The notes below the pieces were generated by a model. That model saw only the letters and a list, made by a program, of their open reading frames with translations, did not search any database and was not told the DNA's origin. Positions 1-64,000 of a DNA stretch of 64,000 nucleotides are shown one piece after another; position 1 is the first letter of the stretch; every line of letters begins with the position of its first letter. A program made the translations under genes and the position numbers. This DNA comes from Thiothrix sp. (GTDB lineage Bacteria; Pseudomonadota; Gammaproteobacteria; Thiotrichales; Thiotrichaceae). Location of the stretch: positions 1 to 64,000 of the forward strand of contig NZ_JAQTLS010000011.1 in the NCBI RefSeq assembly GCF_028714775.1. Reading direction: 5' to 3'.

Positions 1-116
1 TGCAGTGGCAGAAAACCTCCGCTTGTGGATGCTGTTTTTATGGCCTCCAAACTTAATCGCTAAGGCAAATGGCAATGTCACCTTGCTGCTGAAAACCGCT
101 GATTAGGAAAATTGTC
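1..116 (+). pseudogene. Degraded GGDEF-domain remnant upstream of the EAL gene
   Basis: The peptide AVAENLR, typical of the helix near the end of GGDEF domains, is readable at 2-22 in frame 2. The next recognisable piece (LIRKIVVYRGWEG) starts at 99 in frame 3, the frame of the EAL gene. In an intact GGDEF domain these two pieces lie about ten residues apart. Here they are separated by roughly 75 bases with stops in all frames (for example 90-92 and 106-108). This looks like an insertion plus frameshift that broke a GGDEF-EAL gene extending left of the window. A sequencing error cannot be excluded because the rest lies outside. Confidence 0.5.
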
Positions 117-1118
117 GTGTACAGAGGTTGGGAAGGTAAGATTTTTTCCATTGGCGCTAGTGTTGGTTTGCTGGAATTCATGCCTTCCTCCCATGTACAA
201 ATCAAACAGCTTTTTGCTGATGCCGATAGGGCTTGCTACACGGCGAAAGCATTAGGCCGGAATCAGGTGTTTGTCCATGTGGGGCATGAGGAGCCGACGG
301 CAATTTCCAGCCAGCGGGTGCATGACTGGGGTAAGTTGCTGAAAGATGCGATCCGTGAAGACCGCTTTATCCTATTTATCCAGCCCATCGTGCCGCTGCA
401 TTCGGGGCATCTTGAACGTTTCAGGCAGTATGAAGTGTTGTTGCGCTTGCCTTTCCGGCAGGCATTGTTGAATCCGGGCAGTTTTTTGCCGATGGCTGAC
501 CGGCTGGATTTGATGACGGGGATCGACCGTTGGATCATCCGTAAGGCGCTGGATGCCTTGGTGGAATGTTGCGGCGGGAGGTCGGGGCAAGGCCGCGTGA
601 AGACCCGTTTGATGATCAACCTGTCTGCTCAATCAGTGCAGGATGCGGGATTCTTCGAGTACGTGGAACAGCAGATCAAGCGGGTTGATGTTGACCCCGG
701 TATGATTTGCTTTGAAATTTCAGAGTCGGTGGCGATCAGTAATTTTGTCCATGCCAAGCGGGTGATGAATGCCTTGCACGGTTTGGGTTGCCATCTGGTG
801 CTGGATGACTTTGGCAGCGGTTTTTCTTCCCTCAACTACTTGCGCGAATTACCGCTGAGTTACCTGAAAATTGACGGTAATTTCGTCCACAATCTGGTAT
901 CCAACCCGGTTGATGCAGCGATGGTGAAAGCTGTGCATGAAGTAGGGCGGGTCATGAACCTGCTGACGATTGCGGAATTGGTGGAAGATGCTGAAACCCT
1001 ACAAGGGCTGCGCCAGATCGGTGTGGACTTTGCGCAAGGCTATTACTGCGGTCGTCCGGTTCCGCTGGCACAGTTGCGCCAATACACGCAGGAAAGTACA
1101 GATGTGGCGGCGGCTTAA
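117..1118 (+). CDS. EAL-domain cyclic-di-GMP phosphodiesterase with only the tail of a GGDEF domain
   Basis: An EAL-domain protein expected to hydrolyse cyclic-di-GMP to pGpG. Residues 1-52 are the last part of a GGDEF domain (FSIGASVGL, then ADRACYTAKALGRNQV); the GGDEF active site itself is missing. Residues 75-320 form the EAL domain. The residues known to matter for metal binding and catalysis are present: E106 in EVLLR (EAL variant), N168, E200, D230-D231 in DDFGSG, K251 in LKIDG, E287 and Q307. The phosphodiesterase half therefore looks competent. The start used is a GTG with no convincing ribosome binding site, because the natural start probably lay upstream of the broken region. If the gene is not translated from this internal GTG, it is a pseudogene. 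Confidence 0.7.
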   Translation: MYRGWEGKIFSIGASVGLLEFMPSSHVQIKQLFADADRACYTAKALGRNQVFVHVGHEEPTAISSQRVHDWGKLLKDAIREDRFILFIQPIVPLHSGHLERFRQYEVLLRLPFRQALLNPGSFLPMADRLDLMTGIDRWIIRKALDALVECCGGRSGQGRVKTRLMINLSAQSVQDAGFFEYVEQQIKRVDVDPGMICFEISESVAISNFVHAKRVMNALHGLGCHLVLDDFGSGFSSLNYLRELPLSYLKIDGNFVHNLVSNPVDAAMVKAVHEVGRVMNLLTIAELVEDAETLQGLRQIGVDFAQGYYCGRPVPLAQLRQYTQESTDVAAA

Positions 1119-1194
1119 TTTCACCGCTGGACTTGAAAAGCGTGTCAATAGACTGATATACAGGGTGTTATCAGTCTAACTTCGGTACATTATT

Positions 1195-1656
1195 TTGCGC
1201 CCTTTGCCTATTTTCGCTGTGCTGTTTTTACTCATCCCTGTCATTGAAATCTGGCTGCTGATTAAAGTCGGCGGTGCACTTGGGGTGTTGCCCACCATTT
1301 TGTTGCTGATCTTGGCAGGGATGTTGGGTATGGCATTGTTGCGCCATCAGGGGTTTGCGACCTTGGCGCGTTTCCAACGCAGCATGAATGAGGGGCAAGT
1401 GCCTGCACAGGCGATGCTTGATGGCGTGGTGCTGTTGGTCGCGGGAGTGCTGTTCATGATCCCCGGTTTTTTCAGCGATATACTGGGGCTGCTGTGCCTG
1501 TTCCCGCCTACCCGCTACCTGCTGCTTAAGGTATTGCTCAAACGCGGTACGGTGTCGGTGCAAGGTTTCCAATACACGCAATCCACCCGGCAGGGTAGCA
1601 ATGACATCGAAGGTGAAGTGGTTAGCCGCAAGGACAACGACCAACTTCCGCGCTGA
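1195..1656 (+). CDS. fxsA: FxsA-family inner-membrane protein
   Basis: A 153-residue membrane protein of the FxsA family. In E. coli, overproduced FxsA relieves exclusion of phage T7 by the F plasmid; the normal role is unclear. The N-terminus has the family signature LFLLIPVIEIWLLIKVGG, a first membrane span, followed by further hydrophobic segments (around residues 28-48 and 76-100) and a polar C-terminal tail. The start is a TTG at 1195; no ATG or GTG gives a better fit to the family N-terminus. It lies just upstream of groES, a neighbourhood common in gammaproteobacteria, but the groESL operon has its own promoter and CIRCE operator in between. Confidence 0.85.
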   Translation: MRPLPIFAVLFLLIPVIEIWLLIKVGGALGVLPTILLLILAGMLGMALLRHQGFATLARFQRSMNEGQVPAQAMLDGVVLLVAGVLFMIPGFFSDILGLLCLFPPTRYLLLKVLLKRGTVSVQGFQYTQSTRQGSNDIEGEVVSRKDNDQLPR

Positions 1657-1694
1657 TCCGCGCATTTCCACGTAAAAATTTCAGGGGGCTGCCC

Positions 1695-1722
1695 TTGACT
1701 TTGCCTAACCCATCCCTATTAT
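1695..1722 (+). promoter_or_regulatory. Probable sigma-70 promoter of groESL
   Basis: TTGACT at 1695-1700 and TATTAT at 1717-1722 are separated by 16 bases. The -10 hexamer abuts the CIRCE operator, so HrcA binding would directly block initiation. Position and match are inferred by eye. Confidence 0.6.
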
Positions 1723-1748
1723 TAGCACTCACTAGCCTAGAGTGCTAA
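1722..1748 (+). promoter_or_regulatory. CIRCE operator (HrcA binding site) of groESL
   Basis: TTAGCACTC at 1722-1730, a 9-base spacer, and GAGTGCTAA at 1740-1748 match the CIRCE consensus TTAGCACTC-N9-GAGTGCTAA exactly, in both arms and spacer length. CIRCE is the operator of the heat-shock repressor HrcA, whose folding depends on GroEL. This predicts feedback repression of groESL. The hrcA gene is not in the window. Confidence 0.95.
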
Positions 1749-1797
1749 CAACAACCCTAATGCCCTAATCTTATTTGGTTTGAGGAGAAGACTTACT

Positions 1798-2088
1798 ATG
1801 AATATCCGTCCATTGCATGACCGCGTGGTAGTACGCCGTATGGAAGAAGAACGTAAAACTGCCAGCGGTATCATCATCCCTGACAATGCTACTGAAAAAC
1901 CTGATCGCGGCGAAGTGCTGGCGGTAGGCCCAGGCAAAGTTGGCGATGACAACGAGCGTGTTGCACTGCAAGTGAAAGTCGGTGACAAAGTTTTGTTCGG
2001 TAAATACGCCGGTACAGCAGTCAAGTTGGATGGTCAGGAAGTGCTGATCATGCGCGAAGAAGACCTGCTGGCGATTATCGAAGGCTAA
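1798..2088 (+). CDS. groES: Co-chaperonin GroES
   Basis: The 10-kDa co-chaperonin that forms the heptameric lid of the GroEL folding chamber in the cytoplasm. The 96-residue product is the usual length. It has the N-terminal [14 protein letters not shown] strand, the mobile loop around residues 18-32 ([12 protein letters not shown]), and the C-terminal strand ending LLAIIEG. The ATG at 1798 is chosen over an in-frame TTG at 1780 because GAGGAGA at 1783-1789 is a well-spaced ribosome binding site and the protein then begins like all GroES. It is the first gene of the CIRCE-controlled operon and is 17 bases from groEL. Confidence 0.98.
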
Positions 2089-2093
2089 TTTAA

Positions 2094-3746
<1,653 letters not shown>

Positions 3747-3756
3747 TTGCATCAGC

Positions 3757-3796
3757 CCTCACCCCAAACCCCTCTCCCGCGAAGCGGGCGAGGGGC
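3757..3796 (+). repeat. Single arm of the GC-rich palindromic repeat family
   Basis: The stretch downstream of groEL begins CCCTCACCCCAAACCCCTCT and closes with GGCGAGGGGC, forming an imperfect hairpin around GCGAAGC. The same CCCTCACCCC-x-CCCCTCTCCC pattern opens the repeat arms found inside smc, aceF and lpdA. Here only one arm is present, and it is intergenic. Confidence 0.75.
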
Positions 3797-3809
3797 TTTG
3801 AGAAAGAAG

Positions 3810-3833
3810 CCCCGCTTGTCGGGGTTTTCTTTT
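3810..3833 (+). terminator. Rho-independent terminator of groESL
   Basis: Stem CCCCG (3810-3814) and CGGGG (3820-3824) with a 5-base loop, followed by TTTTCTTTT. It lies 64 bases after the groEL stop codon. Confidence 0.75.
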
Positions 3834-3864
3834 GTGGGTAAGGCTTGAGTTCATGCGGCAAAAG

Positions 3865-3886
3865 GTCTATATTTTTGGTATATACT
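3865..3886 (+). promoter_or_regulatory. Possible operator/-10 region of vapBC
   Basis: An imperfect inverted repeat (GTCTATA then TATATAC) lies about 20 bases upstream of the vapB start and includes a TATACT -10-like hexamer. VapBC complexes usually autorepress at such palindromes. This assignment rests only on position and symmetry. Confidence 0.35.
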
Positions 3887-3906
3887 TTTTGGTGAGGGGG
3901 CGCGTG

Positions 3907-4134
3907 ATGCAAACAGCAAAAATCTTTCAGAATGGGCGTTCGCAAGCCATTCGTTTACCCAAAGCTTTTCGGTTGTCGGGTACTGAAGTCAGAATTTCCC
4001 GCGATGGCAATCGCATTATTCTTGAACCGCTAGAGCAGTCTTGGGGAGATTGGTTGCTCGCCATCGAACAGTTTTCAGACGATTTCATGGCGCAAGGACG
4101 CGAACAGCCTGCCGTGCAAGAGCGGGAGTGGTGA
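3907..4134 (+). CDS. vapB: VapB-type antitoxin, AbrB/MazE fold
   Basis: A 75-residue antitoxin that should bind and neutralise the VapC toxin encoded next to it and repress their shared promoter. Residues 1-45 are a swapped-hairpin AbrB-like DNA-binding domain (MQTAKIFQNGRSQAIRLPKA, then VRISRDGNRIILEP). The C-terminal part, rich in W, E and Q, is expected to thread into the toxin active site. The ATG at 3907 is preferred over longer in-frame starts because GAGGGGG at 3894-3900 precedes it and the family begins with MQTAKIF-like sequence. The stop codon overlaps the vapC start by one base (TGATG), implying translational coupling. Confidence 0.92.
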   Translation: MQTAKIFQNGRSQAIRLPKAFRLSGTEVRISRDGNRIILEPLEQSWGDWLLAIEQFSDDFMAQGREQPAVQEREW

Positions 4135-4532
4135 TGAAGTACCTGCTGGATACCAACATCTGTATTTACCTCATCAAGGAAAAACCGCCAGAAGTGTTGG
4201 TGCGTTTTACTGCATTGAAACCGGCGCAAGTGTTCATTTCAGCCGTTACGGTGTTTGAATTGTATTATGGCGTTGAAAATAGTCAGGCTCACAAACGCAA
4301 CTTGGAGGCGTTGGAAAAATTCCTGCGTCCGATGACTATCCTCGACTTTACCCATGAAGATGCCAAACAAGCTGCACGGATTCGTGCTGACCTCAAGCGC
4401 AAAGGTACACCCATTGGAGCTTATGATCTGCAAATTGCCGCGACAGCGTTAGCCAATGACTTGACGGTAGTGACTAATAACACCGATGAGTTTCAGCGGG
4501 TTGTCGGTTTGAGGCTGGAGAATTGGGTTTAG
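4134..4532 (+). CDS. vapC: VapC-type PIN-domain ribonuclease toxin
   Basis: A 132-residue PIN-domain toxin predicted to cleave RNA (VapC enzymes typically cut initiator tRNA or rRNA). Acidic metal-binding positions are visible: D6 in MKYLLDTNICIYLI, the glutamate in TVFELYYGVE, the aspartate in GAYDLQIAATAL, and the C-terminal VVTNNTDEF segment. Length matches the family. The ATG at 4134 overlaps the vapB stop. The cell is protected by VapB. It sits at the left edge of a small accessory island that also holds an inverted integron cassette. Confidence 0.92.
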   Translation: MKYLLDTNICIYLIKEKPPEVLVRFTALKPAQVFISAVTVFELYYGVENSQAHKRNLEALEKFLRPMTILDFTHEDAKQAARIRADLKRKGTPIGAYDLQIAATALANDLTVVTNNTDEFQRVVGLRLENWV

Positions 4533-4586
4533 TGGATAAACCCTAAACTTTTGGTTTGACTTCACACTGGCAAAATTGCAGTTGTT

Positions 4587-4656
4587 TTTTAACGTAGAGC
4601 TAACCGGCACTGCGCGGCTTTATCGCGCAGCGTCCGAGTTGACTGCCGGGTTAGCA
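4587..4656 (-). other. Integron attC recombination site (minus strand)
   Basis: Read on the minus strand it opens with GCTAAC (R'' core) overlapping the stop codon of the upstream gene. It has the arm TCAACTCGGAC, then a hairpin CTGCGCG/CGCGCAG, then CCGGTTAGCTCTAC, and closes with the core GTTAAAA. The length, imperfect symmetry and stop-codon overlap are those of cassette attC sites. The final core base deviates from GTTRRRY. Confidence 0.8.
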
Positions 4657-5113
4657 GTTTTTTCCAATGCCCGGCGCATGGTACGTAATGTCTTGCTTAG
4701 TTAAAGTGCCTGCTTTTTCCTTAAGCAGTGCATCTCTGACGGACAGAACAGTTGCTACCGAATTCTCAATGGTAGAACTGGTGGTTGCGCAAGCCAATTT
4801 CTTATATATCTCTTCCGGTAGCCACATAGCCAACTCCCAATTTAGTTGATTAGCCTTCCGATAATCTGAGTCTGGCGAATCCTCTTTTAGAGTTGTGGCA
4901 AGAGATAAGTATTCAGCAACACGCACTGCTTGTTCACGCACCTTGAGTTCCCACTTTAGGTCTTCGAGGAATTGTGAATGTTCTTTTTGAAGAGACGTTT
5001 TCAATCTTTCACTAATCCAGAGCGATGCTAGATATTGGAGCGCTGCGAATAGAAGGACTCCCAAGCTGACTTCTGGCAAACCTATGTCGATGGTCATAGT
5101 CTTTCCTGCTAAC
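4588..5113 (-). mobile_element. Solitary integron gene cassette, inverted relative to flanking genes
   Basis: A complete cassette read on the minus strand: core GTTAGCA at 5113-5107, a ribosome binding site region, one ORF (5097-4651), then an attC site ending at 4587. No integrase lies in the window. The cassette is separate from, and oriented opposite to, the three-cassette array at 46.5-50.2 kb. Confidence 0.75.
4651..5097 (-). CDS. Cassette-encoded small membrane-anchored protein of unknown function
   Basis: A 148-residue protein. A hydrophobic segment (about residues 10-28, LGVLLFAALQYLASLWI) is followed by a charged helical stretch (ERLKTSLQKEHSQFLEDLKW) and an alpha-helical remainder, so it is probably an inner-membrane protein with a cytoplasmic coiled region. 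I do not recognise a catalytic motif. The stop codon overlaps the R'' core of the following attC site, and the start lies ten bases inside the cassette core GTTAGCA; both are hallmarks of gene cassettes. Similar N-terminally anchored helical proteins occur as hypothetical cassette genes, so a defence or stress role is possible but unproven. Confidence 0.75.
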   Translation of the reverse strand: MTIDIGLPEVSLGVLLFAALQYLASLWISERLKTSLQKEHSQFLEDLKWELKVREQAVRVAEYLSLATTLKEDSPDSDYRKANQLNWELAMWLPEEIYKKLACATTSSTIENSVATVLSVRDALLKEKAGTLTKQDITYHAPGIGKNC

Positions 5114-5166
5114 TACTATTAGGCGACCTAATGTCGCCGTTCAAAACGACATCCTGTCGCATATAC
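5107..5166 (-). repeat. Hairpin-rich 5' boundary of the solitary cassette
   Basis: On the minus strand two perfect hairpins, CGACA/TGTCG and GGCGAC/GTCGCC, are followed by GCCTAAT-AGTA-GTTAGCA. The last element resembles an R''/R' core pair with only a 4-base loop between them. A normal attC would have 40 or more bases there. Confidence 0.5.
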
Positions 5167-5252
5167 CCGACTGGATGCCAACGATTTCAGGGAATTGTAG
5201 CGTACCCTTCCGTGTAATACGACCTAAGCATAAAGTGGGAGTGGGCATGTTT

Positions 5253-5277
5253 AACCCTTGAATCGGGGTTTTCTTTT
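5253..5277 (+). terminator. Terminator-like hairpin with T tract
   Basis: AACCC (5253-5257) pairs with GGGTT (5266-5270) and is followed by TTCTTTT. The 15 bases from 5264 to 5278 are identical to 3820-3834 in the groEL terminator. No gene ends directly upstream on this strand apart from vapC, 720 bases away. Confidence 0.5.
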
Positions 5278-5329
5278 GCCTGTTGAAACTGCATACTTGG
5301 CTAATCAGGAATTGAGGTAGTGATTAGCC

Positions 5330-6520
5330 ATGATTAAGCGTAACGCTGCGGATTTGTTGAAGAAATTGGCTGTGGGTTTCCCTGTGGTGTCGATTACTGG
5401 GCCACGTCAGAGCGGTAAAACCACCTTGGCGCAACATTGTTTTGCGGAAAAACCTTACGTCACGCTGGAAGACCCCGATACCCGCGACTATGCCTTGCAT
5501 GATCCGCGTAGCTTCCTCGCGCAATTTCCTGATGGTGCGGTTTTGGATGAAGTGCAACGTTGCCCCGATTTGTTTTCCTACCTGCAAGGTATCGTTGACC
5601 GTGATGGACGTATGGGCTTGTTTATCCTGACAGGTTCACAACAGTTCAGTTTGAAAGAGGGTATCAGCCAGTCATTAGCGGGGCGGGTGGGCATGGTGCA
5701 TTTGTTGCCCTTGGCTCAGGATGAATTGCTGGCAGCCGGGGATTTACCGACGACGTTGGATGAATTTCTCTACAAAGGCTCATACCCGCCGATCTATACC
5801 CGCCCCGTGGATGCGTTCCAATGGTATGCCAACTATGTCAGCACTTATCTGGAACGGGATGTGCGGCAGTTGATCAATGTGCAGGATTTGGCCTTGTTCC
5901 AGCGTTTTTTGCGGGTATGCGCCCATCATGTTGGGCAATTGGTCAACATGACGCAGATTGCGAATGATTGCGGCATTTCCCAGAAAACGGTGGAGGCGTG
6001 GCTGTCTGTGCTGGAAGCCAGTTATCTGGTGGTGCGTTTGCAGCCGTGGTATCGCAATTTCAATAAGCGTTTGGTGAAAACGCCGAAACTGTATTTTTAT
6101 GACACGGGCTTGGTGTGTTGGTTACTGGGCATCCGTGAGGTCGAACAGGTTAAGTTTCATGCCATGCGCGGTGCGTTGTTTGAAAATCTGGTGATCAGCG
6201 AATGCCATAAATACCTGTTTAATCAGGGCGAACACCCCGAAATCTGGTTCTGGCGCGACCGTAGCGGGCATGAAGTCGATATGGTGCTGGAACGTGGCGG
6301 GCAGTTCCGCGCTGTCGAAGTCAAATCCGGTCAAACCCTGAGCCAAGATCAGTTCAAAGGCTTGCAGTTCTGGCAGGAGTTGACCGGCAATGCAGGCAAA
6401 GCCCTGTTGGTTTACGGCGGGGAGCAGGCACAACAGCGCACAGTGGCGGAAGTTGTGCCGTGGCGGAATCTGGCGGGCTTGCTTGCGAAAACGCAATGCA
6501 TCACGGGCAGCAATCCCTGA
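5330..6520 (+). CDS. AAA_14 / DUF4143 family ATPase
   Basis: A 396-residue ATPase of the AAA_14-DUF4143 family, widespread, scattered by horizontal transfer and of unknown substrate. The N-terminal P-loop domain has Walker A GPRQSGKTT (about residues 25-33) and Walker B GAVLDEVQ (about residues 68-75). A sensor-like FILTGSQQF follows. The C-terminal DUF4143 domain resembles a restriction-endonuclease fold: a central LFENLVISE helix and the strand pair HEVDMVLE...FRAVEVKSG. The family is suspected to act in toxin or defence contexts, which the sequence alone cannot confirm. It is followed after 33 bases by a Crp/Fnr regulator on the same strand. Confidence 0.88.
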   Translation: MIKRNAADLLKKLAVGFPVVSITGPRQSGKTTLAQHCFAEKPYVTLEDPDTRDYALHDPRSFLAQFPDGAVLDEVQRCPDLFSYLQGIVDRDGRMGLFILTGSQQFSLKEGISQSLAGRVGMVHLLPLAQDELLAAGDLPTTLDEFLYKGSYPPIYTRPVDAFQWYANYVSTYLERDVRQLINVQDLALFQRFLRVCAHHVGQLVNMTQIANDCGISQKTVEAWLSVLEASYLVVRLQPWYRNFNKRLVKTPKLYFYDTGLVCWLLGIREVEQVKFHAMRGALFENLVISECHKYLFNQGEHPEIWFWRDRSGHEVDMVLERGGQFRAVEVKSGQTLSQDQFKGLQFWQELTGNAGKALLVYGGEQAQQRTVAEVVPWRNLAGLLAKTQCITGSNP

Positions 6521-6553
6521 TAGTCCGTTGTAATACCGCACGAGGATGTTGCA

Positions 6554-7252
6554 ATGGATTACAAGGAAACTGGGCGTGGTGAGAATCGCTGCTCCCCGCA
6601 TAATTTGGGCATTTTTGCTGAATTGGGGAATGATTTTCTCGGCATCCTGAAAAATCTCGAAAGTAACAGCCTGAACTACGCCGCCCCTGAAGCCATTTAC
6701 TATGCCGGTGAACCCGCAACGGGTGTTTATATCTTGCGTAGTGGTCATGTGAAATTGTTCAAAACCACCTCTGCGGGCAAGGATCAGATCATCCGGGTAG
6801 TCAAGCCAGGCGAAATTTTCGGCTTTGACGGGCTGGTATCCGAGCTTTACAACCACAGTGCCGTACCTTTGAGGCAAGCGGAGGTGTGCTGCATCCCCGT
6901 TGCCAGCTTGCAATCACTGGGGGCGCATAAGGCCGAGGTAGAGCGCCTGATCATGGTGCGTTGCATCAAAGAATTGCAGCACGCCGACGAGCGCTTGCTG
7001 GAGTTGGGGGCAAAACGTTCAGCCGAGCGTTTGGCTTCTTTCCTGCTGGAATGGTGCGAGGGGGTAGCGCCCGACAAATGGACACCGCTGGTGCTGTCGC
7101 GGCTGGAAATCGCCCAGCTTTTAGGGCTTACCATCGAAACGGTTAGCCGCCTGTTTGCCCTGTGGAAACGCGAAGGCGTGATCCGCGAGCTGCATCAGTC
7201 CATCCAAATCAACGATGCAACCCAATTGAAACTGCGTTCGTTAAGCAACTGA
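6554..7252 (+). CDS. Crp/Fnr-family transcriptional regulator
   Basis: A 232-residue regulator. Residues 28-130 form the cyclic-nucleotide-binding-like beta barrel (GVYILRSGHVKLF, PGEIFGFDGL), followed by a long dimerisation helix and a winged helix-turn-helix (about residues 180-205, EIAQLLGLTIETVSRLFALW). The recognition helix keeps the E, S and R of Fnr (TIETVSRL), so the site may resemble TTGAT-N4-ATCAA. The Fnr iron-sulfur cluster needs three N-terminal cysteines plus one near residue 120. Here the central one is kept in EVCCIP, but only one N-terminal cysteine (C13) is present, so oxygen sensing by a [4Fe-4S] cluster is doubtful. A heme-type lipoprotein gene follows. Confidence 0.88.
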   Translation: MDYKETGRGENRCSPHNLGIFAELGNDFLGILKNLESNSLNYAAPEAIYYAGEPATGVYILRSGHVKLFKTTSAGKDQIIRVVKPGEIFGFDGLVSELYNHSAVPLRQAEVCCIPVASLQSLGAHKAEVERLIMVRCIKELQHADERLLELGAKRSAERLASFLLEWCEGVAPDKWTPLVLSRLEIAQLLGLTIETVSRLFALWKREGVIRELHQSIQINDATQLKLRSLSN

Positions 7253-7341
7253 TTTTCCACAACGGGGTAATGCTTCTGTTCAGCTTGGCTGGCTTACAAT
7301 GCGCAAGAAATCATCTTCTTGTAGGGCATTGAGGAACCAGA

Positions 7342-7977
7342 ATGAAAAAATATGTATTGATTGCCAGTCTAGCTGTATTGATGGGTGCTTGCGGCGAAAA
7401 AGCCGAACAAGCAGCACCGGCGTCTGAAGCCCCCAAAGCGGCGGAACAGGCGCAAACACCTGCCACACCACCAGCCCCAGCCCCTGATAAAGCGGCATTG
7501 ACGGAACAAGCCAAAGCGGCGGTACAAGCTTTGGGCAGCACCCTGAAAGGTGAACTCGAAGCTGCGATGACAGCGGGTGGGCCAGTGGAAGCAATGGGCA
7601 TTTGCAATACCAAAGCCCCTGAAATTGCCAAAGCCGTATCTGCTGAAAAAGGCATGGAAGTCAGCCGCGTTAGCCTAAAGAGCCGCAACGCCAAAACAGG
7701 TGTTGCCAACGACTGGCAAACCAAGGTACTCAATGATTTTGAGACCCGCAAGACCGCAGGCGAAGACCCCGCGACGCTGGTGTATAGCGAAGTGGTGGGC
7801 AATGAATTCCGTTTCATGAAAGCCATCCCCACGGGGGCGGTGTGCCTCAAATGCCACGGCACTGACATCAGCCCGGCAGTCACTGCTAAGTTGACCGAAC
7901 TGTATCCACAAGACAAAGCGACAGGTTACAAGGAAGGCGATTTACGCGGTGCATTCGTGGCGGTGAAGCACTTTTGA
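7342..7977 (+). CDS. DUF3365-type c-heme lipoprotein
   Basis: A 211-residue exported lipoprotein. The signal peptide ends in the lipobox LMGAC with C17 the expected lipidated residue; a low-complexity Ala/Pro/Glu linker covers residues 20-50. The rest matches the DUF3365 (Tll0287-like) heme domain. It contains one c-type heme motif, CLKCHG, near residue 170, and conserved SLKSRNAKTGVANDW and EFRFMKAIP segments. Such domains bind heme in the periplasm and are thought to sense redox state or ligands. The ATG has a GAGGA site ten bases upstream. A strong hairpin follows the stop codon. A link to the upstream Fnr-like regulator is plausible but only positional. Confidence 0.82.
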   Translation: MKKYVLIASLAVLMGACGEKAEQAAPASEAPKAAEQAQTPATPPAPAPDKAALTEQAKAAVQALGSTLKGELEAAMTAGGPVEAMGICNTKAPEIAKAVSAEKGMEVSRVSLKSRNAKTGVANDWQTKVLNDFETRKTAGEDPATLVYSEVVGNEFRFMKAIPTGAVCLKCHGTDISPAVTAKLTELYPQDKATGYKEGDLRGAFVAVKHF

Positions 7978-7985
7978 TGCAAGCG

Positions 7986-8011
7986 GCACTGCCGGGCATT
8001 CCCGGTAGTGC
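7986..8011. terminator. Strong hairpin between convergent genes
   Basis: GCACT-g-CCGGG pairs with CCCGG-t-AGTGC around a 4-base loop. It lies nine bases after the stop of the heme lipoprotein gene and has no long T tract on either side, so it may act as a weak or factor-assisted terminator. Confidence 0.5.
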
Positions 8012-8040
8012 TGTTAAATGGTGGGTATTTATTTAACAGC
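8010..8040. repeat. Perfect 10-bp inverted repeat
   Basis: GCTGTTAAAT at 8010-8019 and ATTTAACAGC at 8031-8040 with an 11-base spacer. It overlaps the previous hairpin by two bases and ends 13 bases before the stop codon of the minus-strand gene that follows. Confidence 0.7.
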
Positions 8041-8053
8041 TTATGCGGATGGT

Positions 8054-8497
8054 TTAGAGTTTCCTGAAGGCAGCAGCGATGTCCTCAACGTTCAGCTCTT
8101 GGATGGGTTTTAGTTGTGGCGCTTCTTCGGGTTGCTGGCAATATTCGTTGGGTATTTCGAGGGTTAAGGTGCGGGTTTCCAAATTAAAGGTGGCTTTGTC
8201 TTTGGCGAAGTGGGCATTTTTTGGGAAGGTATATAGCTTAGAATAAAAGCATATTTTGTAGAAACCTGATACTAGCTTGATTTTCTTGGCATAAAATGAG
8301 GTTTCACTCGGTTCTGGAATCTTGCTGAAGGCAATGAAACCTTCCCGGCTGACATCAAATTGTAGCCAGTCACCGGAAGACCAGCCTAGCTTCCTGAATA
8401 GCCCAGCGCCGAAAGTAAGGCAAATGTTGCTCCGCCCACCAATGTCTTCCATTCCTAAAATAATATCGAAACTTCCCGCAGCGTTTTTCGTAGTCAT
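8054..8497 (-). CDS. Hypothetical protein, 147 residues
   Basis: An unrecognised protein. It starts with a MTTKNAAGSFDIILGMEDIG stretch, is rich in beta-strand patterns (FIAFSKIP, LTLEIPNEYC) and has no signal peptide or membrane span. A segment around residues 28-52 (FGAGLFRKLGWSSGDWLQF) resembles the 'A...LGW..GD.L' pattern of AbrB-like or related small DNA-binding barrels, which is only a suggestion. It is transcribed toward the heme lipoprotein gene and is divergent from smc, separated by 65 bases. Codon use looks slightly more AT-rich than smc. Confidence 0.7.
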   Translation of the reverse strand: MTTKNAAGSFDIILGMEDIGGRSNICLTFGAGLFRKLGWSSGDWLQFDVSREGFIAFSKIPEPSETSFYAKKIKLVSGFYKICFYSKLYTFPKNAHFAKDKATFNLETRTLTLEIPNEYCQQPEEAPQLKPIQELNVEDIAAAFRKL

Positions 8498-8562
8498 TCC
8501 TTTTCCCTGTACCCTCCAGTAAAATTGTTTGTTCCAAATTCAGAAATAAAGAAGAGAGCTAA

Positions 8563-11500
8563 GTGCGCCTGAGCAAAATCCGCATTGCCGGATTCAAAAG
8601 TTTTGTTGATCCCGTCACGCTGGATTTACGCAGCAACCTTACCGGCATTCTCGGCCCCAACGGTTGCGGCAAATCTAACACCATTGACGCAGTACGTTGG
8701 GTGATGGGCGAATCTTCCGCTAAACACCTGCGTGGCGCTTCGATGGAAGATGTGATTTTCAACGGCTCTTCTTCGCGCAAACCTGTTGGCTTGGCCTCTG
8801 TCGAATTGGTATTCGACAATACTGATGGAACTCTGGGAGGAGAATACGCCAAATACGCCGAAATTTCCATTAAGCGGCAGGTGAGTCGTGATGGCGACTC
8901 AAAATATTTCCTCAACGGCTCGAAATGCCGCCGCCGTGACATCACCGACATCTTTCTGGGAACAGGCTTGGGGCCGCGCAGCTACGCCATTATCGAGCAG
9001 GGCATGATCTCGCGCCTGATCGAGGCCAAGCCGGAAGAACTGCGTAATACCCTCGAAGAAGCTGCGGGTATTTCCCGTTACAAAGAGCGCCGCCGTGAAA
9101 CCGAAACGCGCATGGCGCACACCCGCGAAAACCTCGAACGCCTGACCGACCTGCGCGAAGAGGTCGAAAAACAACTCGAACGCCTCGACAAACAAGCCAA
9201 AGCTGCGCAACGTTTCCGCGAGTTACGCGATGAAGAGCGCAAGCTCGAAGCCTCGGTATTACTGTTGCAATGGGATGAACTCAAAGCCGACAGCGAAGCC
9301 CGTTTGCGTGACTTGAGTGTGCGTTCCACCAGCTATCAGGCGCAAATTGTCCAAGTCCGCCATCTCGAAGCCATTGTCGAAGACCTGCGCCAGCAATACA
9401 TTGCCGCCAATGACGCGCTCAATGAAGTGCAGGGCGAGTACTACCAAGCGGGTGCTGAAATTGCCCGCCTTGAACAAAGCCTCCAGCACCAACGCGACAT
9501 CCAACGCCGCCAGCAAGAAGCCTTGCGCAATGCCGAAAGCAGCATCGAAGAGACCCTGCGCCACGCCGCCGAAGACCGCGAAAAACTGCTCGCCAGCACC
9601 CAAGCCCTTGCTGACCTCGAACCCCACGAAGACGAACTCAACGAGCAAGTCAGCATGGCGGAAGAGCGCTTGTTTGACGCCGAAGAGCGCCTCAACGACT
9701 GGCAAGAACAATGGCACACCATCCAGCAGCGTATTGCTGAACCTACCCGCCAAGCGCAGGTGGAAAAAGCCCGCATGGAGCAACTCGACCGCCAGCTCCA
9801 ACAAACCCTGCAACGCTTTGAGCGCCTCCAACAAGAAGCTACTAGCCTCGCCACCAACCACTTCGCCGAAGATTTGCAACTGCTGGAAGCCCAGTTAGAC
9901 GAAGCCAGCGAAGCACATGCCAGCGCCGAGTTTCAGCTTGAAAGTGTGACCACCAGCCTGCACCAATACCAGCAGCAACAGCGCGAACTCCAATCCCAAC
10001 TTGATACCCAGCGTTCCCAACGCCAAGCCCTGCAAGGCCGTTTGGCATCGCTGGAAACCCTGCAACAGGCCGGGCTGGACAAAGCTAATAAAGCCCGCCA
10101 ACAGTGGCTGCAAGCACACGGTCTGGACAAAAATCCGCGCCTTGCCGAACAGTTGCAGGTGGAAAATGGTTGGGAATTGGCAGTGGAAACGGTGCTGGGA
10201 GAGGATTTGGATGCAGTCTGCTTGAAGAACCCCTCACCCCTAACCCCTCTCCCTCAAGGGGAGAGGGGAAAAGAGGGTTATCCTAAAGCTGGAGTTACGT
10301 TGCTGGAAACGGAGTTGGACACTCTTTCTCCCTCTCCCCTTGAGGGAGAGGGTTGGGGTGAGGGGTATCTTCACCATAAAATTAATCACCCCCCCGCAGC
10401 CCGTAACCTATTCGCCACCATCCGCTGCGCCGAAACCCTGTCGGAAGCCCTTGCCCTGCGCCACACGCTTGCTCCCGGTGAATCCATCATCACCCGCGAT
10501 GGCCTGTGGCTCGGTTCCAACTGGTTGCGCAGCCGCCGAAACAACGATGCCCACAGCGGTATCCTGCAACGCCAGCAGGAAATCGAAAGCTTGCGCGGGC
10601 AATTGGAAGCACTCGAAACTAGCCTTGCCGCTTTGCAGGAACGCACGGAAAGCTTGCGCAATACTATCCGCGAGCACGAGCAGCAACGCCAGCAAGCACA
10701 GGCCGAAACCAACCAGTGTCACCGCGCTGTCTCCGAACACCGCAGCCGTTTACACGCACTGCAACAACGTCTTGACCAGCTTCACAGCCGCAGCCAGCAA
10801 GTGGAAGCCGAGTGCGAGGAGCTTGAAAGCCAGCGGATGCAACAGGAAGAAGACCACCTGCTTGCCAGTGAACGCCGCGCTATTGCTCTAGAAGCGCTCG
10901 AAACTGTGCAAGAGGAACGCGAACAACTCGCCGACCAGCGCGAAGACTTGCAGCACGCCGTCAGTGAAGCCCGCCGTAGCCAGCGTGAACTTCAGGACGA
11001 AGTGCAAGACATCCGCCTCAGCATTGAAACCAACCGCAACCAGCGCGACAACAGCCAACGCCAACTCGAACGCATTACCAGCCGCCTCGAATTGCTCGAA
11101 CAGCAACGTGATGTGCTGTTGGAACAGCTCCACATGCAGGAAGACCCCGCCGCCGATCTGCAAACTGATCTCGAAGACGCGATCACGACCCGCGCTGACG
11201 TTGAATTACGCCTAAGCCAAGCCCGCCAAGCCGTGCAAGTGCAGGAAGCTGACATCCGCAAGCACGACCAAGAGCGCATCCAAGCCGAACGCCTTGCCGA
11301 ACAGATGCGCAATGAGCAGGAAAGCCGCAAGCTTGAATGGCAAACCGTGCAAGTGCGTGAACAAACGGTTGCCGAACAGTTTGTCAAAACCGAATTTGTC
11401 CCCGCGATTTTGCACGCTGAACTGCCCGACGATGCCGAAATCAGTGTGTTCCAACAGCAATTGGAAGCCACCCAGCGCAGCATCCAGCGCCTCGGGGCGA

Positions 11501-12105
11501 TCAACCTTGCCGCAATTGACGAGTTCCGTGAGCAAAACGAGCGCAAGCAATACCTCGACCAGCAAAACGATGATCTGGTGGCGGCGCTGGAAACACTGGA
11601 AACCGCCATCCGCAAAATTGACCGCGAAACCCGCGCCCGTTTTAAAGACACGTTTGATCGGGTGAATGTGCGGCTGCGTGAAATGTTCCCACGTTTGTTT
11701 GGTGGCGGCGAATGTTACCTGGAAATGACAGGTGATGACTTGCTGACCACTGGGGTGTCGATCATGGCGCGTCCGCCCGGTAAACGGCTTTCCAGCATCT
11801 ACCTGATGTCGGGCGGGGAAAAGGCATTGACGGCGGTGGCGCTGGTGTTTGCCATTTTCGAGTTGAACCCCGCGCCGTTTTGTATGCTGGATGAGGTCGA
11901 CGCGCCACTGGATGAAGCCAACGTGGGACGCTTCTGCGAACTGGTGCGGCATATGGCAGAACAGGTACAATTCATCTTCATTACGCACAATAAAACCACC
12001 ATGGAACTTGCCGAAAACCTTATCGGTGTTACCATGCGGGAACCGGGTGTCTCGCGGTTAGTGGCGGTCGATGTGGCTGAAGCTGTAAAACTGGCGAACG
12101 GCTGA
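8563..12105 (+). CDS. smc: Chromosome segregation ATPase SMC with repeat-derived insertion in the hinge
   Basis: The SMC subunit of bacterial condensin, which loads on DNA with ScpA/ScpB and organises the chromosome. Length is 1180 residues. The N-terminal head has Walker A GPNGCGKSN (about residues 32-40). Long Gln/Glu/Arg-rich coiled coils (about 170-510 and 660-1010) flank the hinge. The C-terminal head has the signature LMSGGEKALTAVAL and Walker B CMLDEVDAPLDEAN. The start is a GTG at 8563, giving the family N-terminus MRLSKIRIAGFKSF. Residues about 556-601 are not SMC sequence: they are encoded by a palindromic repeat and read as Pro/Gly/Glu-rich peptide in the hinge. Downstream lies zipA, the usual gammaproteobacterial neighbour. 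Confidence 0.97.
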   Translation: MRLSKIRIAGFKSFVDPVTLDLRSNLTGILGPNGCGKSNTIDAVRWVMGESSAKHLRGASMEDVIFNGSSSRKPVGLASVELVFDNTDGTLGGEYAKYAEISIKRQVSRDGDSKYFLNGSKCRRRDITDIFLGTGLGPRSYAIIEQGMISRLIEAKPEELRNTLEEAAGISRYKERRRETETRMAHTRENLERLTDLREEVEKQLERLDKQAKAAQRFRELRDEERKLEASVLLLQWDELKADSEARLRDLSVRSTSYQAQIVQVRHLEAIVEDLRQQYIAANDALNEVQGEYYQAGAEIARLEQSLQHQRDIQRRQQEALRNAESSIEETLRHAAEDREKLLASTQALADLEPHEDELNEQVSMAEERLFDAEERLNDWQEQWHTIQQRIAEPTRQAQVEKARMEQLDRQLQQTLQRFERLQQEATSLATNHFAEDLQLLEAQLDEASEAHASAEFQLESVTTSLHQYQQQQRELQSQLDTQRSQRQALQGRLASLETLQQAGLDKANKARQQWLQAHGLDKNPRLAEQLQVENGWELAVETVLGEDLDAVCLKNPSPLTPLPQGERGKEGYPKAGVTLLETELDTLSPSPLEGEGWGEGYLHHKINHPPAARNLFATIRCAETLSEALALRHTLAPGESIITRDGLWLGSNWLRSRRNNDAHSGILQRQQEIESLRGQLEALETSLAALQERTESLRNTIREHEQQRQQAQAETNQCHRAVSEHRSRLHALQQRLDQLHSRSQQVEAECEELESQRMQQEEDHLLASERRAIALEALETVQEEREQLADQREDLQHAVSEARRSQRELQDEVQDIRLSIETNRNQRDNSQRQLERITSRLELLEQQRDVLLEQLHMQEDPAADLQTDLEDAITTRADVELRLSQARQAVQVQEADIRKHDQERIQAERLAEQMRNEQESRKLEWQTVQVREQTVAEQFVKTEFVPAILHAELPDDAEISVFQQQLEATQRSIQRLGAINLAAIDEFREQNERKQYLDQQNDDLVAALETLETAIRKIDRETRARFKDTFDRVNVRLREMFPRLFGGGECYLEMTGDDLLTTGVSIMARPPGKRLSSIYLMSGGEKALTAVALVFAIFELNPAPFCMLDEVDAPLDEANVGRFCELVRHMAEQVQFIFITHNKTTMELAENLIGVTMREPGVSRLVAVDVAEAVKLANG
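10230..10365. repeat. Palindromic repeat pair inserted in the smc reading frame
   Basis: The left arm (10230-10268) and right arm (10330-10365) are near-perfect inverted copies, each with an internal palindrome (CCCCTCTCCC...GGGGAGAGGGG). They are separated by 61 bases of unrelated sequence. The whole unit is translated without a stop as part of the SMC hinge (PSPLTPLPQGERG ... LSPSPLEGEGWGEG). Confidence 0.92.
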
Positions 12106-12141
12106 TAGATAAACACACAAGGAATAGACAAGGATTTTGCA

Positions 12142-12825
12142 ATGGAGTTGGTAAGCCTGATTATCATGGTGCTGGGGTTGGTTGCGTTGGTAGCCATTTA
12201 CGTCATCAGCCGAATTTCCCGTCGTGATTTGCCGCAAAAGCGGGACGCAAATGTCCCGGTATTACGCGATGCGGACGGTAATGAAATTTCCAGCGTGTTG
12301 GACGATGTACCCGCACGGGATGGCAAGCGCCCATCCGCTAATGCCCGCAATTTGTCGGATGTGATGATGTCCGGCGTGGCAGGCAAATCTACAACTCCCG
12401 AAGCAGAAGTTGCCAAAAACGTGGTGCTGCCGCCGCAATTGGTATTGTTCATTGCTGCCGATATTGATGCCGGTTTTGCGGGCGAAGAAGTCCTCAAAGC
12501 GCTGGATAACGCGGGGCTGAGTTTCGGCGATATGGGCATTTTCCACCGCATGGTCTTGACCGGCGAAGGCGAAGCCAGCTTGTTCAGCGTTGCCAATGGC
12601 GTGAAACCGTGGACGCTGGTTCCCGAAGAGTTGGTGGAACAGGCCACGCCGGGGCTTTCCATGATTTTGAACCTGCCTAGCCCGATCAATAACAATGAAG
12701 CTATCCACGACTTCATGCGTACTGCTGAGCGCTTGGTCGCTGATTTGGGCGGTGTGCTAAAAAATCAGGAACAACAAGCGATTACGGCGGAATACCGGGC
12801 TGATTTGCTGGCGTTGGCAGGCTAA
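12142..12825 (+). CDS. zipA: Cell division protein ZipA
   Basis: A 227-residue ZipA-like protein, an inner-membrane anchor that tethers FtsZ to the membrane at the divisome. One N-terminal membrane span (about residues 3-22, LVSLIIMVLGLVALVAIYVI) is followed by a basic stretch, a short flexible linker, and the C-terminal ZipA domain from about residue 95 (LPPQLVLFIAADIDAGFAGE ... GIFHRMVLTGEG ... LSMILNLPSP). It is shorter than the E. coli protein (328 residues) because the Pro/Gln linker is reduced. It lies 36 bases after smc on the same strand, the conserved order. The ligA gene that often follows is absent here. Confidence 0.93.
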   Translation: MELVSLIIMVLGLVALVAIYVISRISRRDLPQKRDANVPVLRDADGNEISSVLDDVPARDGKRPSANARNLSDVMMSGVAGKSTTPEAEVAKNVVLPPQLVLFIAADIDAGFAGEEVLKALDNAGLSFGDMGIFHRMVLTGEGEASLFSVANGVKPWTLVPEELVEQATPGLSMILNLPSPINNNEAIHDFMRTAERLVADLGGVLKNQEQQAITAEYRADLLALAG

Positions 12826-12886
12826 AAACCTATGCCGTTTGTCGGAAAAGCGCGGGCGGATATGCCGTGATAGGGCTTGATTGATT

Positions 12887-12906
12887 AAATGATAATGATT
12901 ATCATC
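12887..12906. promoter_or_regulatory. Fur-box-like operator
   Basis: TGATAA-TGA-TTATCA at 12890-12904 is a perfect palindrome matching much of the Fur consensus GATAATGATAATCATTATC. It lies about 90 bases upstream of the start of the outer membrane protein gene, suggesting iron-responsive control. Confidence 0.7.
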
Positions 12907-13006
12907 TGCTGCATACTATAATCTGTCGGTATCACTTTGCATTATTGCAGCAGGGTGTGGTCGTATTATTTTTAATCGGGAGTAGAGTGATAATGAAAAA
13001 AGTATT

Positions 13007-13678
13007 TTGTTGGCAGCAGCCGTGTTGGGTACGTTATCTGCCAATACGCAAGTGTTGGCGGGCGCAAGTGGCAGTGTTGCTGTCACCAGCAACTACGTGG
13101 CACGCGGTTTGACCCAAACGCAGGATGACGAGGCGGCGTTGCAAGGCACATTCAATTACACCACCCAAAGTGGCCTGTATGGGGAAGTGTTCGGTTCCAA
13201 CGTTAAATTCAATGGTATCCGCGACACTGAAATTGATCTGTCTGCGGGCTACAAAAAAGACTTGGAAAATGGCTTGGGTTACGATGTCGGTGTCGTCAAG
13301 TATGTTTATCCAGAGCACAGTTCCCCAGATTATTCAGAAGCCTACGGTAAACTTTCTTACAAAGGCTGGGGCGCGGAAGCTTACTACACCGTTGACAGCA
13401 AAGACGCGACCAATGCCGTCCAGAAAGGGGATGTGTATTACGCCTTAGGTTACAACGGCGAACTCCCGAACAATTGGGGTTACGGTGTGCAGGTCGGGCA
13501 TGATAATTTCAAAGCCGCCGATGCAGATTATGATCACGCGCAAGTGTCCTTGACCAAATCGCTGGATAAGATGGGCGACTTGGCATTGGTAGTGGATCAT
13601 GCCGACACCGGGATAGGTACGGCTCCCAACGGCACGAAAGAGAACCGCGCCAGCCTGACGTGGACGAAAAATTTTTAA
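13007..13678 (+). CDS. TIGR02001-type outer membrane protein, start region frameshifted
   Basis: A beta-rich protein of the TIGR02001/Gcw_chp family of outer membrane proteins: alternating aromatic strands such as VAVTSNYVARGLTQT, GLYGEVFGSNV and a C-terminal aromatic residue in LTWTKNF. The function is unknown. The open frame begins at TTG 13007 with a truncated signal peptide (MLAAAVLGTLSANTQVLA). The natural-looking start, ATG at 12993 with GGAG upstream, reads MKKVFCW and is out of frame. One base added in the AAAAAA or TTTT run would give a normal MKK-start signal peptide. A Fur-like box lies upstream. It converges with the di-heme oxidoreductase gene, with four bases between stop codons. 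Confidence 0.8.
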   Translation: MLAAAVLGTLSANTQVLAGASGSVAVTSNYVARGLTQTQDDEAALQGTFNYTTQSGLYGEVFGSNVKFNGIRDTEIDLSAGYKKDLENGLGYDVGVVKYVYPEHSSPDYSEAYGKLSYKGWGAEAYYTVDSKDATNAVQKGDVYYALGYNGELPNNWGYGVQVGHDNFKAADADYDHAQVSLTKSLDKMGDLALVVDHADTGIGTAPNGTKENRASLTWTKNF

Positions 13679-13682
13679 GCCA

Positions 13683-15083
13683 CTAAAGTGAATTCAGGAA
13701 GCGTAACAGCGCGTTACGTTCTTCCTTGCTCATGGTGAGCACGGCTTGGCGGGCTTTTTCGGCTTCGCCGCCGTGCCACAAAATCGCTTCCAGTAGGTTG
13801 CAGGCGCGTCCATCATGCAGGAAGCGGGTATGCCCGTTAACCGTTTCGACCAAACCAATTCCCCATAGCGGTGCGGTGCGCCATTCATTGCCACTGGCTT
13901 CAAAGTCTGGGCGCTTATCCGCCAATCCCTCCCCCATGTCGTGCAACAGCAGGTCGGTAAATGGCTGGATCGGCTGATGTTCCAATTCCGGGAAACCGGC
14001 TTTGCTGCCAGTGGTGATGGCGGGTGTGTGGCAAGCCGCGCATCCGGCCTGTTGGAACAGCTTTTGCCCTTGCAAGACGCTGGTGTCCTCCACGTCACGG
14101 CGGGCAGGGACAGCCAACAAACTGGCGAAAAACGTTACGGCATCCACGGTGGTTTGCTGGGCTTCCGGTTTGCCACCATCGGGTTGCTGGCGGCATTCCT
14201 GCTGTTTGGTGGTGCAGGAAGGTTCGGGGCGAAAGGTGGAGGTAATACCAATGTCGTTATTGAATGCCGTCGTGGTTTGCTGCGCCACGCTCGGTTGGTT
14301 AGCTTTCCAGCCGAAACGCCCCAGTACAGTTTTTTGCTGCGCTGCATCCCAGGCGTAGTTCGGGTGGCCTGAAATGCCATCGCCGTTTTTATCGTCGGGG
14401 TCAGCTTGGGCAAGGATGTCGGTTTCTTCAATCGCTTCCAGCAAACCCAGCCCAATCAAGGCGGGGGCAACGCGGGCGGATGTTTGTATGTTTTCAGGTA
14501 ACTTGCCGTAATTCAGCGCTTCGATTAGCAGCTTGGGTTGCAGGAGGGTGTAGGTTTCACCGTCCTTGAACGTGCCTTTGATTTCGGTGTATTCAAAACG
14601 CGGCGTGCCTTCGCCTTTTACCCCGTCAATGCCGTGAATTTGTAACTGGTCGCCGTAAGTGGGTTCGGGGACGACGCCGATAGTCCGCTGCATTGCCCGT
14701 TGCGCAGCGGTTTTGGGTGGAATGCTCAAACGCACCAGCGTTGATAGGAATGCATCATCCTTGCTCAGTGGCGGGTGGCCTTTGCCCGCTTGGACATGGC
14801 AGTTTTGGCAGCTATTGATGTTAAACAATGGCCCCAGCCCGTCACGCGCAGGCGTGGGGGAGGGCGCAACTACCCACGGCTGTTTGAAAAAGGCATTGCC
14901 GATAAAAAAATCATTTTGCCGTGAGGGGCTGATGTTGGCGGCGGGGTGGGAGAAGGCGCTCATGCTGGCATCAAATACGGTCGTTGCCCCGCCCGACTGT
15001 CGTGGGTCGGGGGTGGCGGGTGTTGCATTGCTGTTAGCGATCCCCGCCAGTGCCAGTAGGCTAAGGGCTAAAGTCGGTTTCAT
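13683..15083 (-). CDS. Periplasmic di-heme c-type oxidoreductase (DHOR/DUF1111)
   Basis: A 466-residue exported protein of the DUF1111 di-heme oxidoreductase family, related to cytochrome c peroxidases. It has a signal peptide (about residues 1-20) and two c-type heme motifs: CQNCH at residues 92-96 and CAACH near residue 350. Typical segments such as GLGPLFNINSC, DPDDKNGDGISGHPNY, HDMGEGLADKRP and FLHDGRACNLLEAILWHGGE are present. The substrate is unknown; related genes often occur in iron-uptake or imelysin loci. Here the neighbour across the convergent junction is an outer membrane protein with an upstream Fur-like box, consistent with an iron or redox theme but not proof. Confidence 0.9.
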   Translation of the reverse strand: MKPTLALSLLALAGIANSNATPATPDPRQSGGATTVFDASMSAFSHPAANISPSRQNDFFIGNAFFKQPWVVAPSPTPARDGLGPLFNINSCQNCHVQAGKGHPPLSKDDAFLSTLVRLSIPPKTAAQRAMQRTIGVVPEPTYGDQLQIHGIDGVKGEGTPRFEYTEIKGTFKDGETYTLLQPKLLIEALNYGKLPENIQTSARVAPALIGLGLLEAIEETDILAQADPDDKNGDGISGHPNYAWDAAQQKTVLGRFGWKANQPSVAQQTTTAFNNDIGITSTFRPEPSCTTKQQECRQQPDGGKPEAQQTTVDAVTFFASLLAVPARRDVEDTSVLQGQKLFQQAGCAACHTPAITTGSKAGFPELEHQPIQPFTDLLLHDMGEGLADKRPDFEASGNEWRTAPLWGIGLVETVNGHTRFLHDGRACNLLEAILWHGGEAEKARQAVLTMSKEERNALLRFLNSL

Positions 15084-15278
15084 GACCCGTCCAGTCTCTT
15101 CTCAAGGTTCCGCCGAATCATAAACGTTATCGTTGGCCTTGCGCAGGAAATCTTGTAGACGTGGCAAAAAACAGTTTTTTTCTACCTTACTCATGAACTC
15201 TTGATATTTGTCGACAATTGAAAAGGCATATCACTTTTGTGCAGTTGCAGCAAAAACGGCAATGCGGTAAGTTCAGCA

Positions 15279-15298
15279 AATCAAGTTGACGCTTGATT
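15279..15298. promoter_or_regulatory. Inverted repeat in the nifJ upstream region
   Basis: AATCAAG (15279-15285) and CTTGATT (15292-15298) are perfect 7-bp inverted repeats with spacer TTGACG. It lies 85 bases before the nifJ start and may be an operator. The rest of the 299-base gap (15084-15382) contains AT-rich promoter-like sequence but no gene that I can support. Confidence 0.5.
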
Positions 15299-15382
15299 CT
15301 TAAGGTTATCCTTGTATCTCCAATGGGGGGTATGCCTTAGGGTCAACAATCCGATGAATAGCTGAGTTACGGGGTTCCCACG

Positions 15383-18982
<3,600 letters not shown>

Positions 18983-18989
18983 CCTGAGA

Positions 18990-19030
18990 ACTCTCCCTCC
19001 TTCCGTCCCTTTGGGGCGGGAGGCTGGGGA
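18990..19030 (+). repeat. GC-rich imperfect hairpin between nifJ and the next gene
   Basis: CCTCCTTCCGTCCC pairs imperfectly with GGGGCGGGAGG around TTT. There is no T tract, so it is not an obvious intrinsic terminator. It shares a flavour (TCTCCCTC...GGGAGG.TGGGG) with the palindromic repeat family but is not a clear member. Confidence 0.4.
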
Positions 19031-19064
19031 ACAGGGTTCCCATAACACGCTAGGAACCATTAAC

Positions 19065-20078
19065 ATGATTGACCTTTCTACGTCTTACCTCGGCTTAACG
19101 CTGAAAAATCCGCTAGTACCTTCCGCTGGCCCCCTTACCCGCTCCCTCGACAGTGTTAAACGGCTTGAAGATGCCGGTGCTTCCGCTGTGGTTATGTATT
19201 CACTGTTTGAAGAAGAGCTGCTCAAGGAAGAACGGATGCTCGACCGTTTCATTACCAACCCATCTCTGGGTCACGGTGAAGCGGATAGCTTTTTTACCCC
19301 ACACCCTAACTACAAATCCGGCTTGGATGCTTATCTGGAGCAACTTTCCAAGATCAAGGCCAGCCTTTCCATTCCTGTGATTGCCAGCCTCAACGGTGTG
19401 ACTGCCTCGGGGTGGGTTGCACATGGCAAAGAATTGCAAGCTGCCGGTGCTGACGCGCTGGAGCTGAACGTTTATTACGTCGCGGCTGATTTCAACCAAT
19501 CGGCGGCGGATGTCGAAGCGCGTTACGTTAACCTGCTGAAGAGCTTGAAACAGCACGTCAGCATTCCGGTAACGATGAAGCTTTCCTCACAATTCACCTC
19601 ACTGCCGCATTTTGTGAAGCAATTGGAAGCAGCGGGTGCGGATGGTGTGTCGGTATTCAACCGTTTCTACCAGCCGGACATTGATCTGGAAACCTTGGGT
19701 CTGACCGACAAAATCGGTGTCACCAGTTCCAAAGAATTGTTGATACGGATGCGCTGGATTGCCGTGCTGTTCGGCAAGGTGAAACTGTCATTGGCTGCCA
19801 CGGGCGGTGTGCATACCCGCGATGACGTATTGAAACTGCTGTTGGCAGGCGCAGACGTGACACATTTGTGCAGCGGCCTGTTGCTGCAAGGCCCAGAACT
19901 GATTGGGCAATTGCTGGATGGCGTCAGCGCGTGGATGGAACGCCGCGAGTATGAATCCGTCGCGCAACTCAAAGGCAGCTTGAGCCAGCAACACTCGTCT
20001 GACCCAGTAGCGTTTGCGCGGGAAAGCTACATCCGCGTGCTGGATAGTTATACCCCTGTCACTAAAGCTTGGCAGTAA
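19065..20078 (+). CDS. Dihydroorotate dehydrogenase-like flavoprotein
   Basis: A 337-residue TIM-barrel protein of the dihydroorotate dehydrogenase/PreA-like superfamily. It starts MIDLSTSYLGLTLKNPLVPS and contains the FMN-barrel patterns VIASLNGVTASGWVAHGKEL, ALELNVYYV, VTMKLSSQF and SLAATGGVHTRDDVLKLLLAGAD. It is probably an FMN-dependent oxidoreductase but not necessarily the pyrimidine-pathway enzyme. Homologues next to nifJ are common in other bacteria, so a role with pyruvate:ferredoxin oxidoreductase is likely. The ATG at 19065 has AGGAAC upstream and gives the family N-terminus. The reading frame stays open after the TAA into the next gene. Confidence 0.85.
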   Translation: MIDLSTSYLGLTLKNPLVPSAGPLTRSLDSVKRLEDAGASAVVMYSLFEEELLKEERMLDRFITNPSLGHGEADSFFTPHPNYKSGLDAYLEQLSKIKASLSIPVIASLNGVTASGWVAHGKELQAAGADALELNVYYVAADFNQSAADVEARYVNLLKSLKQHVSIPVTMKLSSQFTSLPHFVKQLEAAGADGVSVFNRFYQPDIDLETLGLTDKIGVTSSKELLIRMRWIAVLFGKVKLSLAATGGVHTRDDVLKLLLAGADVTHLCSGLLLQGPELIGQLLDGVSAWMERREYESVAQLKGSLSQQHSSDPVAFARESYIRVLDSYTPVTKAWQ

Positions 20079-20090
20079 GCGTCGTCCGTC

Positions 20091-20828
20091 ATTCAGACCT
20101 TATTCGCCAGCGAAGATGAATTCGGCCCCATCACCGTTACGGATGATGGGGAATGCCGGGTTTTATCGTTTGCCCCCCACGATGAGCAAAGCCGTTGCCT
20201 GAAGGCCGCACCCTACGTCTTGCAATACGAATACACCCAAGCCATGTTATTGGTGCTGCTGTTTTGCCAGCCGCGCCGGGTATTGGTGTTGGGCTTGGGC
20301 GGAGGCAGCTTGGTGACGGCATTGCACCGCATTATTCCCGGCATCCATATCACGGCGGTGGAATTGCGTGCCAGCGTGATTGAGGTGGCGTACCGCTATT
20401 TCCAAATGCCACGCGCCAAACGTTTGCAAGTGATCCAACAGGATGCCGACAGCTTTTTGCTCAGCGGCGAAACCCGCAAAGTAGATGTGCTGTTTGCTGA
20501 CTTGTATCACGCGACCGGGGTGGATGAGGTGCAATTACGCGCTGATTTCATTGCCCGTTGCGCTGAAACCCTCAAAGCCGATGGTTGGTTGGTGTTGAAT
20601 TGCTGGAACGAACACCGCGAAGATGCTGTGTTGCGCGAAGCGTTACGCCAGCATTTTGTGGACATCCGCACGGTGCTGACCAGCAGCCGCAATTGGGTGA
20701 TTTTGGCGGGCAAGGCGCAGGATTGGCATACCACCAGCGCCTTGAAAGAGGAAGCTTTCCACCTGTCGAGCGCGTTGGGCTTTCCGCTAACCCGACATTT
20801 GGCGCGGGTACGGGCGTTGGGCGAGTAA
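20091..20828 (+). CDS. Spermidine/spermine synthase-like methyltransferase-fold protein, start codon unclear
   Basis: A protein of the polyamine-synthase superfamily: the nucleotide-binding glycine-rich segment VLVLGLGGGSLVTAL, the acidic ITAVELRASVIEVA, and DVLFADLYHATG. The family-like N-terminal part (QTLFASEDEFGPITVTDDGE) begins immediately after the TAA of the upstream gene, in the same frame. No ATG, GTG or TTG occurs before a TTG at 20220, which would delete this conserved part. The start given here is an ATT at 20091; CTG 20199 and TTG 20220 are alternatives. It may be translated from a rare start, be a readthrough fusion with the upstream flavoprotein, or be crippled. It converges with the photolyase gene. 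Confidence 0.7.
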   Translation: MQTLFASEDEFGPITVTDDGECRVLSFAPHDEQSRCLKAAPYVLQYEYTQAMLLVLLFCQPRRVLVLGLGGGSLVTALHRIIPGIHITAVELRASVIEVAYRYFQMPRAKRLQVIQQDADSFLLSGETRKVDVLFADLYHATGVDEVQLRADFIARCAETLKADGWLVLNCWNEHREDAVLREALRQHFVDIRTVLTSSRNWVILAGKAQDWHTTSALKEEAFHLSSALGFPLTRHLARVRALGE

Positions 20829-20830
20829 GC

Positions 20831-22141
20831 TCAATCGAACAATTTCATCTGTGAGTTATGCGCAGCACGGCGCAGGTCAACAATGGGTTCGGGGTAATCA
20901 CGCCCGATAATGCAAGCGCTCTGCTGTTGCACCGACCACGGCATTGCCCACGGTTGGTGGAGGTAGGCTTCCGGCACGTTTGCCAATTCCGGTAGCCAGC
21001 GGCGGATGAAATCCCCTTGCGGGTCGAGTGCCGCTGCGTGTTTAAGGTAGGTGGAAAGGCGCTGGGTTTTTACGTCACCGTTTCCGGCAAGTATTTGCAG
21101 TTGCTGATAGTGGATAGCCGGTTCGTAATCGGTGAAACATTGTGCCAGATGCTGCGCCAGTTTTCCCCCGTGTAGCCCCAGTTGTTTGCTGGCAAACGTT
21201 ACCAGTAATGCCCGCATTGGGAAGTTTACCCAGCCGCTGCTGCGTAACGCCCGCATTCCTGCATCCAACAACGGATAACCTGTCATGCCCGTTTGCCAGG
21301 CTGCAAAATACCCTTGGTTGAAATCGGTTGCGTCCGTTGGTGCGGCTATTGGCGTTTGCAGGCATTGGCAGCGTGCTTGCAGGTTGGTGGCGAATGCTTG
21401 CAGGGATTGTTGCCAGGTTTCATCCAGTTCGGGGTTTTCCAACGTGCTTTGCAATTTGTGGCTGACTTCGCGCAGGGAAAGTGTGCCGTAGCTGAGGTGC
21501 GGGCTGAGGCGCGAACAACTGCTGTTGGCTGCCAGCGCTAACGTACTGTCCCGTTGGTAATGTTGCCCGCGCTCGCGGAAAAAGCTGCCGAGCAGTTTCA
21601 GCGCTTCGTTGCGTCCACCCGCTTGGCAATGCCGCGCTTCGTCGTTTTCTAACACCGTGCCAAATGTATCGGGCAAGCCTTGTTGCGGGATGCGGGTTTG
21701 CAGTGCGGCAAGGCGGGCAGGGGCGGGGGCGCGTTCCGCCGCTAGCTCGCAGGGTGAAAACGCCTGCCATGCGATGCCGTGTTGGGTGCACCACTGCTGG
21801 ACGTGTTGGTTGCGGGTGTTCGTCCACGGGTTGCCGTTTTCCTCATGTGCATACAGGGCGGCGATCTCGAAACGCGCTTGTAAAGTGTCGAGCACGCTCA
21901 GTATCTCGCCCTGCATTTTCACCAGTGGCTGACCGAGGCGCGAGAGGGTGGTGTTCAATTCGTGCAGGGATTGGCGGATGAAGCGCCAATGGCGGGCGGA
22001 CACACAGGGCAGTTGCCAGTAATCCGGCTCGACCACGTACAACGGCAACACCTTGCCATGGCTCGCCGCTTGATGCAGCGGGGCATGGTCGTGGATGCGC
22101 AAGTCGCGTTTGAACCAGACGATGTGGATGCGTTCTTTCAT
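20831..22141 (-). CDS. Photolyase/cryptochrome-family flavoprotein
   Basis: A 436-residue protein of the DNA photolyase/cryptochrome family, which uses FAD and blue light to repair DNA or to signal. The N-terminal antenna domain is recognisable (IVWFKRDLRIHDHAPLHQA, VLPLYVVEPDYW). The C-terminal FAD-binding helical domain contains TGYPLLDAGMRALRSSGWVN, PMRALLVTFASKQLGL, and DPQGDFIRRWLPEL. The usual QWxxxAG(T/C)G segment is varied (QLQILAGNGD), so it may belong to a cryptochrome-like subgroup and not to the classic CPD photolyases. The ATG at 22141 gives the family N-terminus MKERIHIVWFKRDLR; the longer open frame upstream is noncoding. It is divergent from the TIM-barrel gene. Confidence 0.88.
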   Translation of the reverse strand: MKERIHIVWFKRDLRIHDHAPLHQAASHGKVLPLYVVEPDYWQLPCVSARHWRFIRQSLHELNTTLSRLGQPLVKMQGEILSVLDTLQARFEIAALYAHEENGNPWTNTRNQHVQQWCTQHGIAWQAFSPCELAAERAPAPARLAALQTRIPQQGLPDTFGTVLENDEARHCQAGGRNEALKLLGSFFRERGQHYQRDSTLALAANSSCSRLSPHLSYGTLSLREVSHKLQSTLENPELDETWQQSLQAFATNLQARCQCLQTPIAAPTDATDFNQGYFAAWQTGMTGYPLLDAGMRALRSSGWVNFPMRALLVTFASKQLGLHGGKLAQHLAQCFTDYEPAIHYQQLQILAGNGDVKTQRLSTYLKHAAALDPQGDFIRRWLPELANVPEAYLHQPWAMPWSVQQQSACIIGRDYPEPIVDLRRAAHNSQMKLFD

Positions 22142-22237
22142 GTGGGTAGATGATCCACGAAGCGGGCGATGGGCGCAAGATACGTGCAATGCAGGTAGAA
22201 TACGTGGCTTGGTCAGCGACAAAAATCTAGGTGTGTC

Positions 22238-23053
22238 ATGAAGATGTTTGGCTACAAAATCGTGGAAAAAAGCCGCGACACGATTGAGTCGGTGGTGAAT
22301 GCCGCCATTACCGAACAACGCCCATTGGAAGTTGGGCTGTATTTCAACGACCCGCAAGCGTGGGAATTGCTCCATAGCCGTTTGCCGGGGGCGGGCATTC
22401 CCATCAATACGCACATCAACCATAACCGCGTCGGTGTGTTCAGCCTGAGTGAACGCGAAACGGAACTGCGCCAGCAAATCGCGCAGGCACAAAGCATCGG
22501 TTCCAGCTATTCCATTACGCACTTGCACAAAATGCCCGTGCCGCGCCGTGCGGTTTTCCGCGACAGTCTGGCGGCTTACCTGACCCAGCAATTACAAGTG
22601 TTGGAGCGCGTTTGCAGCGAATTAGACCACCCACTCTATGTCGAAAACACTTTCCACGGGCTTGAGGTATACCGTTGGTTTTTTGATTTGGTGGAACGCT
22701 TGGAATTGCGCTACGTCCACCACTGCTTTGATTTAGGTCACGCTAAACTGTGGTCGGAAGAATCCCTGCCGGAATGGTTACAGTGGTTAGAAGCGTTGAC
22801 GGAAAAGGGCTTCAAGCTGCATTTCCACCTGCACGCCAATAACGGCTTGTGGGATCAGCACTTGGCATTTACCGAAGTGCTTGCGCAGGGTTTGGACGCG
22901 GCAGATGCTTACACCCCGGAATGGGATTATTTTGCAGTGCTGGCGCAATTGCGGGATCGCTTTCCGCTCAGCCGCAAGGTATTTGAGGTTAAGCCACAGC
23001 AAGCATTGGCGAATATGGCGCTGGTGCAGGAACGCCTTCGCGCCATCGGGTAA
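22238..23053 (+). CDS. Xylose-isomerase-like TIM-barrel protein
   Basis: A 271-residue protein of the sugar phosphate isomerase/AP-endonuclease-2 TIM-barrel superfamily. Barrel-strand motifs with metal-ligand candidates are visible: INTHINHNRVGVFS, HPLYVENTFHG, VHHCFDLGHAKLW, and LHFHLHANNGLWDQHLAF. Members bind divalent metals and act on sugars or abasic DNA; the substrate here is unknown. It is divergent from the photolyase-like gene with 96 bases between starts, so a link to DNA repair is conceivable but speculative. It converges with the DUF2238 gene. Confidence 0.78.
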   Translation: MKMFGYKIVEKSRDTIESVVNAAITEQRPLEVGLYFNDPQAWELLHSRLPGAGIPINTHINHNRVGVFSLSERETELRQQIAQAQSIGSSYSITHLHKMPVPRRAVFRDSLAAYLTQQLQVLERVCSELDHPLYVENTFHGLEVYRWFFDLVERLELRYVHHCFDLGHAKLWSEESLPEWLQWLEALTEKGFKLHFHLHANNGLWDQHLAFTEVLAQGLDAADAYTPEWDYFAVLAQLRDRFPLSRKVFEVKPQQALANMALVQERLRAIG

Positions 23054-23055
23054 GT

Positions 23056-23649
23056 TTATCGCAAGGTTTGCAATTGTCGGTCATGCAGCTTCGGCAACAG
23101 CAGCAAGGCCACGATTGCGCCCAGCAAGGCCAGCGCCATGTCCGATTGCGTGTCCCAGATGTAACCTTGCGTACCTAAAAACGCTTCGGCCGATGTGCCG
23201 GAAAATTCCGCCACTGCCCATTCAATCAGTTCGTACAGTGCACTGAACGCCAGACAGAAACACACGATGAAGAAATTCATCCAGCTTCGCCCGTTGATAA
23301 TGGCTTTGCGGATCAGCAATTCGCGGGCAATCATCGCAGGCACAAAACCTTGCACAAAATGCCCCACCTTATCGTAATTATTGCGCTCGAAACCGAACCA
23401 GTCCTTGAAATAATCAAACAGCGGCACTTCCGCGTAAGTGTAATGCCCGCCGACCATCAGGATGAGGCAGTGGAACAGGATCAGCGTGTACACCAACGGC
23501 GTGAGCGGAAACGTGCGGTAGGTCAGCGCCAGCACCACAATGCCAATCAGCGCAGGCACGACTTCCAGAAACCACGTGAAATAGTCTTTCGGGTGGATGC
23601 CTGACCAGATCAGGACGGCGGTAAAAATGGCGAGCCATAGGGTTTTCAT
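23056..23649 (-). CDS. DUF2238/YjdF-family membrane protein
   Basis: A 197-residue polytopic inner-membrane protein with about five hydrophobic segments. The DUF2238 signature is clear: GGHYTYAEVPLFDYFKDWFG, NNYDKVGHFVQGFVPA, FSALYELIEWAVAE, and GTQGYIWDTQSDMALALLGA. The function is unknown. The ATG at 23649 starts MKTLWLAIF and is preferred over a start six codons upstream because it begins the first membrane span. It converges with the TIM-barrel gene (two bases between stop codons). Confidence 0.85.
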   Translation of the reverse strand: MKTLWLAIFTAVLIWSGIHPKDYFTWFLEVVPALIGIVVLALTYRTFPLTPLVYTLILFHCLILMVGGHYTYAEVPLFDYFKDWFGFERNNYDKVGHFVQGFVPAMIARELLIRKAIINGRSWMNFFIVCFCLAFSALYELIEWAVAEFSGTSAEAFLGTQGYIWDTQSDMALALLGAIVALLLLPKLHDRQLQTLR

Positions 23650-23818
23650 CGTGTGCGCTTCCTCCAACGGCGTAACTTGACGGTATTTTTATGAATCCAT
23701 GATGCCTGTTCAGGAGTTGCCTGTGAACTGTGTGATTACTTTTTGCTGTAATGTTTCGCCTTTGGGTAAAATCTGCTATTAATTCATCAGGAATTTTGAA
23801 TAGGAATTGTTGCGCCTT

Positions 23819-25279
23819 ATGTCGACTAGCTTTCCCGATTTTGATGCCCAACGCAGGCAGTTGCTTGAGGAAAAGCTATCGCGTTTGCAAATGGCGAATG
23901 ACCTTGAAACCCGTGTTGAAGAGAAAATGCGTCTTGAACGGTTGATAGCAGAAACTCAGCAAACACTGGATGAGTTGTATGGCGTTGTTTATGCGAAAGC
24001 CATTGTCTCAGAAGTTGCTGAAAAGGCTTATCTGGAAAGTTTGCTACGCGACAACGAAGAACGCGCCCTGCGTTTTGCGGGCAAAGTCTACGCCCCGTTG
24101 GCAGGACAATTCCGCAAGGAACGCAAGCGTATCGCGGCTGCGTGTATGTCGCCACGCCTGCGCCACCGCAAGCGCACCGAATATGACGAACCGATGGAAG
24201 CGGTGGGTGAATGTGTTGAACACGATGATGTTATCGCTGCTTTCAACGAACACAAACAGTTGGTGATTTTGGGTGAACCGGGCGCTGGCAAAACCTTTTC
24301 CCTGTGGCGCATCGCTGCCGATTATGCCCAAAAAGCACTGGAACAGCCGGGGCAAATCTTGCCCGTGGTGATCCCGCTCAACCGTTGGGATAGTCCAAAC
24401 CTCACGCTGCATGACTTCGTGCTGGAACAGTTGGGTGATTTGGCAAGCTACTTTGCCGAGTTGTACCAAAGCAAACGCCTGCTGCCGCTTTTCGATGCCC
24501 TGAACGAAATCCCCTTCGACCAGCGTGAGGAAAAACTGCCGCAAGTCCGTGCATGGCTGGAGCGTTACCCGACCGATTCCGTGCTGTTGACCTGCCGTCT
24601 GCGGGATTATCGCGGGCCGTTGGAACAGGACTTAGATCGGCTAACGATTGAACCACTTGACCCGCCACGTATCCATGACTTCCTGCACAACTATTTTGCC
24701 GAAGATGAAGCCGCGCACGGGATGGCGGAAAGCTTGTTCTGGCAACTGGCAGGCGGGGAGGAAATGCGTTCAGCGTGGGAAGACTGGAAAGAACGTGGTC
24801 ATGAAAGCCACTGGGAAGAATTTTGGACACTGGCAGAAATGCCACAAGAGTGGAAAACAGGTGAGAACGAATATTGGTGGGATGACAACAGACAAAAATA
24901 TCTCGATGACCCGCGTAGCCTGATGAAACTGGCAGCCAACCCTTACTTGCTGACCCAGATGGTGATGATTTACAGCGAACAGCAACAATTGCCGGAGAGC
25001 CGCATTGCCCTGTTTTCCGAGTTCGTCGAAGACCTGATTTACCGGGAAAAACAAGCCAAACCGGAAAACCATTACCCCAAAGCGCATGAGGAACAGCTCA
25101 AAGCGGAACTCAAACAACTGGCATGGCAACTGCAAAGCCGTACCAAGTCCGCTCAGGAAGTGCGCACTGTATTATCCCGTTCTGAGGCAGTTGCCACCAT
25201 GCCATTGCCCCGGTTGGAGTTTGCTGCTGCCGCTAGCCTGTTGGAGTTGACCCGCGATAGCGTGCGTTTTTCTCACTAG
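23819..25279 (+). CDS. NACHT-type NTPase, N-terminal fragment of an interrupted NACHT-FGE gene
   Basis: A 486-residue STAND/NACHT NTPase. Residues 1-60 are a charged, probably coiled-coil region. Walker A GEPGAGKT lies at residues 152-159, and Walker B-like LLPLFDALNE at 221-230. The winged-helix part ends at VRFSH. NACHT proteins normally continue with HQLLQEFF-like sequence. Here the expected glutamine codon is TAG (25277-25279) and the next codons read LLQEFF in the same frame. The natural product was therefore a single protein with the FGE-like gene that follows. STAND NTPases of this type act in bacterial immunity or signalling. The ATG at 23819 is chosen over TTG 23807, which abuts the AGGAA ribosome binding site. 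Confidence 0.8.
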   Translation: MSTSFPDFDAQRRQLLEEKLSRLQMANDLETRVEEKMRLERLIAETQQTLDELYGVVYAKAIVSEVAEKAYLESLLRDNEERALRFAGKVYAPLAGQFRKERKRIAAACMSPRLRHRKRTEYDEPMEAVGECVEHDDVIAAFNEHKQLVILGEPGAGKTFSLWRIAADYAQKALEQPGQILPVVIPLNRWDSPNLTLHDFVLEQLGDLASYFAELYQSKRLLPLFDALNEIPFDQREEKLPQVRAWLERYPTDSVLLTCRLRDYRGPLEQDLDRLTIEPLDPPRIHDFLHNYFAEDEAAHGMAESLFWQLAGGEEMRSAWEDWKERGHESHWEEFWTLAEMPQEWKTGENEYWWDDNRQKYLDDPRSLMKLAANPYLLTQMVMIYSEQQQLPESRIALFSEFVEDLIYREKQAKPENHYPKAHEEQLKAELKQLAWQLQSRTKSAQEVRTVLSRSEAVATMPLPRLEFAAAASLLELTRDSVRFSH

Positions 25280-26341
25280 TTGCTACAGGAATTCTTTACC
25301 GCACAAAGTTTTGAAGAACGAAGGGCAAATGGCTTACAAGCTCAAACCCTCTGGCCTGAGCAATGGTGGGCTGCAAACGGCTGGGAAGAAGCAGCGAAAC
25401 TTGCCGCCGAGTACGAAGTCGATCCCAAACCTTTTTTGCAATGGCTGGCGGTGGGCAATCCCAAGCTGGCGGCGGAAATTGCCCGTGAACAAGGGTTGCT
25501 GGATGACGTTTTGTTTGCCGAACTCCGTATTCAATGGCAAAACGCCATCACCGATATTGCGAACTATCCCAACCCACATGAACGTCATGCGATCAGCACA
25601 GTATTGGCATGGCTGAATTGGGATAATCGCCCCGGTCTTGGCATTGATGACATCGACTGGGTAGAAATCCCTGCTGGCGAATTTACCTATCAGGATGGTG
25701 AACGCTTGTCCCTGCCAACCTACAAAATGAGTCGTTATCCCGTCACTAACGCCCAATTTCAGGCATTCGTAGCAGATGGTGGCTATGAAACGGATAAATG
25801 GTGGGAAGGGCTGCAAAAGCCTGAGTCAAAACCGGAACACTGGCGGAAAGAAGGCAACCGCCCAGTGGAAAGTGTTGACTGGTATGAATCCATCGCCTTC
25901 TGCCGTTGGCTATCAGCCAAAACAGGTCAAGAAATCCGTTTGCCAACAGAACAGCAATGGGAAAAAGCAGCGCGGGGTTCGGATGGTCGGGAATATCCGT
26001 GGGAAGGAGGTTACAAAACAGGCGATGCAAATATTAACGAAACCTATGGTGATGCAGGGTCATACAATTTGGGGGAAACCTCTGCTGTTGGCATTTACCC
26101 CCAAGGCCAGTCACCTTACGGTCTGATGGATATGTCCGGTAACGTCTGGGAATGGTGTCTCAATAAGTATGAGGAACCCCAGATAACTACGGCTGATGTT
26201 TCCGGCGGTGTTCGTGTGGTTCGGGGCGGCGCGTGGTACAACCATGCAGAGGATTGCCGCGCCTCTTTTCGCGACCTCAGTCATCCGCGCTATCGTGACT
26301 ACTATCGGGGTTTTCGGTTGTTGTGTTGTTCCCCCCATTGA
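25280..26341 (+). CDS. FGE/SUMF1-like C-type-lectin domain, C-terminal fragment of the NACHT-FGE gene
   Basis: A 353-codon frame continuing directly from the amber codon of the NACHT gene. Residues 1-110 finish the NACHT helical region. From about residue 125 (WVEIPAGEFTYQDGERLSLP) the formylglycine-generating-enzyme/C-type-lectin fold follows (YPVTNAQFQAFV, VESVDWYESIAFCRWLS, RLPTEQQWEKAARG, GNVWEWC, RVVRGGAWYN, GFRLLCC). The paired catalytic cysteines of true FGE are not both present, so a binding scaffold is more likely than an enzyme. The first codon is TTG with no ribosome binding site, so separate translation is doubtful. The last ~83 bases resemble a DGR variable region. Confidence 0.78.
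   Translation: MLQEFFTAQSFEERRANGLQAQTLWPEQWWAANGWEEAAKLAAEYEVDPKPFLQWLAVGNPKLAAEIAREQGLLDDVLFAELRIQWQNAITDIANYPNPHERHAISTVLAWLNWDNRPGLGIDDIDWVEIPAGEFTYQDGERLSLPTYKMSRYPVTNAQFQAFVADGGYETDKWWEGLQKPESKPEHWRKEGNRPVESVDWYESIAFCRWLSAKTGQEIRLPTEQQWEKAARGSDGREYPWEGGYKTGDANINETYGDAGSYNLGETSAVGIYPQGQSPYGLMDMSGNVWEWCLNKYEEPQITTADVSGGVRVVRGGAWYNHAEDCRASFRDLSHPRYRDYYRGFRLLCCSPH
26234..26316 (+). repeat. Candidate diversity-generating-retroelement variable region
   Basis: At the end of the FGE-like domain a dozen surface-type positions are encoded by TAC, CAT, GAT, TTT, GAC, CTC, AGT, CAT, TAT, GAC, TAC and TAT. All are derivable from AAC/AAT by changes at the adenines only. They alternate with fixed Arg, Pro and Gly codons up to the conserved GFR. 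This is the codon signature of adenine-specific DGR mutagenesis. No reverse transcriptase or template repeat is in the window. Confidence 0.55.
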
Positions 26342-26399
26342 TTTTACTGATCACTGATCTACTGGGCACTGTACCACTGATCCGCCGCGAAGCGGCGGC

Positions 26400-26440
26400 G
26401 AAGAAAACCCATCCCCAGCCCTTCCCTTATCAGGGAAGGG
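26400..26440. repeat. Left 41-bp inverted repeat flanking the DUF559 remnant
   Basis: Starts GAAGAAAACCCATCCCC and ends TCAGGGAAGGG, with internal palindrome CCCTTCCCTTATCAGGGAAGGG. Its reverse complement recurs at 26658-26698 with one difference seen. A separate perfect hairpin, CCGCCGC/GCGGCGG (26382-26398), lies just outside. Confidence 0.9.
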
Positions 26441-26494
26441 AGCAGAGCGTCACTTCGTCTGCCGGGTTTGCCCAGTGAATGAGGGTTTGGCAGC

Positions 26495-26612
26495 ATGGCA
26501 GAAATGAAAGAGTATGTATTTCTGCCCTACAACAAAAACTTGGTCGAATTGGCACAGCTCAACCGCAAAACCCAACTGCCGCAGAACGTGTGATGTGGAC
26601 GGCTGACCGCCG
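26495..26612 (+). pseudogene. DUF559-type endonuclease remnant
   Basis: ATG at 26495 opens MAEMKEYVFLPYNKNLVELA, the N-terminus typical of DUF559 proteins (restriction-endonuclease-like, related to very-short-patch repair nucleases). After QLNRK the frame shifts: a four-A run (26564-26567) where five would be needed gives TQLPQNV and a stop at 26591. The continuing family sequence NPTAAERVMWT is found in the +1 frame up to about 26605. The catalytic domain downstream is lost. The remnant sits between two 41-bp inverted repeats. Confidence 0.7.
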
Positions 26613-26657
26613 CAGTCCGCCAACACTTATTGGCCTATATCGAAACCGCCTCCTGCG

Positions 26658-26698
26658 CCCTTCCCTGATAAGGGAAGGGCGGGGGATGGGTTTTCTTC
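26658..26698. repeat. Right 41-bp inverted repeat flanking the DUF559 remnant
   Basis: Reverse complement of the left arm: CCCTTCCCTGATAAGGGAAGGG followed by CGGGGGATGGGTTTTCTTC. Together the arms enclose 217 bases. The stretch from 26699 to 26743 shows no gene that I can support. Confidence 0.9.
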
Positions 26699-26743
26699 AA
26701 CGAAGTTGCCGGGGGTTATGGATGGTTTGGCGACGAATTTCCT

Positions 26744-27226
26744 TCAATCCTCTCCCTCACTCCGGCACTCAATCCCCTTGGTATCCAGCGTGATAAATTT
26801 CTGCTGGGTCAAATCCAGCCGGTACGCCCACAAAATGTTCTTGTAGATTTCCGTATCTTCGCCTTTGACTGCTGCAAAAATTGTCGAGTCGTCCTTGCCA
26901 TTTTCGCGGCAAGTGGCGAAGGCAACGAAGTAATCGTCGGGCAACTTGGGGTAGGGGATGGCATCCGTGACCAGCCAATAGGGGGCGTTTTCCTTGTCGT
27001 AACGCAGGAACTTGCCCGCGTAGATGTGGGTCGGTTCGTCGTTGGCGTTTGCCAGCACCCCGATGGCGTAATTGCAGATATTTTCAGCGCCCAAGGAGTC
27101 AGCGACGCACGCGCCTTCCGCCTCCTTAAGCCCGTCAGGGTAGGGTGGTATTTCGGAGCCGATTAAATCCGCCGCAAAAATAGGTGTTGAAAGTGCCAAT
27201 AAGCATACAAAATGGATAAGCCGCAT
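26744..27226 (-). CDS. Exported hypothetical protein
   Basis: A 160-residue protein with a cleavable signal peptide (MRLIHFVCLLALSTPIFA, cut before ADLIG). The mature part is small and acidic with four cysteines (ACVADS, ICNYAI, TCREN and ECRSE), which could form two disulfide bonds in the periplasm. I do not recognise a family. It begins 118 bases from the divergent DUF3025 gene and ends at the right repeat region, so its terminator may have been replaced by the insertion. Confidence 0.75.
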   Translation of the reverse strand: MRLIHFVCLLALSTPIFAADLIGSEIPPYPDGLKEAEGACVADSLGAENICNYAIGVLANANDEPTHIYAGKFLRYDKENAPYWLVTDAIPYPKLPDDYFVAFATCRENGKDDSTIFAAVKGEDTEIYKNILWAYRLDLTQQKFITLDTKGIECRSEGED

Positions 27227-27344
27227 TTGGGATGTCCCCGCTATAAGCTAAAAAAGATGGCTACAGTATAAGACGAAATTCGACCGTGGTACTTGATGTA
27301 TGTGCGGGTATAGAATACCTGTCTTTGCCGCGACCGCCATCACT

Positions 27345-28166
27345 ATGCCCGATATTTGGAACCCCGCTTTCGCCACCTTGCACTCCTGTTTTCGGCAATT
27401 ACCCGACCCCGATGGTTGGCAAGCACAGGCAAGCTGGCCTGATTGCGGACATTTGAACCGCCTGCTGCCGCAAGGTGTGTGTATGCAAGCTGGAATCCCG
27501 GTACGTTTCCTGCCGCAAGACGAACACATCCCCCACCCAGAACTGTATTATGAAGAGCGGATTTACCAACACGGCATCGTTTCTACCCGTGACGCCAACT
27601 GGCACGACTTCCTCAATGCGCTGATTTGGGTGTTGTTTCCGCAAACCAAAGCTGTGATCAGCACCTTGCACGCCGCTGACTTGCAACAGCACGGCAAACC
27701 CCGTACCCCGCAACGCGATGCGCTGACCCTGTTCGATGAAAACGGTGTGATTATCGCCGCGACCCGTCATGAATTGTTGCAGTACGCACTGGACTTTGAC
27801 TGGCAACGGCTGTTTTGGCAGGAACGCGCCGCATGGGGCAAGGAGGTTGGTTGTTTCATCTTTGGGCACGCCTTGCTGGATAAAATGCTGACCCCTTACG
27901 TGGGTGTAACCGCACACGCCTTGCTGGTGGAAGTGGCAGACGGTTTTTTTGGCCTGACGTTGGCGCAACAACAAGCGCAGTTGGATCAGGTAATGGCAAG
28001 CGCTGTACGCGATGGCTGCTTGGAGTCGCCGCTGCATTTGAACCCGCTGCCGGTGTTGGGCATTCCCGGCTGGTGGCAAAATGCGGATGCGGCATTCTAC
28101 CAACAGGACACTTATTTCCGGGCGAAAACGCGGGAGCGTAAAACCCGCATCATCCGCTCGCTTTAG
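27345..28166 (+). CDS. DUF3025 family protein
   Basis: A 273-residue cytoplasmic protein of the DUF3025 family, common in gamma- and betaproteobacteria, with unknown function. Family landmarks are visible: YYEERIYQHGIVSTRDANWH followed by DFLNALIWVLFPQTK, RTPQRDALTLFDENGVI, GCFIFGHALLDKM, and LPVLGIPGWW. The ATG at 27345 is chosen because it gives MPDIWNPAFATL, whereas the longer open frame begins with unrelated sequence. It ends with TAG, showing that TAG is a normal stop in this genome. The gene is preceded by the divergent exported protein and followed by an exported Tyr/Pro-rich protein. Confidence 0.85.
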   Translation: MPDIWNPAFATLHSCFRQLPDPDGWQAQASWPDCGHLNRLLPQGVCMQAGIPVRFLPQDEHIPHPELYYEERIYQHGIVSTRDANWHDFLNALIWVLFPQTKAVISTLHAADLQQHGKPRTPQRDALTLFDENGVIIAATRHELLQYALDFDWQRLFWQERAAWGKEVGCFIFGHALLDKMLTPYVGVTAHALLVEVADGFFGLTLAQQQAQLDQVMASAVRDGCLESPLHLNPLPVLGIPGWWQNADAAFYQQDTYFRAKTRERKTRIIRSL

Positions 28167-28244
28167 CGTTGTAAGTGTCTTACTGCATCCGTTGCTTTTC
28201 TGATATTCTAATCAGACATTCACCACGATTGGGTAGCGGATTCC

Positions 28245-28940
28245 ATGAAACTATTACAAGGCGCTTTGACGCTAGCCGTACTGTTGGGCGCACAGGCGGC
28301 GTATGCAGAAGAACCAAACCAACCGCCCGCAGCGGCTGAGGGTTTAGGTTTGATGCCGGGCGTAAAAACGCGGGCAGAAATTGCACCGCCCGCGCCTATT
28401 ACCGCAGCCCAACAAGGGCAGGCTCAAGCGGCACAGAACGGGGCATTTCCCCCGCAAAACGTTACGCCAGCGAACCAGTTGCAGTATCCGGGGGTAGGGC
28501 AAACAGCGGCGCAATTCCCTAACCAAGCCTACATGCAGCAGCCGTATGCCAACGCTTACCGGCCTTATGGCAATTACGCCTATCCGTCTGGCGCTTATCC
28601 TGCATACCCTTATGCAGCACAGGGGTATAATCCTTATATGATGCAGCAGCGCCAGATGCCGTATGGCGGGATGCGCCCGCCGATCCCTCAGCAGCCGAAA
28701 AAGAAAGAAGTAAAACCGTGGGGGGATACGCGCTATATCTGGCCTGATTTTTACACCGATTTTACGGGCGATGTCTGGGACAAAATGATGAATACCCCGT
28801 ATGACATGGGTTATATGCCGGGCGGTTGGCGTTTCCCTTCACTGAGTTCGCCCGATCCGGTGACAGTGAGCGATGCGATCACCAACCAATTCCCACCTGT
28901 GTTTGATGAGGCGGGAAATTTCGTCAATTTCGCTAAGTAA
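28245..28940 (+). CDS. Exported Pro/Tyr/Gln-rich protein
   Basis: A 231-residue protein with a clear signal peptide (MKLLQGALTLAVLLGAQAAYA). The middle (about residues 85-150) is low-complexity, rich in Tyr, Pro, Ala and Gln (ANAYRPYGNYAYPSGAYPAY), then a basic PKKKEVKPWG and a conserved-looking C-terminus (WPDFYTDFTGDVWDKMMN). It is probably an envelope or secreted structural protein. Tyr/Pro-rich exported proteins coat sulfur globules in sulfur bacteria. That would suit a Thiothrix-like host but is speculation; composition is the only evidence. It has its own terminator. Confidence 0.75.
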   Translation: MKLLQGALTLAVLLGAQAAYAEEPNQPPAAAEGLGLMPGVKTRAEIAPPAPITAAQQGQAQAAQNGAFPPQNVTPANQLQYPGVGQTAAQFPNQAYMQQPYANAYRPYGNYAYPSGAYPAYPYAAQGYNPYMMQQRQMPYGGMRPPIPQQPKKKEVKPWGDTRYIWPDFYTDFTGDVWDKMMNTPYDMGYMPGGWRFPSLSSPDPVTVSDAITNQFPPVFDEAGNFVNFAK

Positions 28941-28973
28941 ATAAGGTCATTGGGCCACTATTATTTTTAAACG

Positions 28974-29003
28974 GCGGAGGCCAGCAGTACTCCGCTTTCT
29001 TTT
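28974..29003 (+). terminator. Rho-independent terminator
   Basis: GCGGAG (28974-28979) pairs with CTCCGC (28990-28995) and is followed by TTTCTTTT. It lies 34 bases after the stop of the Tyr/Pro-rich protein gene. Confidence 0.8.
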
Positions 29004-29026
29004 GTCGCTTTATTAAGGAGAACTGG

Positions 29027-30169
29027 ATGCGTCTGTTCAGGGATTTGTGTACGTATTCCGCAGTGGCAGTCTTAACCGTGGGGATGGTTGGCTGTAGCCA
29101 AGTGCCGGAAAAAGGGGACGCTGATGACAGCGCGTCATCTTCCACGTCGATGCAGCATGGGCATAAAGGGAAAGGCGACCAACAACCGGGTTCCGTCAGT
29201 TACGGTGGGCAAGGCGTTGGTAATTATTCCGCATCGGGTTTGGGTGGTGATTTCGCAGGCAATCCGCGTTTGATTAGCTTCATCGAAAATCTGGCGAGTA
29301 CCCAAGGTTTCAACCGTAATTATTTGTACGGCGTATTTTCCCACGTGCGTAACCGCGACGACGTGGCAGCACAATGGCAGAAGCCGGACGCAGGCAGCCC
29401 GCGTGGTTGGTACGCTTACCGTGACCGCTTTGTGACGGCTGCGAATATCCAAAAAGGCACCGAATTCTGGCAGCAACATTCCGCTGAATTACGCCGTGCA
29501 GAGATGCAATACGGTGTCCCAGCAGAGTACATCGTTGGCATCATGGGTGTGGAAACCCGTTGGGGGCGTATTCTGGGTAAGCACCGCGTGATTGATGCGC
29601 TGACCACTTCCGCCTTGACCAATGCCCGCCGTAGCGATTATTTCTTCAGCGAACTGAAGAACTACATGCTGATGACCCGCAGTGAACGCATGGATCCGCT
29701 CGCGCCGATGGGGTCATTCGCTGGGGCAATGGGTTACGGTCAGTTCATGCCTAGCAGCTTCCACGGTTCCGCAGTCGACTTCAATGGCGATGGTATCCGC
29801 GACTTGTGGAACCCGACGGATGCTATCGGCAGCATCGCCAATTACTTTGCCCAAAGTGGCTGGCAGCGCGGCGGTGAAGTCGCTGTCCCGGCGCAAGTCA
29901 GCTCCAATACCTATGCTAATGTGCCGGATGGTTTCAAGGTCAAATATTCAATGTCTGACCTGAACCGCATGGGCGTTGCTCCGAAATACGGCAATGGTTC
30001 CGGCGGGCAAGTGCATTTGTTGGCGCTGAGTATCGTGCCGGATGGCCCGAAAGAGCCGTGGGTCGGGTACAAAAACTTCTACGTCATTACCCGTTACAAC
30101 CATAGCAACTACTATGCAATGGCTGTCCACCTGCTGGCACAAGGCGTGCGCCAGCGCGTAGGTAAGTAA
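29027..30169 (+). CDS. mltB: Membrane-bound lytic murein transglycosylase B
   Basis: A 380-residue lipoprotein transglycosylase that cleaves the MurNAc-GlcNAc bond of peptidoglycan with 1,6-anhydro product formation. The signal peptide ends in VGMVGC with C23 the lipidated residue. A low-complexity Ser/Gly linker spans 25-75. The catalytic glutamate is E176 in GIMGVETRWGR. Other MltB landmarks are ALTTSALTNARRSDYFFSEL, GSFAGAMGYGQFMPSSF, and DFNGDGIRDLWNPTDAIGSI, which also carries the Ca-binding-like loop. AAGGAG precedes the ATG. It converges with corA. Confidence 0.94.
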   Translation: MRLFRDLCTYSAVAVLTVGMVGCSQVPEKGDADDSASSSTSMQHGHKGKGDQQPGSVSYGGQGVGNYSASGLGGDFAGNPRLISFIENLASTQGFNRNYLYGVFSHVRNRDDVAAQWQKPDAGSPRGWYAYRDRFVTAANIQKGTEFWQQHSAELRRAEMQYGVPAEYIVGIMGVETRWGRILGKHRVIDALTTSALTNARRSDYFFSELKNYMLMTRSERMDPLAPMGSFAGAMGYGQFMPSSFHGSAVDFNGDGIRDLWNPTDAIGSIANYFAQSGWQRGGEVAVPAQVSSNTYANVPDGFKVKYSMSDLNRMGVAPKYGNGSGGQVHLLALSIVPDGPKEPWVGYKNFYVITRYNHSNYYAMAVHLLAQGVRQRVGK

Positions 30170-30183
30170 GCGGAAAGCGCGGT

Positions 30184-30209
30184 AAGGGCTGGGGTTACAA
30201 CCAGCCCTT
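30184..30209. terminator. Hairpin between mltB and corA
   Basis: AAGGGCTGG (30184-30192) pairs with CCAGCCCTT (30201-30209) around an 8-base loop and overlaps the corA stop codon. No T tract is seen on either side, so its efficiency as a terminator is uncertain. Confidence 0.45.
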
Positions 30210-31148
30210 GCGCTTGAAGTACAAGTAGGGCGCAATGCCCGCGAGTATCATCAGGCTAATTGCCAGCGGGTAACCGAATTCCCAGCGCAGTTCCGGCATG
30301 ATGTCAAAGTTCATGCCGTACATGCTGGCAACCAGTGTGGGCGGCAAGAACACGACGGAGGCAATCGAAAATATCTTGATGATTTTGTTCTGTTCGATAT
30401 TGATGAAGCCTTGGGTCGTGCCCATCAGGAAGTTGATCTTGTCGAACAGGAAGGTGGTATGCGACATCAGCGTATCAATGTCGCGGATGACATCCGGGAT
30501 AATTTCCTGACCCGCTTGCGTGTCGCGCAATTGGCGTTGCAGGAAGGAAATGGAACGCTGAGTATCCATCAAGCACAGGCGAATTTTCCCGTTGCCATCT
30601 TCCATCGCAGCCAGATCGTCGATAGCACTTTCCAAATCCGTATCTGTTTCTTCCAACACCCGATGGCTGACGTTTTCCAGTTCGTGGTGAATGTCCTCGA
30701 TGGCGTCCGCCAAGTTTTCCACTTTTTGCTCGAAAATGGTCAGCAGCAAATGCCGGGGTGTGCGTACTTCCACCTGCCCGCGTCGCGCCCGCATCCGCAG
30801 CAACCGGAAATCCGCTAGCTCGCATTCACGCACGGTAATCAGGCGCTCGGGTTGCAGGATGAATGCCACCGTAGTGGTATCCATACGCCCTTCGCTTTGG
30901 GTCAGGAACAGGGAGTGGACATGGATGCCGCTGGCGTCGGTGAAATAACGTGCGGAGGATTCGATTTCTTCCACATCGTCGGATTCTGGCAGTTCGGTAT
31001 GCAGTAAGGCTTCCAAACGGTCGCGTTCTTCATCGGAGGTATCTTGCGCATCCACCCAGCCGGTATTGGGTACAGCATGGTCAAGTGTCGCTTCGTTGAA
31101 GCGTTGCTCAACCAGTTTCCCGTCGGTGAAACCGAAAAATCGCAGCAT
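30195..31148 (-). CDS. corA: CorA-family magnesium/divalent cation transporter
   Basis: A 317-residue inner-membrane channel of the CorA family, pentameric in known members, importing Mg2+ and related ions. The N-terminal two thirds form the cytoplasmic funnel with long helices (LLTIFEQKVENLADAIEDIH). Two C-terminal membrane spans follow. The signature YGMNFDIMPEL links them (GMN motif in the periplasmic loop) after IFSIASVVFLPPTLVASM. The C-terminus ends with a basic KRKGWL. It stands alone, converging with mltB, with the rapZ operon upstream on the same strand. Confidence 0.94.
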   Translation of the reverse strand: MLRFFGFTDGKLVEQRFNEATLDHAVPNTGWVDAQDTSDEERDRLEALLHTELPESDDVEEIESSARYFTDASGIHVHSLFLTQSEGRMDTTTVAFILQPERLITVRECELADFRLLRMRARRGQVEVRTPRHLLLTIFEQKVENLADAIEDIHHELENVSHRVLEETDTDLESAIDDLAAMEDGNGKIRLCLMDTQRSISFLQRQLRDTQAGQEIIPDVIRDIDTLMSHTTFLFDKINFLMGTTQGFINIEQNKIIKIFSIASVVFLPPTLVASMYGMNFDIMPELRWEFGYPLAISLMILAGIAPYLYFKRKGWL

Positions 31149-31236
31149 CGTTTGTCCCCCCTGTATGAGGCCAGCCTTGGTGGAAAATTAGTGTTAGCGG
31201 CCTGAAAGGCGGGCTTATTGTACCGTGCGAAGTTGT

Positions 31237-32106
31237 TCAGCGCACGTAATTGAGTTCGCGGTGACGCAGGATGACATTATCCCCCAACGTTTTGCGGAAG
31301 TGCTGGTAAAGGCGTTCGGTAATGTACACTGAGCGGTGGCGTCCACCCGTGCAACCGATGGATACGGTCAGGTAAGCCCGTTGGCAATTGCCGTCACCGT
31401 TAGGTAGCCAGCGGTCAAGGAAGTCTCGGATGTCGCCGTACATCTGTTGCACGGAATCATGTGTTTCCAACCATTCGATAATGCCTGCATCCCGCCCGGT
31501 TTGGCTACGCAGGTCTGTTACCCAGTAAGGGTTGGGCAAGCAGCGTACATCGAACAGGAAGTCGGAATCTGATGGCGCTTCATGCTTAAAACCAAACGAC
31601 TGCACCATCAGCGACAGTTTGCACGGTTCCGTTTGGCTAATACGGGCGTTTAGCAAGCGTCCGAGTTCATAGATGCTGGTGTGGGAAGTGTCGATCCGCA
31701 AGTCGGCATCGGTAGCTAATGGATCCATCAAGGTCGATTCGAGCGCAATCGCCTTGTCCAGTTCCATGGTTTCACTGGCAAGCGGATGGCGGCGGCGGGT
31801 TTCATTGTAACGTTTCCGCAGGATTTCCTGATCAGCATACAGGTAAATGAGTTGCGTATTGGGGATGCGCTGGCGGATGCGTTTGATGATGGCTGGGACA
31901 CTTTGCAAGCTGTCGCGCCCACCCCGGATGTCGATACCAATCGCCAAATGGGTTTGCTGGGTAATTTGTGCCGTGCCGAGCAAAGCCTCCAGCAATTGCG
32001 ACGGCAGGTTGTCGATGCAGTAATAGCCGTTATCTTCGAGCGTGTGTAAGGCAAAACTTTTGCCTGCACCTGACATTCCACTGACGATAACGAGGTGCAT
32101 GGGCAT
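31237..32106 (-). CDS. rapZ: RNase adapter protein RapZ
   Basis: A 289-residue nucleotide-binding protein; in E. coli RapZ guides RNase E to the sRNA GlmZ and so tunes glucosamine-6-phosphate synthase. The N-terminal P-loop is GMSGAGKS (about residues 9-16). The C-terminal RNA-binding domain contains LTVSIGCTGGRHRSVYITER. Its ATG directly follows the ptsN stop (TAAATG), implying coupling. It is the last gene of the rpoN-hpf-ptsN-rapZ segment. An in-frame second Met (residue 3) is an alternative start. Confidence 0.96.
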   Translation of the reverse strand: MPMHLVIVSGMSGAGKSFALHTLEDNGYYCIDNLPSQLLEALLGTAQITQQTHLAIGIDIRGGRDSLQSVPAIIKRIRQRIPNTQLIYLYADQEILRKRYNETRRRHPLASETMELDKAIALESTLMDPLATDADLRIDTSHTSIYELGRLLNARISQTEPCKLSLMVQSFGFKHEAPSDSDFLFDVRCLPNPYWVTDLRSQTGRDAGIIEWLETHDSVQQMYGDIRDFLDRWLPNGDGNCQRAYLTVSIGCTGGRHRSVYITERLYQHFRKTLGDNVILRHRELNYVR

Positions 32107-32595
32107 TTAGGCCGCTAGGGCAGTGCGGTAACATTGTTCCGCAGGGAGGAAATGCGTATTGAGGTAATCCAGAATAGCGCTGGGTTCGTGAATATCCCGG
32201 AGGTGTTCAGGCAGGAATTTCTGCGATAGGAAGCTGGTCAGTTCGGTAATGAGTGGGGAGAAATCGGGGACTTTGCTGGCTGGAACCAAGATGGCCATGA
32301 ACAGTTGCACTGGCTTTTTGTCAGGTGCATCCATCTTGACGCCCTCCTCCAGTAACAGCAAAGCCCCGCACGGCTGGGCGATGGACAAACAGGCATGGGG
32401 AATGGCAATGCCGTTCCCCAGCGCAGTACTTCCCAGCTTTTCCCGGTTGATCAATGCTTCGAAAACCGTTTCCATATCCAGCGCATCCTGAGCACTGGCT
32501 AGCATTTTCGCCAGTTTTTCAAATGCACGCTTTTTGCTGGAAACATCCAGTTCGCAAGCGATACGTTCCGGGGAAAGCAGGGTCGTAATGTCCAT
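32107..32595 (-). CDS. ptsN: Nitrogen-related PTS enzyme IIA (PtsN)
   Basis: A 162-residue EIIA-Ntr, phosphorylated by the PtsP-PtsO relay and involved in regulating potassium and carbon/nitrogen balance. The phosphorylatable histidine is H67 in GNGIAIPHACL, and the fold-typical segments LINREKLGSTAL and LVPASKVPDFSPLITELTSF are present. It abuts rapZ and lies five bases from hpf. The ptsO gene that often follows rapZ is not found here, because rapZ is followed by corA. Confidence 0.95.
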   Translation of the reverse strand: MDITTLLSPERIACELDVSSKKRAFEKLAKMLASAQDALDMETVFEALINREKLGSTALGNGIAIPHACLSIAQPCGALLLLEEGVKMDAPDKKPVQLFMAILVPASKVPDFSPLITELTSFLSQKFLPEHLRDIHEPSAILDYLNTHFLPAEQCYRTALAA

Positions 32596-32600
32596 GTGTG

Positions 32601-32936
32601 TTAGTCCGTCTCTGCCGCTGCTTCAACAATGTGCGCAGCTTCCTGACGATGATGGTTTTTCAGCTTTTCCTTGTGTTTGACAATCTGGCGATCCAGCTTG
32701 TCGACCAAGGCGTCAATGGCGGCGTACATATCGTCAGCATGGGCATCCGCAAAGATTTGGTTGCCACTGACGTGCATACTGGCTTCCGCTTTGTGGCGTT
32801 GTTTTTCGACTGCCAAAATGAAATGCATGTTCATTACCTGATCGAAATGACGTTTCAGACGATCCGCTTTTTCACGGACGTAATTACTCATGGAGTCTGT
32901 CACTTCGAGATGATGACCAGTGATTTCTAATTGCAT
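32601..32936 (-). CDS. hpf: Ribosome hibernation promoting factor
   Basis: A 111-residue short HPF/YfiA-type protein that binds the 30S subunit and promotes inactive ribosome dimers in stationary phase. The sequence starts MQLEITGHHLEVTDSMSNYV, contains HFDQVMNMHFILAVEKQRHK, and has the IFADAHADDMYAAIDALVDK helix. The ATG at 32936 is preferred over a TTG two codons upstream because AGGAG lies seven bases before it. The C-terminal tail is longer than in YfiA-less forms but lacks the dimerisation domain of long HPF. It lies between rpoN and ptsN, the conserved order. Confidence 0.95.
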   Translation of the reverse strand: MQLEITGHHLEVTDSMSNYVREKADRLKRHFDQVMNMHFILAVEKQRHKAEASMHVSGNQIFADAHADDMYAAIDALVDKLDRQIVKHKEKLKNHHRQEAAHIVEAAAETD

Positions 32937-33030
32937 TTGCAAGCTCCTTTTTTCAGGTCATAGTAGAAACCACATCGGTTGTCTGCGTTGCTGACCCATG
33001 CCAGTGGGACGCAGTGACGGGCGATGTGGT

Positions 33031-34509
33031 TCAGCTCGGAACCAATGCTTTCCGCTCGTGTGATGGCGGGATGGACATTGCTTCGCGATATTTGGCTACG
33101 GTTCGCCGTGCCACGTTGATGCCCTGCTGGTTTAGCAGGTTAGTCAATTGATTATCACTCAGGGGGGATGCTGGACTTTCCTCTGCAATCAGCTTTTTGA
33201 GCATGGCTCGGATTGCGGTTGATGAACAACTGGAACCAGTGTCGGTGTCGACTTGGCTGGAGAAAAAATATTTGAATTCAAAGACACCGCGCGGGGTGTG
33301 CATGTATTTGTTGGTTGTGACGCGGGAAATGGTGGATTCGTGCATTTCTAACTCTTCTGCTATGTCCCTAAGCACCAAAGGCTTCATCGCCTGTTCACCA
33401 TATTGCATGAAAGCGCTTTGACGTTCAACTATTGCTTTTGCCACACCCAGCAGGGTGGAGTTGCGGCTTTCGACGCTGCGGATCAGCCAGCGGGCTTGTT
33501 GCAGGTTGGTTTTGAAGTAGCTGGTGTCGCTTTCACTTTTGACCTGCCCCAACATGTCAGCGTAAAACTGGTTGATTTGCAGGTTTGGCGTAACTTGTGC
33601 GTTTAATGAAACCACCCAATGTCCTTTGAATTTGCGCACGAACACGTCTGGCACAATATAGTCAGGGGACGATGCGGAATACGCGCTGCCTGGTCTGGGT
33701 TGCAGGCTACGCAACAGCAGGATCATTTCTTCCAGTTCCGCCTGATCTATTTTTAGCCTTTTCTGTATTTCTTTATAGTCGCGCCGCTCCATCAAGTCCA
33801 GATTTTTTTCTACCAACTGGCGGGTTTTGAGCAGTAAACGTGTCTCTGGGAACTGTGACAGTTGCACCAACATACACTCGCGCAGGTCGCGTGCACCTAC
33901 CCCGACGGGATCAAGCCGTTGGATGTATTTGAGGACGGTTTCAATATCTTCCAGTTCAATCGGCAATTCGTGGCTGAGGATGGCGAAAATTTCTTCCAGT
34001 GAATCACACAGGTAGCCAGCTTCATCCAGCGAGCCGATCAGGGTTTCTGCAATCTGTTTGTCGATGCTGGAGAGGTTGCTCATGCGGATTTGCCACAGCA
34101 AATGCTCTTGCAAGCCAGAGTCAGCGCTTTCTTGGTTTTCGAGGAAGCTGCTGTTATCGCCGCCACTGTCGCTGTTGCTGCTGCGGGTGTCGTAAATGTC
34201 TTCCCACTCTGCATCCATGTTCAGTTCGTCTGGGATGTCTGTTTGGTCAGCACGGGTATCGTCAACGCTGGGTGTTTCTTCGTTGCGTGATTCGGCGGCT
34301 TGTTCTTCGGCGGTGGGTGCGGCAGTTAACTCAGGCACACTTTCGCCTGCGTCATCAGCAAGTTGGAGCAGGGGGTTTTCTTCCAGCGCTTGCTGGATTT
34401 CGGTTTGCAGCTCAAGCGACGACAATTGCAGCAAGCGGATGGCTTGTTGCAGTTGGGGCGTCATCGAAAGCGTTTGCCCTAATCGGAGGTCAAATCCCTG
34501 TTTAAGCAT
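33031..34509 (-). CDS. rpoN: RNA polymerase sigma-54 factor
   Basis: Sigma-54, 492 residues, directing RNA polymerase to -24/-12 promoters that need an enhancer-binding ATPase. Region I begins MLKQGFDLRLGQTLSMTPQL and is Gln/Leu-rich. An acidic region II spans about 50-125. The core-binding domain follows, and near the C-terminus lies the RpoN box (ARRTVAKYRE) that reads the -24 element. The ATG at 34509 gives the family N-terminus; the open frame extends 14 codons further upstream without homology. It lies in the lptB-rpoN-hpf order; targets in the window are not evident. Confidence 0.97.
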   Translation of the reverse strand: MLKQGFDLRLGQTLSMTPQLQQAIRLLQLSSLELQTEIQQALEENPLLQLADDAGESVPELTAAPTAEEQAAESRNEETPSVDDTRADQTDIPDELNMDAEWEDIYDTRSSNSDSGGDNSSFLENQESADSGLQEHLLWQIRMSNLSSIDKQIAETLIGSLDEAGYLCDSLEEIFAILSHELPIELEDIETVLKYIQRLDPVGVGARDLRECMLVQLSQFPETRLLLKTRQLVEKNLDLMERRDYKEIQKRLKIDQAELEEMILLLRSLQPRPGSAYSASSPDYIVPDVFVRKFKGHWVVSLNAQVTPNLQINQFYADMLGQVKSESDTSYFKTNLQQARWLIRSVESRNSTLLGVAKAIVERQSAFMQYGEQAMKPLVLRDIAEELEMHESTISRVTTNKYMHTPRGVFEFKYFFSSQVDTDTGSSCSSTAIRAMLKKLIAEESPASPLSDNQLTNLLNQQGINVARRTVAKYREAMSIPPSHERKALVPS

Positions 34510-34624
34510 TATTCTTGTTGTTCCTTTTGCTGCACACCAGCATGAGTTCAATGTTCATGCCTTCATACTACTCTAATCATTCTGGGGTGCAAAGATGCGT
34601 GATGCAGCGTGAATGGCTGCTGAC

Positions 34625-35350
34625 TTACAACTTGAAGTTTTCCCCGAGATAGACGCGCCGGGCTTGCTCATTCCGCAGGATTTCATCGGGTGTGCCTGTC
34701 ACCAGAATCTTGCCTTCGCTGAGGATGTAGGCACGGTTGCAGATGCCGAGGGTTTCGCGCACGTTATGGTCGGTAATGAGTACGCCGATGTTGCGGGATA
34801 CCAGATGGCGGATGATTTTTTGGATTTCCAGCACGGAAATGGGGTCAACCCCGGCAAAGGGTTCGTCCAGCAGGATAAAGGCGGGTTCAGTGGCGAGTGC
34901 ACGGGCGATTTCAGCGCGGCGGCGTTCCCCACCAGAGAGGCTAATCCCTAAGTTGTCGCGCAGGTGGGCAAGTTGGAATTCTTCCAGCAGGCTATCCACT
35001 TTCTCTTGGCGCTGGGTGCGGGTGAGGTCTTTGCGCATTTCCAGCACTGCCATGATGTTTTCGGCAACCGTTAGCTTGCGGAAAATGCTGGCCTCTTGCG
35101 CCAGATAGCCGATGCCTTCGCGGGCGCGTTCGTGCATAGGGGCGGCGGTAATGTCTTTGCCATTGAGCAGTACTTGCCCTTCATCGGGGCCGACCAGACC
35201 GACGATCATGTAAAAGCAGGTGGTTTTGCCTGCGCCGTTCGGCCCCAGCAAACCAACAACTTCGGCATTGTTGACGTGCAGGTCGACACCTTTAAGGATT
35301 TCGCGTTGCTTATAACGCTTTTGCAAGTTATGGGCGGCAAGGGTATTCAT
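34625..35350 (-). CDS. lptB: LPS export ABC transporter ATPase LptB
   Basis: The 241-residue ATPase that powers extraction of lipopolysaccharide from the inner membrane together with LptFG and LptC. Walker A GPNGAGKT lies near residue 36, the ABC signature LSGGERRR near 140, and Walker B with [10 protein letters not shown] near 160. The start overlaps the lptA stop by four bases (ATGA). Downstream, 115 bases separate it from rpoN. The LptFG permease genes are not in the window. Confidence 0.96.
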
Positions 35351-35922
35351 TCAGCGGCTTTCTTGTCAGTTTTGGTGTCGGTTGGTTTTGGGGCTGGTTT
35401 GGCGGTTGTACCATCAGCTTTATTGGTCGGGTAGAAAGTGGCGGAAATGCGGCCTGATTTGCTACCTTCCCCATTGGCCTTGAGTTGCCCGTCATTGGGC
35501 AGGTATTCGATGTAGTTGCCGGAAAACTTGTCTTGGTCTTGTTGGAGTTCGGCGTTGCCTTTGAGTAACAAGCGTTTTTCCTTGACGTGGTACTGCATTT
35601 CGTTGGCTTTGCCCTGAGCCTGTTTGTTGTCATCCATTTGTTGTTTGAAACTGACTGGGGAACCTGTGGCGGTGATGGTCTGGATTTCGCTTTCAGGCGC
35701 GAGGATGTCAATGTGGGCGGCAAGGATTTCCAACGTGCCCTGTTTGATGATGACGTTGCCATCGTAACTGGCTGTCCCGGCATTTTTATCGAAGACGGCC
35801 TCGTCTGCCTCAATCGTGACGGGCTGTTCCACATCGGATTTGAGGGCGAATGCGGTGGTGGCACTACTGAGGATCAGTAAGCCCAGTAACCACTTATTTA
35901 ACTTGGTATGTTGAATGAACAT
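35347..35922 (-). CDS. lptA: LPS transport periplasmic protein LptA
   Basis: A 191-residue periplasmic protein that forms the beta-jellyroll bridge carrying LPS across the periplasm. A signal peptide is present (hydrophobic [15 protein letters not shown], about residues 12-26). The OstA-fold repeats follow ([47 protein letters not shown]). The C-terminus is a Lys/Pro/Thr-rich tail ([16 protein letters not shown]). The start lies 29 bases inside the lptC coding end, and the stop overlaps lptB by four bases, so the genes are tightly coupled. Confidence 0.94.
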
Positions 35923-36451
35923 GGGTATTTAATCTCAGTAAATCTTCGTCCAGTTTTCCCGTCAGGCCAGTCGACTGCATTGTGCCGGAAGGTGTCGTCA
36001 TTGAAACGGCAGCCTTGGTCGAAACTTCCCGGTTGGTCATATTGTAGGTCAGGTAATCTGTGCGCAGCTTGAATCCGTTTTGTCCATCCTTGCCCGGCTT
36101 TTCGCTGTGGACGTTGCCTGTTAGTTCTGCCACTTGGGTGGTTTGGTTGACGCGGCCTTCGTCAGCGCTGATTTGGGTACGTTCTGCCGGGTTGATACCG
36201 TCAAAAATCACCGGGGCAATAATCAGGCTTTGCTTTGCTTTCTGCCAATGTGACAAGTGATGACCTGTCAGTTCGTGGTTGACTGTCCCTTCGGGGGTTA
36301 TGGCAGTGATGGAAAAGCCTGACAGGTAATAGTCAACCCGGTCTTTATCCATCGCCAGCTTACTGATGTCCTGTTGTCCAAGGTAATCCTCCATCCGGGT
36401 GATCAGCAGGATACTCAGTAGGGCAATGACCAGTATGATGAGCCGTTTCAT
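35894..36451 (-). CDS. lptC: LPS export protein LptC
   Basis: A 185-residue bitopic protein that receives LPS from LptBFG and hands it to LptA. One N-terminal membrane span (about residues 3-19, RLIILVIALLSILLITR) is followed by the periplasmic jellyroll (YYLSGFSITAITPEGTVNHE, LTGHHLSHWQ, YLTYNMTNREVSTKAAVS). Length matches the family. The start overlaps the kdsC stop by four bases. It lies in the order kdsD-kdsC-lptC-lptA-lptB. Confidence 0.94.
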   Translation of the reverse strand: MKRLIILVIALLSILLITRMEDYLGQQDISKLAMDKDRVDYYLSGFSITAITPEGTVNHELTGHHLSHWQKAKQSLIIAPVIFDGINPAERTQISADEGRVNQTTQVAELTGNVHSEKPGKDGQNGFKLRTDYLTYNMTNREVSTKAAVSMTTPSGTMQSTGLTGKLDEDLLRLNTHVHSTYQVK

Positions 36452-36999
36452 ACGAGGTAGCTTTCCAGTTTGGCTTGCAATGTGCCTTGGGCGTGCAACA
36501 GCATTTCGCAGACTTCACGGGCAGCGCCGCGTCCGCCAGTGTTTTCCGTTGTCCAATGGGCGTGCTGCTTAACGAAACTGTGCGCATCGTTGACCGCAAC
36601 GGCAAGGCCGACTTGGGTCATGACGGGTAGGTCAATCACATCGTCCCCGACATAGGCAATGTTTGCCGCGTTTAGCCCGGTTTTTTCCAGCAAATCGGCG
36701 AAGGCGGGGCGTTTGTCGCGGTAGCCTTGCCAGATACGGTCGCGCGGAATTTTCAGGTTATCGGCACGGTGCAATACCAGTTCGGATTGGCGTCCGGTAA
36801 TCAGTGCGACTTCTACGCCACTTTCCAACAACATGCGGATACCGTGCCCGTCTTTGGAATTGAAGGCTTTGTATTCCTGCCCCTGATTGTCGAAAAACAA
36901 GCCGCCATCGGTCAGCACACCATCAATATCGAAGATAGTAAGGCGGATGTTGCGGGCGCGTTCAAGGACATTTTCCGGGATGTTATTGAAGTGGTACAT
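36448..36999 (-). CDS. kdsC: KDO-8-phosphate phosphatase KdsC
   Basis: A 183-residue HAD-superfamily phosphatase that removes phosphate from 3-deoxy-D-manno-octulosonate 8-phosphate, giving KDO for lipid A inner core. The nucleophile motif is FDIDGVLTDGGLFF, motif II LITGRQSELV, and motif IV AYVGDDVIDLPVM. No cap domain is present, as expected for the tetrameric C0 type. It overlaps kdsD by one base at its start and lptC by four at its end. Confidence 0.96.
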   Translation of the reverse strand: MYHFNNIPENVLERARNIRLTIFDIDGVLTDGGLFFDNQGQEYKAFNSKDGHGIRMLLESGVEVALITGRQSELVLHRADNLKIPRDRIWQGYRDKRPAFADLLEKTGLNAANIAYVGDDVIDLPVMTQVGLAVAVNDAHSFVKQHAHWTTENTGGRGAAREVCEMLLHAQGTLQAKLESYLV

Positions 37000-37976
37000 C
37001 AGGCGATTCCTGCGCGTAAAAGGTCATGCATGTGGATGATACCGATAAGCTGGCCTTCCTGCACGACTGGCAGCACGGTAATGGCGTGTTCTTGCATCAG
37101 ATTGAGGGCTTCGACCGCTAAACTGTTGGCTTCGATAGTACGGCTGTGTCGGGTCATCAAGGCGGAAATCGGTTGTTCCAACAGGCTGATGCCTTTTTCA
37201 AACGAGCGCCGTAAGTCGCCATCGGTGAAAATACCGAGCAGCATCCCGTTAGCGTCGGTAATGGCGGTAATGCCCAGTTTTTTGCGCGTCATTTCCAGAA
37301 TGGCTTGTTGGAGGCTGACCTCTGGGCTGACTTGCGGGATGGTTTCCCCGGTATGCATGATGTCGCGTACATGCACCAACAGGCGTTTGCCCAAACGTCC
37401 GCCGGGGTGGGAACGGGCGAAATCATCGGCAGTGAAACCGCGTGCCTCCAACAAGGCTACTGCCAGTGCGTCGCCCATCACCAGTGTGACCGTGGTGCTG
37501 GACGTGGGTGCTAACCCTAAAGGGCAGGCTTCCTTGTCTACGCCCGTATTGATGTGGAAGTCGGCGGCTTCTGCCAGCGGCGATTGCGGGTTGCCGGTCA
37601 TGGCAATGACGCGCACATCCAGTCGCCGGATCATGGGCATGATGGCGAGGATTTCTTCACTCGTGCCGGAATTGGATAAGGCAATAATTACATCGCCATT
37701 GACGATCATGCCAAGGTCGCCGTGGCTAGCTTCGCCGGGGTGCAGGAAAAACGCCGGAGTGCCGGTACTGGCAAGGGTCGCGGCGATTTTGTTGCCGATA
37801 TGCCCGGATTTGCCCATGCCGGTGACGATGACGCGCCCTTTGCAGGCTAAAATGGCTTCGCAGGCATTGGCAAAGCCTTCATCCAGCCGTGCGGGTAGGG
37901 CTTGAAGGGCGGCGATTTCCGTGTCGATTACGGCTTTTGCCAGTGCCAGCAGGTCTTTGCGGTGTGTTTTATCCAT
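36999..37976 (-). CDS. kdsD: Arabinose-5-phosphate isomerase KdsD
   Basis: A 325-residue isomerase converting ribulose-5-phosphate to arabinose-5-phosphate, the first step of KDO synthesis. The SIS domain covers about residues 35-190 (VIVTGMGKSGHIGNKIAATL, GDLGMIVNGDVIIALSNSGT and SEEILAIMP). Two CBS domains follow (about 205-325, DIMHTGETIPQVSPEVSLQQ and LEQPISALMTRHSRTI). It is the first gene of the kdsD-kdsC-lptCAB cluster on the minus strand. Confidence 0.96.
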   Translation of the reverse strand: MDKTHRKDLLALAKAVIDTEIAALQALPARLDEGFANACEAILACKGRVIVTGMGKSGHIGNKIAATLASTGTPAFFLHPGEASHGDLGMIVNGDVIIALSNSGTSEEILAIMPMIRRLDVRVIAMTGNPQSPLAEAADFHINTGVDKEACPLGLAPTSSTTVTLVMGDALAVALLEARGFTADDFARSHPGGRLGKRLLVHVRDIMHTGETIPQVSPEVSLQQAILEMTRKKLGITAITDANGMLLGIFTDGDLRRSFEKGISLLEQPISALMTRHSRTIEANSLAVEALNLMQEHAITVLPVVQEGQLIGIIHMHDLLRAGIA

Positions 37977-38019
37977 GTTATTGGGTGTTGTTGTTTATAA
38001 AGAAGGGCAGGATTGTACA

Positions 38020-39330
38020 TCAATTCAGTTGTACCCGCGTCCCCCACGGTACGGGTGATTTGCCTTTGACTAGCCAGATAACCGGGAAGTTCGGTGCGGT
38101 TGGCGGGAAGTAGCCTTGCGCATCGGTGAAATACACCAAAATATCCGGCTGCTGGTCTTGCGTGCTGATCCAGTCGAATACCGGACGGAAATCAGTCGTG
38201 CCGCCACCGGGCATTTGTTGGGGTAGTGTGGCTTCTTCCCACGGCTCGAAGCGGCGTGGGAAACCTTCTACCACGGTGGAATCGCAGGCCATCATGGTGA
38301 CAGCGGCGCGGACTTGCCCCTTGATGGCATTGATTTCAGACAGGCAATCTTGCAATTCCTTGTTGCCGACGGAACCGCTCACATCCAATGCCACCACTGC
38401 GTTAATTTGGTGGCTTTTGAGGCTGGGAAAAATCGCAGGGTCGCCGCGCCGCGAAGAAGGGCGAGTGTAGCTGTAATCATCGCGTGCCACGGCGGTCATG
38501 TAATGCGCCAGCAACGTGCGCCACGGCAAGCGCGGTTGCAGCAGTTCTTCCACCAAGCGTTTCATCACGCCGCTGAGTTTGCCCGCTTGCTGCGCTTGTT
38601 GGGCAGCTCCGGCAAGGCGTTGTTGCCATTGGGTGCTGAGGTCTTCGGCTTCTTGTGGGGTTAGGGGTGGGGGAGGAAAAACCCCTCCCAGCCTCCCCTT
38701 ATCAGGGGAGGAGCTAAGAGGTGCAGTGCCTTCCTGTCCCTCCCCTGATAAGGGGAGGTTAGGAGGGGTTTCTTTTGGTGAGTCTTTGGGAGGAGGTGGT
38801 TGTTCCTGCCTCTCGCGGTTATCCAACGGATTTTCACTAGTATCACGACTACCTTCGGCAGGGTTATCCTCCTTGTCATACAAGTGCTGATCCAGCGTTT
38901 CGGACATATCGTTGTCGTCAATCAGCGGGTAAATTTCCTCCGCGCTCATGCCGACGTATTCTTTCATTTTTAGGATGCCCGGCGGCGGTTTGAGGCCGTC
39001 GTCGATTAGGATGGGGTTGATGGCGTAATCGCAAGCCAAATCCCAGCGGTGTTTGACCCGATGCACCCGGCGGGCAAAGTGCGATAGGGCGCAGTGCAAG
39101 GCTTCGTGGGCAAGCACAAATTGCGCTTCATCCGGGCGCAGTTCCTGTATGTATTCGGGGTTGTAGTAAAACTTGCGGGCATCTGTCCCTGTGGTGGGAC
39201 ACCATGCCGGGTTTGCTGCTTGCAAGGGCAGGCGCAACACCAGTGCGCCAAGGAACGGCTTGTCGAGGATCAGCTTGGTGCGGGCAGCGGTCAGTTTGTC
39301 TTCGATGGCTTGCAAGTCAAAGTCGGGCAT
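38020..39330 (-). CDS. DUF2201-type VWA/metallopeptidase-like protein with repeat insertion
   Basis: A 436-residue protein with an N-terminal putative metallopeptidase domain (HEALH at residues 75-79, after YIQELRPDEAQFVLA) and a C-terminal VWA-like domain (VVALDVSGSVGNKELQDCLS, a MIDAS-type DxSxS). These proteins usually partner a MoxR-type AAA+ ATPase to remodel or activate other proteins; no such ATPase is in the window. Residues about 187-217 are encoded by a palindromic repeat (NLPLSGEGQEG...SPDKGRLGGV) and lie in the low-complexity linker between the domains. It is 43 bases downstream of the kdsD start region, on the same strand, but is probably a separate unit. Confidence 0.85.
   Translation of the reverse strand: MPDFDLQAIEDKLTAARTKLILDKPFLGALVLRLPLQAANPAWCPTTGTDARKFYYNPEYIQELRPDEAQFVLAHEALHCALSHFARRVHRVKHRWDLACDYAINPILIDDGLKPPPGILKMKEYVGMSAEEIYPLIDDNDMSETLDQHLYDKEDNPAEGSRDTSENPLDNRERQEQPPPPKDSPKETPPNLPLSGEGQEGTAPLSSSPDKGRLGGVFPPPPLTPQEAEDLSTQWQQRLAGAAQQAQQAGKLSGVMKRLVEELLQPRLPWRTLLAHYMTAVARDDYSYTRPSSRRGDPAIFPSLKSHQINAVVALDVSGSVGNKELQDCLSEINAIKGQVRAAVTMMACDSTVVEGFPRRFEPWEEATLPQQMPGGGTTDFRPVFDWISTQDQQPDILVYFTDAQGYFPPTAPNFPVIWLVKGKSPVPWGTRVQLN
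38679..38771. repeat. Palindromic repeat pair inserted in the VWA gene
   Basis: Arms starting AAACCCCTCCCAGCCTCCCC and ending GGAGGTTAGGAGGGGTTT are inverted copies. Each contains the palindrome CTCCCCTTATCAGGGGAG (the second as CCCTGATAAGGGG). The unit is read through in frame. The core TTATCAGGG matches the inverted repeats flanking the DUF559 remnant more closely than the smc-type element. Confidence 0.9.
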
Positions 39331-39464
39331 GGTGTGCAGTACTGTGGTGTGAAAAAGGCAATGGTAGGGGTTGCGGTGCTACGGTGCAAATGGGTGCAGA
39401 ATGGAGGCAGAATCCTTCCGTTTGGAGGAAAAACACTGGCAAACCTAAAGGGCTAGCCTAAACT

Positions 39465-41825
39465 GTGCGAATGTTGCGAAAAATTCTCCCTATCATTCTG
39501 ACCCTTGCCGTGTTGCTGTTCCTGACGCAACTTGGCTTGTATGCGTACCGCCATTTCACCCTGCCGCCCTTACCGCCGGGTGAGCCGGGGCAAGTGGCAT
39601 TGCCGCCTGTTAGCCAGCAGTCAGCCATTGGTATCAACGCCAACGAAATCCATTACGAAGATGCCAGCATCCCCTTTATCGACCTGTTCCGTGTGTCCAG
39701 CCCGTTTGCGGAGAATGTGCTGGGGCTGCATTCGGAAAACGTGACTTACGATGCCAACGGCTGGCCTACCGATTTGCACGGCGGTGAAGCGGGGACGAAA
39801 TTCTTGGGTAAACTGCCACCCGATATACTGCCGCAAGGCGATTACACGGTGCTGTACGATGGGGTGGGCAAACTGCGTTACGGGCATGATGTAAAGGTGG
39901 TATCGCAATCGCCGGGGAGCGAACTGATCCGCTTTGACGCAGGGGCAGATGCACAGTTGGATGCCAGCGTGGTGATTACCCAAACCGATCCTGCTAACCC
40001 TTTGCGCAATATCCGTATTCTGCCGCCGGGGGGGATTTGCCAGCGCAATCCGCTCAAATGGGTGATGCAGGCCAGTGAGTGTGGTTGGAATGCCGGGGAT
40101 TATTTGCCCTTTACCCGCTATTACGACAGCATTGTGTTTAACCCGGATTATCTAGATTTCATGAAGGATTTCAAAGCCATCCGTTTCATGGGGATGTCAG
40201 GGATCACGCGCAACCCGGTTGAACACTGGCAAGAGCGTCCGCGTAAAGATGAGGCTAACTGGGGCGGAACGTATGGGGCACGGGGTGTGCCCGTTGAAGT
40301 CATGGTCGATCTTGCCAACCGTTTGAACAAGGATGCGTGGTTTAATTTGCCGCACGCCGCAGATGATGAATATGTACGCCAGTTTGCCGCCTACGTGCGT
40401 GACCACCTCAACCCCAAGCTGAAAGTTTACGTGGAATACACCAACGAAGCGTGGAACACGACCTTTTCCCACAACGAATACGTGCAGAAAAAAGGCATCG
40501 AAATGGGGCTGGGGATCAATGCGGTGGAGGCGGGCTACCAGTATTACACCATCCGTGCGCGGCAAGTGTTTGCGGTTTGGGAACAAGTTTTCGGTGGGCG
40601 GGAACGGTTCGTGCGGGTGCTGGGCAGTTGGGATTCACGCCCAGATATTAGCAAAAAATTACTCAGTTACGACAATACCTACCAGCAGGTTGATGCGGTG
40701 GCGATTGCGCCGTATTTTGGTGGCAATACCAAAGGCTTCCGCGAATCCAGTACCGTGGATGATATTTTCAACCTGACCACGGCGGAAGATTCCTACCGTT
40801 CTTTGCCAGAAGTGCTGAAGATGGTGAAGAAACAGGCGGAATTGGCGCAGCAATTTGGCGTGAGCTTGCTCGGTTATGAAGGCGGGCAAGGGCTGGTGGA
40901 TTGGGTTACGCGCGATGCCAACCAGCATCCGAACCCGCTATTTTTCGCTGCCAACCGTGACCCACGCATGGGCAAGCTCTATAGCGAGTTCCTGCATGGT
41001 TGGGAACAATCCGGCGGCAAGCTGCTGATGTTGTTTTCTGCCCCACGTACTTGCCAGTGGTACGGTTGTTGGGGCTTGAAAGAGCATATCCGCCAACCCC
41101 GTGAACAAGCCTATAAATACGATGCGGTATTGTCGTTCATCGCCGCCCGTGCCCAATGGTGGCAAGAACAGCAGCAGGCCAAACCGCAAGAAAACCCTTT
41201 GCCCCCCACCAAACCGCGCAACCCCGACGACCCGGTAATTGTATGGCGGCCTGCCGCCGACCCCGAACGTTTCTTTATGCTGGAAAATCCGCGTACTTTG
41301 GATGTGCTGCTGGAAACCAAAGACTGGGCAAAACACGATTCATTCGGCAAATGGCAAGGCAAGTGGGACGATGAATACCTCTACCTGACCGTGCGGGTTT
41401 ATGACGAAAAAATTGTGCATGATTCCGTCGATCCAACTGATGACGATTCCATTGAGCTGTTCCTTGATGCCGACAATAGTCGGGTAGCGCAGCCGGATGG
41501 GAAAAATGATTTCCGTTTGGTCTTTGCCTGCAACCTCGAACATCCGGTACTGGGGGCGGGGTCTGCGCCCGTGTCGGACGAACAGCTTGCCAGCATCAAT
41601 ACTGACATGCGTTCAACGCCGGATGGCTACCTGCTGGAAGCGTGGATTCCGTGGAAAGTGTTCGGCATTGCGCCGCAGGTCAAAAACCGGGTGGCGGTAG
41701 AAGTCGAGATTAATGATGACGACGATGGCGGGTCGCGAGACAAGAAAATTGGTTGGGTGGCAACGGATAACCACGCTGCCAACGAACCGAAACAGTGGGG
41801 TGTGATTTTGTTCAGTGGGCGGTGA
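39465..41825 (+). CDS. Membrane-anchored glycoside-hydrolase-like protein with CBM9-type C-terminus
   Basis: A 786-residue protein. The N-terminus has a membrane anchor or uncleaved signal (ILPIILTLAVLLFLTQLGLY). A large domain (about residues 55-560) resembles TIM-barrel glycosidase-like proteins, with KVYVEYTNEAWNTTFSHNEY as the best landmark (a WN-E acid/base pattern). The C-terminal part (about 610-786) looks like a CBM9-type sugar-binding module (WDDEYLYLTVRVYDEKIVHD, DDSIELFLDADNS, YLLEAWIPWKVFGI). The substrate is unknown; an extracellular or periplasmic polysaccharide is likely. The start is GTG 39465, with ATG 39471 an equally good alternative. Confidence 0.75.
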   Translation: MRMLRKILPIILTLAVLLFLTQLGLYAYRHFTLPPLPPGEPGQVALPPVSQQSAIGINANEIHYEDASIPFIDLFRVSSPFAENVLGLHSENVTYDANGWPTDLHGGEAGTKFLGKLPPDILPQGDYTVLYDGVGKLRYGHDVKVVSQSPGSELIRFDAGADAQLDASVVITQTDPANPLRNIRILPPGGICQRNPLKWVMQASECGWNAGDYLPFTRYYDSIVFNPDYLDFMKDFKAIRFMGMSGITRNPVEHWQERPRKDEANWGGTYGARGVPVEVMVDLANRLNKDAWFNLPHAADDEYVRQFAAYVRDHLNPKLKVYVEYTNEAWNTTFSHNEYVQKKGIEMGLGINAVEAGYQYYTIRARQVFAVWEQVFGGRERFVRVLGSWDSRPDISKKLLSYDNTYQQVDAVAIAPYFGGNTKGFRESSTVDDIFNLTTAEDSYRSLPEVLKMVKKQAELAQQFGVSLLGYEGGQGLVDWVTRDANQHPNPLFFAANRDPRMGKLYSEFLHGWEQSGGKLLMLFSAPRTCQWYGCWGLKEHIRQPREQAYKYDAVLSFIAARAQWWQEQQQAKPQENPLPPTKPRNPDDPVIVWRPAADPERFFMLENPRTLDVLLETKDWAKHDSFGKWQGKWDDEYLYLTVRVYDEKIVHDSVDPTDDDSIELFLDADNSRVAQPDGKNDFRLVFACNLEHPVLGAGSAPVSDEQLASINTDMRSTPDGYLLEAWIPWKVFGIAPQVKNRVAVEVEINDDDDGGSRDKKIGWVATDNHAANEPKQWGVILFSGR

Positions 41826-42362
41826 TCATTTCGCTGCTTTGTCTGCCGTGTTAATGATGCGCGGTTGTACGGGGGCGTTGCGTGGCAAAAGTGACTTGCC
41901 CCGTTCTTGGCGGATGCGCAATACGTAACCGCCTAATGCGCCGCCTGCGGTGGTTAGGGTCAGCAAGCCCAGCGTCATAAATTGCGTCAGTAACAATAAG
42001 CCCCCCAACCCTGCCGCGCCCGCAAACGCCAGCCCCACTTTGATATTGGCTTGGGTAGATGAGCGCCGCACTTCTTGGATGGTTTCTTGGTGTGCTTGTT
42101 TTACCAGCCGGGTTTTGGCGCGTTCGGCATTGATGCGGATGGCTTCGCGCTCTTTCGCGTGGCTCTCTTTCAGACGGCTGATTTCCTCTTTGTTGTGGCG
42201 CGATGCGCTCGCATTAAACCAAAAGGCGGTCAGTAAACCGACAATCAACACGGGAATGAGTAAGCGCAGCCAGCCCCACGCCACCAAGTTCGCAGGTGCG
42301 AGCAACACTAAGGCCACGGTAATGGCTTGCAGCAGCAAGATGCCGGGAAGAAATTTCAGCAC
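41826..42362 (-). CDS. Membrane protein of unknown function with a coiled-coil segment
   Basis: A 178-residue protein with two N-terminal membrane spans (about 4-24 and 30-49), a charged helical stretch (NKEEISRLKESHAKEREAIR), and two further hydrophobic segments (about 110-150, AFAGAAGLGGLLLLTQFMTL). I recognise no family. It converges with the glycosidase-like gene with no gap between stop codons, and is divergent from the MazG-like gene (76 bases). Confidence 0.72.
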   Translation of the reverse strand: MLKFLPGILLLQAITVALVLLAPANLVAWGWLRLLIPVLIVGLLTAFWFNASASRHNKEEISRLKESHAKEREAIRINAERAKTRLVKQAHQETIQEVRRSSTQANIKVGLAFAGAAGLGGLLLLTQFMTLGLLTLTTAGGALGGYVLRIRQERGKSLLPRNAPVQPRIINTADKAAK

Positions 42363-42438
42363 AGTGACAATCCTTTTTATTCTGTCAGGTTCGCATTCGG
42401 GGATTATAATGCTTATTGCGATTCAACAGGACAACATC

Positions 42439-42789
42439 ATGCTGCCAAAAGACCTTGTGGCTGAACTCATGCACTTCCGCGCCGAACGCGATTGGGCGCA
42501 GTTCCACACCCCGCGCAACCTTGCGATTTCACTCTCGTTGGAAGCCAGCGAAGTGTTGGAGCTGTTCCAGTGGGAAGACCGCCAAGGTGATGCGCTGGCA
42601 AAAATCCTGCCGCGCTTGCGGGAAGAAGTGGCAGATGTGGCAACGTACCTGACGTATTTGTGCGCTGATCTTGGCATTGATCTGGATGAAGCCGTGCGGG
42701 AAAAGATGGTGCAGAACCGCAAGAAATACCCGGTGGAATTGTCGAAGGGATCAGCGAAGAAATACACTGAGTTGCAGGGGGAAGCATGA
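42439..42789 (+). CDS. MazG-like nucleotide pyrophosphohydrolase
   Basis: A 116-residue all-alpha NTP pyrophosphohydrolase of the MazG/RS21-C6 type that cleaves (d)NTPs to monophosphate and pyrophosphate, likely for nucleotide-pool cleaning. The metal-binding acids are visible: LEASEVLELFQW (ExxE pattern) and LREEVADVATYLTYL (EExxD). The ATG at 42439 has AGGA eight bases before it; a longer open frame reaching back to 41950 is an artefact of the opposite-strand gene. The stop overlaps dnaE by four bases (ATGA), an unusual coupling of pool sanitation with replication. Confidence 0.85.
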   Translation: MLPKDLVAELMHFRAERDWAQFHTPRNLAISLSLEASEVLELFQWEDRQGDALAKILPRLREEVADVATYLTYLCADLGIDLDEAVREKMVQNRKKYPVELSKGSAKKYTELQGEA

Positions 42790-45700
42790 CCCAATTCGTC
42801 CACCTCCGCCTCCACACCGAATACTCGCTGGTCGATAGCACCATCCGCATCAAGCCGTTGATGAAAGTCGCTGCCAGCAAAGGTATGCCTGCCATCGCCA
42901 TTACCGACCAAAACAATTTCTTCGGGCTGGTGAAGTTCTACAAAGCTGCGATGGGTGCAGGCATCAAACCCATTTTCGGTATCGACATTTTGCTGGCGGA
43001 CGAGCAGGGCAGCGACGCGCTGTTCCACATCATCTTGCTGTGCCAGAACAACACGGGCTACCGCAACCTTACCAAACTGATTTCCCGTGCCTACCAGCAA
43101 GGGCAAGTATTGGGCATCCCGCGTGTCCCCCGCGAGTGGATCAAGGAATTCAGCGAAGGTGTAATCATGCTCTCCGGTGGGCGTGAAGGTGACATCGGTC
43201 AAGCCCTGCTTTCTGGCAACCAAGAACTTGCCGAAAAGCGCCTGCAAGAATGGTTGGAAGCGTTTCCCGAGCGCTACTATTTGGAGCTGCAACGCACCGG
43301 GCGCGATGGCGAAGAAGACTACATCCACGCCGCCATCGAACTCGCACTTGCCCACGACATTCCGGTGGTCGCCACCAATGACGTGCGTTTCACCGCCGCG
43401 TCTGATTTTGCTTCCCACGAAGCACGGGTCTGTATCCGCGACGGCTACGTGCTGGCTGACCCCAAACGTCCCCAACGTTACAGCCCGCAGCAATATCTAC
43501 GCACTGCCGAGGAAATGGCGGAACTGTTCGCCGACATCCCTTCCGCGATCAGCAACACGGTCGAAATCGCCAAACGCTGTAACGTTTCGCTGACCTTGGG
43601 CAAAAACTACCTGCCGCAATTCCCTATCCCAGAAGGCATGACCGAAGCGGATTATTTCTGCCAAGTTAGCGAAAAAGGGCTAGAAGAACGCCTCGATTTC
43701 CTTTACGGCGAACAATTCCCACGCGGCACGCCGGGATTCGCCGAAAAGCGTAAGCCCTATGATGAGCGCCTGAAAATCGAACTTGGCGTTATCAATAAAA
43801 TGGGGTTCCCCGGTTACTTCCTGATCGTTGCCGACTTCATCCAGTGGGCAAAAGATAATGGCATTCCGGTAGGGCCAGGGCGTGGTTCTGGTGCGGGGTC
43901 ATTGGTCGCGTATGCGCTCAAGATTACCGACCTTGACCCGTTGGCTTACGACCTGCTGTTTGAACGTTTCCTCAACCCGGAACGGGTGTCGATGCCCGAC
44001 TTCGACATCGACTTCTGCATGGATAACCGCGACAAGGTGATTGATTATGTCGCTCGGACTTACGGGCGCAATCAGGTTTCGCAGATCATTACCTACGGTT
44101 CGATGGCGGCGAAAGCGGTAGTGCGCGATGTCGGGCGGGTGCTGGGGCATCCCTACGGTTTCGTTGACCGCATCGCCAAACTGATCCCGTTCACCATCGG
44201 CATTACGCTGGAAGATGCGCTGGGGCGCACCGCCAAAGCCGAGAAAGATTCCGAATTAGTATCGCCTGACCTGATCGAACTCTATAACCGCGACGAGGAA
44301 GTCAAAGCCCTGCTGGATTTGGCGATTTCATTGGAAGGCTTGTCGCGCAACACCGGCAAACACGCGGGTGGGGTACTGATTTCGCCGACCGATTTGACCG
44401 ATTTCACCCCGATCTACTGCGAAGAAAACGGCGAAGGCGTGGTGTCGCAGTTCGACAAGAACGACGTGGAAGACATCGGGCTGGTCAAGTTCGACTTTTT
44501 GGGCTTGCGCAACCTCACCATCATCGACTGGGCGCTGCAAACCATCAACCGCAAGCAAGCCGCCAAAGGTTTGCCACCCGTTGACATCAACCGCATCCCG
44601 CTAGATGACAAAGCCTCGTTCGACCTGCTCAAGGCGCAAAAAACCACTGCGGTATTCCAGCTTGAATCACGCGGCATGAAAGACCTGATCCGCCGCTTGC
44701 AACCGGATGTGTTTGAAGACGTGGTGGCATTGGTGGCGCTGTTCCGCCCCGGCCCTTTGCAGTCGGGGATGGTGGACGACTTTATTGCGCGGAAAAAAGG
44801 TATCGCCAAGGTCGAATACCCGCACCCCAGTTTGGAGCAAATCCTCAAGCCGACCTACGGGGTTATCGTTTACCAAGAACAGGTTATGCAGATTGCGCAA
44901 GTCCTCGCCCAGTACACGTTGGGTGGGGCGGACATGCTGCGCCGCGCAATGGGTAAAAAGAAGCCGGAGGAAATGGCGAAACAGCGTTCCATCTTTATGG
45001 ATGGTGCACGCAATAATAATGTTGATGAAAGTCAGGCTGGCTATATCTTTGATTTAATGGAGAAATTCGCAGAATACGGGTTCAACAAATCCCATTCAGC
45101 CGCCTACGCCCTCGTCGCCTTCCAAACCGCATGGCTCAAAGCGCACCACCCGGCAGCGTTCATGGCAGCGGTCATGTCAGCGGATATGGACAACACCGAA
45201 AAAGTGGTGACGTTGCTGGACGATTGCCGCCAACTCGGTTTGCAGGTATTGCCGCCGGACATCAACCGTTCCGAATACCAGTTCACGGTGGATGAGCAAA
45301 ACCGCATCATTTACGGCCTCGGCGCAGTCAAAGGGGCGGGGGAAGCGGCACTGAGCGTATTGGTCGAAATCCGCCGCAAAGATGGCGCATTCCAGTCACT
45401 CGCCGACCTGTGCAAACGTTCCAGCTCGCAAAAGGTCAACCGCCGCGTGTTGGAAACCCTGATCAAATCCGGCGCATTTGACTCGCTGGGCGGTACGCGC
45501 CGCGCGATGCTCGAATTCCTCCCCGAAGCCATGCGCATGGCGGAACAATACAACCGCAACCAAGGCACGGGGCAATCCGACCTGTTCGGCGGTTTATTCA
45601 GCGGTGTACAGGAAAATGCATCCGACACCACCATGCCGCCGCGCCCAGAATTCGCCGAAAAAGAACGCCTGCGTTTGGAAAAGGAAACCCTCGGCCTCTA

Positions 45701-46310
45701 TCTCACCGGGCATCCGCTCGATGAATACAAGGAAGAAATCGCCGGGCTGAGTAAGCGCAAAAAGCTCGCGGACATCGCCGAAGACGACACCACCAAATAC
45801 CGCCGCGAACCCGTAATGCTCGCCGGGTTGGTCAGCAGCGTGCGCACCCAACACACCGATAACGGCAAACGCGCCTTCGTGCAACTCGACGACAATACCG
45901 CCTATTACGAGGTGATGATTTTCACCGACACCTTCACCCAGTACGGGCATTTGATGGAAAAAGAAGCCTGTGTTGTGCTCGAAGGCACACTCGACACCGA
46001 CCAACGCACAGGCAAAACCCGTTTACGGGTTGAAAAAGCCCACAATATGCAGGCCGTGCGTGAAAACTTCCTGCGCAAATTGGTACTGCGCGTGGATGCA
46101 GCAGAAGTGCAAGCGGGTGCATGGCGCGAGTTAAGCAAATTCCTCAAACCCACCGAAGCAGTGAAATTCCCCATCACGCTCGAATACAGCAATGCGCAAG
46201 CCAAAGCAGAACTGCGGCTGGGCGGGCAATGGGCGCTGGCTCTGGATGATAACAGTTTGCGGGAATTGCGAGTTACGCTGGGAAAAGAAAACGTCAGTCT
46301 TGTTTTTTAA
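42786..46310 (+). CDS. dnaE: DNA polymerase III alpha subunit
   Basis: The replicative polymerase catalytic subunit, 1174 residues, within the usual range. The PHP domain opens the protein (FVHLRLHTEYSLVDSTIRIK). The palm contains GPGRGSGAGSLVAYAL and the catalytic aspartates in MPDFDIDFCMDNRDKVIDYV. The fingers and beta-binding part follow (FNKSHSAAYALVAFQTAWLK). An OB-fold domain lies near residue 1000 (VMLAGLVSSVRTQHTDNGKR). The start overlaps the MazG-like gene by four bases. It is the last conserved gene before the integron cassette region. Confidence 0.97.
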   Translation: MTQFVHLRLHTEYSLVDSTIRIKPLMKVAASKGMPAIAITDQNNFFGLVKFYKAAMGAGIKPIFGIDILLADEQGSDALFHIILLCQNNTGYRNLTKLISRAYQQGQVLGIPRVPREWIKEFSEGVIMLSGGREGDIGQALLSGNQELAEKRLQEWLEAFPERYYLELQRTGRDGEEDYIHAAIELALAHDIPVVATNDVRFTAASDFASHEARVCIRDGYVLADPKRPQRYSPQQYLRTAEEMAELFADIPSAISNTVEIAKRCNVSLTLGKNYLPQFPIPEGMTEADYFCQVSEKGLEERLDFLYGEQFPRGTPGFAEKRKPYDERLKIELGVINKMGFPGYFLIVADFIQWAKDNGIPVGPGRGSGAGSLVAYALKITDLDPLAYDLLFERFLNPERVSMPDFDIDFCMDNRDKVIDYVARTYGRNQVSQIITYGSMAAKAVVRDVGRVLGHPYGFVDRIAKLIPFTIGITLEDALGRTAKAEKDSELVSPDLIELYNRDEEVKALLDLAISLEGLSRNTGKHAGGVLISPTDLTDFTPIYCEENGEGVVSQFDKNDVEDIGLVKFDFLGLRNLTIIDWALQTINRKQAAKGLPPVDINRIPLDDKASFDLLKAQKTTAVFQLESRGMKDLIRRLQPDVFEDVVALVALFRPGPLQSGMVDDFIARKKGIAKVEYPHPSLEQILKPTYGVIVYQEQVMQIAQVLAQYTLGGADMLRRAMGKKKPEEMAKQRSIFMDGARNNNVDESQAGYIFDLMEKFAEYGFNKSHSAAYALVAFQTAWLKAHHPAAFMAAVMSADMDNTEKVVTLLDDCRQLGLQVLPPDINRSEYQFTVDEQNRIIYGLGAVKGAGEAALSVLVEIRRKDGAFQSLADLCKRSSSQKVNRRVLETLIKSGAFDSLGGTRRAMLEFLPEAMRMAEQYNRNQGTGQSDLFGGLFSGVQENASDTTMPPRPEFAEKERLRLEKETLGLYLTGHPLDEYKEEIAGLSKRKKLADIAEDDTTKYRREPVMLAGLVSSVRTQHTDNGKRAFVQLDDNTAYYEVMIFTDTFTQYGHLMEKEACVVLEGTLDTDQRTGKTRLRVEKAHNMQAVRENFLRKLVLRVDAAEVQAGAWRELSKFLKPTEAVKFPITLEYSNAQAKAELRLGGQWALALDDNSLRELRVTLGKENVSLVF

Positions 46311-46547
46311 TGAAAAAACATCTCCATTCAGCTTCTATAAATTTTGCCCATAAGTTAGAATCAAGCATAAATTTCTACCGCTTGTCGGGATTTTGTAACA
46401 GCTCATCTAATCTTGGGTCAATGCAGATCAGGGCGGTAGCGTGCTTGCCGATTAATCCCAAGCTATACGGAACGCTGGGCGAACTGAATAGGCGGCATGT
46501 GTTCAGTGATTGATCGGAGGCTGTATAGCCTGATATTCCTGAACGCC

Positions 46548-46566
46548 GTATAACAAACTGTTATGC
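46548..46566 (+). repeat. Short inverted core pair at the left edge of the cassette array
   Basis: GTATAAC-AAACT-GTTATGC: ATAAC and GTTAT are perfect inverted repeats around a 5-base loop. GTTATGC resembles an integron core site GTTRRRY-like end and GTATAAC an R''-like core. The arms, loops and extrahelical bases of a full attC are missing. The stretch 46311-46547 holds no gene that I can support. Confidence 0.55.
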
Positions 46567-46622
46567 CAAGAATCGAGCCAATGCGTTTTATATTTAGTGT
46601 CTTAATATAGAGGTAATAACCA

Positions 46623-47651
46623 TTGAATACTGAAAATAATGATTTAAGCCCCATTGAAGCCATGACTAATGCCATTACTGATATTGGATTACCTGAACCG
46701 ATTAAGAAAAACTTTTTTAAAGCCATGGGGCAACTTTGCACTTCGGCAATAGAAGTTCCTGCCGCCTATCTTGATGGCATTGCCGCAGAAAGACGTGCTG
46801 AAACACACGCTAGAATTAAATTAATTGAAAAAAGTGCTAATCAAATTGCAGCTCAAATGGAGTTTGATCCAGAATATGCAAAACTGGCAGTTAAAAAATT
46901 TGGTCAAAAAATCATTCGAGAACAGGTGAATCTTGATTTAATTACATCAAAAGCCACCAAAGATATTCAAATATCATTCCAAGAAAAAGAGGATACTACT
47001 TCTCAAAGTGAAGAAAAAACAATTAGTGACGATTGGTTAAATACTTTTGAAAAAGAAGCATCACAAAAAAGCACAGAAGAAATGCAAACACTATTTGCTA
47101 GAATCTTGGCTGGTGAGATAAAATCTCCAGAATCATATTCAATAAAAGCATTAAAAACTCTTGGTGATTTAAACTCAGAGGTAGCCAACTTATTTGCTAA
47201 ATTCTGTTCATGCTGTATGGTTCTACAAGTGCCATCAACTAACAATAGTTCGCATATTATTGATGCCCGCATTTGCTCTTTAGGGGGGAATGCGGGTAGT
47301 AATAACTTGCAATCTTATGGCTTTAGCTTCAGCAACTTAAATCTTTTGCATGAATATGGACTAATAATTCCAGATTACAATTCATGGATGAACTATCATA
47401 TGGCAATTTTGCTCAATCAGCCCATATTGCCATTTTCCATATCTAAAAGATATTGGGCACTTATTCCAACACCTGAAGCAAAAGAAAAAATAGAACTAAA
47501 AATCACCGGTGTTGCATTGAGTCAAGTAGGTAAAGAGCTTTATTCAATAGTAGATACTATAATTAATGATCAATACATATCATCATTATCGGATTATTTT
47601 AATACACTTGATCTAAAGCTTACTGATATTACAGAGAATTTAAGAGCATAA
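46623..47651 (+). CDS. DUF2806 family protein (cassette 1)
   Basis: A 342-residue protein of the DUF2806/TIGR03899-like family. Recognised segments are RIKLIEKSANQIAAQM, KFGQKIIREQVNLD, SDDWLNTFEKEASQKSTEEM followed by QTLFARILAGEIKSPESYSI, and LFAKFCSCCMVL. It has no signal peptide; a hydrophilic, helical protein. The function is not established. Homologues occur sporadically in accessory regions, and an abortive-infection-type role has been suspected by context only. The start is TTG 46623 with AGAGGT seven bases upstream; the next ATG (M14) would cut the family N-terminus. The stop codon lies inside the R'' core of attC1, as expected for a cassette. Confidence 0.82.
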   Translation: MNTENNDLSPIEAMTNAITDIGLPEPIKKNFFKAMGQLCTSAIEVPAAYLDGIAAERRAETHARIKLIEKSANQIAAQMEFDPEYAKLAVKKFGQKIIREQVNLDLITSKATKDIQISFQEKEDTTSQSEEKTISDDWLNTFEKEASQKSTEEMQTLFARILAGEIKSPESYSIKALKTLGDLNSEVANLFAKFCSCCMVLQVPSTNNSSHIIDARICSLGGNAGSNNLQSYGFSFSNLNLLHEYGLIIPDYNSWMNYHMAILLNQPILPFSISKRYWALIPTPEAKEKIELKITGVALSQVGKELYSIVDTIINDQYISSLSDYFNTLDLKLTDITENLRA

Positions 47652-47736
47652 CGAGAACATCGACGACGGACGCGGTGACAGCCCGCGTCTATCGTCCAGT
47701 CTACTCCCCGCCGCGCCCGTCATGTTGACGTTAGCG
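47646..47736 (+). other. attC site 1
   Basis: R'' core GCATAAC (overlapping the TAA of the DUF2806 gene), arm GACGACGGACGCGG, central loop, arm CCGCCGCGCCCGTC, and R' core GTTAGCG. GACGGACGCGG pairs with CCGCGCCCGTC with one mismatch. Confidence 0.92.
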
Positions 47737-47795
47737 AGAGATAGACCGATCTATAACTTTCTAAATTTAAAGATAAATTAAGAAGAGAAATTTTC

Positions 47796-48725
47796 ATGCC
47801 TGACCAGTTAACTGATCAAGTTAAGAGTTTAATTCTAAACGAAGTTAAATCTATTAATGAAACCCAACAAAATAGCATTTTTAAACTTGAACTGTATAGT
47901 AATCTTGCTTTATATACACTGGCAGCAGCTTGGGCTATCCTGTTAGTTTTTATTGGCGGATCAGTTTGGACTTATAGTGCTATTGAGTCAACCATTACTG
48001 AAAAAGCAACAAAAATTGCAACCAAACAAATTAGTAATATTGATGATTTGTCAACCGCCGTCAATTTAGGTTATACAGGTGATTATAATGGTGCAATCAA
48101 CACAATGACGGAACTAATTATAAAAATGACAGACGAAGAAAATAAAAAATATATTAGTAAGGAGTTCAAAATAAATGTAGTAAAAAACTCTTTATGGCTG
48201 ATTAGTGAAGCTGGCATTACTCCTAATGGAGAATGGCTTGGTCAAGAATTATGGAAGCTTATTAATGAAAAGCAAGATATAAAAGCAATAATTCAAGAAA
48301 TTGACAATAATTCAGACTGGGGCTTGCAATTTCACTTTGCAAGCATAGAAGCAAAAATAATATCTTTTAAAGATAAAAAAGAATCAATAGAAAAACGATT
48401 AATTAACGCATATGTTTTAAGTCAAATAAAAAATCAAAAAGCCGATATTGCCTATAGCTTGACACTATTTTATTTAACATCAAATAAAATTGACAAAGCT
48501 AAACAATGTTTTACAGAGGCGGCACTGATTAATCCAGCAGAATATAGCATAGATGACTGGAATAAATACAAAAGTTCATATATAAATTCAGAGATTTTTT
48601 CTGCCTGGAGTAAGATTGATTCAGATTTCAATAAAACAGATAATGAATTAACAAATAAATTACATTCGCTAGTAATGGACATGATTAAAAGTCCTCTAGA
48701 AAAGGCTTCTTGTTTTAACTGGTGA
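47796..48725 (+). CDS. Membrane-anchored protein of unknown function, TPR-like C-terminus (cassette 2)
   Basis: A 309-residue protein. A hydrophilic N-terminal helix precedes one membrane span (about residues 40-62, AAAWAILLVFIGGSVWTYSA). The rest is helical with a tetratricopeptide-like arrangement (AVNLGYTGDYNGAINTMTEL and SLTLFYLTSNKIDKAKQCFT then EAALINPAEY). I do not recognise a family. The coding sequence is strongly A/T-rich (many AAA, AAT, ATT codons) compared with housekeeping genes here. Helical membrane proteins of this type occur in cassettes and in defence islands, but no function can be assigned. Confidence 0.78.
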   Translation: MPDQLTDQVKSLILNEVKSINETQQNSIFKLELYSNLALYTLAAAWAILLVFIGGSVWTYSAIESTITEKATKIATKQISNIDDLSTAVNLGYTGDYNGAINTMTELIIKMTDEENKKYISKEFKINVVKNSLWLISEAGITPNGEWLGQELWKLINEKQDIKAIIQEIDNNSDWGLQFHFASIEAKIISFKDKKESIEKRLINAYVLSQIKNQKADIAYSLTLFYLTSNKIDKAKQCFTEAALINPAEYSIDDWNKYKSSYINSEIFSAWSKIDSDFNKTDNELTNKLHSLVMDMIKSPLEKASCFNW

Positions 48726-48726
48726 T

Positions 48727-48816
48727 CACTAACAAATCATTTGACGACGGACGCGGTGAGAGCCCTCGATTTTTACGACTTACTCCCCGCCACGCCCGTT
48801 AATTCAGACGTTAGCT
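48727..48816 (+). other. attC site 2
   Basis: R'' core CACTAAC, arm GACGACGGACGCGG, arm CTCCCCGCCACGCCCGTT, and R' core GTTAGCT. It lies two bases after the stop codon of cassette 2. Confidence 0.92.
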
Positions 48817-48862
48817 TTCTACAATACAGAACTCTTAAATAAATTATACAAATGGTAAATCA

Positions 48863-49426
48863 ATGAATAAAGAATCAAGAAAAGACAAACCAAAGATATT
48901 TATTTCTTATGCTAACGATGATTCAGGCAGGGCAAAAGATATTGCTAAAGAACTTAAAAAATACAATCTTGAAACATGGTTAGATGAAGAGAATATTTCT
49001 GCTGGACAAAATTGGCGTTCTGAAATAGAAAATGCTATTGAATCTTGTGATTTCGCATTAGTTCTAATTAGCTCTAAAGCATTTTCTTCTGAATGGGTCA
49101 AAAAAGAGTGGACTTCTCTCTGTGAAGAAAAATGGAAACGTCCCAATATTAACATTATTCCTATAAAGCTAGAAGATTCAAAAACCCCTCCTTTTTTATG
49201 TCAGTATCAATCATATAATTTAAAAGGCTCTGAATCTTATTACAGCTTAATCAACGACCTACTTACAAAAACCAAAAAATCCGGGTTCAATTACAACAAA
49301 AAAGACCTTATAGATAATGAGTTCGATTTAGAGGTTGACCGTCTAGAAGAGCGAATACGCAATATTAAGAAATTATTAAAGGAAAAAAAAGAATATCAAA
49401 AGGAGTCCAAAGATGACCAAACTTGA
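48863..49426 (+). CDS. TIR-domain protein (cassette 3, first gene)
   Basis: A 187-residue protein whose residues 10-135 form a TIR domain (KIFISYANDDSGRAKDIAKE, LETWLDEENISAGQNWRSEI, FALVLISSKAFSSEWVKKEW). The putative catalytic glutamate is E82 in the S-x-W-x3-E pattern; bacterial TIR domains of this type can hydrolyse NAD+ or make signalling nucleotides. The C-terminal part (about 145-187) is a charged helix (LEVDRLEERIRNIKKLLKEK), perhaps for oligomerisation. It overlaps the next gene by 14 bases, and both share one cassette. Phage defence by NAD+ depletion is a reasonable inference, not shown here. Confidence 0.88.
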   Translation: MNKESRKDKPKIFISYANDDSGRAKDIAKELKKYNLETWLDEENISAGQNWRSEIENAIESCDFALVLISSKAFSSEWVKKEWTSLCEEKWKRPNINIIPIKLEDSKTPPFLCQYQSYNLKGSESYYSLINDLLTKTKKSGFNYNKKDLIDNEFDLEVDRLEERIRNIKKLLKEKKEYQKESKDDQT

Positions 49427-50087
49427 ACACCGCATTCATTTTGGAATGGGATGTTTAAGTTTTGAGCGAAATACATCCGTATTCATTAACTGCCCTTTTG
49501 ATTCGGCCTATTCTTCAATATTCGACGCAATTGTTTTTTCTACTACATGCTGTGGCTTTCTACCAAGAAGTGCAATAGAAAGTGGGTCAACCTCTGTACC
49601 AAGAATGGATCGTATAACACAAGCCATTTATGCCTCAAAGTATTCAATCCATGATCTTTCCAGATGCAGAGGTGAAGGAGATAAAAATTTGGCACGCTTT
49701 AATATGCCACTAGAACTTGGCGTATGCATGGCTCAAAAATTTGGCCAAGAATCTGGTAGTGATCATGATTGGTTATTGCTTGTTCCTAAAGACAGTCAAT
49801 ATGTTAGATATGTATCTGATATGGCCGGTTATGACCCTAAACAGTACGACGTTAGTCCTGAATCAGCAGTTCCAGCAGTCATGTCTTGGTTGGCGACTAG
49901 ACCAGATGCGGTAATAACCTCGACTCCAAAAGAAGTCATTAAAGCTTTGCCAGAATTTATAGAACGAAAGAAATGCTTATCAGAGGCTTGGGGTGGAGAT
50001 GAGCCTTGGTCAAATATTGTTCTGCTTGCCATGTCAATTGGGCAAGAACATGGCTTAATACCACAAACAGAAGAGGCACATAGCTAA
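49413..50087 (+). CDS. TIR-linked cassette protein, FxNCPFD/HDLSR family (cassette 3, second gene)
   Basis: A 224-residue protein translated with a 14-base overlap from the TIR gene. Conserved-looking segments are VFINCPFDSAYSSIFDAIVF, ESGSTSVPRMDRITQAIYAS, YSIHDLSRCRGEGDKNLARF, NMPLELGVCMAQKFG, and the C-terminal WATRPDA-like region. I recall this as a sporadic family of presumed nucleotide- or nucleoside-processing fold (TIR/deoxyribosyltransferase-like), but cannot name it. The stop codon overlaps the R'' core of attC3. Its pairing with a TIR protein in one cassette suggests a two-component effector or an effector plus regulator. Confidence 0.8.
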   Translation: MTKLEHRIHFGMGCLSFERNTSVFINCPFDSAYSSIFDAIVFSTTCCGFLPRSAIESGSTSVPRMDRITQAIYASKYSIHDLSRCRGEGDKNLARFNMPLELGVCMAQKFGQESGSDHDWLLLVPKDSQYVRYVSDMAGYDPKQYDVSPESAVPAVMSWLATRPDAVITSTPKEVIKALPEFIERKKCLSEAWGGDEPWSNIVLLAMSIGQEHGLIPQTEEAHS

Positions 50088-50172
50088 CAAATCATTCGAC
50101 GACGGACGCGGTGACAGCCCGCAACTTCGCCCAATTTACTCCCCGCCGCGCCCGTCATGTTAGACGTTGGTG
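50082..50172 (+). other. attC site 3
   Basis: R'' core AGCTAAC (overlapping the TAA of the preceding gene), arm GACGACGGACGCGG, arm CTCCCCGCCGCGCCCGTC, and R' core GTTGGTG. Confidence 0.92.
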
Positions 50173-50234
50173 ATAGAAAAGACGACATCGAAGATTTACA
50201 GAATATTATTATAATTGATCAATAAATTCTCCAG

Positions 50235-50510
50235 ATGCAACGTTTATTCGCGGATTTCCCCGAACTGTAGCTTGCTGCGCTGGTCGGTAGTCGCGCTACG
50301 GGCAAGCATCGCTCGGACAGCGATTGGGATTTCGCGATTCAGTGGCAGATACGGAAACCCTGCGCAATCGGCTCGCCCATTAGTGGACACTGATATTGAC
50401 CTCTGATTGAGTTGCGGAGTGTACGGCTGGCTTCCGTGATCCGTGATGTGGTGGCAAATGAGTTGTATGGACATCGACAGTATCTGCACATAGATTCCTC
50501 ATACACTTGA
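50235..50510 (+). pseudogene. MNT-type nucleotidyltransferase remnant
   Basis: ATG at 50235 opens MQRLFADFPEL, then an in-frame TAG (50268-50270), then LAALVGSRATGKHRSDSDWD and FAIQW in the same frame. GSRATG...SDSDWD is the minimal-nucleotidyltransferase active-site motif. A frameshift follows: VDTDIDL and then LRSVRLASVIRDVVANELYG are readable in other frames to a TGA at 50508. At least one nonsense and one or two frameshift changes are needed, so this is a pseudogene, probably the antitoxin/NTase half of an MNT-HEPN pair; no HEPN partner is seen. Confidence 0.7.
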
Positions 50511-50568
50511 CAAGATTCGGAAAAGAAAATACTGTCTAGTCTGTCCAGTTTGATTTGAGGTTGGAACA

Positions 50569-50823
50569 ATGGAACAGAACATATGGCAACTCCAAGATGC
50601 AAAAAGCAAATTTAGCCAATTAGTTGATAGTGCAATACACCACAGACCTCAGTTTGTAACTAAACATGGGAACAATGCTGTCGTTATTCTTTCATTTGAA
50701 GATTATGTAAAATTTATTAAACCAAAGGATGATTTAGTAACTTTCCTCAAAAACTCGCCTTTGGCAGAAAGTGACCTTGATTTTTCAAGAAACAAAGATA
50801 TGCCAAGAAATATTGAGTTATGA
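50569..50823 (+). CDS. Phd/YefM-type antitoxin
   Basis: An 84-residue antitoxin: WQLQDAKSKFSQLVDSAIHH, then FVTKHGNNAVVILSFEDY, is the Phd/YefM DNA-binding fold (about residues 5-55), and the acidic C-terminus (PLAESDLDFSRNKDMPRN) is the toxin-binding part. Its stop overlaps the toxin start by four bases (ATGA), implying coupled translation. It should neutralise the PIN toxin and repress its own promoter. The A/T-rich coding sequence resembles the cassettes to the left, but no attC follows it. Confidence 0.92.
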   Translation: MEQNIWQLQDAKSKFSQLVDSAIHHRPQFVTKHGNNAVVILSFEDYVKFIKPKDDLVTFLKNSPLAESDLDFSRNKDMPRNIEL

Positions 50824-51248
50824 AATACTTGCTGGACACTTGTGTTATCTCTGAGGTCATAAAGAGAGAACCCAATAAAAATGTCATTTCATGGTTGCAG
50901 GCTCAAGATGAAGCCAATCTATTTTTAAGCATACTGACGTTTGGTGAAATACAAAAAGGCATTCAAAAAGACCCTGATGAAAATAGAAAGAAAAAATTAA
51001 AGATATGGGTCGAAGAAGACTTAAAAAAACGCTTTGAAAACCGAATTATCCCCATTGACTTGAAAGTTGTTTCTAACTGGGGTTCTATTCAAGGTTTGGC
51101 AGAACTGGCTGGTAGAACAATGCCAACTCTAGATGGGCTTATAGCCGTATCAGGACTCACTTATAACTGTACAGTAGCCACAAGAAACACCTCAGACATG
51201 GAGCAAAGTACAGCAGAGCTATTCAACCCTTGGGAATACAAAGAATAA
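50820..51248 (+). CDS. PIN-domain toxin (FitB/VapC-type)
   Basis: A 142-residue PIN-domain ribonuclease toxin. Acidic metal ligands are visible: D6 in KYLLDTCVISEV, the glutamate in ILTFGEIQKGI, and the aspartate in TLDGLIAVSGLTYN; the last segment CTVATRNTSDM matches the terminal strand and helix. Paired with a Phd-type antitoxin it forms a type II module. This is the second PIN toxin in the window; it is not similar in detail to the vapC at 4.1 kb (different antitoxin family). Its gene ends just before the terminator of the converging PDH operon. Confidence 0.9.
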   Translation: MKYLLDTCVISEVIKREPNKNVISWLQAQDEANLFLSILTFGEIQKGIQKDPDENRKKKLKIWVEEDLKKRFENRIIPIDLKVVSNWGSIQGLAELAGRTMPTLDGLIAVSGLTYNCTVATRNTSDMEQSTAELFNPWEYKE

Positions 51249-51252
51249 TACG

Positions 51253-51284
51253 AAAAAAAGCGGCTTGTTGTTCAGGCAAGCCGC
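51253..51284 (-). terminator. Rho-independent terminator of aceEF-lpdA
   Basis: On the minus strand GCGGCTTG pairs with CAAGCCGC around a 9-base loop and is followed by seven T. It lies 40 bases after the lpdA stop codon. Confidence 0.88.
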
Positions 51285-51323
51285 CAACCGGTTTCTCACT
51301 TACGTGAGGAGTCAAACTCAGAA

Positions 51324-53081
51324 CTATTTCTTCGGCGCGTAAATATCAGTACACGTGCCTTCTGCCACTTCCGCCGCAAAATTCAACGTTTCGGATAACG
51401 TCGGGTGCGGGTGGATGGTCAAGCCTATGTCGTGCGCATCCGCGCCCATTTCCAACGCCAGCACTGCTTCGGCGATTAATTCCCCTGCATTTTTACCCGC
51501 GATACCTGCGCCAATGATGCGCCCGCTTTCCTTGTCGAACAGCACTTTGGTCACGCCGTTGCTGGCATCCATCGACAACGCCCGCCCACTCGCTGCCCAC
51601 GGGAACACGCCTTTTTCGTAAAGCACGCCTTCGTCTTTGCACTGCTCTTCGGTTTTGCCCATCCACGCCACTTCCGGGCTGGTGTAGGCGACCGATGGGA
51701 TGGTTTTTGCGTCGAAATAGGATTTGTGCCCCGCAATCACTTCCGCTGCAACTTTGCCTTCGTGCGTGGCTTTGTGCGCCAACATCGGCTGCCCCACGAT
51801 GTCACCGATGGCGAAAATGTGCGGTACGTTGGTACGCATCTGCTTGTCAACCGGGATGAAGCCGCGAGCATCGACGAATACCCCCGCCTTGCCCGCATCA
51901 ATCAGTTGACCGTTGGGGGAACGCCCAATCGCCACCAGCACGCGGTCGAACGTATCTTTTTCGGGTGCGCCTTTGCCTTCAAACGTACACGCCAGCCCTT
52001 CCGGGGTGGGCGTAATCGCGGTGACTTTGGTGCTGAGGTAAATGTTTTCGTACAAGCCTTTGATGCGGGTATGCAGCGGTTTCACGATGTCGCGGTCAGC
52101 ACCGGGCATCAGCCCCGGCGATAGTTCCACCACCGTGATGCTTGCGCCAAGCGCGTGGTAAACCGTCGCCATTTCCAGCCCGATGATGCCGCCGCCAACC
52201 ACCAACATGCGTTTGGGGATTTCCGGTAACTCCAGCGCATCGGTGGAATCCATCACGCGCGGGTCGTCCCACGGGATGAAGGGCAGCTTGGTGACACGCG
52301 ACCCGGCGGCAATGATGCAGTTTTCAAAGCGCACGGTTTGCTTGCTGCCATCAGCGGCTTCCACCTCAAGCGTGTGGTCGGAAGTGAAGCGCCCGTAACC
52401 TTGCACAATCTGCACTTTACGCTGCTTCGCCAACCCCTTGAGGCCAGTCGTCAATTTGCTGACAGTGCTGGCTTTGTGGGCGCGTACCGCATCAATATCA
52501 ATCTCCGGCTCACCGAATTTCACCCCGTGCTTGGCGAATTCCTTCGCTTCGGTAATCACTTCCGCCGTGTGCAACAACGCCTTCGACGGGATGCAACCGA
52601 CGTTCAAACACACCCCGCCAATATTGGGATAACGCTCGATCAGCACCACTTTCTTGCCAAGATCGGCAGCGCGGAACGCAGCGGTGTAACCGCCGGGGCC
52701 GGAGCCTAGGACGACGAGTTCGGCAAAAAGACCCTCACCCCCCGCCCCCCTCTCCCGAGAAGCGGTAGAGGGGGAGAAAGAGGGTTCTTCCATCTTTAGC
52801 CCCTCTCCCTCGGGGAGAGGGGCTGGGGTGAGGGCTTCTTCCGCCATCTCCAACATCATCAACGCCGACCCCTCCGACACCCGATCTCCCACCTTCACCA
52901 GCATCTGCTTAATCGTGCCAGCGACAGGGCTAGGGATTTCCATTGACGATTTGTCGGATTCAATGGTAATCAGCGAATCTTCCACCTCAATCTGAAAGCC
53001 TGCATCGACCAGCACTTCGATGATTTCCACATCCTTGAAGCTGCCAATGTCGGGGACTTTGACTTCGATTATCTTGCTCAT
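51324..53081 (-). CDS. lpdA: Dihydrolipoyl dehydrogenase (E3) with N-terminal lipoyl domain
   Basis: The E3 component that reoxidises dihydrolipoyl groups of the pyruvate dehydrogenase complex, passing electrons through FAD to NAD+. Residues 1-78 are a lipoyl domain with K44 in ESDKSSMEIP. From residue 118 the flavoprotein follows: FAD site VVLGSGPGGYTAAF, redox pair C158/C163 in GGVCLNVGCIPSK, NAD site VVGGGIIGLEMATVY, and the C-terminal HPHPTLSET active-site segment. Residues about 84-117 come from a palindromic repeat (TPAPLPEGEGLKMEEP...SRERGAGGEG) and serve as the linker. Lipoyl-fused E3 is known in some bacteria. It overlaps aceF by four bases. Confidence 0.96.
   Translation of the reverse strand: MSKIIEVKVPDIGSFKDVEIIEVLVDAGFQIEVEDSLITIESDKSSMEIPSPVAGTIKQMLVKVGDRVSEGSALMMLEMAEEALTPAPLPEGEGLKMEEPSFSPSTASRERGAGGEGLFAELVVLGSGPGGYTAAFRAADLGKKVVLIERYPNIGGVCLNVGCIPSKALLHTAEVITEAKEFAKHGVKFGEPEIDIDAVRAHKASTVSKLTTGLKGLAKQRKVQIVQGYGRFTSDHTLEVEAADGSKQTVRFENCIIAAGSRVTKLPFIPWDDPRVMDSTDALELPEIPKRMLVVGGGIIGLEMATVYHALGASITVVELSPGLMPGADRDIVKPLHTRIKGLYENIYLSTKVTAITPTPEGLACTFEGKGAPEKDTFDRVLVAIGRSPNGQLIDAGKAGVFVDARGFIPVDKQMRTNVPHIFAIGDIVGQPMLAHKATHEGKVAAEVIAGHKSYFDAKTIPSVAYTSPEVAWMGKTEEQCKDEGVLYEKGVFPWAASGRALSMDASNGVTKVLFDKESGRIIGAGIAGKNAGELIAEAVLALEMGADAHDIGLTIHPHPTLSETLNFAAEVAEGTCTDIYAPKK
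52732..52834. repeat. Palindromic repeat pair inserted in lpdA
   Basis: The unit begins CCCTCACCCCCCGCCCCCCT and ends GGGGCTGGGGTGAGGG, with internal palindromes CTCTCCCGAGAAGCGGTAGAG and CCCCTCTCCCTCGGGGAGAG (first portion). It spans the whole linker between the lipoyl and E3 domains. Confidence 0.92.
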
Positions 53082-54400
53082 ACCAGCAACCTCCGAATGT
53101 CACCCAGCATTTTCGCCAAGTAAGTGGTGAAACGTGCACCATCCGCCCCGTCTATCACGCGATGGTCGTAGGACAGCGACAGCGGCAACATCAAGCGCGG
53201 GGTAAATTCCTTGCCGTTCCAAATGGGCTGCATGTCAGCTTTGGAAATGCCGAGGATGGCGACTTCTGGCGCATTCACAATCGGGGTGAATTTCGTGCCA
53301 CCAATCCCGCCGAGGCTGGAAATCGAGAGGCAACCGCCTTGCATGTCCGCAGGTTTGAGTTTCTTGTCACGCGCTTTGGCGGAGATTTCTTTGAGTTCTT
53401 CCGATAATTGCATGATGGATTTTTTGTCCACGTCACGGATCACGGGAACGACCAAACCATCGGGCGTATCCACTGCCACGCCGATGTGGAAGTAGTTTTT
53501 GAGGATTAGGTTTTCACCTTTCGCATCCAATGAGGAATTGAAACGCGGGTAAGCCTTCAAGCCCGCCACCACCGCTTTCATGATGAACACCAGCGGGGTG
53601 ATCTTCATGCCGGATTTGGCGTTTTCCTCATTCAACTGCTTGCGGAAGGCTTCCAGATCGGTGATGTCAGCTTGGTCGAATTGGGTAACGTGCGGAATGT
53701 GTACCCAGTTGCGGTGCAGGAATTCGCCCGTGAGCTTGTTGATGCGTGACAGCGGCTGCGTTTCGATGTCACCCCATTGGCTGAAGTCGATGTCTGGCAT
53801 CGGCGCAACGCCCAGCGTATTGCCGGAAGCTGCTGCCGATGGCATTCCGCCAAAGCTCATCACGTCTTTGATGAAGGCTTTTACGTCTTCCTGCGTGATG
53901 CGCCCTTTGCGCCCTGAGCCTGCGACTTTGTTCAGGTCTGCGCCGAGTTCGCGGGCAAACTTGCGCACCGACGGGGTGGCGTAGGCTTTGCTGAAATCCA
54001 CGTCTTTCAGGTCGGCTTGCACGGCGGCAGTAGGGGAACGCTTACCCCTCACCCCTAGCCCCTCTCCCTCAGGGGGAGAGGGGAATTGGACGGAAGAAGT
54101 GACAGCATCTTTCTCCCCCTCGCCCCTTGAGGGAGAGGGGGCAGGGGGGGGAGGGGTGTTTTCCACCACATCCACCACCAACATCAAACTCCCCGCCGAA
54201 ATGCGCTCGCCGACCTTAACCTTCAGCTCCTTGACCACGCCCGAAACGGACGAGGGGATTTCCATCGACGCCTTGTCGGATTCGACCGTGATCAGCGCGT
54301 CTTCCAGCGCGATGGTGTCGCCAACCTTGACCAGTACTTCCGTGATTTCCACGTCCTTGAAGCTGCCAATGTCTGGCACGAAAATTTCTTGGATTGCCAT
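53078..54400 (-). CDS. aceF: Pyruvate dehydrogenase dihydrolipoamide acetyltransferase (E2)
   Basis: The E2 core that transfers the acetyl group to CoA. Its 440 residues comprise one lipoyl domain (1-78, K43 in ESDKASMEIP), a repeat-derived linker (about 82-119), a peripheral-subunit-binding domain (about 138-172, YATPSVRKFARELGADLNKV), an Ala/Gly linker and the catalytic domain with the active-site HRVIDG near residue 415. E. coli AceF has three lipoyl domains; here only one is present on E2 and another on E3. It overlaps lpdA by four bases and lies 12 bases downstream of aceE. Confidence 0.97.
   Translation of the reverse strand: MAIQEIFVPDIGSFKDVEITEVLVKVGDTIALEDALITVESDKASMEIPSSVSGVVKELKVKVGERISAGSLMLVVDVVENTPPPPAPSPSRGEGEKDAVTSSVQFPSPPEGEGLGVRGKRSPTAAVQADLKDVDFSKAYATPSVRKFARELGADLNKVAGSGRKGRITQEDVKAFIKDVMSFGGMPSAAASGNTLGVAPMPDIDFSQWGDIETQPLSRINKLTGEFLHRNWVHIPHVTQFDQADITDLEAFRKQLNEENAKSGMKITPLVFIMKAVVAGLKAYPRFNSSLDAKGENLILKNYFHIGVAVDTPDGLVVPVIRDVDKKSIMQLSEELKEISAKARDKKLKPADMQGGCLSISSLGGIGGTKFTPIVNAPEVAILGISKADMQPIWNGKEFTPRLMLPLSLSYDHRVIDGADGARFTTYLAKMLGDIRRLLV
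54045..54156. repeat. Palindromic repeat pair inserted in aceF
   Basis: Left arm CCCCTCACCCCTAGCCCCTC... and right arm ...GGGGGCAGGGGGGGGAGGGG are inverted copies. Each has an inner palindrome (CCCCTCTCCCTCAGGGGGAG; CCCCTTGAGGGAGAGGGG). They are separated by about 31 bases and translated in frame in the linker after the lipoyl domain. Confidence 0.92.
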
Positions 54401-54412
54401 GATGTGCGCTCC

Positions 54413-57070
54413 TTATGCCAGACGTGGGTTGGATTTTTCGGGGTTGATGCCGTACTTTTCCATCGCCTTCACCAGATCGGCGGCAGGCAAGGATTTTTCA
54501 TCGACCAGCGCTTTCAAGGCGGCAATGACGATGTAGTAGCGGTTAACCTCGAAATGTTTGCGTAATTGCGCACGGGTATCGCTGCGTCCAAAGCCATCTG
54601 TCCCCAACACGGTGTAAGGCATCGGCAGCCATGCACGGATTTGGTCGGGGTACTGGCGGATGTAGTCGGTCGCGGCAATCGCAGGCCCACGCTGGCCTTT
54701 CATCGTTTGCGTCACGTAAGGCACTTTCGCGTCTTCCAGCGGGTGCAGCATGTTCCAGCGTTCGATGTCGCGGGCTTCACGCGCCAATTCGTTGAAACTG
54801 GTGACGCTCCACACATTGGCATCCACGCCCCATTCCTTGTCGAGCAATTCGGCGGCAGCAATCACTTCGCGCAGGATCGTGCCGGAACCCATGAGCTGTA
54901 CTTTCTTGCGCTTCTTGCCGCCCCCGCTGAACAAGTACATGCCTTTGACAATGCCGTCTTCGGAACCGGCAGGCATGGCAGGGTGGGTGTAGTTTTCGTT
55001 CATCGCGGTGATGTAGTAATACACATCTTCCTGATCCTGATACATGCGTTTCAGGCCGTTTTGTACGATTACTGCCAGTTCATAGGAGAAGGTCGGGTCA
55101 TAGGAGACACAGTTGGGAATCAAGCTGGCTTGGATCAGTCCATGCCCATCTTGGTGCTGCAAGCCTTCGCCCGCCAGCGTGGTGCGCCCAGCCGTGCCAC
55201 CGATCAGGAACCCGCGAGCGCGGCTATCGCCCGCTGCCCACGCCAAGTCACCAATGCGTTGGAACCCGAACATGGAGTAGTAGATGTAGAACGGAACCAT
55301 GTTCACGCCGTGGGTGCTGTACGCCGTCGCGGCAGCAATCCATGAGGAAAACGCGCCCGCCTCGTTGATGCCTTCTTCCAAAATCTGCCCGGACTTGTCC
55401 TCTTTGTAGAACATGACCTGATCTTTGTCTTGCGGCTCGTACAATTGCCCGACGGAGGAATAAATCCCCAATTGGCGGAACATGCCTTCCATGCCGAAAG
55501 TCCGCGCCTCGTCCGGCACGATTGGCACGACATTGCGCCCCATATTTTTGTCACGTGCCAATAAGGTCAGCATCCGCACGAATACCATCGTGGTGGACAT
55601 TTCGCGCTCGCCCGTGCTTTCCAGCATCGGTTGGAACAGCGACAGTTCCGGCACTTTCAGTGGTGTGGCGTGGGTTTGGCGTTGCGGCAGGGAACCGCCC
55701 AGTGCCCTGCGCCGCTCCAGCATGTATTTGACTTCTTCGCTGTCTGGGGCAGGGCGGTAGTATTTCGCTTCCGCCGCATCCGCATCGCTCAGCGGGATGT
55801 TGAAACGGTTTTTGTAGGCGATCATTTCCTCGCCAGACAATTTTTTCTGTGAGTGGGTACGGTTTTGGCCTTCACCAGCGGAACCCATACCGTAGCCTTT
55901 GACGGTGTGCGCCAAAATGACGGTCGGTTGCCCAGTGTGGTTAGTGGCGGTGTGGTAAGCGGCGTAAACCTTGTGCGGGTCATGACCGCCCCGGTTCAAG
56001 CGCCAGATGTCAGCGTCGCTCATTTTAGCGACCATTTCTTTCAGTTCGGGGTATTTGCCGAAGAAGTTTTCGCGCACGTATTTGCCGTCTTTGGCTTTGT
56101 AGTTTTGGTATTCACCATCCACGACTTCCATCATGCGGGCTTTGAGGATGCCGTCTTTATCCATCGACAAGAGCGGATCCCAATACGAACCCCACAGCAG
56201 TTTGATGACGTTCCAACCCGCGCCCCGGAATACCGCTTCGAGTTCCTGCACGATTTTGCCATTGCCGCGTACTGGGCCATCCAAGCGTTGCAGGTTGCAG
56301 TTGACGACCCACACGAGGTTGTCGAGTTTTTCGCGTCCGCCGAGCGAGATTGCGCCTAAGGTTTCGGGTTCATCGGTTTCACCGTCACCGACGAAAGCCC
56401 ACACCTTGCGGTTGGCGGTTTCAGCCAGCTTGCGGTCTTGCAGGTATTTCATGAACCGCGCTTGGTAGATGGACTGGAGTGGCCCCAAGCCCATTGAAAC
56501 GGTGGGGAACTGCCAATAATCCGGCATCAACCACGGGTGCGGGTAAGACGATAAGCCGCCGCCATCCACTTCTTGGCGGAAACTGTCGAGGTCAGGCTCA
56601 TCCAGACGGCCTTCGACGAAGGAGCGTGCATACATGCCGGGGGCTGCGTGGCCTTGGTAGTAAATCAGGTCGCCGCCGTGTTGCGGGGAAGGCGCGTGCC
56701 AGAAGTGGTTCATGCCAATGTCATACAGGGTCGCAGCAGAAGCGAAGGTGGCAATGTGTCCGCCGAGTTCCATGCTCTTGCGGTTGGCGCGTACCACCAT
56801 CGCGGCAGCATTCCAGCGGATATAGGAACGCAGGCGCGACTCAACAGTGCGGTTGCCCGGTGTGTGCTGTTCCAAATGCGGCGGAATGGTGTTGATGTAA
56901 GCGGTGTTGGCGGAGTACGGCAGGTTCGCGCCATTATGGCGGGCGGTATCAATCAGGGTTTCAAGCAGGAAGTGGGCACGTTCCGCACCTTCTGCTTCAA
57001 AGACTGCTTCAAGTGATTCAATCCATTCTTGAGTTTCTTGTGAATCAATATCTTGCAATGGTTTATTCAT
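54413..57070 (-). CDS. aceE: Pyruvate dehydrogenase E1 component
   Basis: The homodimeric thiamin-diphosphate enzyme that decarboxylates pyruvate and acetylates the E2 lipoyl group. The 885-residue length is the AceE standard. Landmarks are RWNAAAMVVRANRKSMELGG HIATFASAATLYDIGMNHFW (N-terminal), the ThDP-binding FVGDGETDEPETLGAISLGG to NCNLQRLDGPVRGN, and the C-terminal transketolase-like part (LQHQDGHGLIQASLIPNCVS, FGRSDTRAQLRKHFEVNRYY). AGAGGA lies six bases before the ATG. It is the first gene of aceEF-lpdA, divergent from rnt, with an AT-rich palindrome in the shared upstream region. Confidence 0.98.
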   Translation of the reverse strand: MNKPLQDIDSQETQEWIESLEAVFEAEGAERAHFLLETLIDTARHNGANLPYSANTAYINTIPPHLEQHTPGNRTVESRLRSYIRWNAAAMVVRANRKSMELGGHIATFASAATLYDIGMNHFWHAPSPQHGGDLIYYQGHAAPGMYARSFVEGRLDEPDLDSFRQEVDGGGLSSYPHPWLMPDYWQFPTVSMGLGPLQSIYQARFMKYLQDRKLAETANRKVWAFVGDGETDEPETLGAISLGGREKLDNLVWVVNCNLQRLDGPVRGNGKIVQELEAVFRGAGWNVIKLLWGSYWDPLLSMDKDGILKARMMEVVDGEYQNYKAKDGKYVRENFFGKYPELKEMVAKMSDADIWRLNRGGHDPHKVYAAYHTATNHTGQPTVILAHTVKGYGMGSAGEGQNRTHSQKKLSGEEMIAYKNRFNIPLSDADAAEAKYYRPAPDSEEVKYMLERRRALGGSLPQRQTHATPLKVPELSLFQPMLESTGEREMSTTMVFVRMLTLLARDKNMGRNVVPIVPDEARTFGMEGMFRQLGIYSSVGQLYEPQDKDQVMFYKEDKSGQILEEGINEAGAFSSWIAAATAYSTHGVNMVPFYIYYSMFGFQRIGDLAWAAGDSRARGFLIGGTAGRTTLAGEGLQHQDGHGLIQASLIPNCVSYDPTFSYELAVIVQNGLKRMYQDQEDVYYYITAMNENYTHPAMPAGSEDGIVKGMYLFSGGGKKRKKVQLMGSGTILREVIAAAELLDKEWGVDANVWSVTSFNELAREARDIERWNMLHPLEDAKVPYVTQTMKGQRGPAIAATDYIRQYPDQIRAWLPMPYTVLGTDGFGRSDTRAQLRKHFEVNRYYIVIAALKALVDEKSLPAADLVKAMEKYGINPEKSNPRLA

Positions 57071-57184
57071 TGTTCATCCTCTTTCATACGGCGTAACTCC
57101 CGGTATGCCATTGGCATGTTGCAGACCAGATGGACGCTAAAGATAGCACATGGGCGAAGCGAGTCAATGCCAAAAACACACTTA

Positions 57185-57204
57185 AAATTTAATTATTTAA
57201 ATTT
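57185..57204. promoter_or_regulatory. AT-rich palindrome in the aceE-rnt divergent region
   Basis: AAATTTAA (57185-57192) and TTAAATTT (57197-57204) with spacer TTAT. It lies in the 210-base gap that must hold both promoters; it could be an operator or simply an AT-rich promoter region. Confidence 0.4.
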
Positions 57205-57280
57205 CAATAGCTTACAATGATCAAATATTTTTAAGAAATCTTCTCTGTCCATTTTTACTCAGTTCCGCTAAGCTTCGCGC

Positions 57281-57922
57281 ATGACTGATGATATAGAAAT
57301 AACCCCGATTGCCGGACGTTTCCGTGGCTTCCTGCCTGTTGTAGTAGATGTGGAAACCGGAGGATTTGATTGCCGTAAGGATGCGTTGCTGGAACTGGCA
57401 GCCGTTATCCTGCGCATTGATGAAAAAGGTGAGCTTTCGCGCCACCGAACCTTTAATTGGCACATTGAACCGTTCCCCAACGCCAACATGGATCCGAAGT
57501 CGCTGGAAGTGAATGGCATCAAGCCTTTCAGCCCGCTGCGTATGGCCGTGCCGGAAGACAGGGCGATGGAAGAGTTTTTCAAGATTGTGCGTAAAGAAGT
57601 GAAAGTTAACCGCTGCAACCGCGCCATTTTGGTCGGGCACAATGCCCCGTTTGACTTGAACTTCGTCCATGCCACTGCCGAACGTATCAAGGCAACCCGC
57701 AACCCTTTCCACCCATTCAGTACCCTCGATACCGTTTCACTGGGCGCGGTAATGTACGGACAAACCGTCTTGGCGCGGCTGGCGCAAGCGGCAAACATGG
57801 GCTGGGACAGCGATTCTGCGCATTCGGCGGTGTATGATGCTGAAAAGACAGCAGATTTATTTTGCCATTTCGTGAATACTTGGCAAACGCTGGATGCCGC
57901 GTTTAAAGCCGTCGAGAATTAA
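57281..57922 (+). CDS. rnt: Ribonuclease T
   Basis: A 213-residue DEDDh 3'-5' exoribonuclease that trims tRNA CCA ends and 5S/23S rRNA and repairs DNA ends. The catalytic acids are visible: VVDVETGGFD (D and E), LVGHNAPFDLNF (D), and the HSAVYDAEKTADLF segment (H and D). Length matches the family, and it acts as a dimer. It is divergent from aceE and converges with potD with three bases between stop codons. Confidence 0.95.
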   Translation: MTDDIEITPIAGRFRGFLPVVVDVETGGFDCRKDALLELAAVILRIDEKGELSRHRTFNWHIEPFPNANMDPKSLEVNGIKPFSPLRMAVPEDRAMEEFFKIVRKEVKVNRCNRAILVGHNAPFDLNFVHATAERIKATRNPFHPFSTLDTVSLGAVMYGQTVLARLAQAANMGWDSDSAHSAVYDAEKTADLFCHFVNTWQTLDAAFKAVEN

Positions 57923-57925
57923 GGC

Positions 57926-58957
57926 TTACTTCCCAGTCTTTAGTTTTTCCCAATACCCGTCATACAGTTTCATGGCGTCGCCGATGTCATTCTGGAATTC
58001 GCCTTTGTCGATAGCTTCGGCAGGCGGGAAGATGGTCGGGTTATTGCGGGTGGCTTCGTCCAGTAAGTCACGGGATGCGCCATTGGGGGTGCTGTAACCG
58101 AGTTCTTCTACCACTTTCTTGCCAACGTCGGCTTTGAGCATGTAGTCGATGAACTTGTGGGCATTGTCAGCGTGTTCCGCCCCGACCGGGATGGTGAAAC
58201 TGTCTACCCAGAAACCCGCGCCTTCTTTGGGGTAGATGTATTTGATGTCGGGGTTTTCCTTTTGCGCCATGATCGCTTCGCCGCTCCAGATCATGCCTAG
58301 GTTTACGTCACCGGCAAGGAATGGCTCACGTGGGGCATCCGCATTGAACACGCGCACATTCGGCATGAGTTTTTGCAGGTCTTCGTAAGCGGTTTTGATT
58401 TCATCCGGGTTGGTGCTATTAGTGGAAAAACCGTGTTTTTTCAGTGCCATGTTAAACACTTCGCGCACGTCATCCACGAGCAGCAGTTTGCCTTGCCATT
58501 TCGCATCCCATAAATCTGCCCAGCTAGTAATGCTTGCAGGGTCGATTTCTTTGCTGTTGAGCGCGATGCCGGTGCTGCCCCATAGGTAGGGGATGCTGTA
58601 TTCATTGCCGGGGTCATACGGCTTGTTCATGAGGCTGATTGACAGGTTACGCAGGTTTGTCAGCTTTTTGTGGTCGATTTTTTGCAGCAAGCCCTCATTG
58701 CGCATTTTCGAGACCAGATAGGAAGAGGGAACTACGATGTCATAGCCTTTGCCTTGTTGGAGCTTGAGTTTGGAATACATCACCTCGTTGTTTTCGTAGG
58801 TGGAATACTCAACCTTGATGCCGGTTTCTTTCTCAAAATCTTGTAGCGTGCTTTCCGGGATGTATTCAGCCCAGTTGTAAACCACGACTTTTTCTTCGGC
58901 GTGCAGTGCGCAGGCGGCGCTCATGAGCAGGGCAGCAATGAGGGCGGGAATTTTCAT
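57926..58957 (-). CDS. potD: Spermidine/putrescine-binding periplasmic protein
   Basis: A 343-residue periplasmic polyamine-binding protein that feeds the PotABC transporter. The signal peptide (about residues 1-20, MKIPALIAALLMSAACALHA) is followed by VVYNWAEYIPESTLQDFEKE, VPSSYLVSKMRNEGLLQKID, and the C-terminal GFWVDSFTIPVGAEHADNAH segment. Aromatic and acidic ligand positions of PotD (W and Y residues, E in 'YIPE') are present. It lies one base downstream of potC. No potA or potB is nearby. Confidence 0.93.
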   Translation of the reverse strand: MKIPALIAALLMSAACALHAEEKVVVYNWAEYIPESTLQDFEKETGIKVEYSTYENNEVMYSKLKLQQGKGYDIVVPSSYLVSKMRNEGLLQKIDHKKLTNLRNLSISLMNKPYDPGNEYSIPYLWGSTGIALNSKEIDPASITSWADLWDAKWQGKLLLVDDVREVFNMALKKHGFSTNSTNPDEIKTAYEDLQKLMPNVRVFNADAPREPFLAGDVNLGMIWSGEAIMAQKENPDIKYIYPKEGAGFWVDSFTIPVGAEHADNAHKFIDYMLKADVGKKVVEELGYSTPNGASRDLLDEATRNNPTIFPPAEAIDKGEFQNDIGDAMKLYDGYWEKLKTGK

Positions 58958-58958
58958 G

Positions 58959-59723
58959 TCAGTATTTCCTCCTGAGCAGCAGAGTTGAGAAAGTGACCAG
59001 TAACAGTGAAATCGTCAGCAACAGTGTTGCGAGTACGTTCACTTCCGGGGATACACCAACTTTTACCATCGAAAACACGCGGATAGGCAGTATTTCAAAG
59101 CCGGGGCCGGTGACGAATGAACTGATGATTACATCATCCAGCGACAGGGTAAAGCTCAATAACCACCCAGCCACAATCGCGGGAAATACCAAGGGGAAAA
59201 TGATCAGGCGGAAAATGCGGCTTTCGCCCGCGCCCAAGTCTTGTGCGGCTTCCAACAGGTGCTTATCGAAACCTTTAAGTTGCGCGTAAACCGTGATGAC
59301 CACAAAGGGCAGGCAAAACGTGATGTGCGCAATCAATAACGACCAAAACCCCAATTGGATACCCAGCGCGATGAAAATCACCAAAAACGTGATTGCCAGC
59401 ACAATATCCGGCGACATCATCACCACGAACAGCAGGCTGCTGGCGGTAGTTTTCATTGGGAAGCGGTAACGGTGGATTGCCAGCGCCATCAGCGTGCCAA
59501 CCACGGTCGCAACTGTCGCGGCAAGCCCGGCAATTAGCAGTGAATTTAAAAATGCCTGCGTAAGTGCATCATCTTCCAGTAACTTTTCATACCATTTGAC
59601 GGTAAAGCCTTTCCACTCGTAACCGTATTTGGAATCGTTAAAGGAGTTGATCACCAGAATGATGATGGGCAGGTAGAGGTAGGCGAAGATGGCGGAGATG
59701 AAGCTCCATTTGAGGGTTTTCAT
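58959..59723 (-). CDS. potC: Spermidine/putrescine ABC transporter permease
   Basis: A 254-residue inner-membrane permease with six hydrophobic segments, beginning MKTLKWSFISAIFAYLYLPI. The ABC-permease EAA-type loop is EAAQDLGAGESRIFRLIIFP (about residues 158-177). It follows tcdA with a four-base overlap (ATGA) and precedes potD. In most gammaproteobacteria the order is potA-potB-potC-potD; here potA and potB are missing from this locus, so they must lie elsewhere or be replaced by another permease and ATPase. Confidence 0.94.
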   Translation of the reverse strand: MKTLKWSFISAIFAYLYLPIIILVINSFNDSKYGYEWKGFTVKWYEKLLEDDALTQAFLNSLLIAGLAATVATVVGTLMALAIHRYRFPMKTTASSLLFVVMMSPDIVLAITFLVIFIALGIQLGFWSLLIAHITFCLPFVVITVYAQLKGFDKHLLEAAQDLGAGESRIFRLIIFPLVFPAIVAGWLLSFTLSLDDVIISSFVTGPGFEILPIRVFSMVKVGVSPEVNVLATLLLTISLLLVTFSTLLLRRKY

Positions 59724-60468
59724 AATTTACCCAAGACGTGGCTAACCGCAACTAGCGCAAAACTGGCGGTCACGGTCATCACTGAGCCAATCCCACCCGC
59801 GCAACTCAAATCGCAAGCACTTGCACCGTCGGTTTGCTTGGGCAAGCTCACGGCTTCTTCCGACCACACCGCAGGCACGTCAAAGCGCCGTTTGGGGTTG
59901 CTGCTGAAACCGTAATGCTGGCGTAATTCCTTGCGCACCTTGGATAGCAGTGGGTCTTGTAAGGTGCGGCTCAGGTCAGTGAGGCGGATTTTGGTCGGGT
60001 CTTTTTGCCCGCCAGCGCCGCCTAAGGTAATCAGGCGAATTTTATTGCGGCGGCAATAAGCAATCAGTACAGCTTTGGTGCGGGCATTGTCGATGCAATC
60101 CAGCACGTAATGGAATTCGGGGCGGATCAGTTGCCCAAGGTTTTCGCGTTCAATGAAATCTTCGATGGTGTGGATTTGGCACGCGGGATTGATGTCGAGG
60201 CAACGTTCTTTCAGTACATCAACTTTGGCGCGGCCTACGGTGCTGCCCAAGGCGGGCAATTGGCGGTTGATGTTGGATTCGCTTACATTGTCGAGGTCGA
60301 TCAGGGTAAGCGTGCCAATACCGCTGCGGGCAAGGGCTTCGACGGCCCAAGAGCCAACGCCACCGACACCAATGACGCAAACGTGGGAAGCGGTGAAGCG
60401 GGCAAATGCCACTTCACCGTAAGTGCGGATGATGCCACCGAATCGGCGGCTGACATCCATTTCATCCA

Positions 60469-60469
<1 letters not shown>
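59720..60469 (-). CDS. tcdA: tRNA threonylcarbamoyladenosine dehydratase (TcdA/CsdL)
   Basis: A 249-residue E1-like enzyme of the ThiF/MoeB family that cyclises t6A at position 37 of ANN-decoding tRNAs with ATP. The nucleotide-binding loop is VIGVGGVGSWAVEALARSG (about residues 31-49). Other landmarks are LIDLDNVSESNINRQLPALG, VLDCIDNARTKAVLIAYC and ITLGGAGGQKDPTKI. The C-terminal part carries one hydrophobic helix (GSVMTVTASFALVAVSHVL). The start overlaps the purA stop by one base (TAATG); a later Met (M4) is possible. It sits between purA and potC. Confidence 0.93.
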
Positions 60470-61785
<1,316 letters not shown>

Positions 61786-61803
61786 TCAATGTGTCAGTAA
61801 ATG

Positions 61804-62994
61804 TCAAACTGCGACGACGGCCCACTGTCCGTCTCCCGCTATAATTTGTTGCTTGCACCCCAGCGCGGCGGGGGTAGTTGCTTGCCCATCCAAGGCGCGG
61901 ATGACGCACTTGCCTTGGCGGCGCAGCTCGCGGATCAGTTGTTCCAATGCCGCATCCGCTGTTGCTGGGGCAAAAATTGCTGCTTGCCCGTGCGCTTGTT
62001 GATGCGGCAGGGCATATTTCGCCAGAGTGCGCAGGTCAGTGCTGAAACCTGTGGCAGGCCGTACCCGCCCGAAGGCTTCGCCGATACCGTCGTAACGGCC
62101 GCCGCGTGCCACTTCCCGCCCTAATCCGGGGGTGTATATGCCATACACAATCCCTGTATGGTAGTCATAACCGCTCAATTCAGCCAGATCAACATGGATA
62201 TTGCACGCGGGGAAAAGGGCGCTAATGCGTCCGGTCAGGGTGCGCAGGTAAACCAAGGCTTCGCGGACTTCCGCCGGGGCGTTAACAAACAGCGCATCAG
62301 CCTCATCCAGCACCTCGGTTGAGCCATTCAAACGCGGCAATTGGCGCAAGTAATGCTCAAGGTCGGCAGGCAGCTTGGCGTTTTCCAGCCACGCATCAAT
62401 TTCCGGCAGGGATTTGCGTTCTAGCATGTCGTAGAAAGCGTTTTCCTGTTGCGCATTCATGCCAGCGGCACGCGCAAGGCTGCGGAAGATACCGACGTGC
62501 CCAATATCCAACACCAGATCAGGGATGTGGCAATGGGTCAGGGTTTCCAGCAGCAAGGAAATGACTTCGGCGTCACTGTCCAGCCCCGCGTGCCCGAACA
62601 GTTCCGCGCCCACTTGCAACGGTGAACGTGAACCATCGCGGTGGAAGCTGCGGGTACGCAATACGCTGCCGATGTAACACAGGCGGTTCGGCTGGTCAGT
62701 TTTCAGTTTGTGCGCGTCAATGCGGGCAATTTGCGGGGTCATGTCCGCCCGTACACCCATCATGCGCCCACTCAATTGGTCGGTGAGCTTGAAGGTTTGC
62801 ACATCCAGATGCGTGCCATGCCCGGTGCTTAAGGATTCCATGAATTCCACTAACGGCGGCATCACGAGGCGGTAGCCCCAAGTGGCATAGAGGTCAAGCA
62901 GCTCGCGGCGCAATTGCTCCAAGCGTTCGGCTTCGTCGGGCAGGGCTTCGCTGATCCCATCCGGGAGCGCCCAGTAAAGGTTTGTGTGTGGCAT
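61804..62994 (-). CDS. hisZ: ATP phosphoribosyltransferase regulatory subunit HisZ
   Basis: HisZ is a catalytically inactive histidyl-tRNA-synthetase-like subunit that partners the short form of HisG in the first step of histidine synthesis. The 396 residues show a class II synthetase-like fold: LYATWGYRLVMPPLVEFMES, MMGVRADMTPQIARIDAHKL, RTRSFHRDGSRSPLQVGAEL, and SGYDYHTGIVYGIYTPGLGR. Its presence predicts a short HisG elsewhere in the genome. The order hflC-DUF2065-hisZ-purA is widely conserved in gammaproteobacteria. Confidence 0.95.
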   Translation of the reverse strand: MPHTNLYWALPDGISEALPDEAERLEQLRRELLDLYATWGYRLVMPPLVEFMESLSTGHGTHLDVQTFKLTDQLSGRMMGVRADMTPQIARIDAHKLKTDQPNRLCYIGSVLRTRSFHRDGSRSPLQVGAELFGHAGLDSDAEVISLLLETLTHCHIPDLVLDIGHVGIFRSLARAAGMNAQQENAFYDMLERKSLPEIDAWLENAKLPADLEHYLRQLPRLNGSTEVLDEADALFVNAPAEVREALVYLRTLTGRISALFPACNIHVDLAELSGYDYHTGIVYGIYTPGLGREVARGGRYDGIGEAFGRVRPATGFSTDLRTLAKYALPHQQAHGQAAIFAPATADAALEQLIRELRRQGKCVIRALDGQATTPAALGCKQQIIAGDGQWAVVAV

Positions 62995-63005
62995 ATTCCA
63001 GCTAG

Positions 63006-63197
63006 TTAAGTCACAAAGAGCAGTAGGATACCAGCAATTACACTCGCCAGACCAATGCTTCGTAAGGTTTTGTCAGGCAAGTTCAGCAGGTTTGCGTAGG
63101 TTTGCTTAAGGCGCGAGGGGCTTGCGAATGGCAAAAGCCCCTCCAGTACCAATACCAGAGCGAGTGCATTAAACAAATCGTGCCAGTTAACATCCAC
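63006..63197 (-). CDS. DUF2065 family small membrane protein
   Basis: A 63-residue inner-membrane protein with two hydrophobic helices (about residues 7-24 and 44-62). MDVNWHDLFNALALVLVLEG then LLPFASPSRLK is the DUF2065 (YjeT-like) pattern. The function is unknown. It lies between hflC (six bases) and hisZ (11 bases), as in many gammaproteobacteria, so it is probably co-transcribed with the HflKC membrane-protease-regulator genes. Confidence 0.9.
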   Translation of the reverse strand: MDVNWHDLFNALALVLVLEGLLPFASPSRLKQTYANLLNLPDKTLRSIGLASVIAGILLLFVT

Positions 63198-63203
63198 GCG
63201 GAT

Positions 63204-64000
63204 TTACGGCACAGTTTTTTGCTTGAAGTAACGGAAGAACTCGGAGTCCGGTTCCACCACCATCACATCGCCCGGTTTGCCGATGGTATTACGGTAAGCG
63301 CTCAAGCTGCGGTAGAAGGAATAGAATTCGGCATCTTGCTGGTAGGCATTGGCGTAAATTTCCGCTGCTTTGGCATCGCCTTCACCGCGAATCTTTTCCG
63401 CTTCCTTGTACGCTTCTGCCAAAGTAATGGTGGCTTTGCGGTCAGCGGTTGCCTTCAGCTTTTCAGCCTCTTCCTGCCCACGGGAACGGAAGTCTTGCGC
63501 GACCCGTTGGCGTTCAGAGCGCATCCGTTCGTATACCGAGTTGCTGACGGTATCGGGGAAGTCAATTTTGCTGACGCGCACGTCGACAATTTCAATACCC
63601 AGTTGTTTAGCAACGTCGTTGGACTTGGTTGCCAGCCCTTGCATGATTTTGTCACGTTCGGCAGCCAACGCTTCTTGGATGGTGCGGCGGCTGAACTCGT
63701 TACGCAGCCCGTCTTTCATCAATTGTTCCAAGCGGTTTTCGGCATCGGCCATGCGTCCGCCACCCGTGGAACGGTAGAAGTTGGACACGTCTTTGATGCG
63801 CCATTTGACGAAGAAATCGACGGTCACGTATTTCTTTTCGCCCGTGAGGAAACGCTCGGACTTGGAAGTCAGGGTCAAGATTTGCGACGGGAACCGGCTG
63901 ATAGTGTTCATCAGCGGGAGTTTGAAGTGCAGCCCCGGCTGGATGTCCGCTTGCTTGATTTTGCGGAACTCGAACAAAATGGCTTGCTCACGTTGGTCAA
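63204..64000 (-). CDS. hflC: HflC, FtsH protease modulator (partial, continues past the window)
   Basis: An SPFH/prohibitin-domain protein that forms the HflKC cage around FtsH in the inner membrane. The visible 265 residues start in QREQAILFEFRKIKQADIQP, so the N-terminal membrane anchor and start codon lie beyond the right edge. An internal TTG at 63977 is not the real start. Landmarks are LHFKLPLMNTISRFPSQILT, ERFLTGEKKYVTVDFFVKWR, and VDVRVSKIDFPDTVSNSVYE, followed by a long charged helix (RVAQDFRSRGQEEAEKLKAT). The 3' end lies six bases before DUF2065. hflK should follow outside the window. Confidence 0.95.
   Translation of the reverse strand, partial: DQREQAILFEFRKIKQADIQPGLHFKLPLMNTISRFPSQILTLTSKSERFLTGEKKYVTVDFFVKWRIKDVSNFYRSTGGGRMADAENRLEQLMKDGLRNEFSRRTIQEALAAERDKIMQGLATKSNDVAKQLGIEIVDVRVSKIDFPDTVSNSVYERMRSERQRVAQDFRSRGQEEAEKLKATADRKATITLAEAYKEAEKIRGEGDAKAAEIYANAYQQDAEFYSFYRSLSAYRNTIGKPGDVMVVEPDSEFFRYFKQKTVP

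Follow-up and report, generated by a model that had tools for sequence, protein, structure and literature searches.

Palindromic repeats inside Thiothrix genes and their association with DUF559 nuclease genes: a candidate element with BoxC/PIT/TM-type ends

The window analysed here, a 64,000-nucleotide stretch of a Thiothrix sp. contig (NZ_JAQTLS010000011.1), carries inverted pairs of palindromic repeats within four conserved genes. In smc (8563..12105, plus strand), a left arm of family A is located at 10230..10275 (plus) and a right arm of the same family at 10328..10365 (minus), as delimited by comparison of the window with itself and by an SMC alignment. The approximately 16 residues between them align with native SMC sequence, so smc carries two arms and not a single insert. 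A DUF2201_N/DUF2201 (VWA-like) gene predicted with Pfam (38020..39330, minus) contains a left arm of family B with a TTATCA loop (38680..38719, plus) and a right arm of the same family (38739..38771, minus). The linker between the lipoyl and FAD domains of lpdA (51324..53081, minus) comprises a family A arm (52731..52781, plus) and a second arm (52799..52834, minus), and that between the lipoyl and E3-binding domains of aceF (53078..54400, minus) comprises a family A arm (54044..54085, plus) and a second arm (54114..54156, minus). As originally noted, all four genes contain the repeats; their reading frames are open across them (in smc, across both arms), and Pfam domains are found on either side.

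The intergenic relatives that had been proposed are also real. A lone family A arm with a GCGAAGC loop (3754..3796, plus) is found just 3′ of an ORF of 546 residues (2106-3746), while a pair of family C arms is located at 26400..26445 (plus; TTATCA loop) and 26653..26698 (minus). This pair flanks a 32-codon ORF (26495..26590, plus), which in a tblastn comparison with DUF559 loci shares 50% identity over 26 residues (E = 1e-4) with the N-terminus of a DUF559 protein whose gene, in two sister genomes, is itself flanked by arms of family B. The ORF, with its 32 residues only, had no Pfam DUF559 match. Judged by this similarity, the pair probably encloses the remnant of a decayed DUF559 element.

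Within the window, matches between arms are non-random (E = 4e-3 to 8e-15). The repeats are not the single family originally envisaged but several families that share a common layout. One arm core has 21 exact copies in its own genome. When up to three mismatches are allowed, it is found at 33 places and its backwards control at 24, so that only exact matches to this core are informative. The VWA-type arm is found at 22 places in the same genome with up to three mismatches, compared with none for its control.

It had been proposed that the repeats are read in the same sense, in a special frame and orientation that avoids stop codons. The same sense holds only for the peptides that were quoted; the arms that partner them within each gene are read the opposite way. 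The special frame was not found: across 20 Pfam-supported gene insertions, the 30 arms occur in both orientations and all three phases, so that each of the six classes is represented, and the mean number of open frames is 4.3 out of six for 58 arms, compared with 5.0 for shuffled arms. A frame-choosing element was therefore rejected, and the openness of the frames is attributed to base composition and to survival of the gene. Among 58 repeat clusters in the fetched loci of the genome, which were collected with two arm patterns only, nothing points to genes being favoured; 20 clusters are within Pfam-supported ORFs and a further eight within four paralogous ORFs (L028 and L009 had no Pfam match, and the paralogs L006, L007 and L010 were outside the scan). 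Thiothrix genes bearing tolerated insertions include those for SMC, AceF, LpdA, ArgS, PolA, Mfd and RecC, among others.

Comparison with relatives supports the view that palindromes were inserted into linkers, rather than the peptides being ancestral. Repeat peptides in the SMC hinge are present in six of 12 sister Thiothrix genomes, absent in the other six, and absent in the four outgroups that could be aligned (six were fetched). Those of AceF and ArgS are likewise variable among Thiothrix. A clean empty site was found elsewhere: a 120-bp paired copy without a gene is present in one genome and absent in a sister of approximately 96% identity, with GTCAT on both sides, i.e., a 5-bp duplication. 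This is the single clean target-site duplication found. When 55 clusters were compared with the sister, both flanks could be located in 24 views (counted from both sides), yielding two filled/empty pairs, one of them clean. Inspection by eye of 18 DUF559 elements, of which L170 had no usable alignment, showed no target duplication at the ends of the alignments. When genome G377 is compared with genome G369, the arms at three sites (aceF, lpdA and the site 3′ of lpdA) switch jointly from family A to family D. In-place switching by nuclease-driven conversion was considered and set aside: the aceF-lpdA segment is approximately 92% identical, compared with approximately 96% for smc and argS, which is more simply explained by recombination having imported the segment.

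Work on BoxC/PIT/TM repeats in E. coli goes back to the 1990s, and to our knowledge they have no established function or means of spread. Read on the plus strand, the right arm of smc fits the published TM_ECO consensus CCCTCNCCCN3-6GGGNGAGGGN3GGGNGAGGG. Its layout is a homopyrimidine-loop-homopurine hairpin followed by a mirror-image purine third strand, which could be mapped at many Thiothrix arms; families B, C, D and E have this layout in common, but not the letters. According to the accessible text of Holder et al. (2015; PMC4666352), the E. coli motif forms a triplex in vitro as judged by CD and NMR, inverted pairs also occur, and the sites are variable, losing parts between the arms. 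The same text describes all 23 TM repeats of E. coli K-12 as intergenic, with no mobility genes found nearby. In contrast, many Thiothrix copies are inside genes, and a DUF559 partner is proposed for them. The third strands are on the inside of E. coli pairs and on the outside of Thiothrix pairs. The E. coli gene ycjD is a DUF559 gene approximately 170 bp from TM_ECO no. 9, with a clear arm only on the fabI side and a partial arm at the end of the gene. Single-hairpin reductions occur in strains 8234 and C9 of this species. At three of four fetched TM loci, comparison with alleles that are shortened or empty revealed no clean target duplication.

DUF559 is a PD-(D/E)XK, Vsr-like nuclease family (match to PDB 3hrl, E = 1.5e-25). 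Residues D52, E63, D65, H69 and D76 are identical in 37 of 37 aligned proteins, although the alignment took the 37 of 45 loci that were recognised and the selecting motif required DF and E/A-x-D; independent of that motif, only E23, Q43, H69 and D76 are conserved. PADLOC returned no match for DUF559, and PHROGs with DUF559 were weak matches only, two of which are endonucleases. Caulobacter VsrA belongs to the same protein family and fold class. An SOS response in Caulobacter cells depends on this protein, and the authors of that study infer that it makes breaks (PMC12907096, accessible text). Unlike the protein considered here, it is read as the mismatch-repair partner of a methyltransferase, and the accessible part of that paper draws no link to repeats.

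The genome under study has three DUF559 genes (E < 1e-10), all between inverted arms, and DUF559 was found in all 13 Thiothrix genomes searched, at 33 places. Examination covered 25 of these loci, 21 of which were positioned in a tree; none of the 21 lacks a hairpin arm altogether, and 18 have one on each side. Arm type tracks DUF559 clade (D, 11/11; A1, 4/4; E, 2/2), including in genomes holding several DUF559 genes. The 21 loci represent 16 separate genomic locations, with D at nine, A1 at two and E at two. Two arm types rest on one locus each, and L184 and L185, from another clade, have a stem in common but differ in loop. The inverted ends are found at different genomic locations, with similarity reaching 116 of 129 bases (L167). 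Genomes in which an A1 DUF559 locus was detected have more arms of type A1 (p = 0.007). The equivalent test for type D is weak (p = 0.08), with 11 and 12 D arms in two genomes that have no D locus among those fetched, and one in a genome that has such a locus.

Beyond Thiothrix, the best 30 gammaproteobacterial DUF559 matches were fetched as loci, of which 23 are full length. A GC hairpin is found within 250 bp of DUF559 on either side in 20 of the 23 and on both sides in 15; the strict scan found none within this distance in the remaining three. Farther out at the same loci, hairpins occur at 1/23 (550-800 bp away) and 3/23 (1000-1250 bp away). A pyrimidine-stem filter leaves the DUF559 counts unchanged (20/23 and 15/23), whereas NDK genes of the same genomes have a filtered hairpin on either side in 2/22 and on both in 0/22 (5/22 and 2/22 unfiltered). 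These controls replaced a null of mismatched left and right flank pairs, in which the 99% level was reached at 11/33 loci for inverted flanks but at 15/33 for direct repeats; it was uninformative because the loci share similar self-complementary hairpins.

In a survey of 369 genomes of the class Gammaproteobacteria (81 with DUF559 at E = 1e-10 and 288 without), the pattern CCCTCTCCC-N2-10-GGGAGAGGG had 1830 copies, compared with three single matches of its backwards control. At least one copy is present in 60/81 genomes with DUF559 and 57/288 without (odds ratio 11.6, p = 3e-19), and at least 10 copies in 29/81 and 14/288, respectively (p = 6e-12), both tests being uncorrected for phylogeny. 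The 57 genomes that keep a hairpin without DUF559, 14 of them at least 10, are counter-evidence. In the plasmid collection, 12 of 44 listed records were fetched: eight have hairpins within 300 bp of DUF559, the strict hairpin is absent in four, and records with hairpins on both sides are from Deinococcus (two), Sphingomonas (one) and Sinorhizobium (one). The association between DUF559 and the arms is strong, and extends over many gammaproteobacterial families and some other groups.

Together with the arm-gene-arm layout, the match between clade and arm type and the insertion of one pair, this association leads us to propose, with a probability of roughly 0.7, that these are DUF559 elements with palindromic ends, and that the dispersed repeats are their non-autonomous copies. 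The autonomous form would be a DUF559 gene between inverted arms, each arm having the hairpin and mirror-image third strand of the BoxC/PIT/TM 'intrastrand triplex' layout. We infer that the nuclease mobilises the arms, in a manner that may be as follows. DUF559 would recognise its cognate arm type as hairpin or triplex and cut, after which arms or whole pairs could be copied to new sites, either in a step like that of a transposase or through copying at the break, giving rise to the dispersed lone arms and pairs. A recipient gene would survive a copy that falls in a flexible linker, preserves the frame and adds no stop. As stop codons are rare in the arms whichever frame is read, genes could tolerate many insertions of this kind.

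The palindromes might instead be a host or target feature, into or beside which DUF559 inserts as a parasite or passenger and not as mobiliser. Some IS elements target REP sequences. At many loci the DUF559 gene is bordered, on one side or on both, by a complete pair ('>< DUF ><'), unlike a simple two-ended element, and the 14 hairpin-rich genomes without a DUF559 match would also fit. Nevertheless, we regard target choice as unlikely: arm type tracks clade at separate locations (11 type D loci at nine locations) and also among paralogs within one genome, a pattern that a mixed arm pool alone would not give, and on both sides the inverted similarity can extend beyond the hairpin, up to 129 bp. 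Spread without an enzyme is more doubtful still. Hairpins or triplexes would stall forks and arms be copied by slippage or gene conversion, with DUF559 a repair nuclease retained nearby because it processes such structures. Against this reading, DUF559 units and their arms occupy many separate locations, and one complete 120-bp pair entered its site cleanly with a 5-bp duplication. In its favour are the resemblance of DUF559 to Vsr, the variable BoxC/TM sites that lose parts between arms (PMC4666352, accessible text) and the reductions in E. coli 8234 and C9.

REP/REPIN elements moved by a RAYT (TnpA-REP), an HUH Y1 transposase, have a similar layout, with short hairpins in inverted pairs, one enzyme gene between cognate palindromes, and dispersed copies without a gene. 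That the Thiothrix repeats are such elements is very improbable. The sole PF01797 match in the genome (E = 0.01) is flanked by a different repeat, GTAGGAGCCTGCC..., and a RAYT was rejected as mobiliser on this basis. Moreover, the arms have no 5′ GTAG or CGTC tag, the flanked enzyme is a PD-(D/E)XK nuclease, and one copy has a 5-bp target duplication. In-frame intragenic REPs are known from housekeeping and repair genes, among them those for tRNA synthetases and recB (Di Nocera et al., 2013; PMC3733652), and resemble the Thiothrix copies, as do Rickettsia palindromic elements, in being palindromes read through in frame. They belong to other, GTAG/CGTC-tagged families, however, with no DUF559 link in the accessible text of that study. 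The parallel with Rickettsia originally drawn agrees with the literature in its effect on proteins, and the Thiothrix copies in SMC, AceF and ArgS are similarly in frame and absent at the same site in relatives, but it missed the partner gene, i.e., the DUF559 nucleases that the same kinds of repeat enclose. Terminal inverted repeats, gene-less copies and possible target duplication are also shared with MITEs and their parent insertion sequences. The Thiothrix parent gene differs in not being a known transposase, and its ends are predicted triplex-type hairpins.

We lean slightly towards ycjD being the E. coli relic or carrier of such an element, each nuclease lineage having its own palindrome family as RAYTs have their REPs, with unrelated chemistry. 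Inserted arms would explain the proline/glycine-rich peptides in the linkers of conserved Thiothrix proteins. If the proposal is true, a second palindrome family with its own enzyme would exist besides REP/RAYT, chemically unrelated to it. DUF559, a family of unknown function, would gain a suggested role, and the BoxC/PIT/TM repeats of E. coli a possible 'owner'. With matched pairs of nuclease and palindrome, the spread of these repeats would become testable in E. coli K-12 through ycjD.

The four coding repeats of the original prediction, in smc, a DUF2201/VWA gene, lpdA and aceF, are all present in place and in frame in the window, which belongs to contig 11 of a 4.30-Mb genome in 70 contigs. 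Among named organisms, Thiothrix species are its nearest relatives. As had been proposed, every host ORF stays open across its repeat, and known domains are kept on either side: the hinge in SMC, DUF2201_N and DUF2201 in the VWA-type protein, lipoyl and pyridine nucleotide-disulphide oxidoreductase domains in LpdA, and lipoyl, E3-binding and catalytic domains in AceF. The predicted intergenic relatives at 3754–3796 and 26400/26698 are also real copies. Three imperfect direct copies of a 75–85-bp repeat (window 47660–47735, 48729–48815 and 50084–50168) bear no relation to these palindromes.

The repeats do not form the single family originally envisaged; several families share a common layout. 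In position tables of 58 arms (an arm being one palindromic hairpin repeat), a purine-rich outer edge near GAAGAAA is followed by a C-rich head and, after a few bases, by the pyrimidine strand of the stem, a short loop, the purine strand and then approximately AGCAAGAG. Because the head mirrors the stem, hairpin and head together are laid out like an intrastrand triplex. When two arms stand inverted with heads facing outward they form a pair, the spacer between them being very roughly 40–60 bases by eye. Family A has CCCTCTCCC stems, with the loop subtypes TCAAG, GCGAAGC and AGAGGTAG; family B reads CCTCCCC-TTATCA-GGGGAGG, family C CCCTTCCC-TTATCA, family D CCTTCCCCCGCAAGGGG and family E CCCCTTTTGCAAAGGGG. 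The smc right arm matches the published consensus of the E. coli repeat TM_ECO and the layout is shared; the repeats are therefore members of the BoxC/PIT/TM class. In E. coli strains 8234 (L310) and C9 (L311), paired TM repeats have shrunk to a single hairpin, apparently because of a deletion between the arms.

Two arm patterns, covering 30 of 33 and 22 of 22 places, gave 52 loci in the Thiothrix sp. genome, with 58 repeat clusters. By our own classification 20 of these lie in Pfam-supported ORFs; a further 8 fall in four paralogous ORFs (one paralog scanned, without a Pfam match), 2 in further large ORFs that Pfam supports in part or not at all and 5 in DUF559 loci; the remaining 23 lie between genes or near a gene start, or are doubtful (one probably not an arm). 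The host genes encode SMC, AceF, LpdA, DUF2201, ArgS (two arms), PolA, Mfd, RecC, HypF, MalQ, PrmC, a dipeptide-type ABC ATPase, a TrpE-like enzyme, a 6-phosphogluconolactonase-family protein, MlaE and STAND/TIR proteins. The four paralogous ORFs (L006, L007, L009 and L010, on contigs 5 and 9) are 631–656 residues long and carry arms at two corresponding places each, towards the C-terminus. Neither a single sense nor a stop-avoiding frame and orientation could be upheld: the 30 arms in the 20 Pfam-supported insertions use all six orientation/phase classes, and the 58 arms have a mean of 4.3 open frames of 6, vs 5.0 for shuffled arms. In-frame survival therefore requires no special design. All 23 of 23 E. 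coli K-12 copies of BoxC/PIT/TM repeats are described as intergenic (Holder et al., PMC4666352). Since in-frame intragenic REPs have been reported in other bacteria (Di Nocera et al., PMC3733652), palindromes that are read through were in themselves known before.

The claim that the peptides are inserted and not ancestral is borne out among sister Thiothrix genomes (G369–G380). In aligned SMC hinge peptides, both arms are found in the window's own genome, G374, G375, G377, G369 and G372, only the second arm in G373, and neither in G379, G380, G371, G370, G378, G376 or four aligned outgroups (six outgroup loci fetched). The SMC stretch between the two arms aligns with native sequence. In named Thiothrix species, the AceF and LpdA linkers carry different palindromic peptides or none. 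By eye, a family B arm sits in the ArgS linker, ahead of the HIGH motif, in the window's genome and in G372; eight sisters carry between them three other palindromes there, two retain remnants and G376 lacks any. These three palindrome types (L193–L202), with GTAGGGGCGAATGG, GTCGGGCTTCAGCCCGAC and CTTCGGCTCCGCTCAGGG..GAGCGAAG, occupy the same in-frame place. Flexible linkers have thus been used repeatedly by several palindrome types.

A recent insertion could be seen between close relatives. G377 and G369 share ~96% identity at the smc and argS loci, and a complete 120-bp family A pair of G369 is missing from G377, where the empty site has GTCAT once; in G369 it flanks the inserted pair on either side. 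Two sister pairs were compared over stretches that hold 55 clusters; with views counted from both sides, both flanks were located in the sister in 24 views. These include two filled/empty pairs, of which the 120-bp pair is clean and the other has another hairpin at the site in the sister. This one case supports, and does not establish, a 5-bp target duplication on insertion. In the aceF–lpdA region of the same two genomes, several arms switch family together (A to D) and segment identity is lower, which is likely to reflect recombination.

The original interpretation, partly supported in this way, is extended by a link to DUF559, a Vsr-like nuclease family. In the window's genome three DUF559 genes score E below 1e-10, and a further match is weak (E 0.004); the three genes are all enclosed by inverted arms, of a different type in each case. 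The window pair 26400/26698, previously noted only as a relative of the repeat, encloses a 32-codon ORF with 50% identity over 26 residues to the N-terminus of a DUF559 protein that family B arms enclose in both G369 and G377. At E 1e-10, DUF559 occurs in 81 of 369 gammaproteobacterial genomes. Of 30 loci fetched, each the best match of its genome, 7 were dropped because they lie at contig ends; in the other 23, a GC hairpin lies within 250 bp on the left in 17, on the right in 18, on both sides in 15 and on either side in 20. At 550–800 bp the counts fall to 0 left, 1 right and 0 both, and at 1000–1250 bp to 2, 2 and 1. As a control, 27 NDK loci of these genomes were reduced to 22 by omitting a second copy and four short ones; they have any GC hairpin nearby in 5/22 and on both sides in 2/22, or 2/22 and 0/22 for pyrimidine-stem hairpins, a filter that leaves the DUF559 counts unchanged (20/23 either side, 15/23 both). 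Over the 369 genomes there are 1830 hairpin copies vs 3 of the backwards form. At least one copy occurs in 60 of 81 genomes with DUF559 vs 57 of 288 without, kinship among genomes being ignored here as in the locus tests.

The association extends to other groups. A tblastn search of a plasmid collection gave 44 DUF559 records; of 12 fetched, 8 have strict hairpins within 300 bp, and in Deinococcus aetherius, D. proteolyticus, Sphingomonas and Sinorhizobium these stand on both sides of the gene. When the range is widened to 450 bp and one stem mismatch is allowed, in a scan without control, every record but that of Picosynechococcus PCC 7002 shows a match of some kind. The E. coli DUF559 gene ycjD (b1289), between sapF and fabI, lies ~170 bp from TM_ECO no. 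9 (1,351,204–1,351,239), and a partial arm overlaps its end; 3333 of 5426 E. coli genomes contain the ycjD region with ≥80% coverage. Thiothrix and Deinococcus have the layout '> gene <', whereas in other gammaproteobacteria the gene is often flanked by a pair on one side or on both, '>< gene ><'. One DUF559 match in G377 (L177) sits inside a 1159-residue open frame, at a locus with a long ORF that in our reading resembles DUF1156, and DUF559 genes adjoin annotated DUF1156 genes on plasmids of Synechocystis sp. B12 (L135) and PCC 7002 (pAQ6, L136). Insertion at DUF1156 genes may be recurrent.

Within Thiothrix, DUF559 occurs in 13 of 13 genomes searched, at 33 places. Of 25 loci examined, the recognition motif missed four and the other 21 entered a FastTree tree (~115 residues); each of these 21 is accompanied by a hairpin arm on one side or more, and 18 of them by arms on both. 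Arm type tracks DUF559 clade, even among several DUF559 genes of one genome: all 11 clade D loci have D arms, the four A1 loci AGAGGTAG arms and the two E loci TTTTGCAAA-type arms, a further clade of two loci has a common stem and different loop, and two arm types belong to single loci. The outer flanks define 16 separate locations (D 9, A1 2, E 2), so shared location does not account for the match. One group of loci at a shared location contains an A2 locus as well as A1 loci: the flanks are common, and gene and arms differ together. Inverted similarity around the elements reaches 116 of 129 bases. With DUF559 type judged from fetched loci only, A1 arms number 8–25 with an A1 locus vs 0–9 without (p 0.007), and D arms 1–62 vs 0–12 (p 0.08).

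The Thiothrix arm/DUF559 system resembles REP/RAYT in its construction but does not belong to it. The window's genome has a single Y1 transposase match (L031:1390–1884, contig 3), flanked by a GTAGGAGCCTGCC... palindrome that is a separate REP-like family; the two genes on either side presumably encode formylglycine-generating-enzyme-type proteins. DUF559 belongs to the PD-(D/E)XK superfamily, among whose members YcjD is named (PMC1189080), and matches the solved structure 3hrl in sequence, with a weak match to Vsr. In Caulobacter, an SOS response requires a DUF559 protein, which the authors of that study infer to make breaks (PMC12907096). The account of BoxC/PIT/TM repeats by Holder et al. 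(PMC4666352) reports no mobility genes near them, and no DUF559–palindrome link was found in searches of open-licence PMC papers; the DUF559 link is the new part. Each DUF559 nuclease would act on its own arm type, and this action would lead to the spread of arms and pairs.
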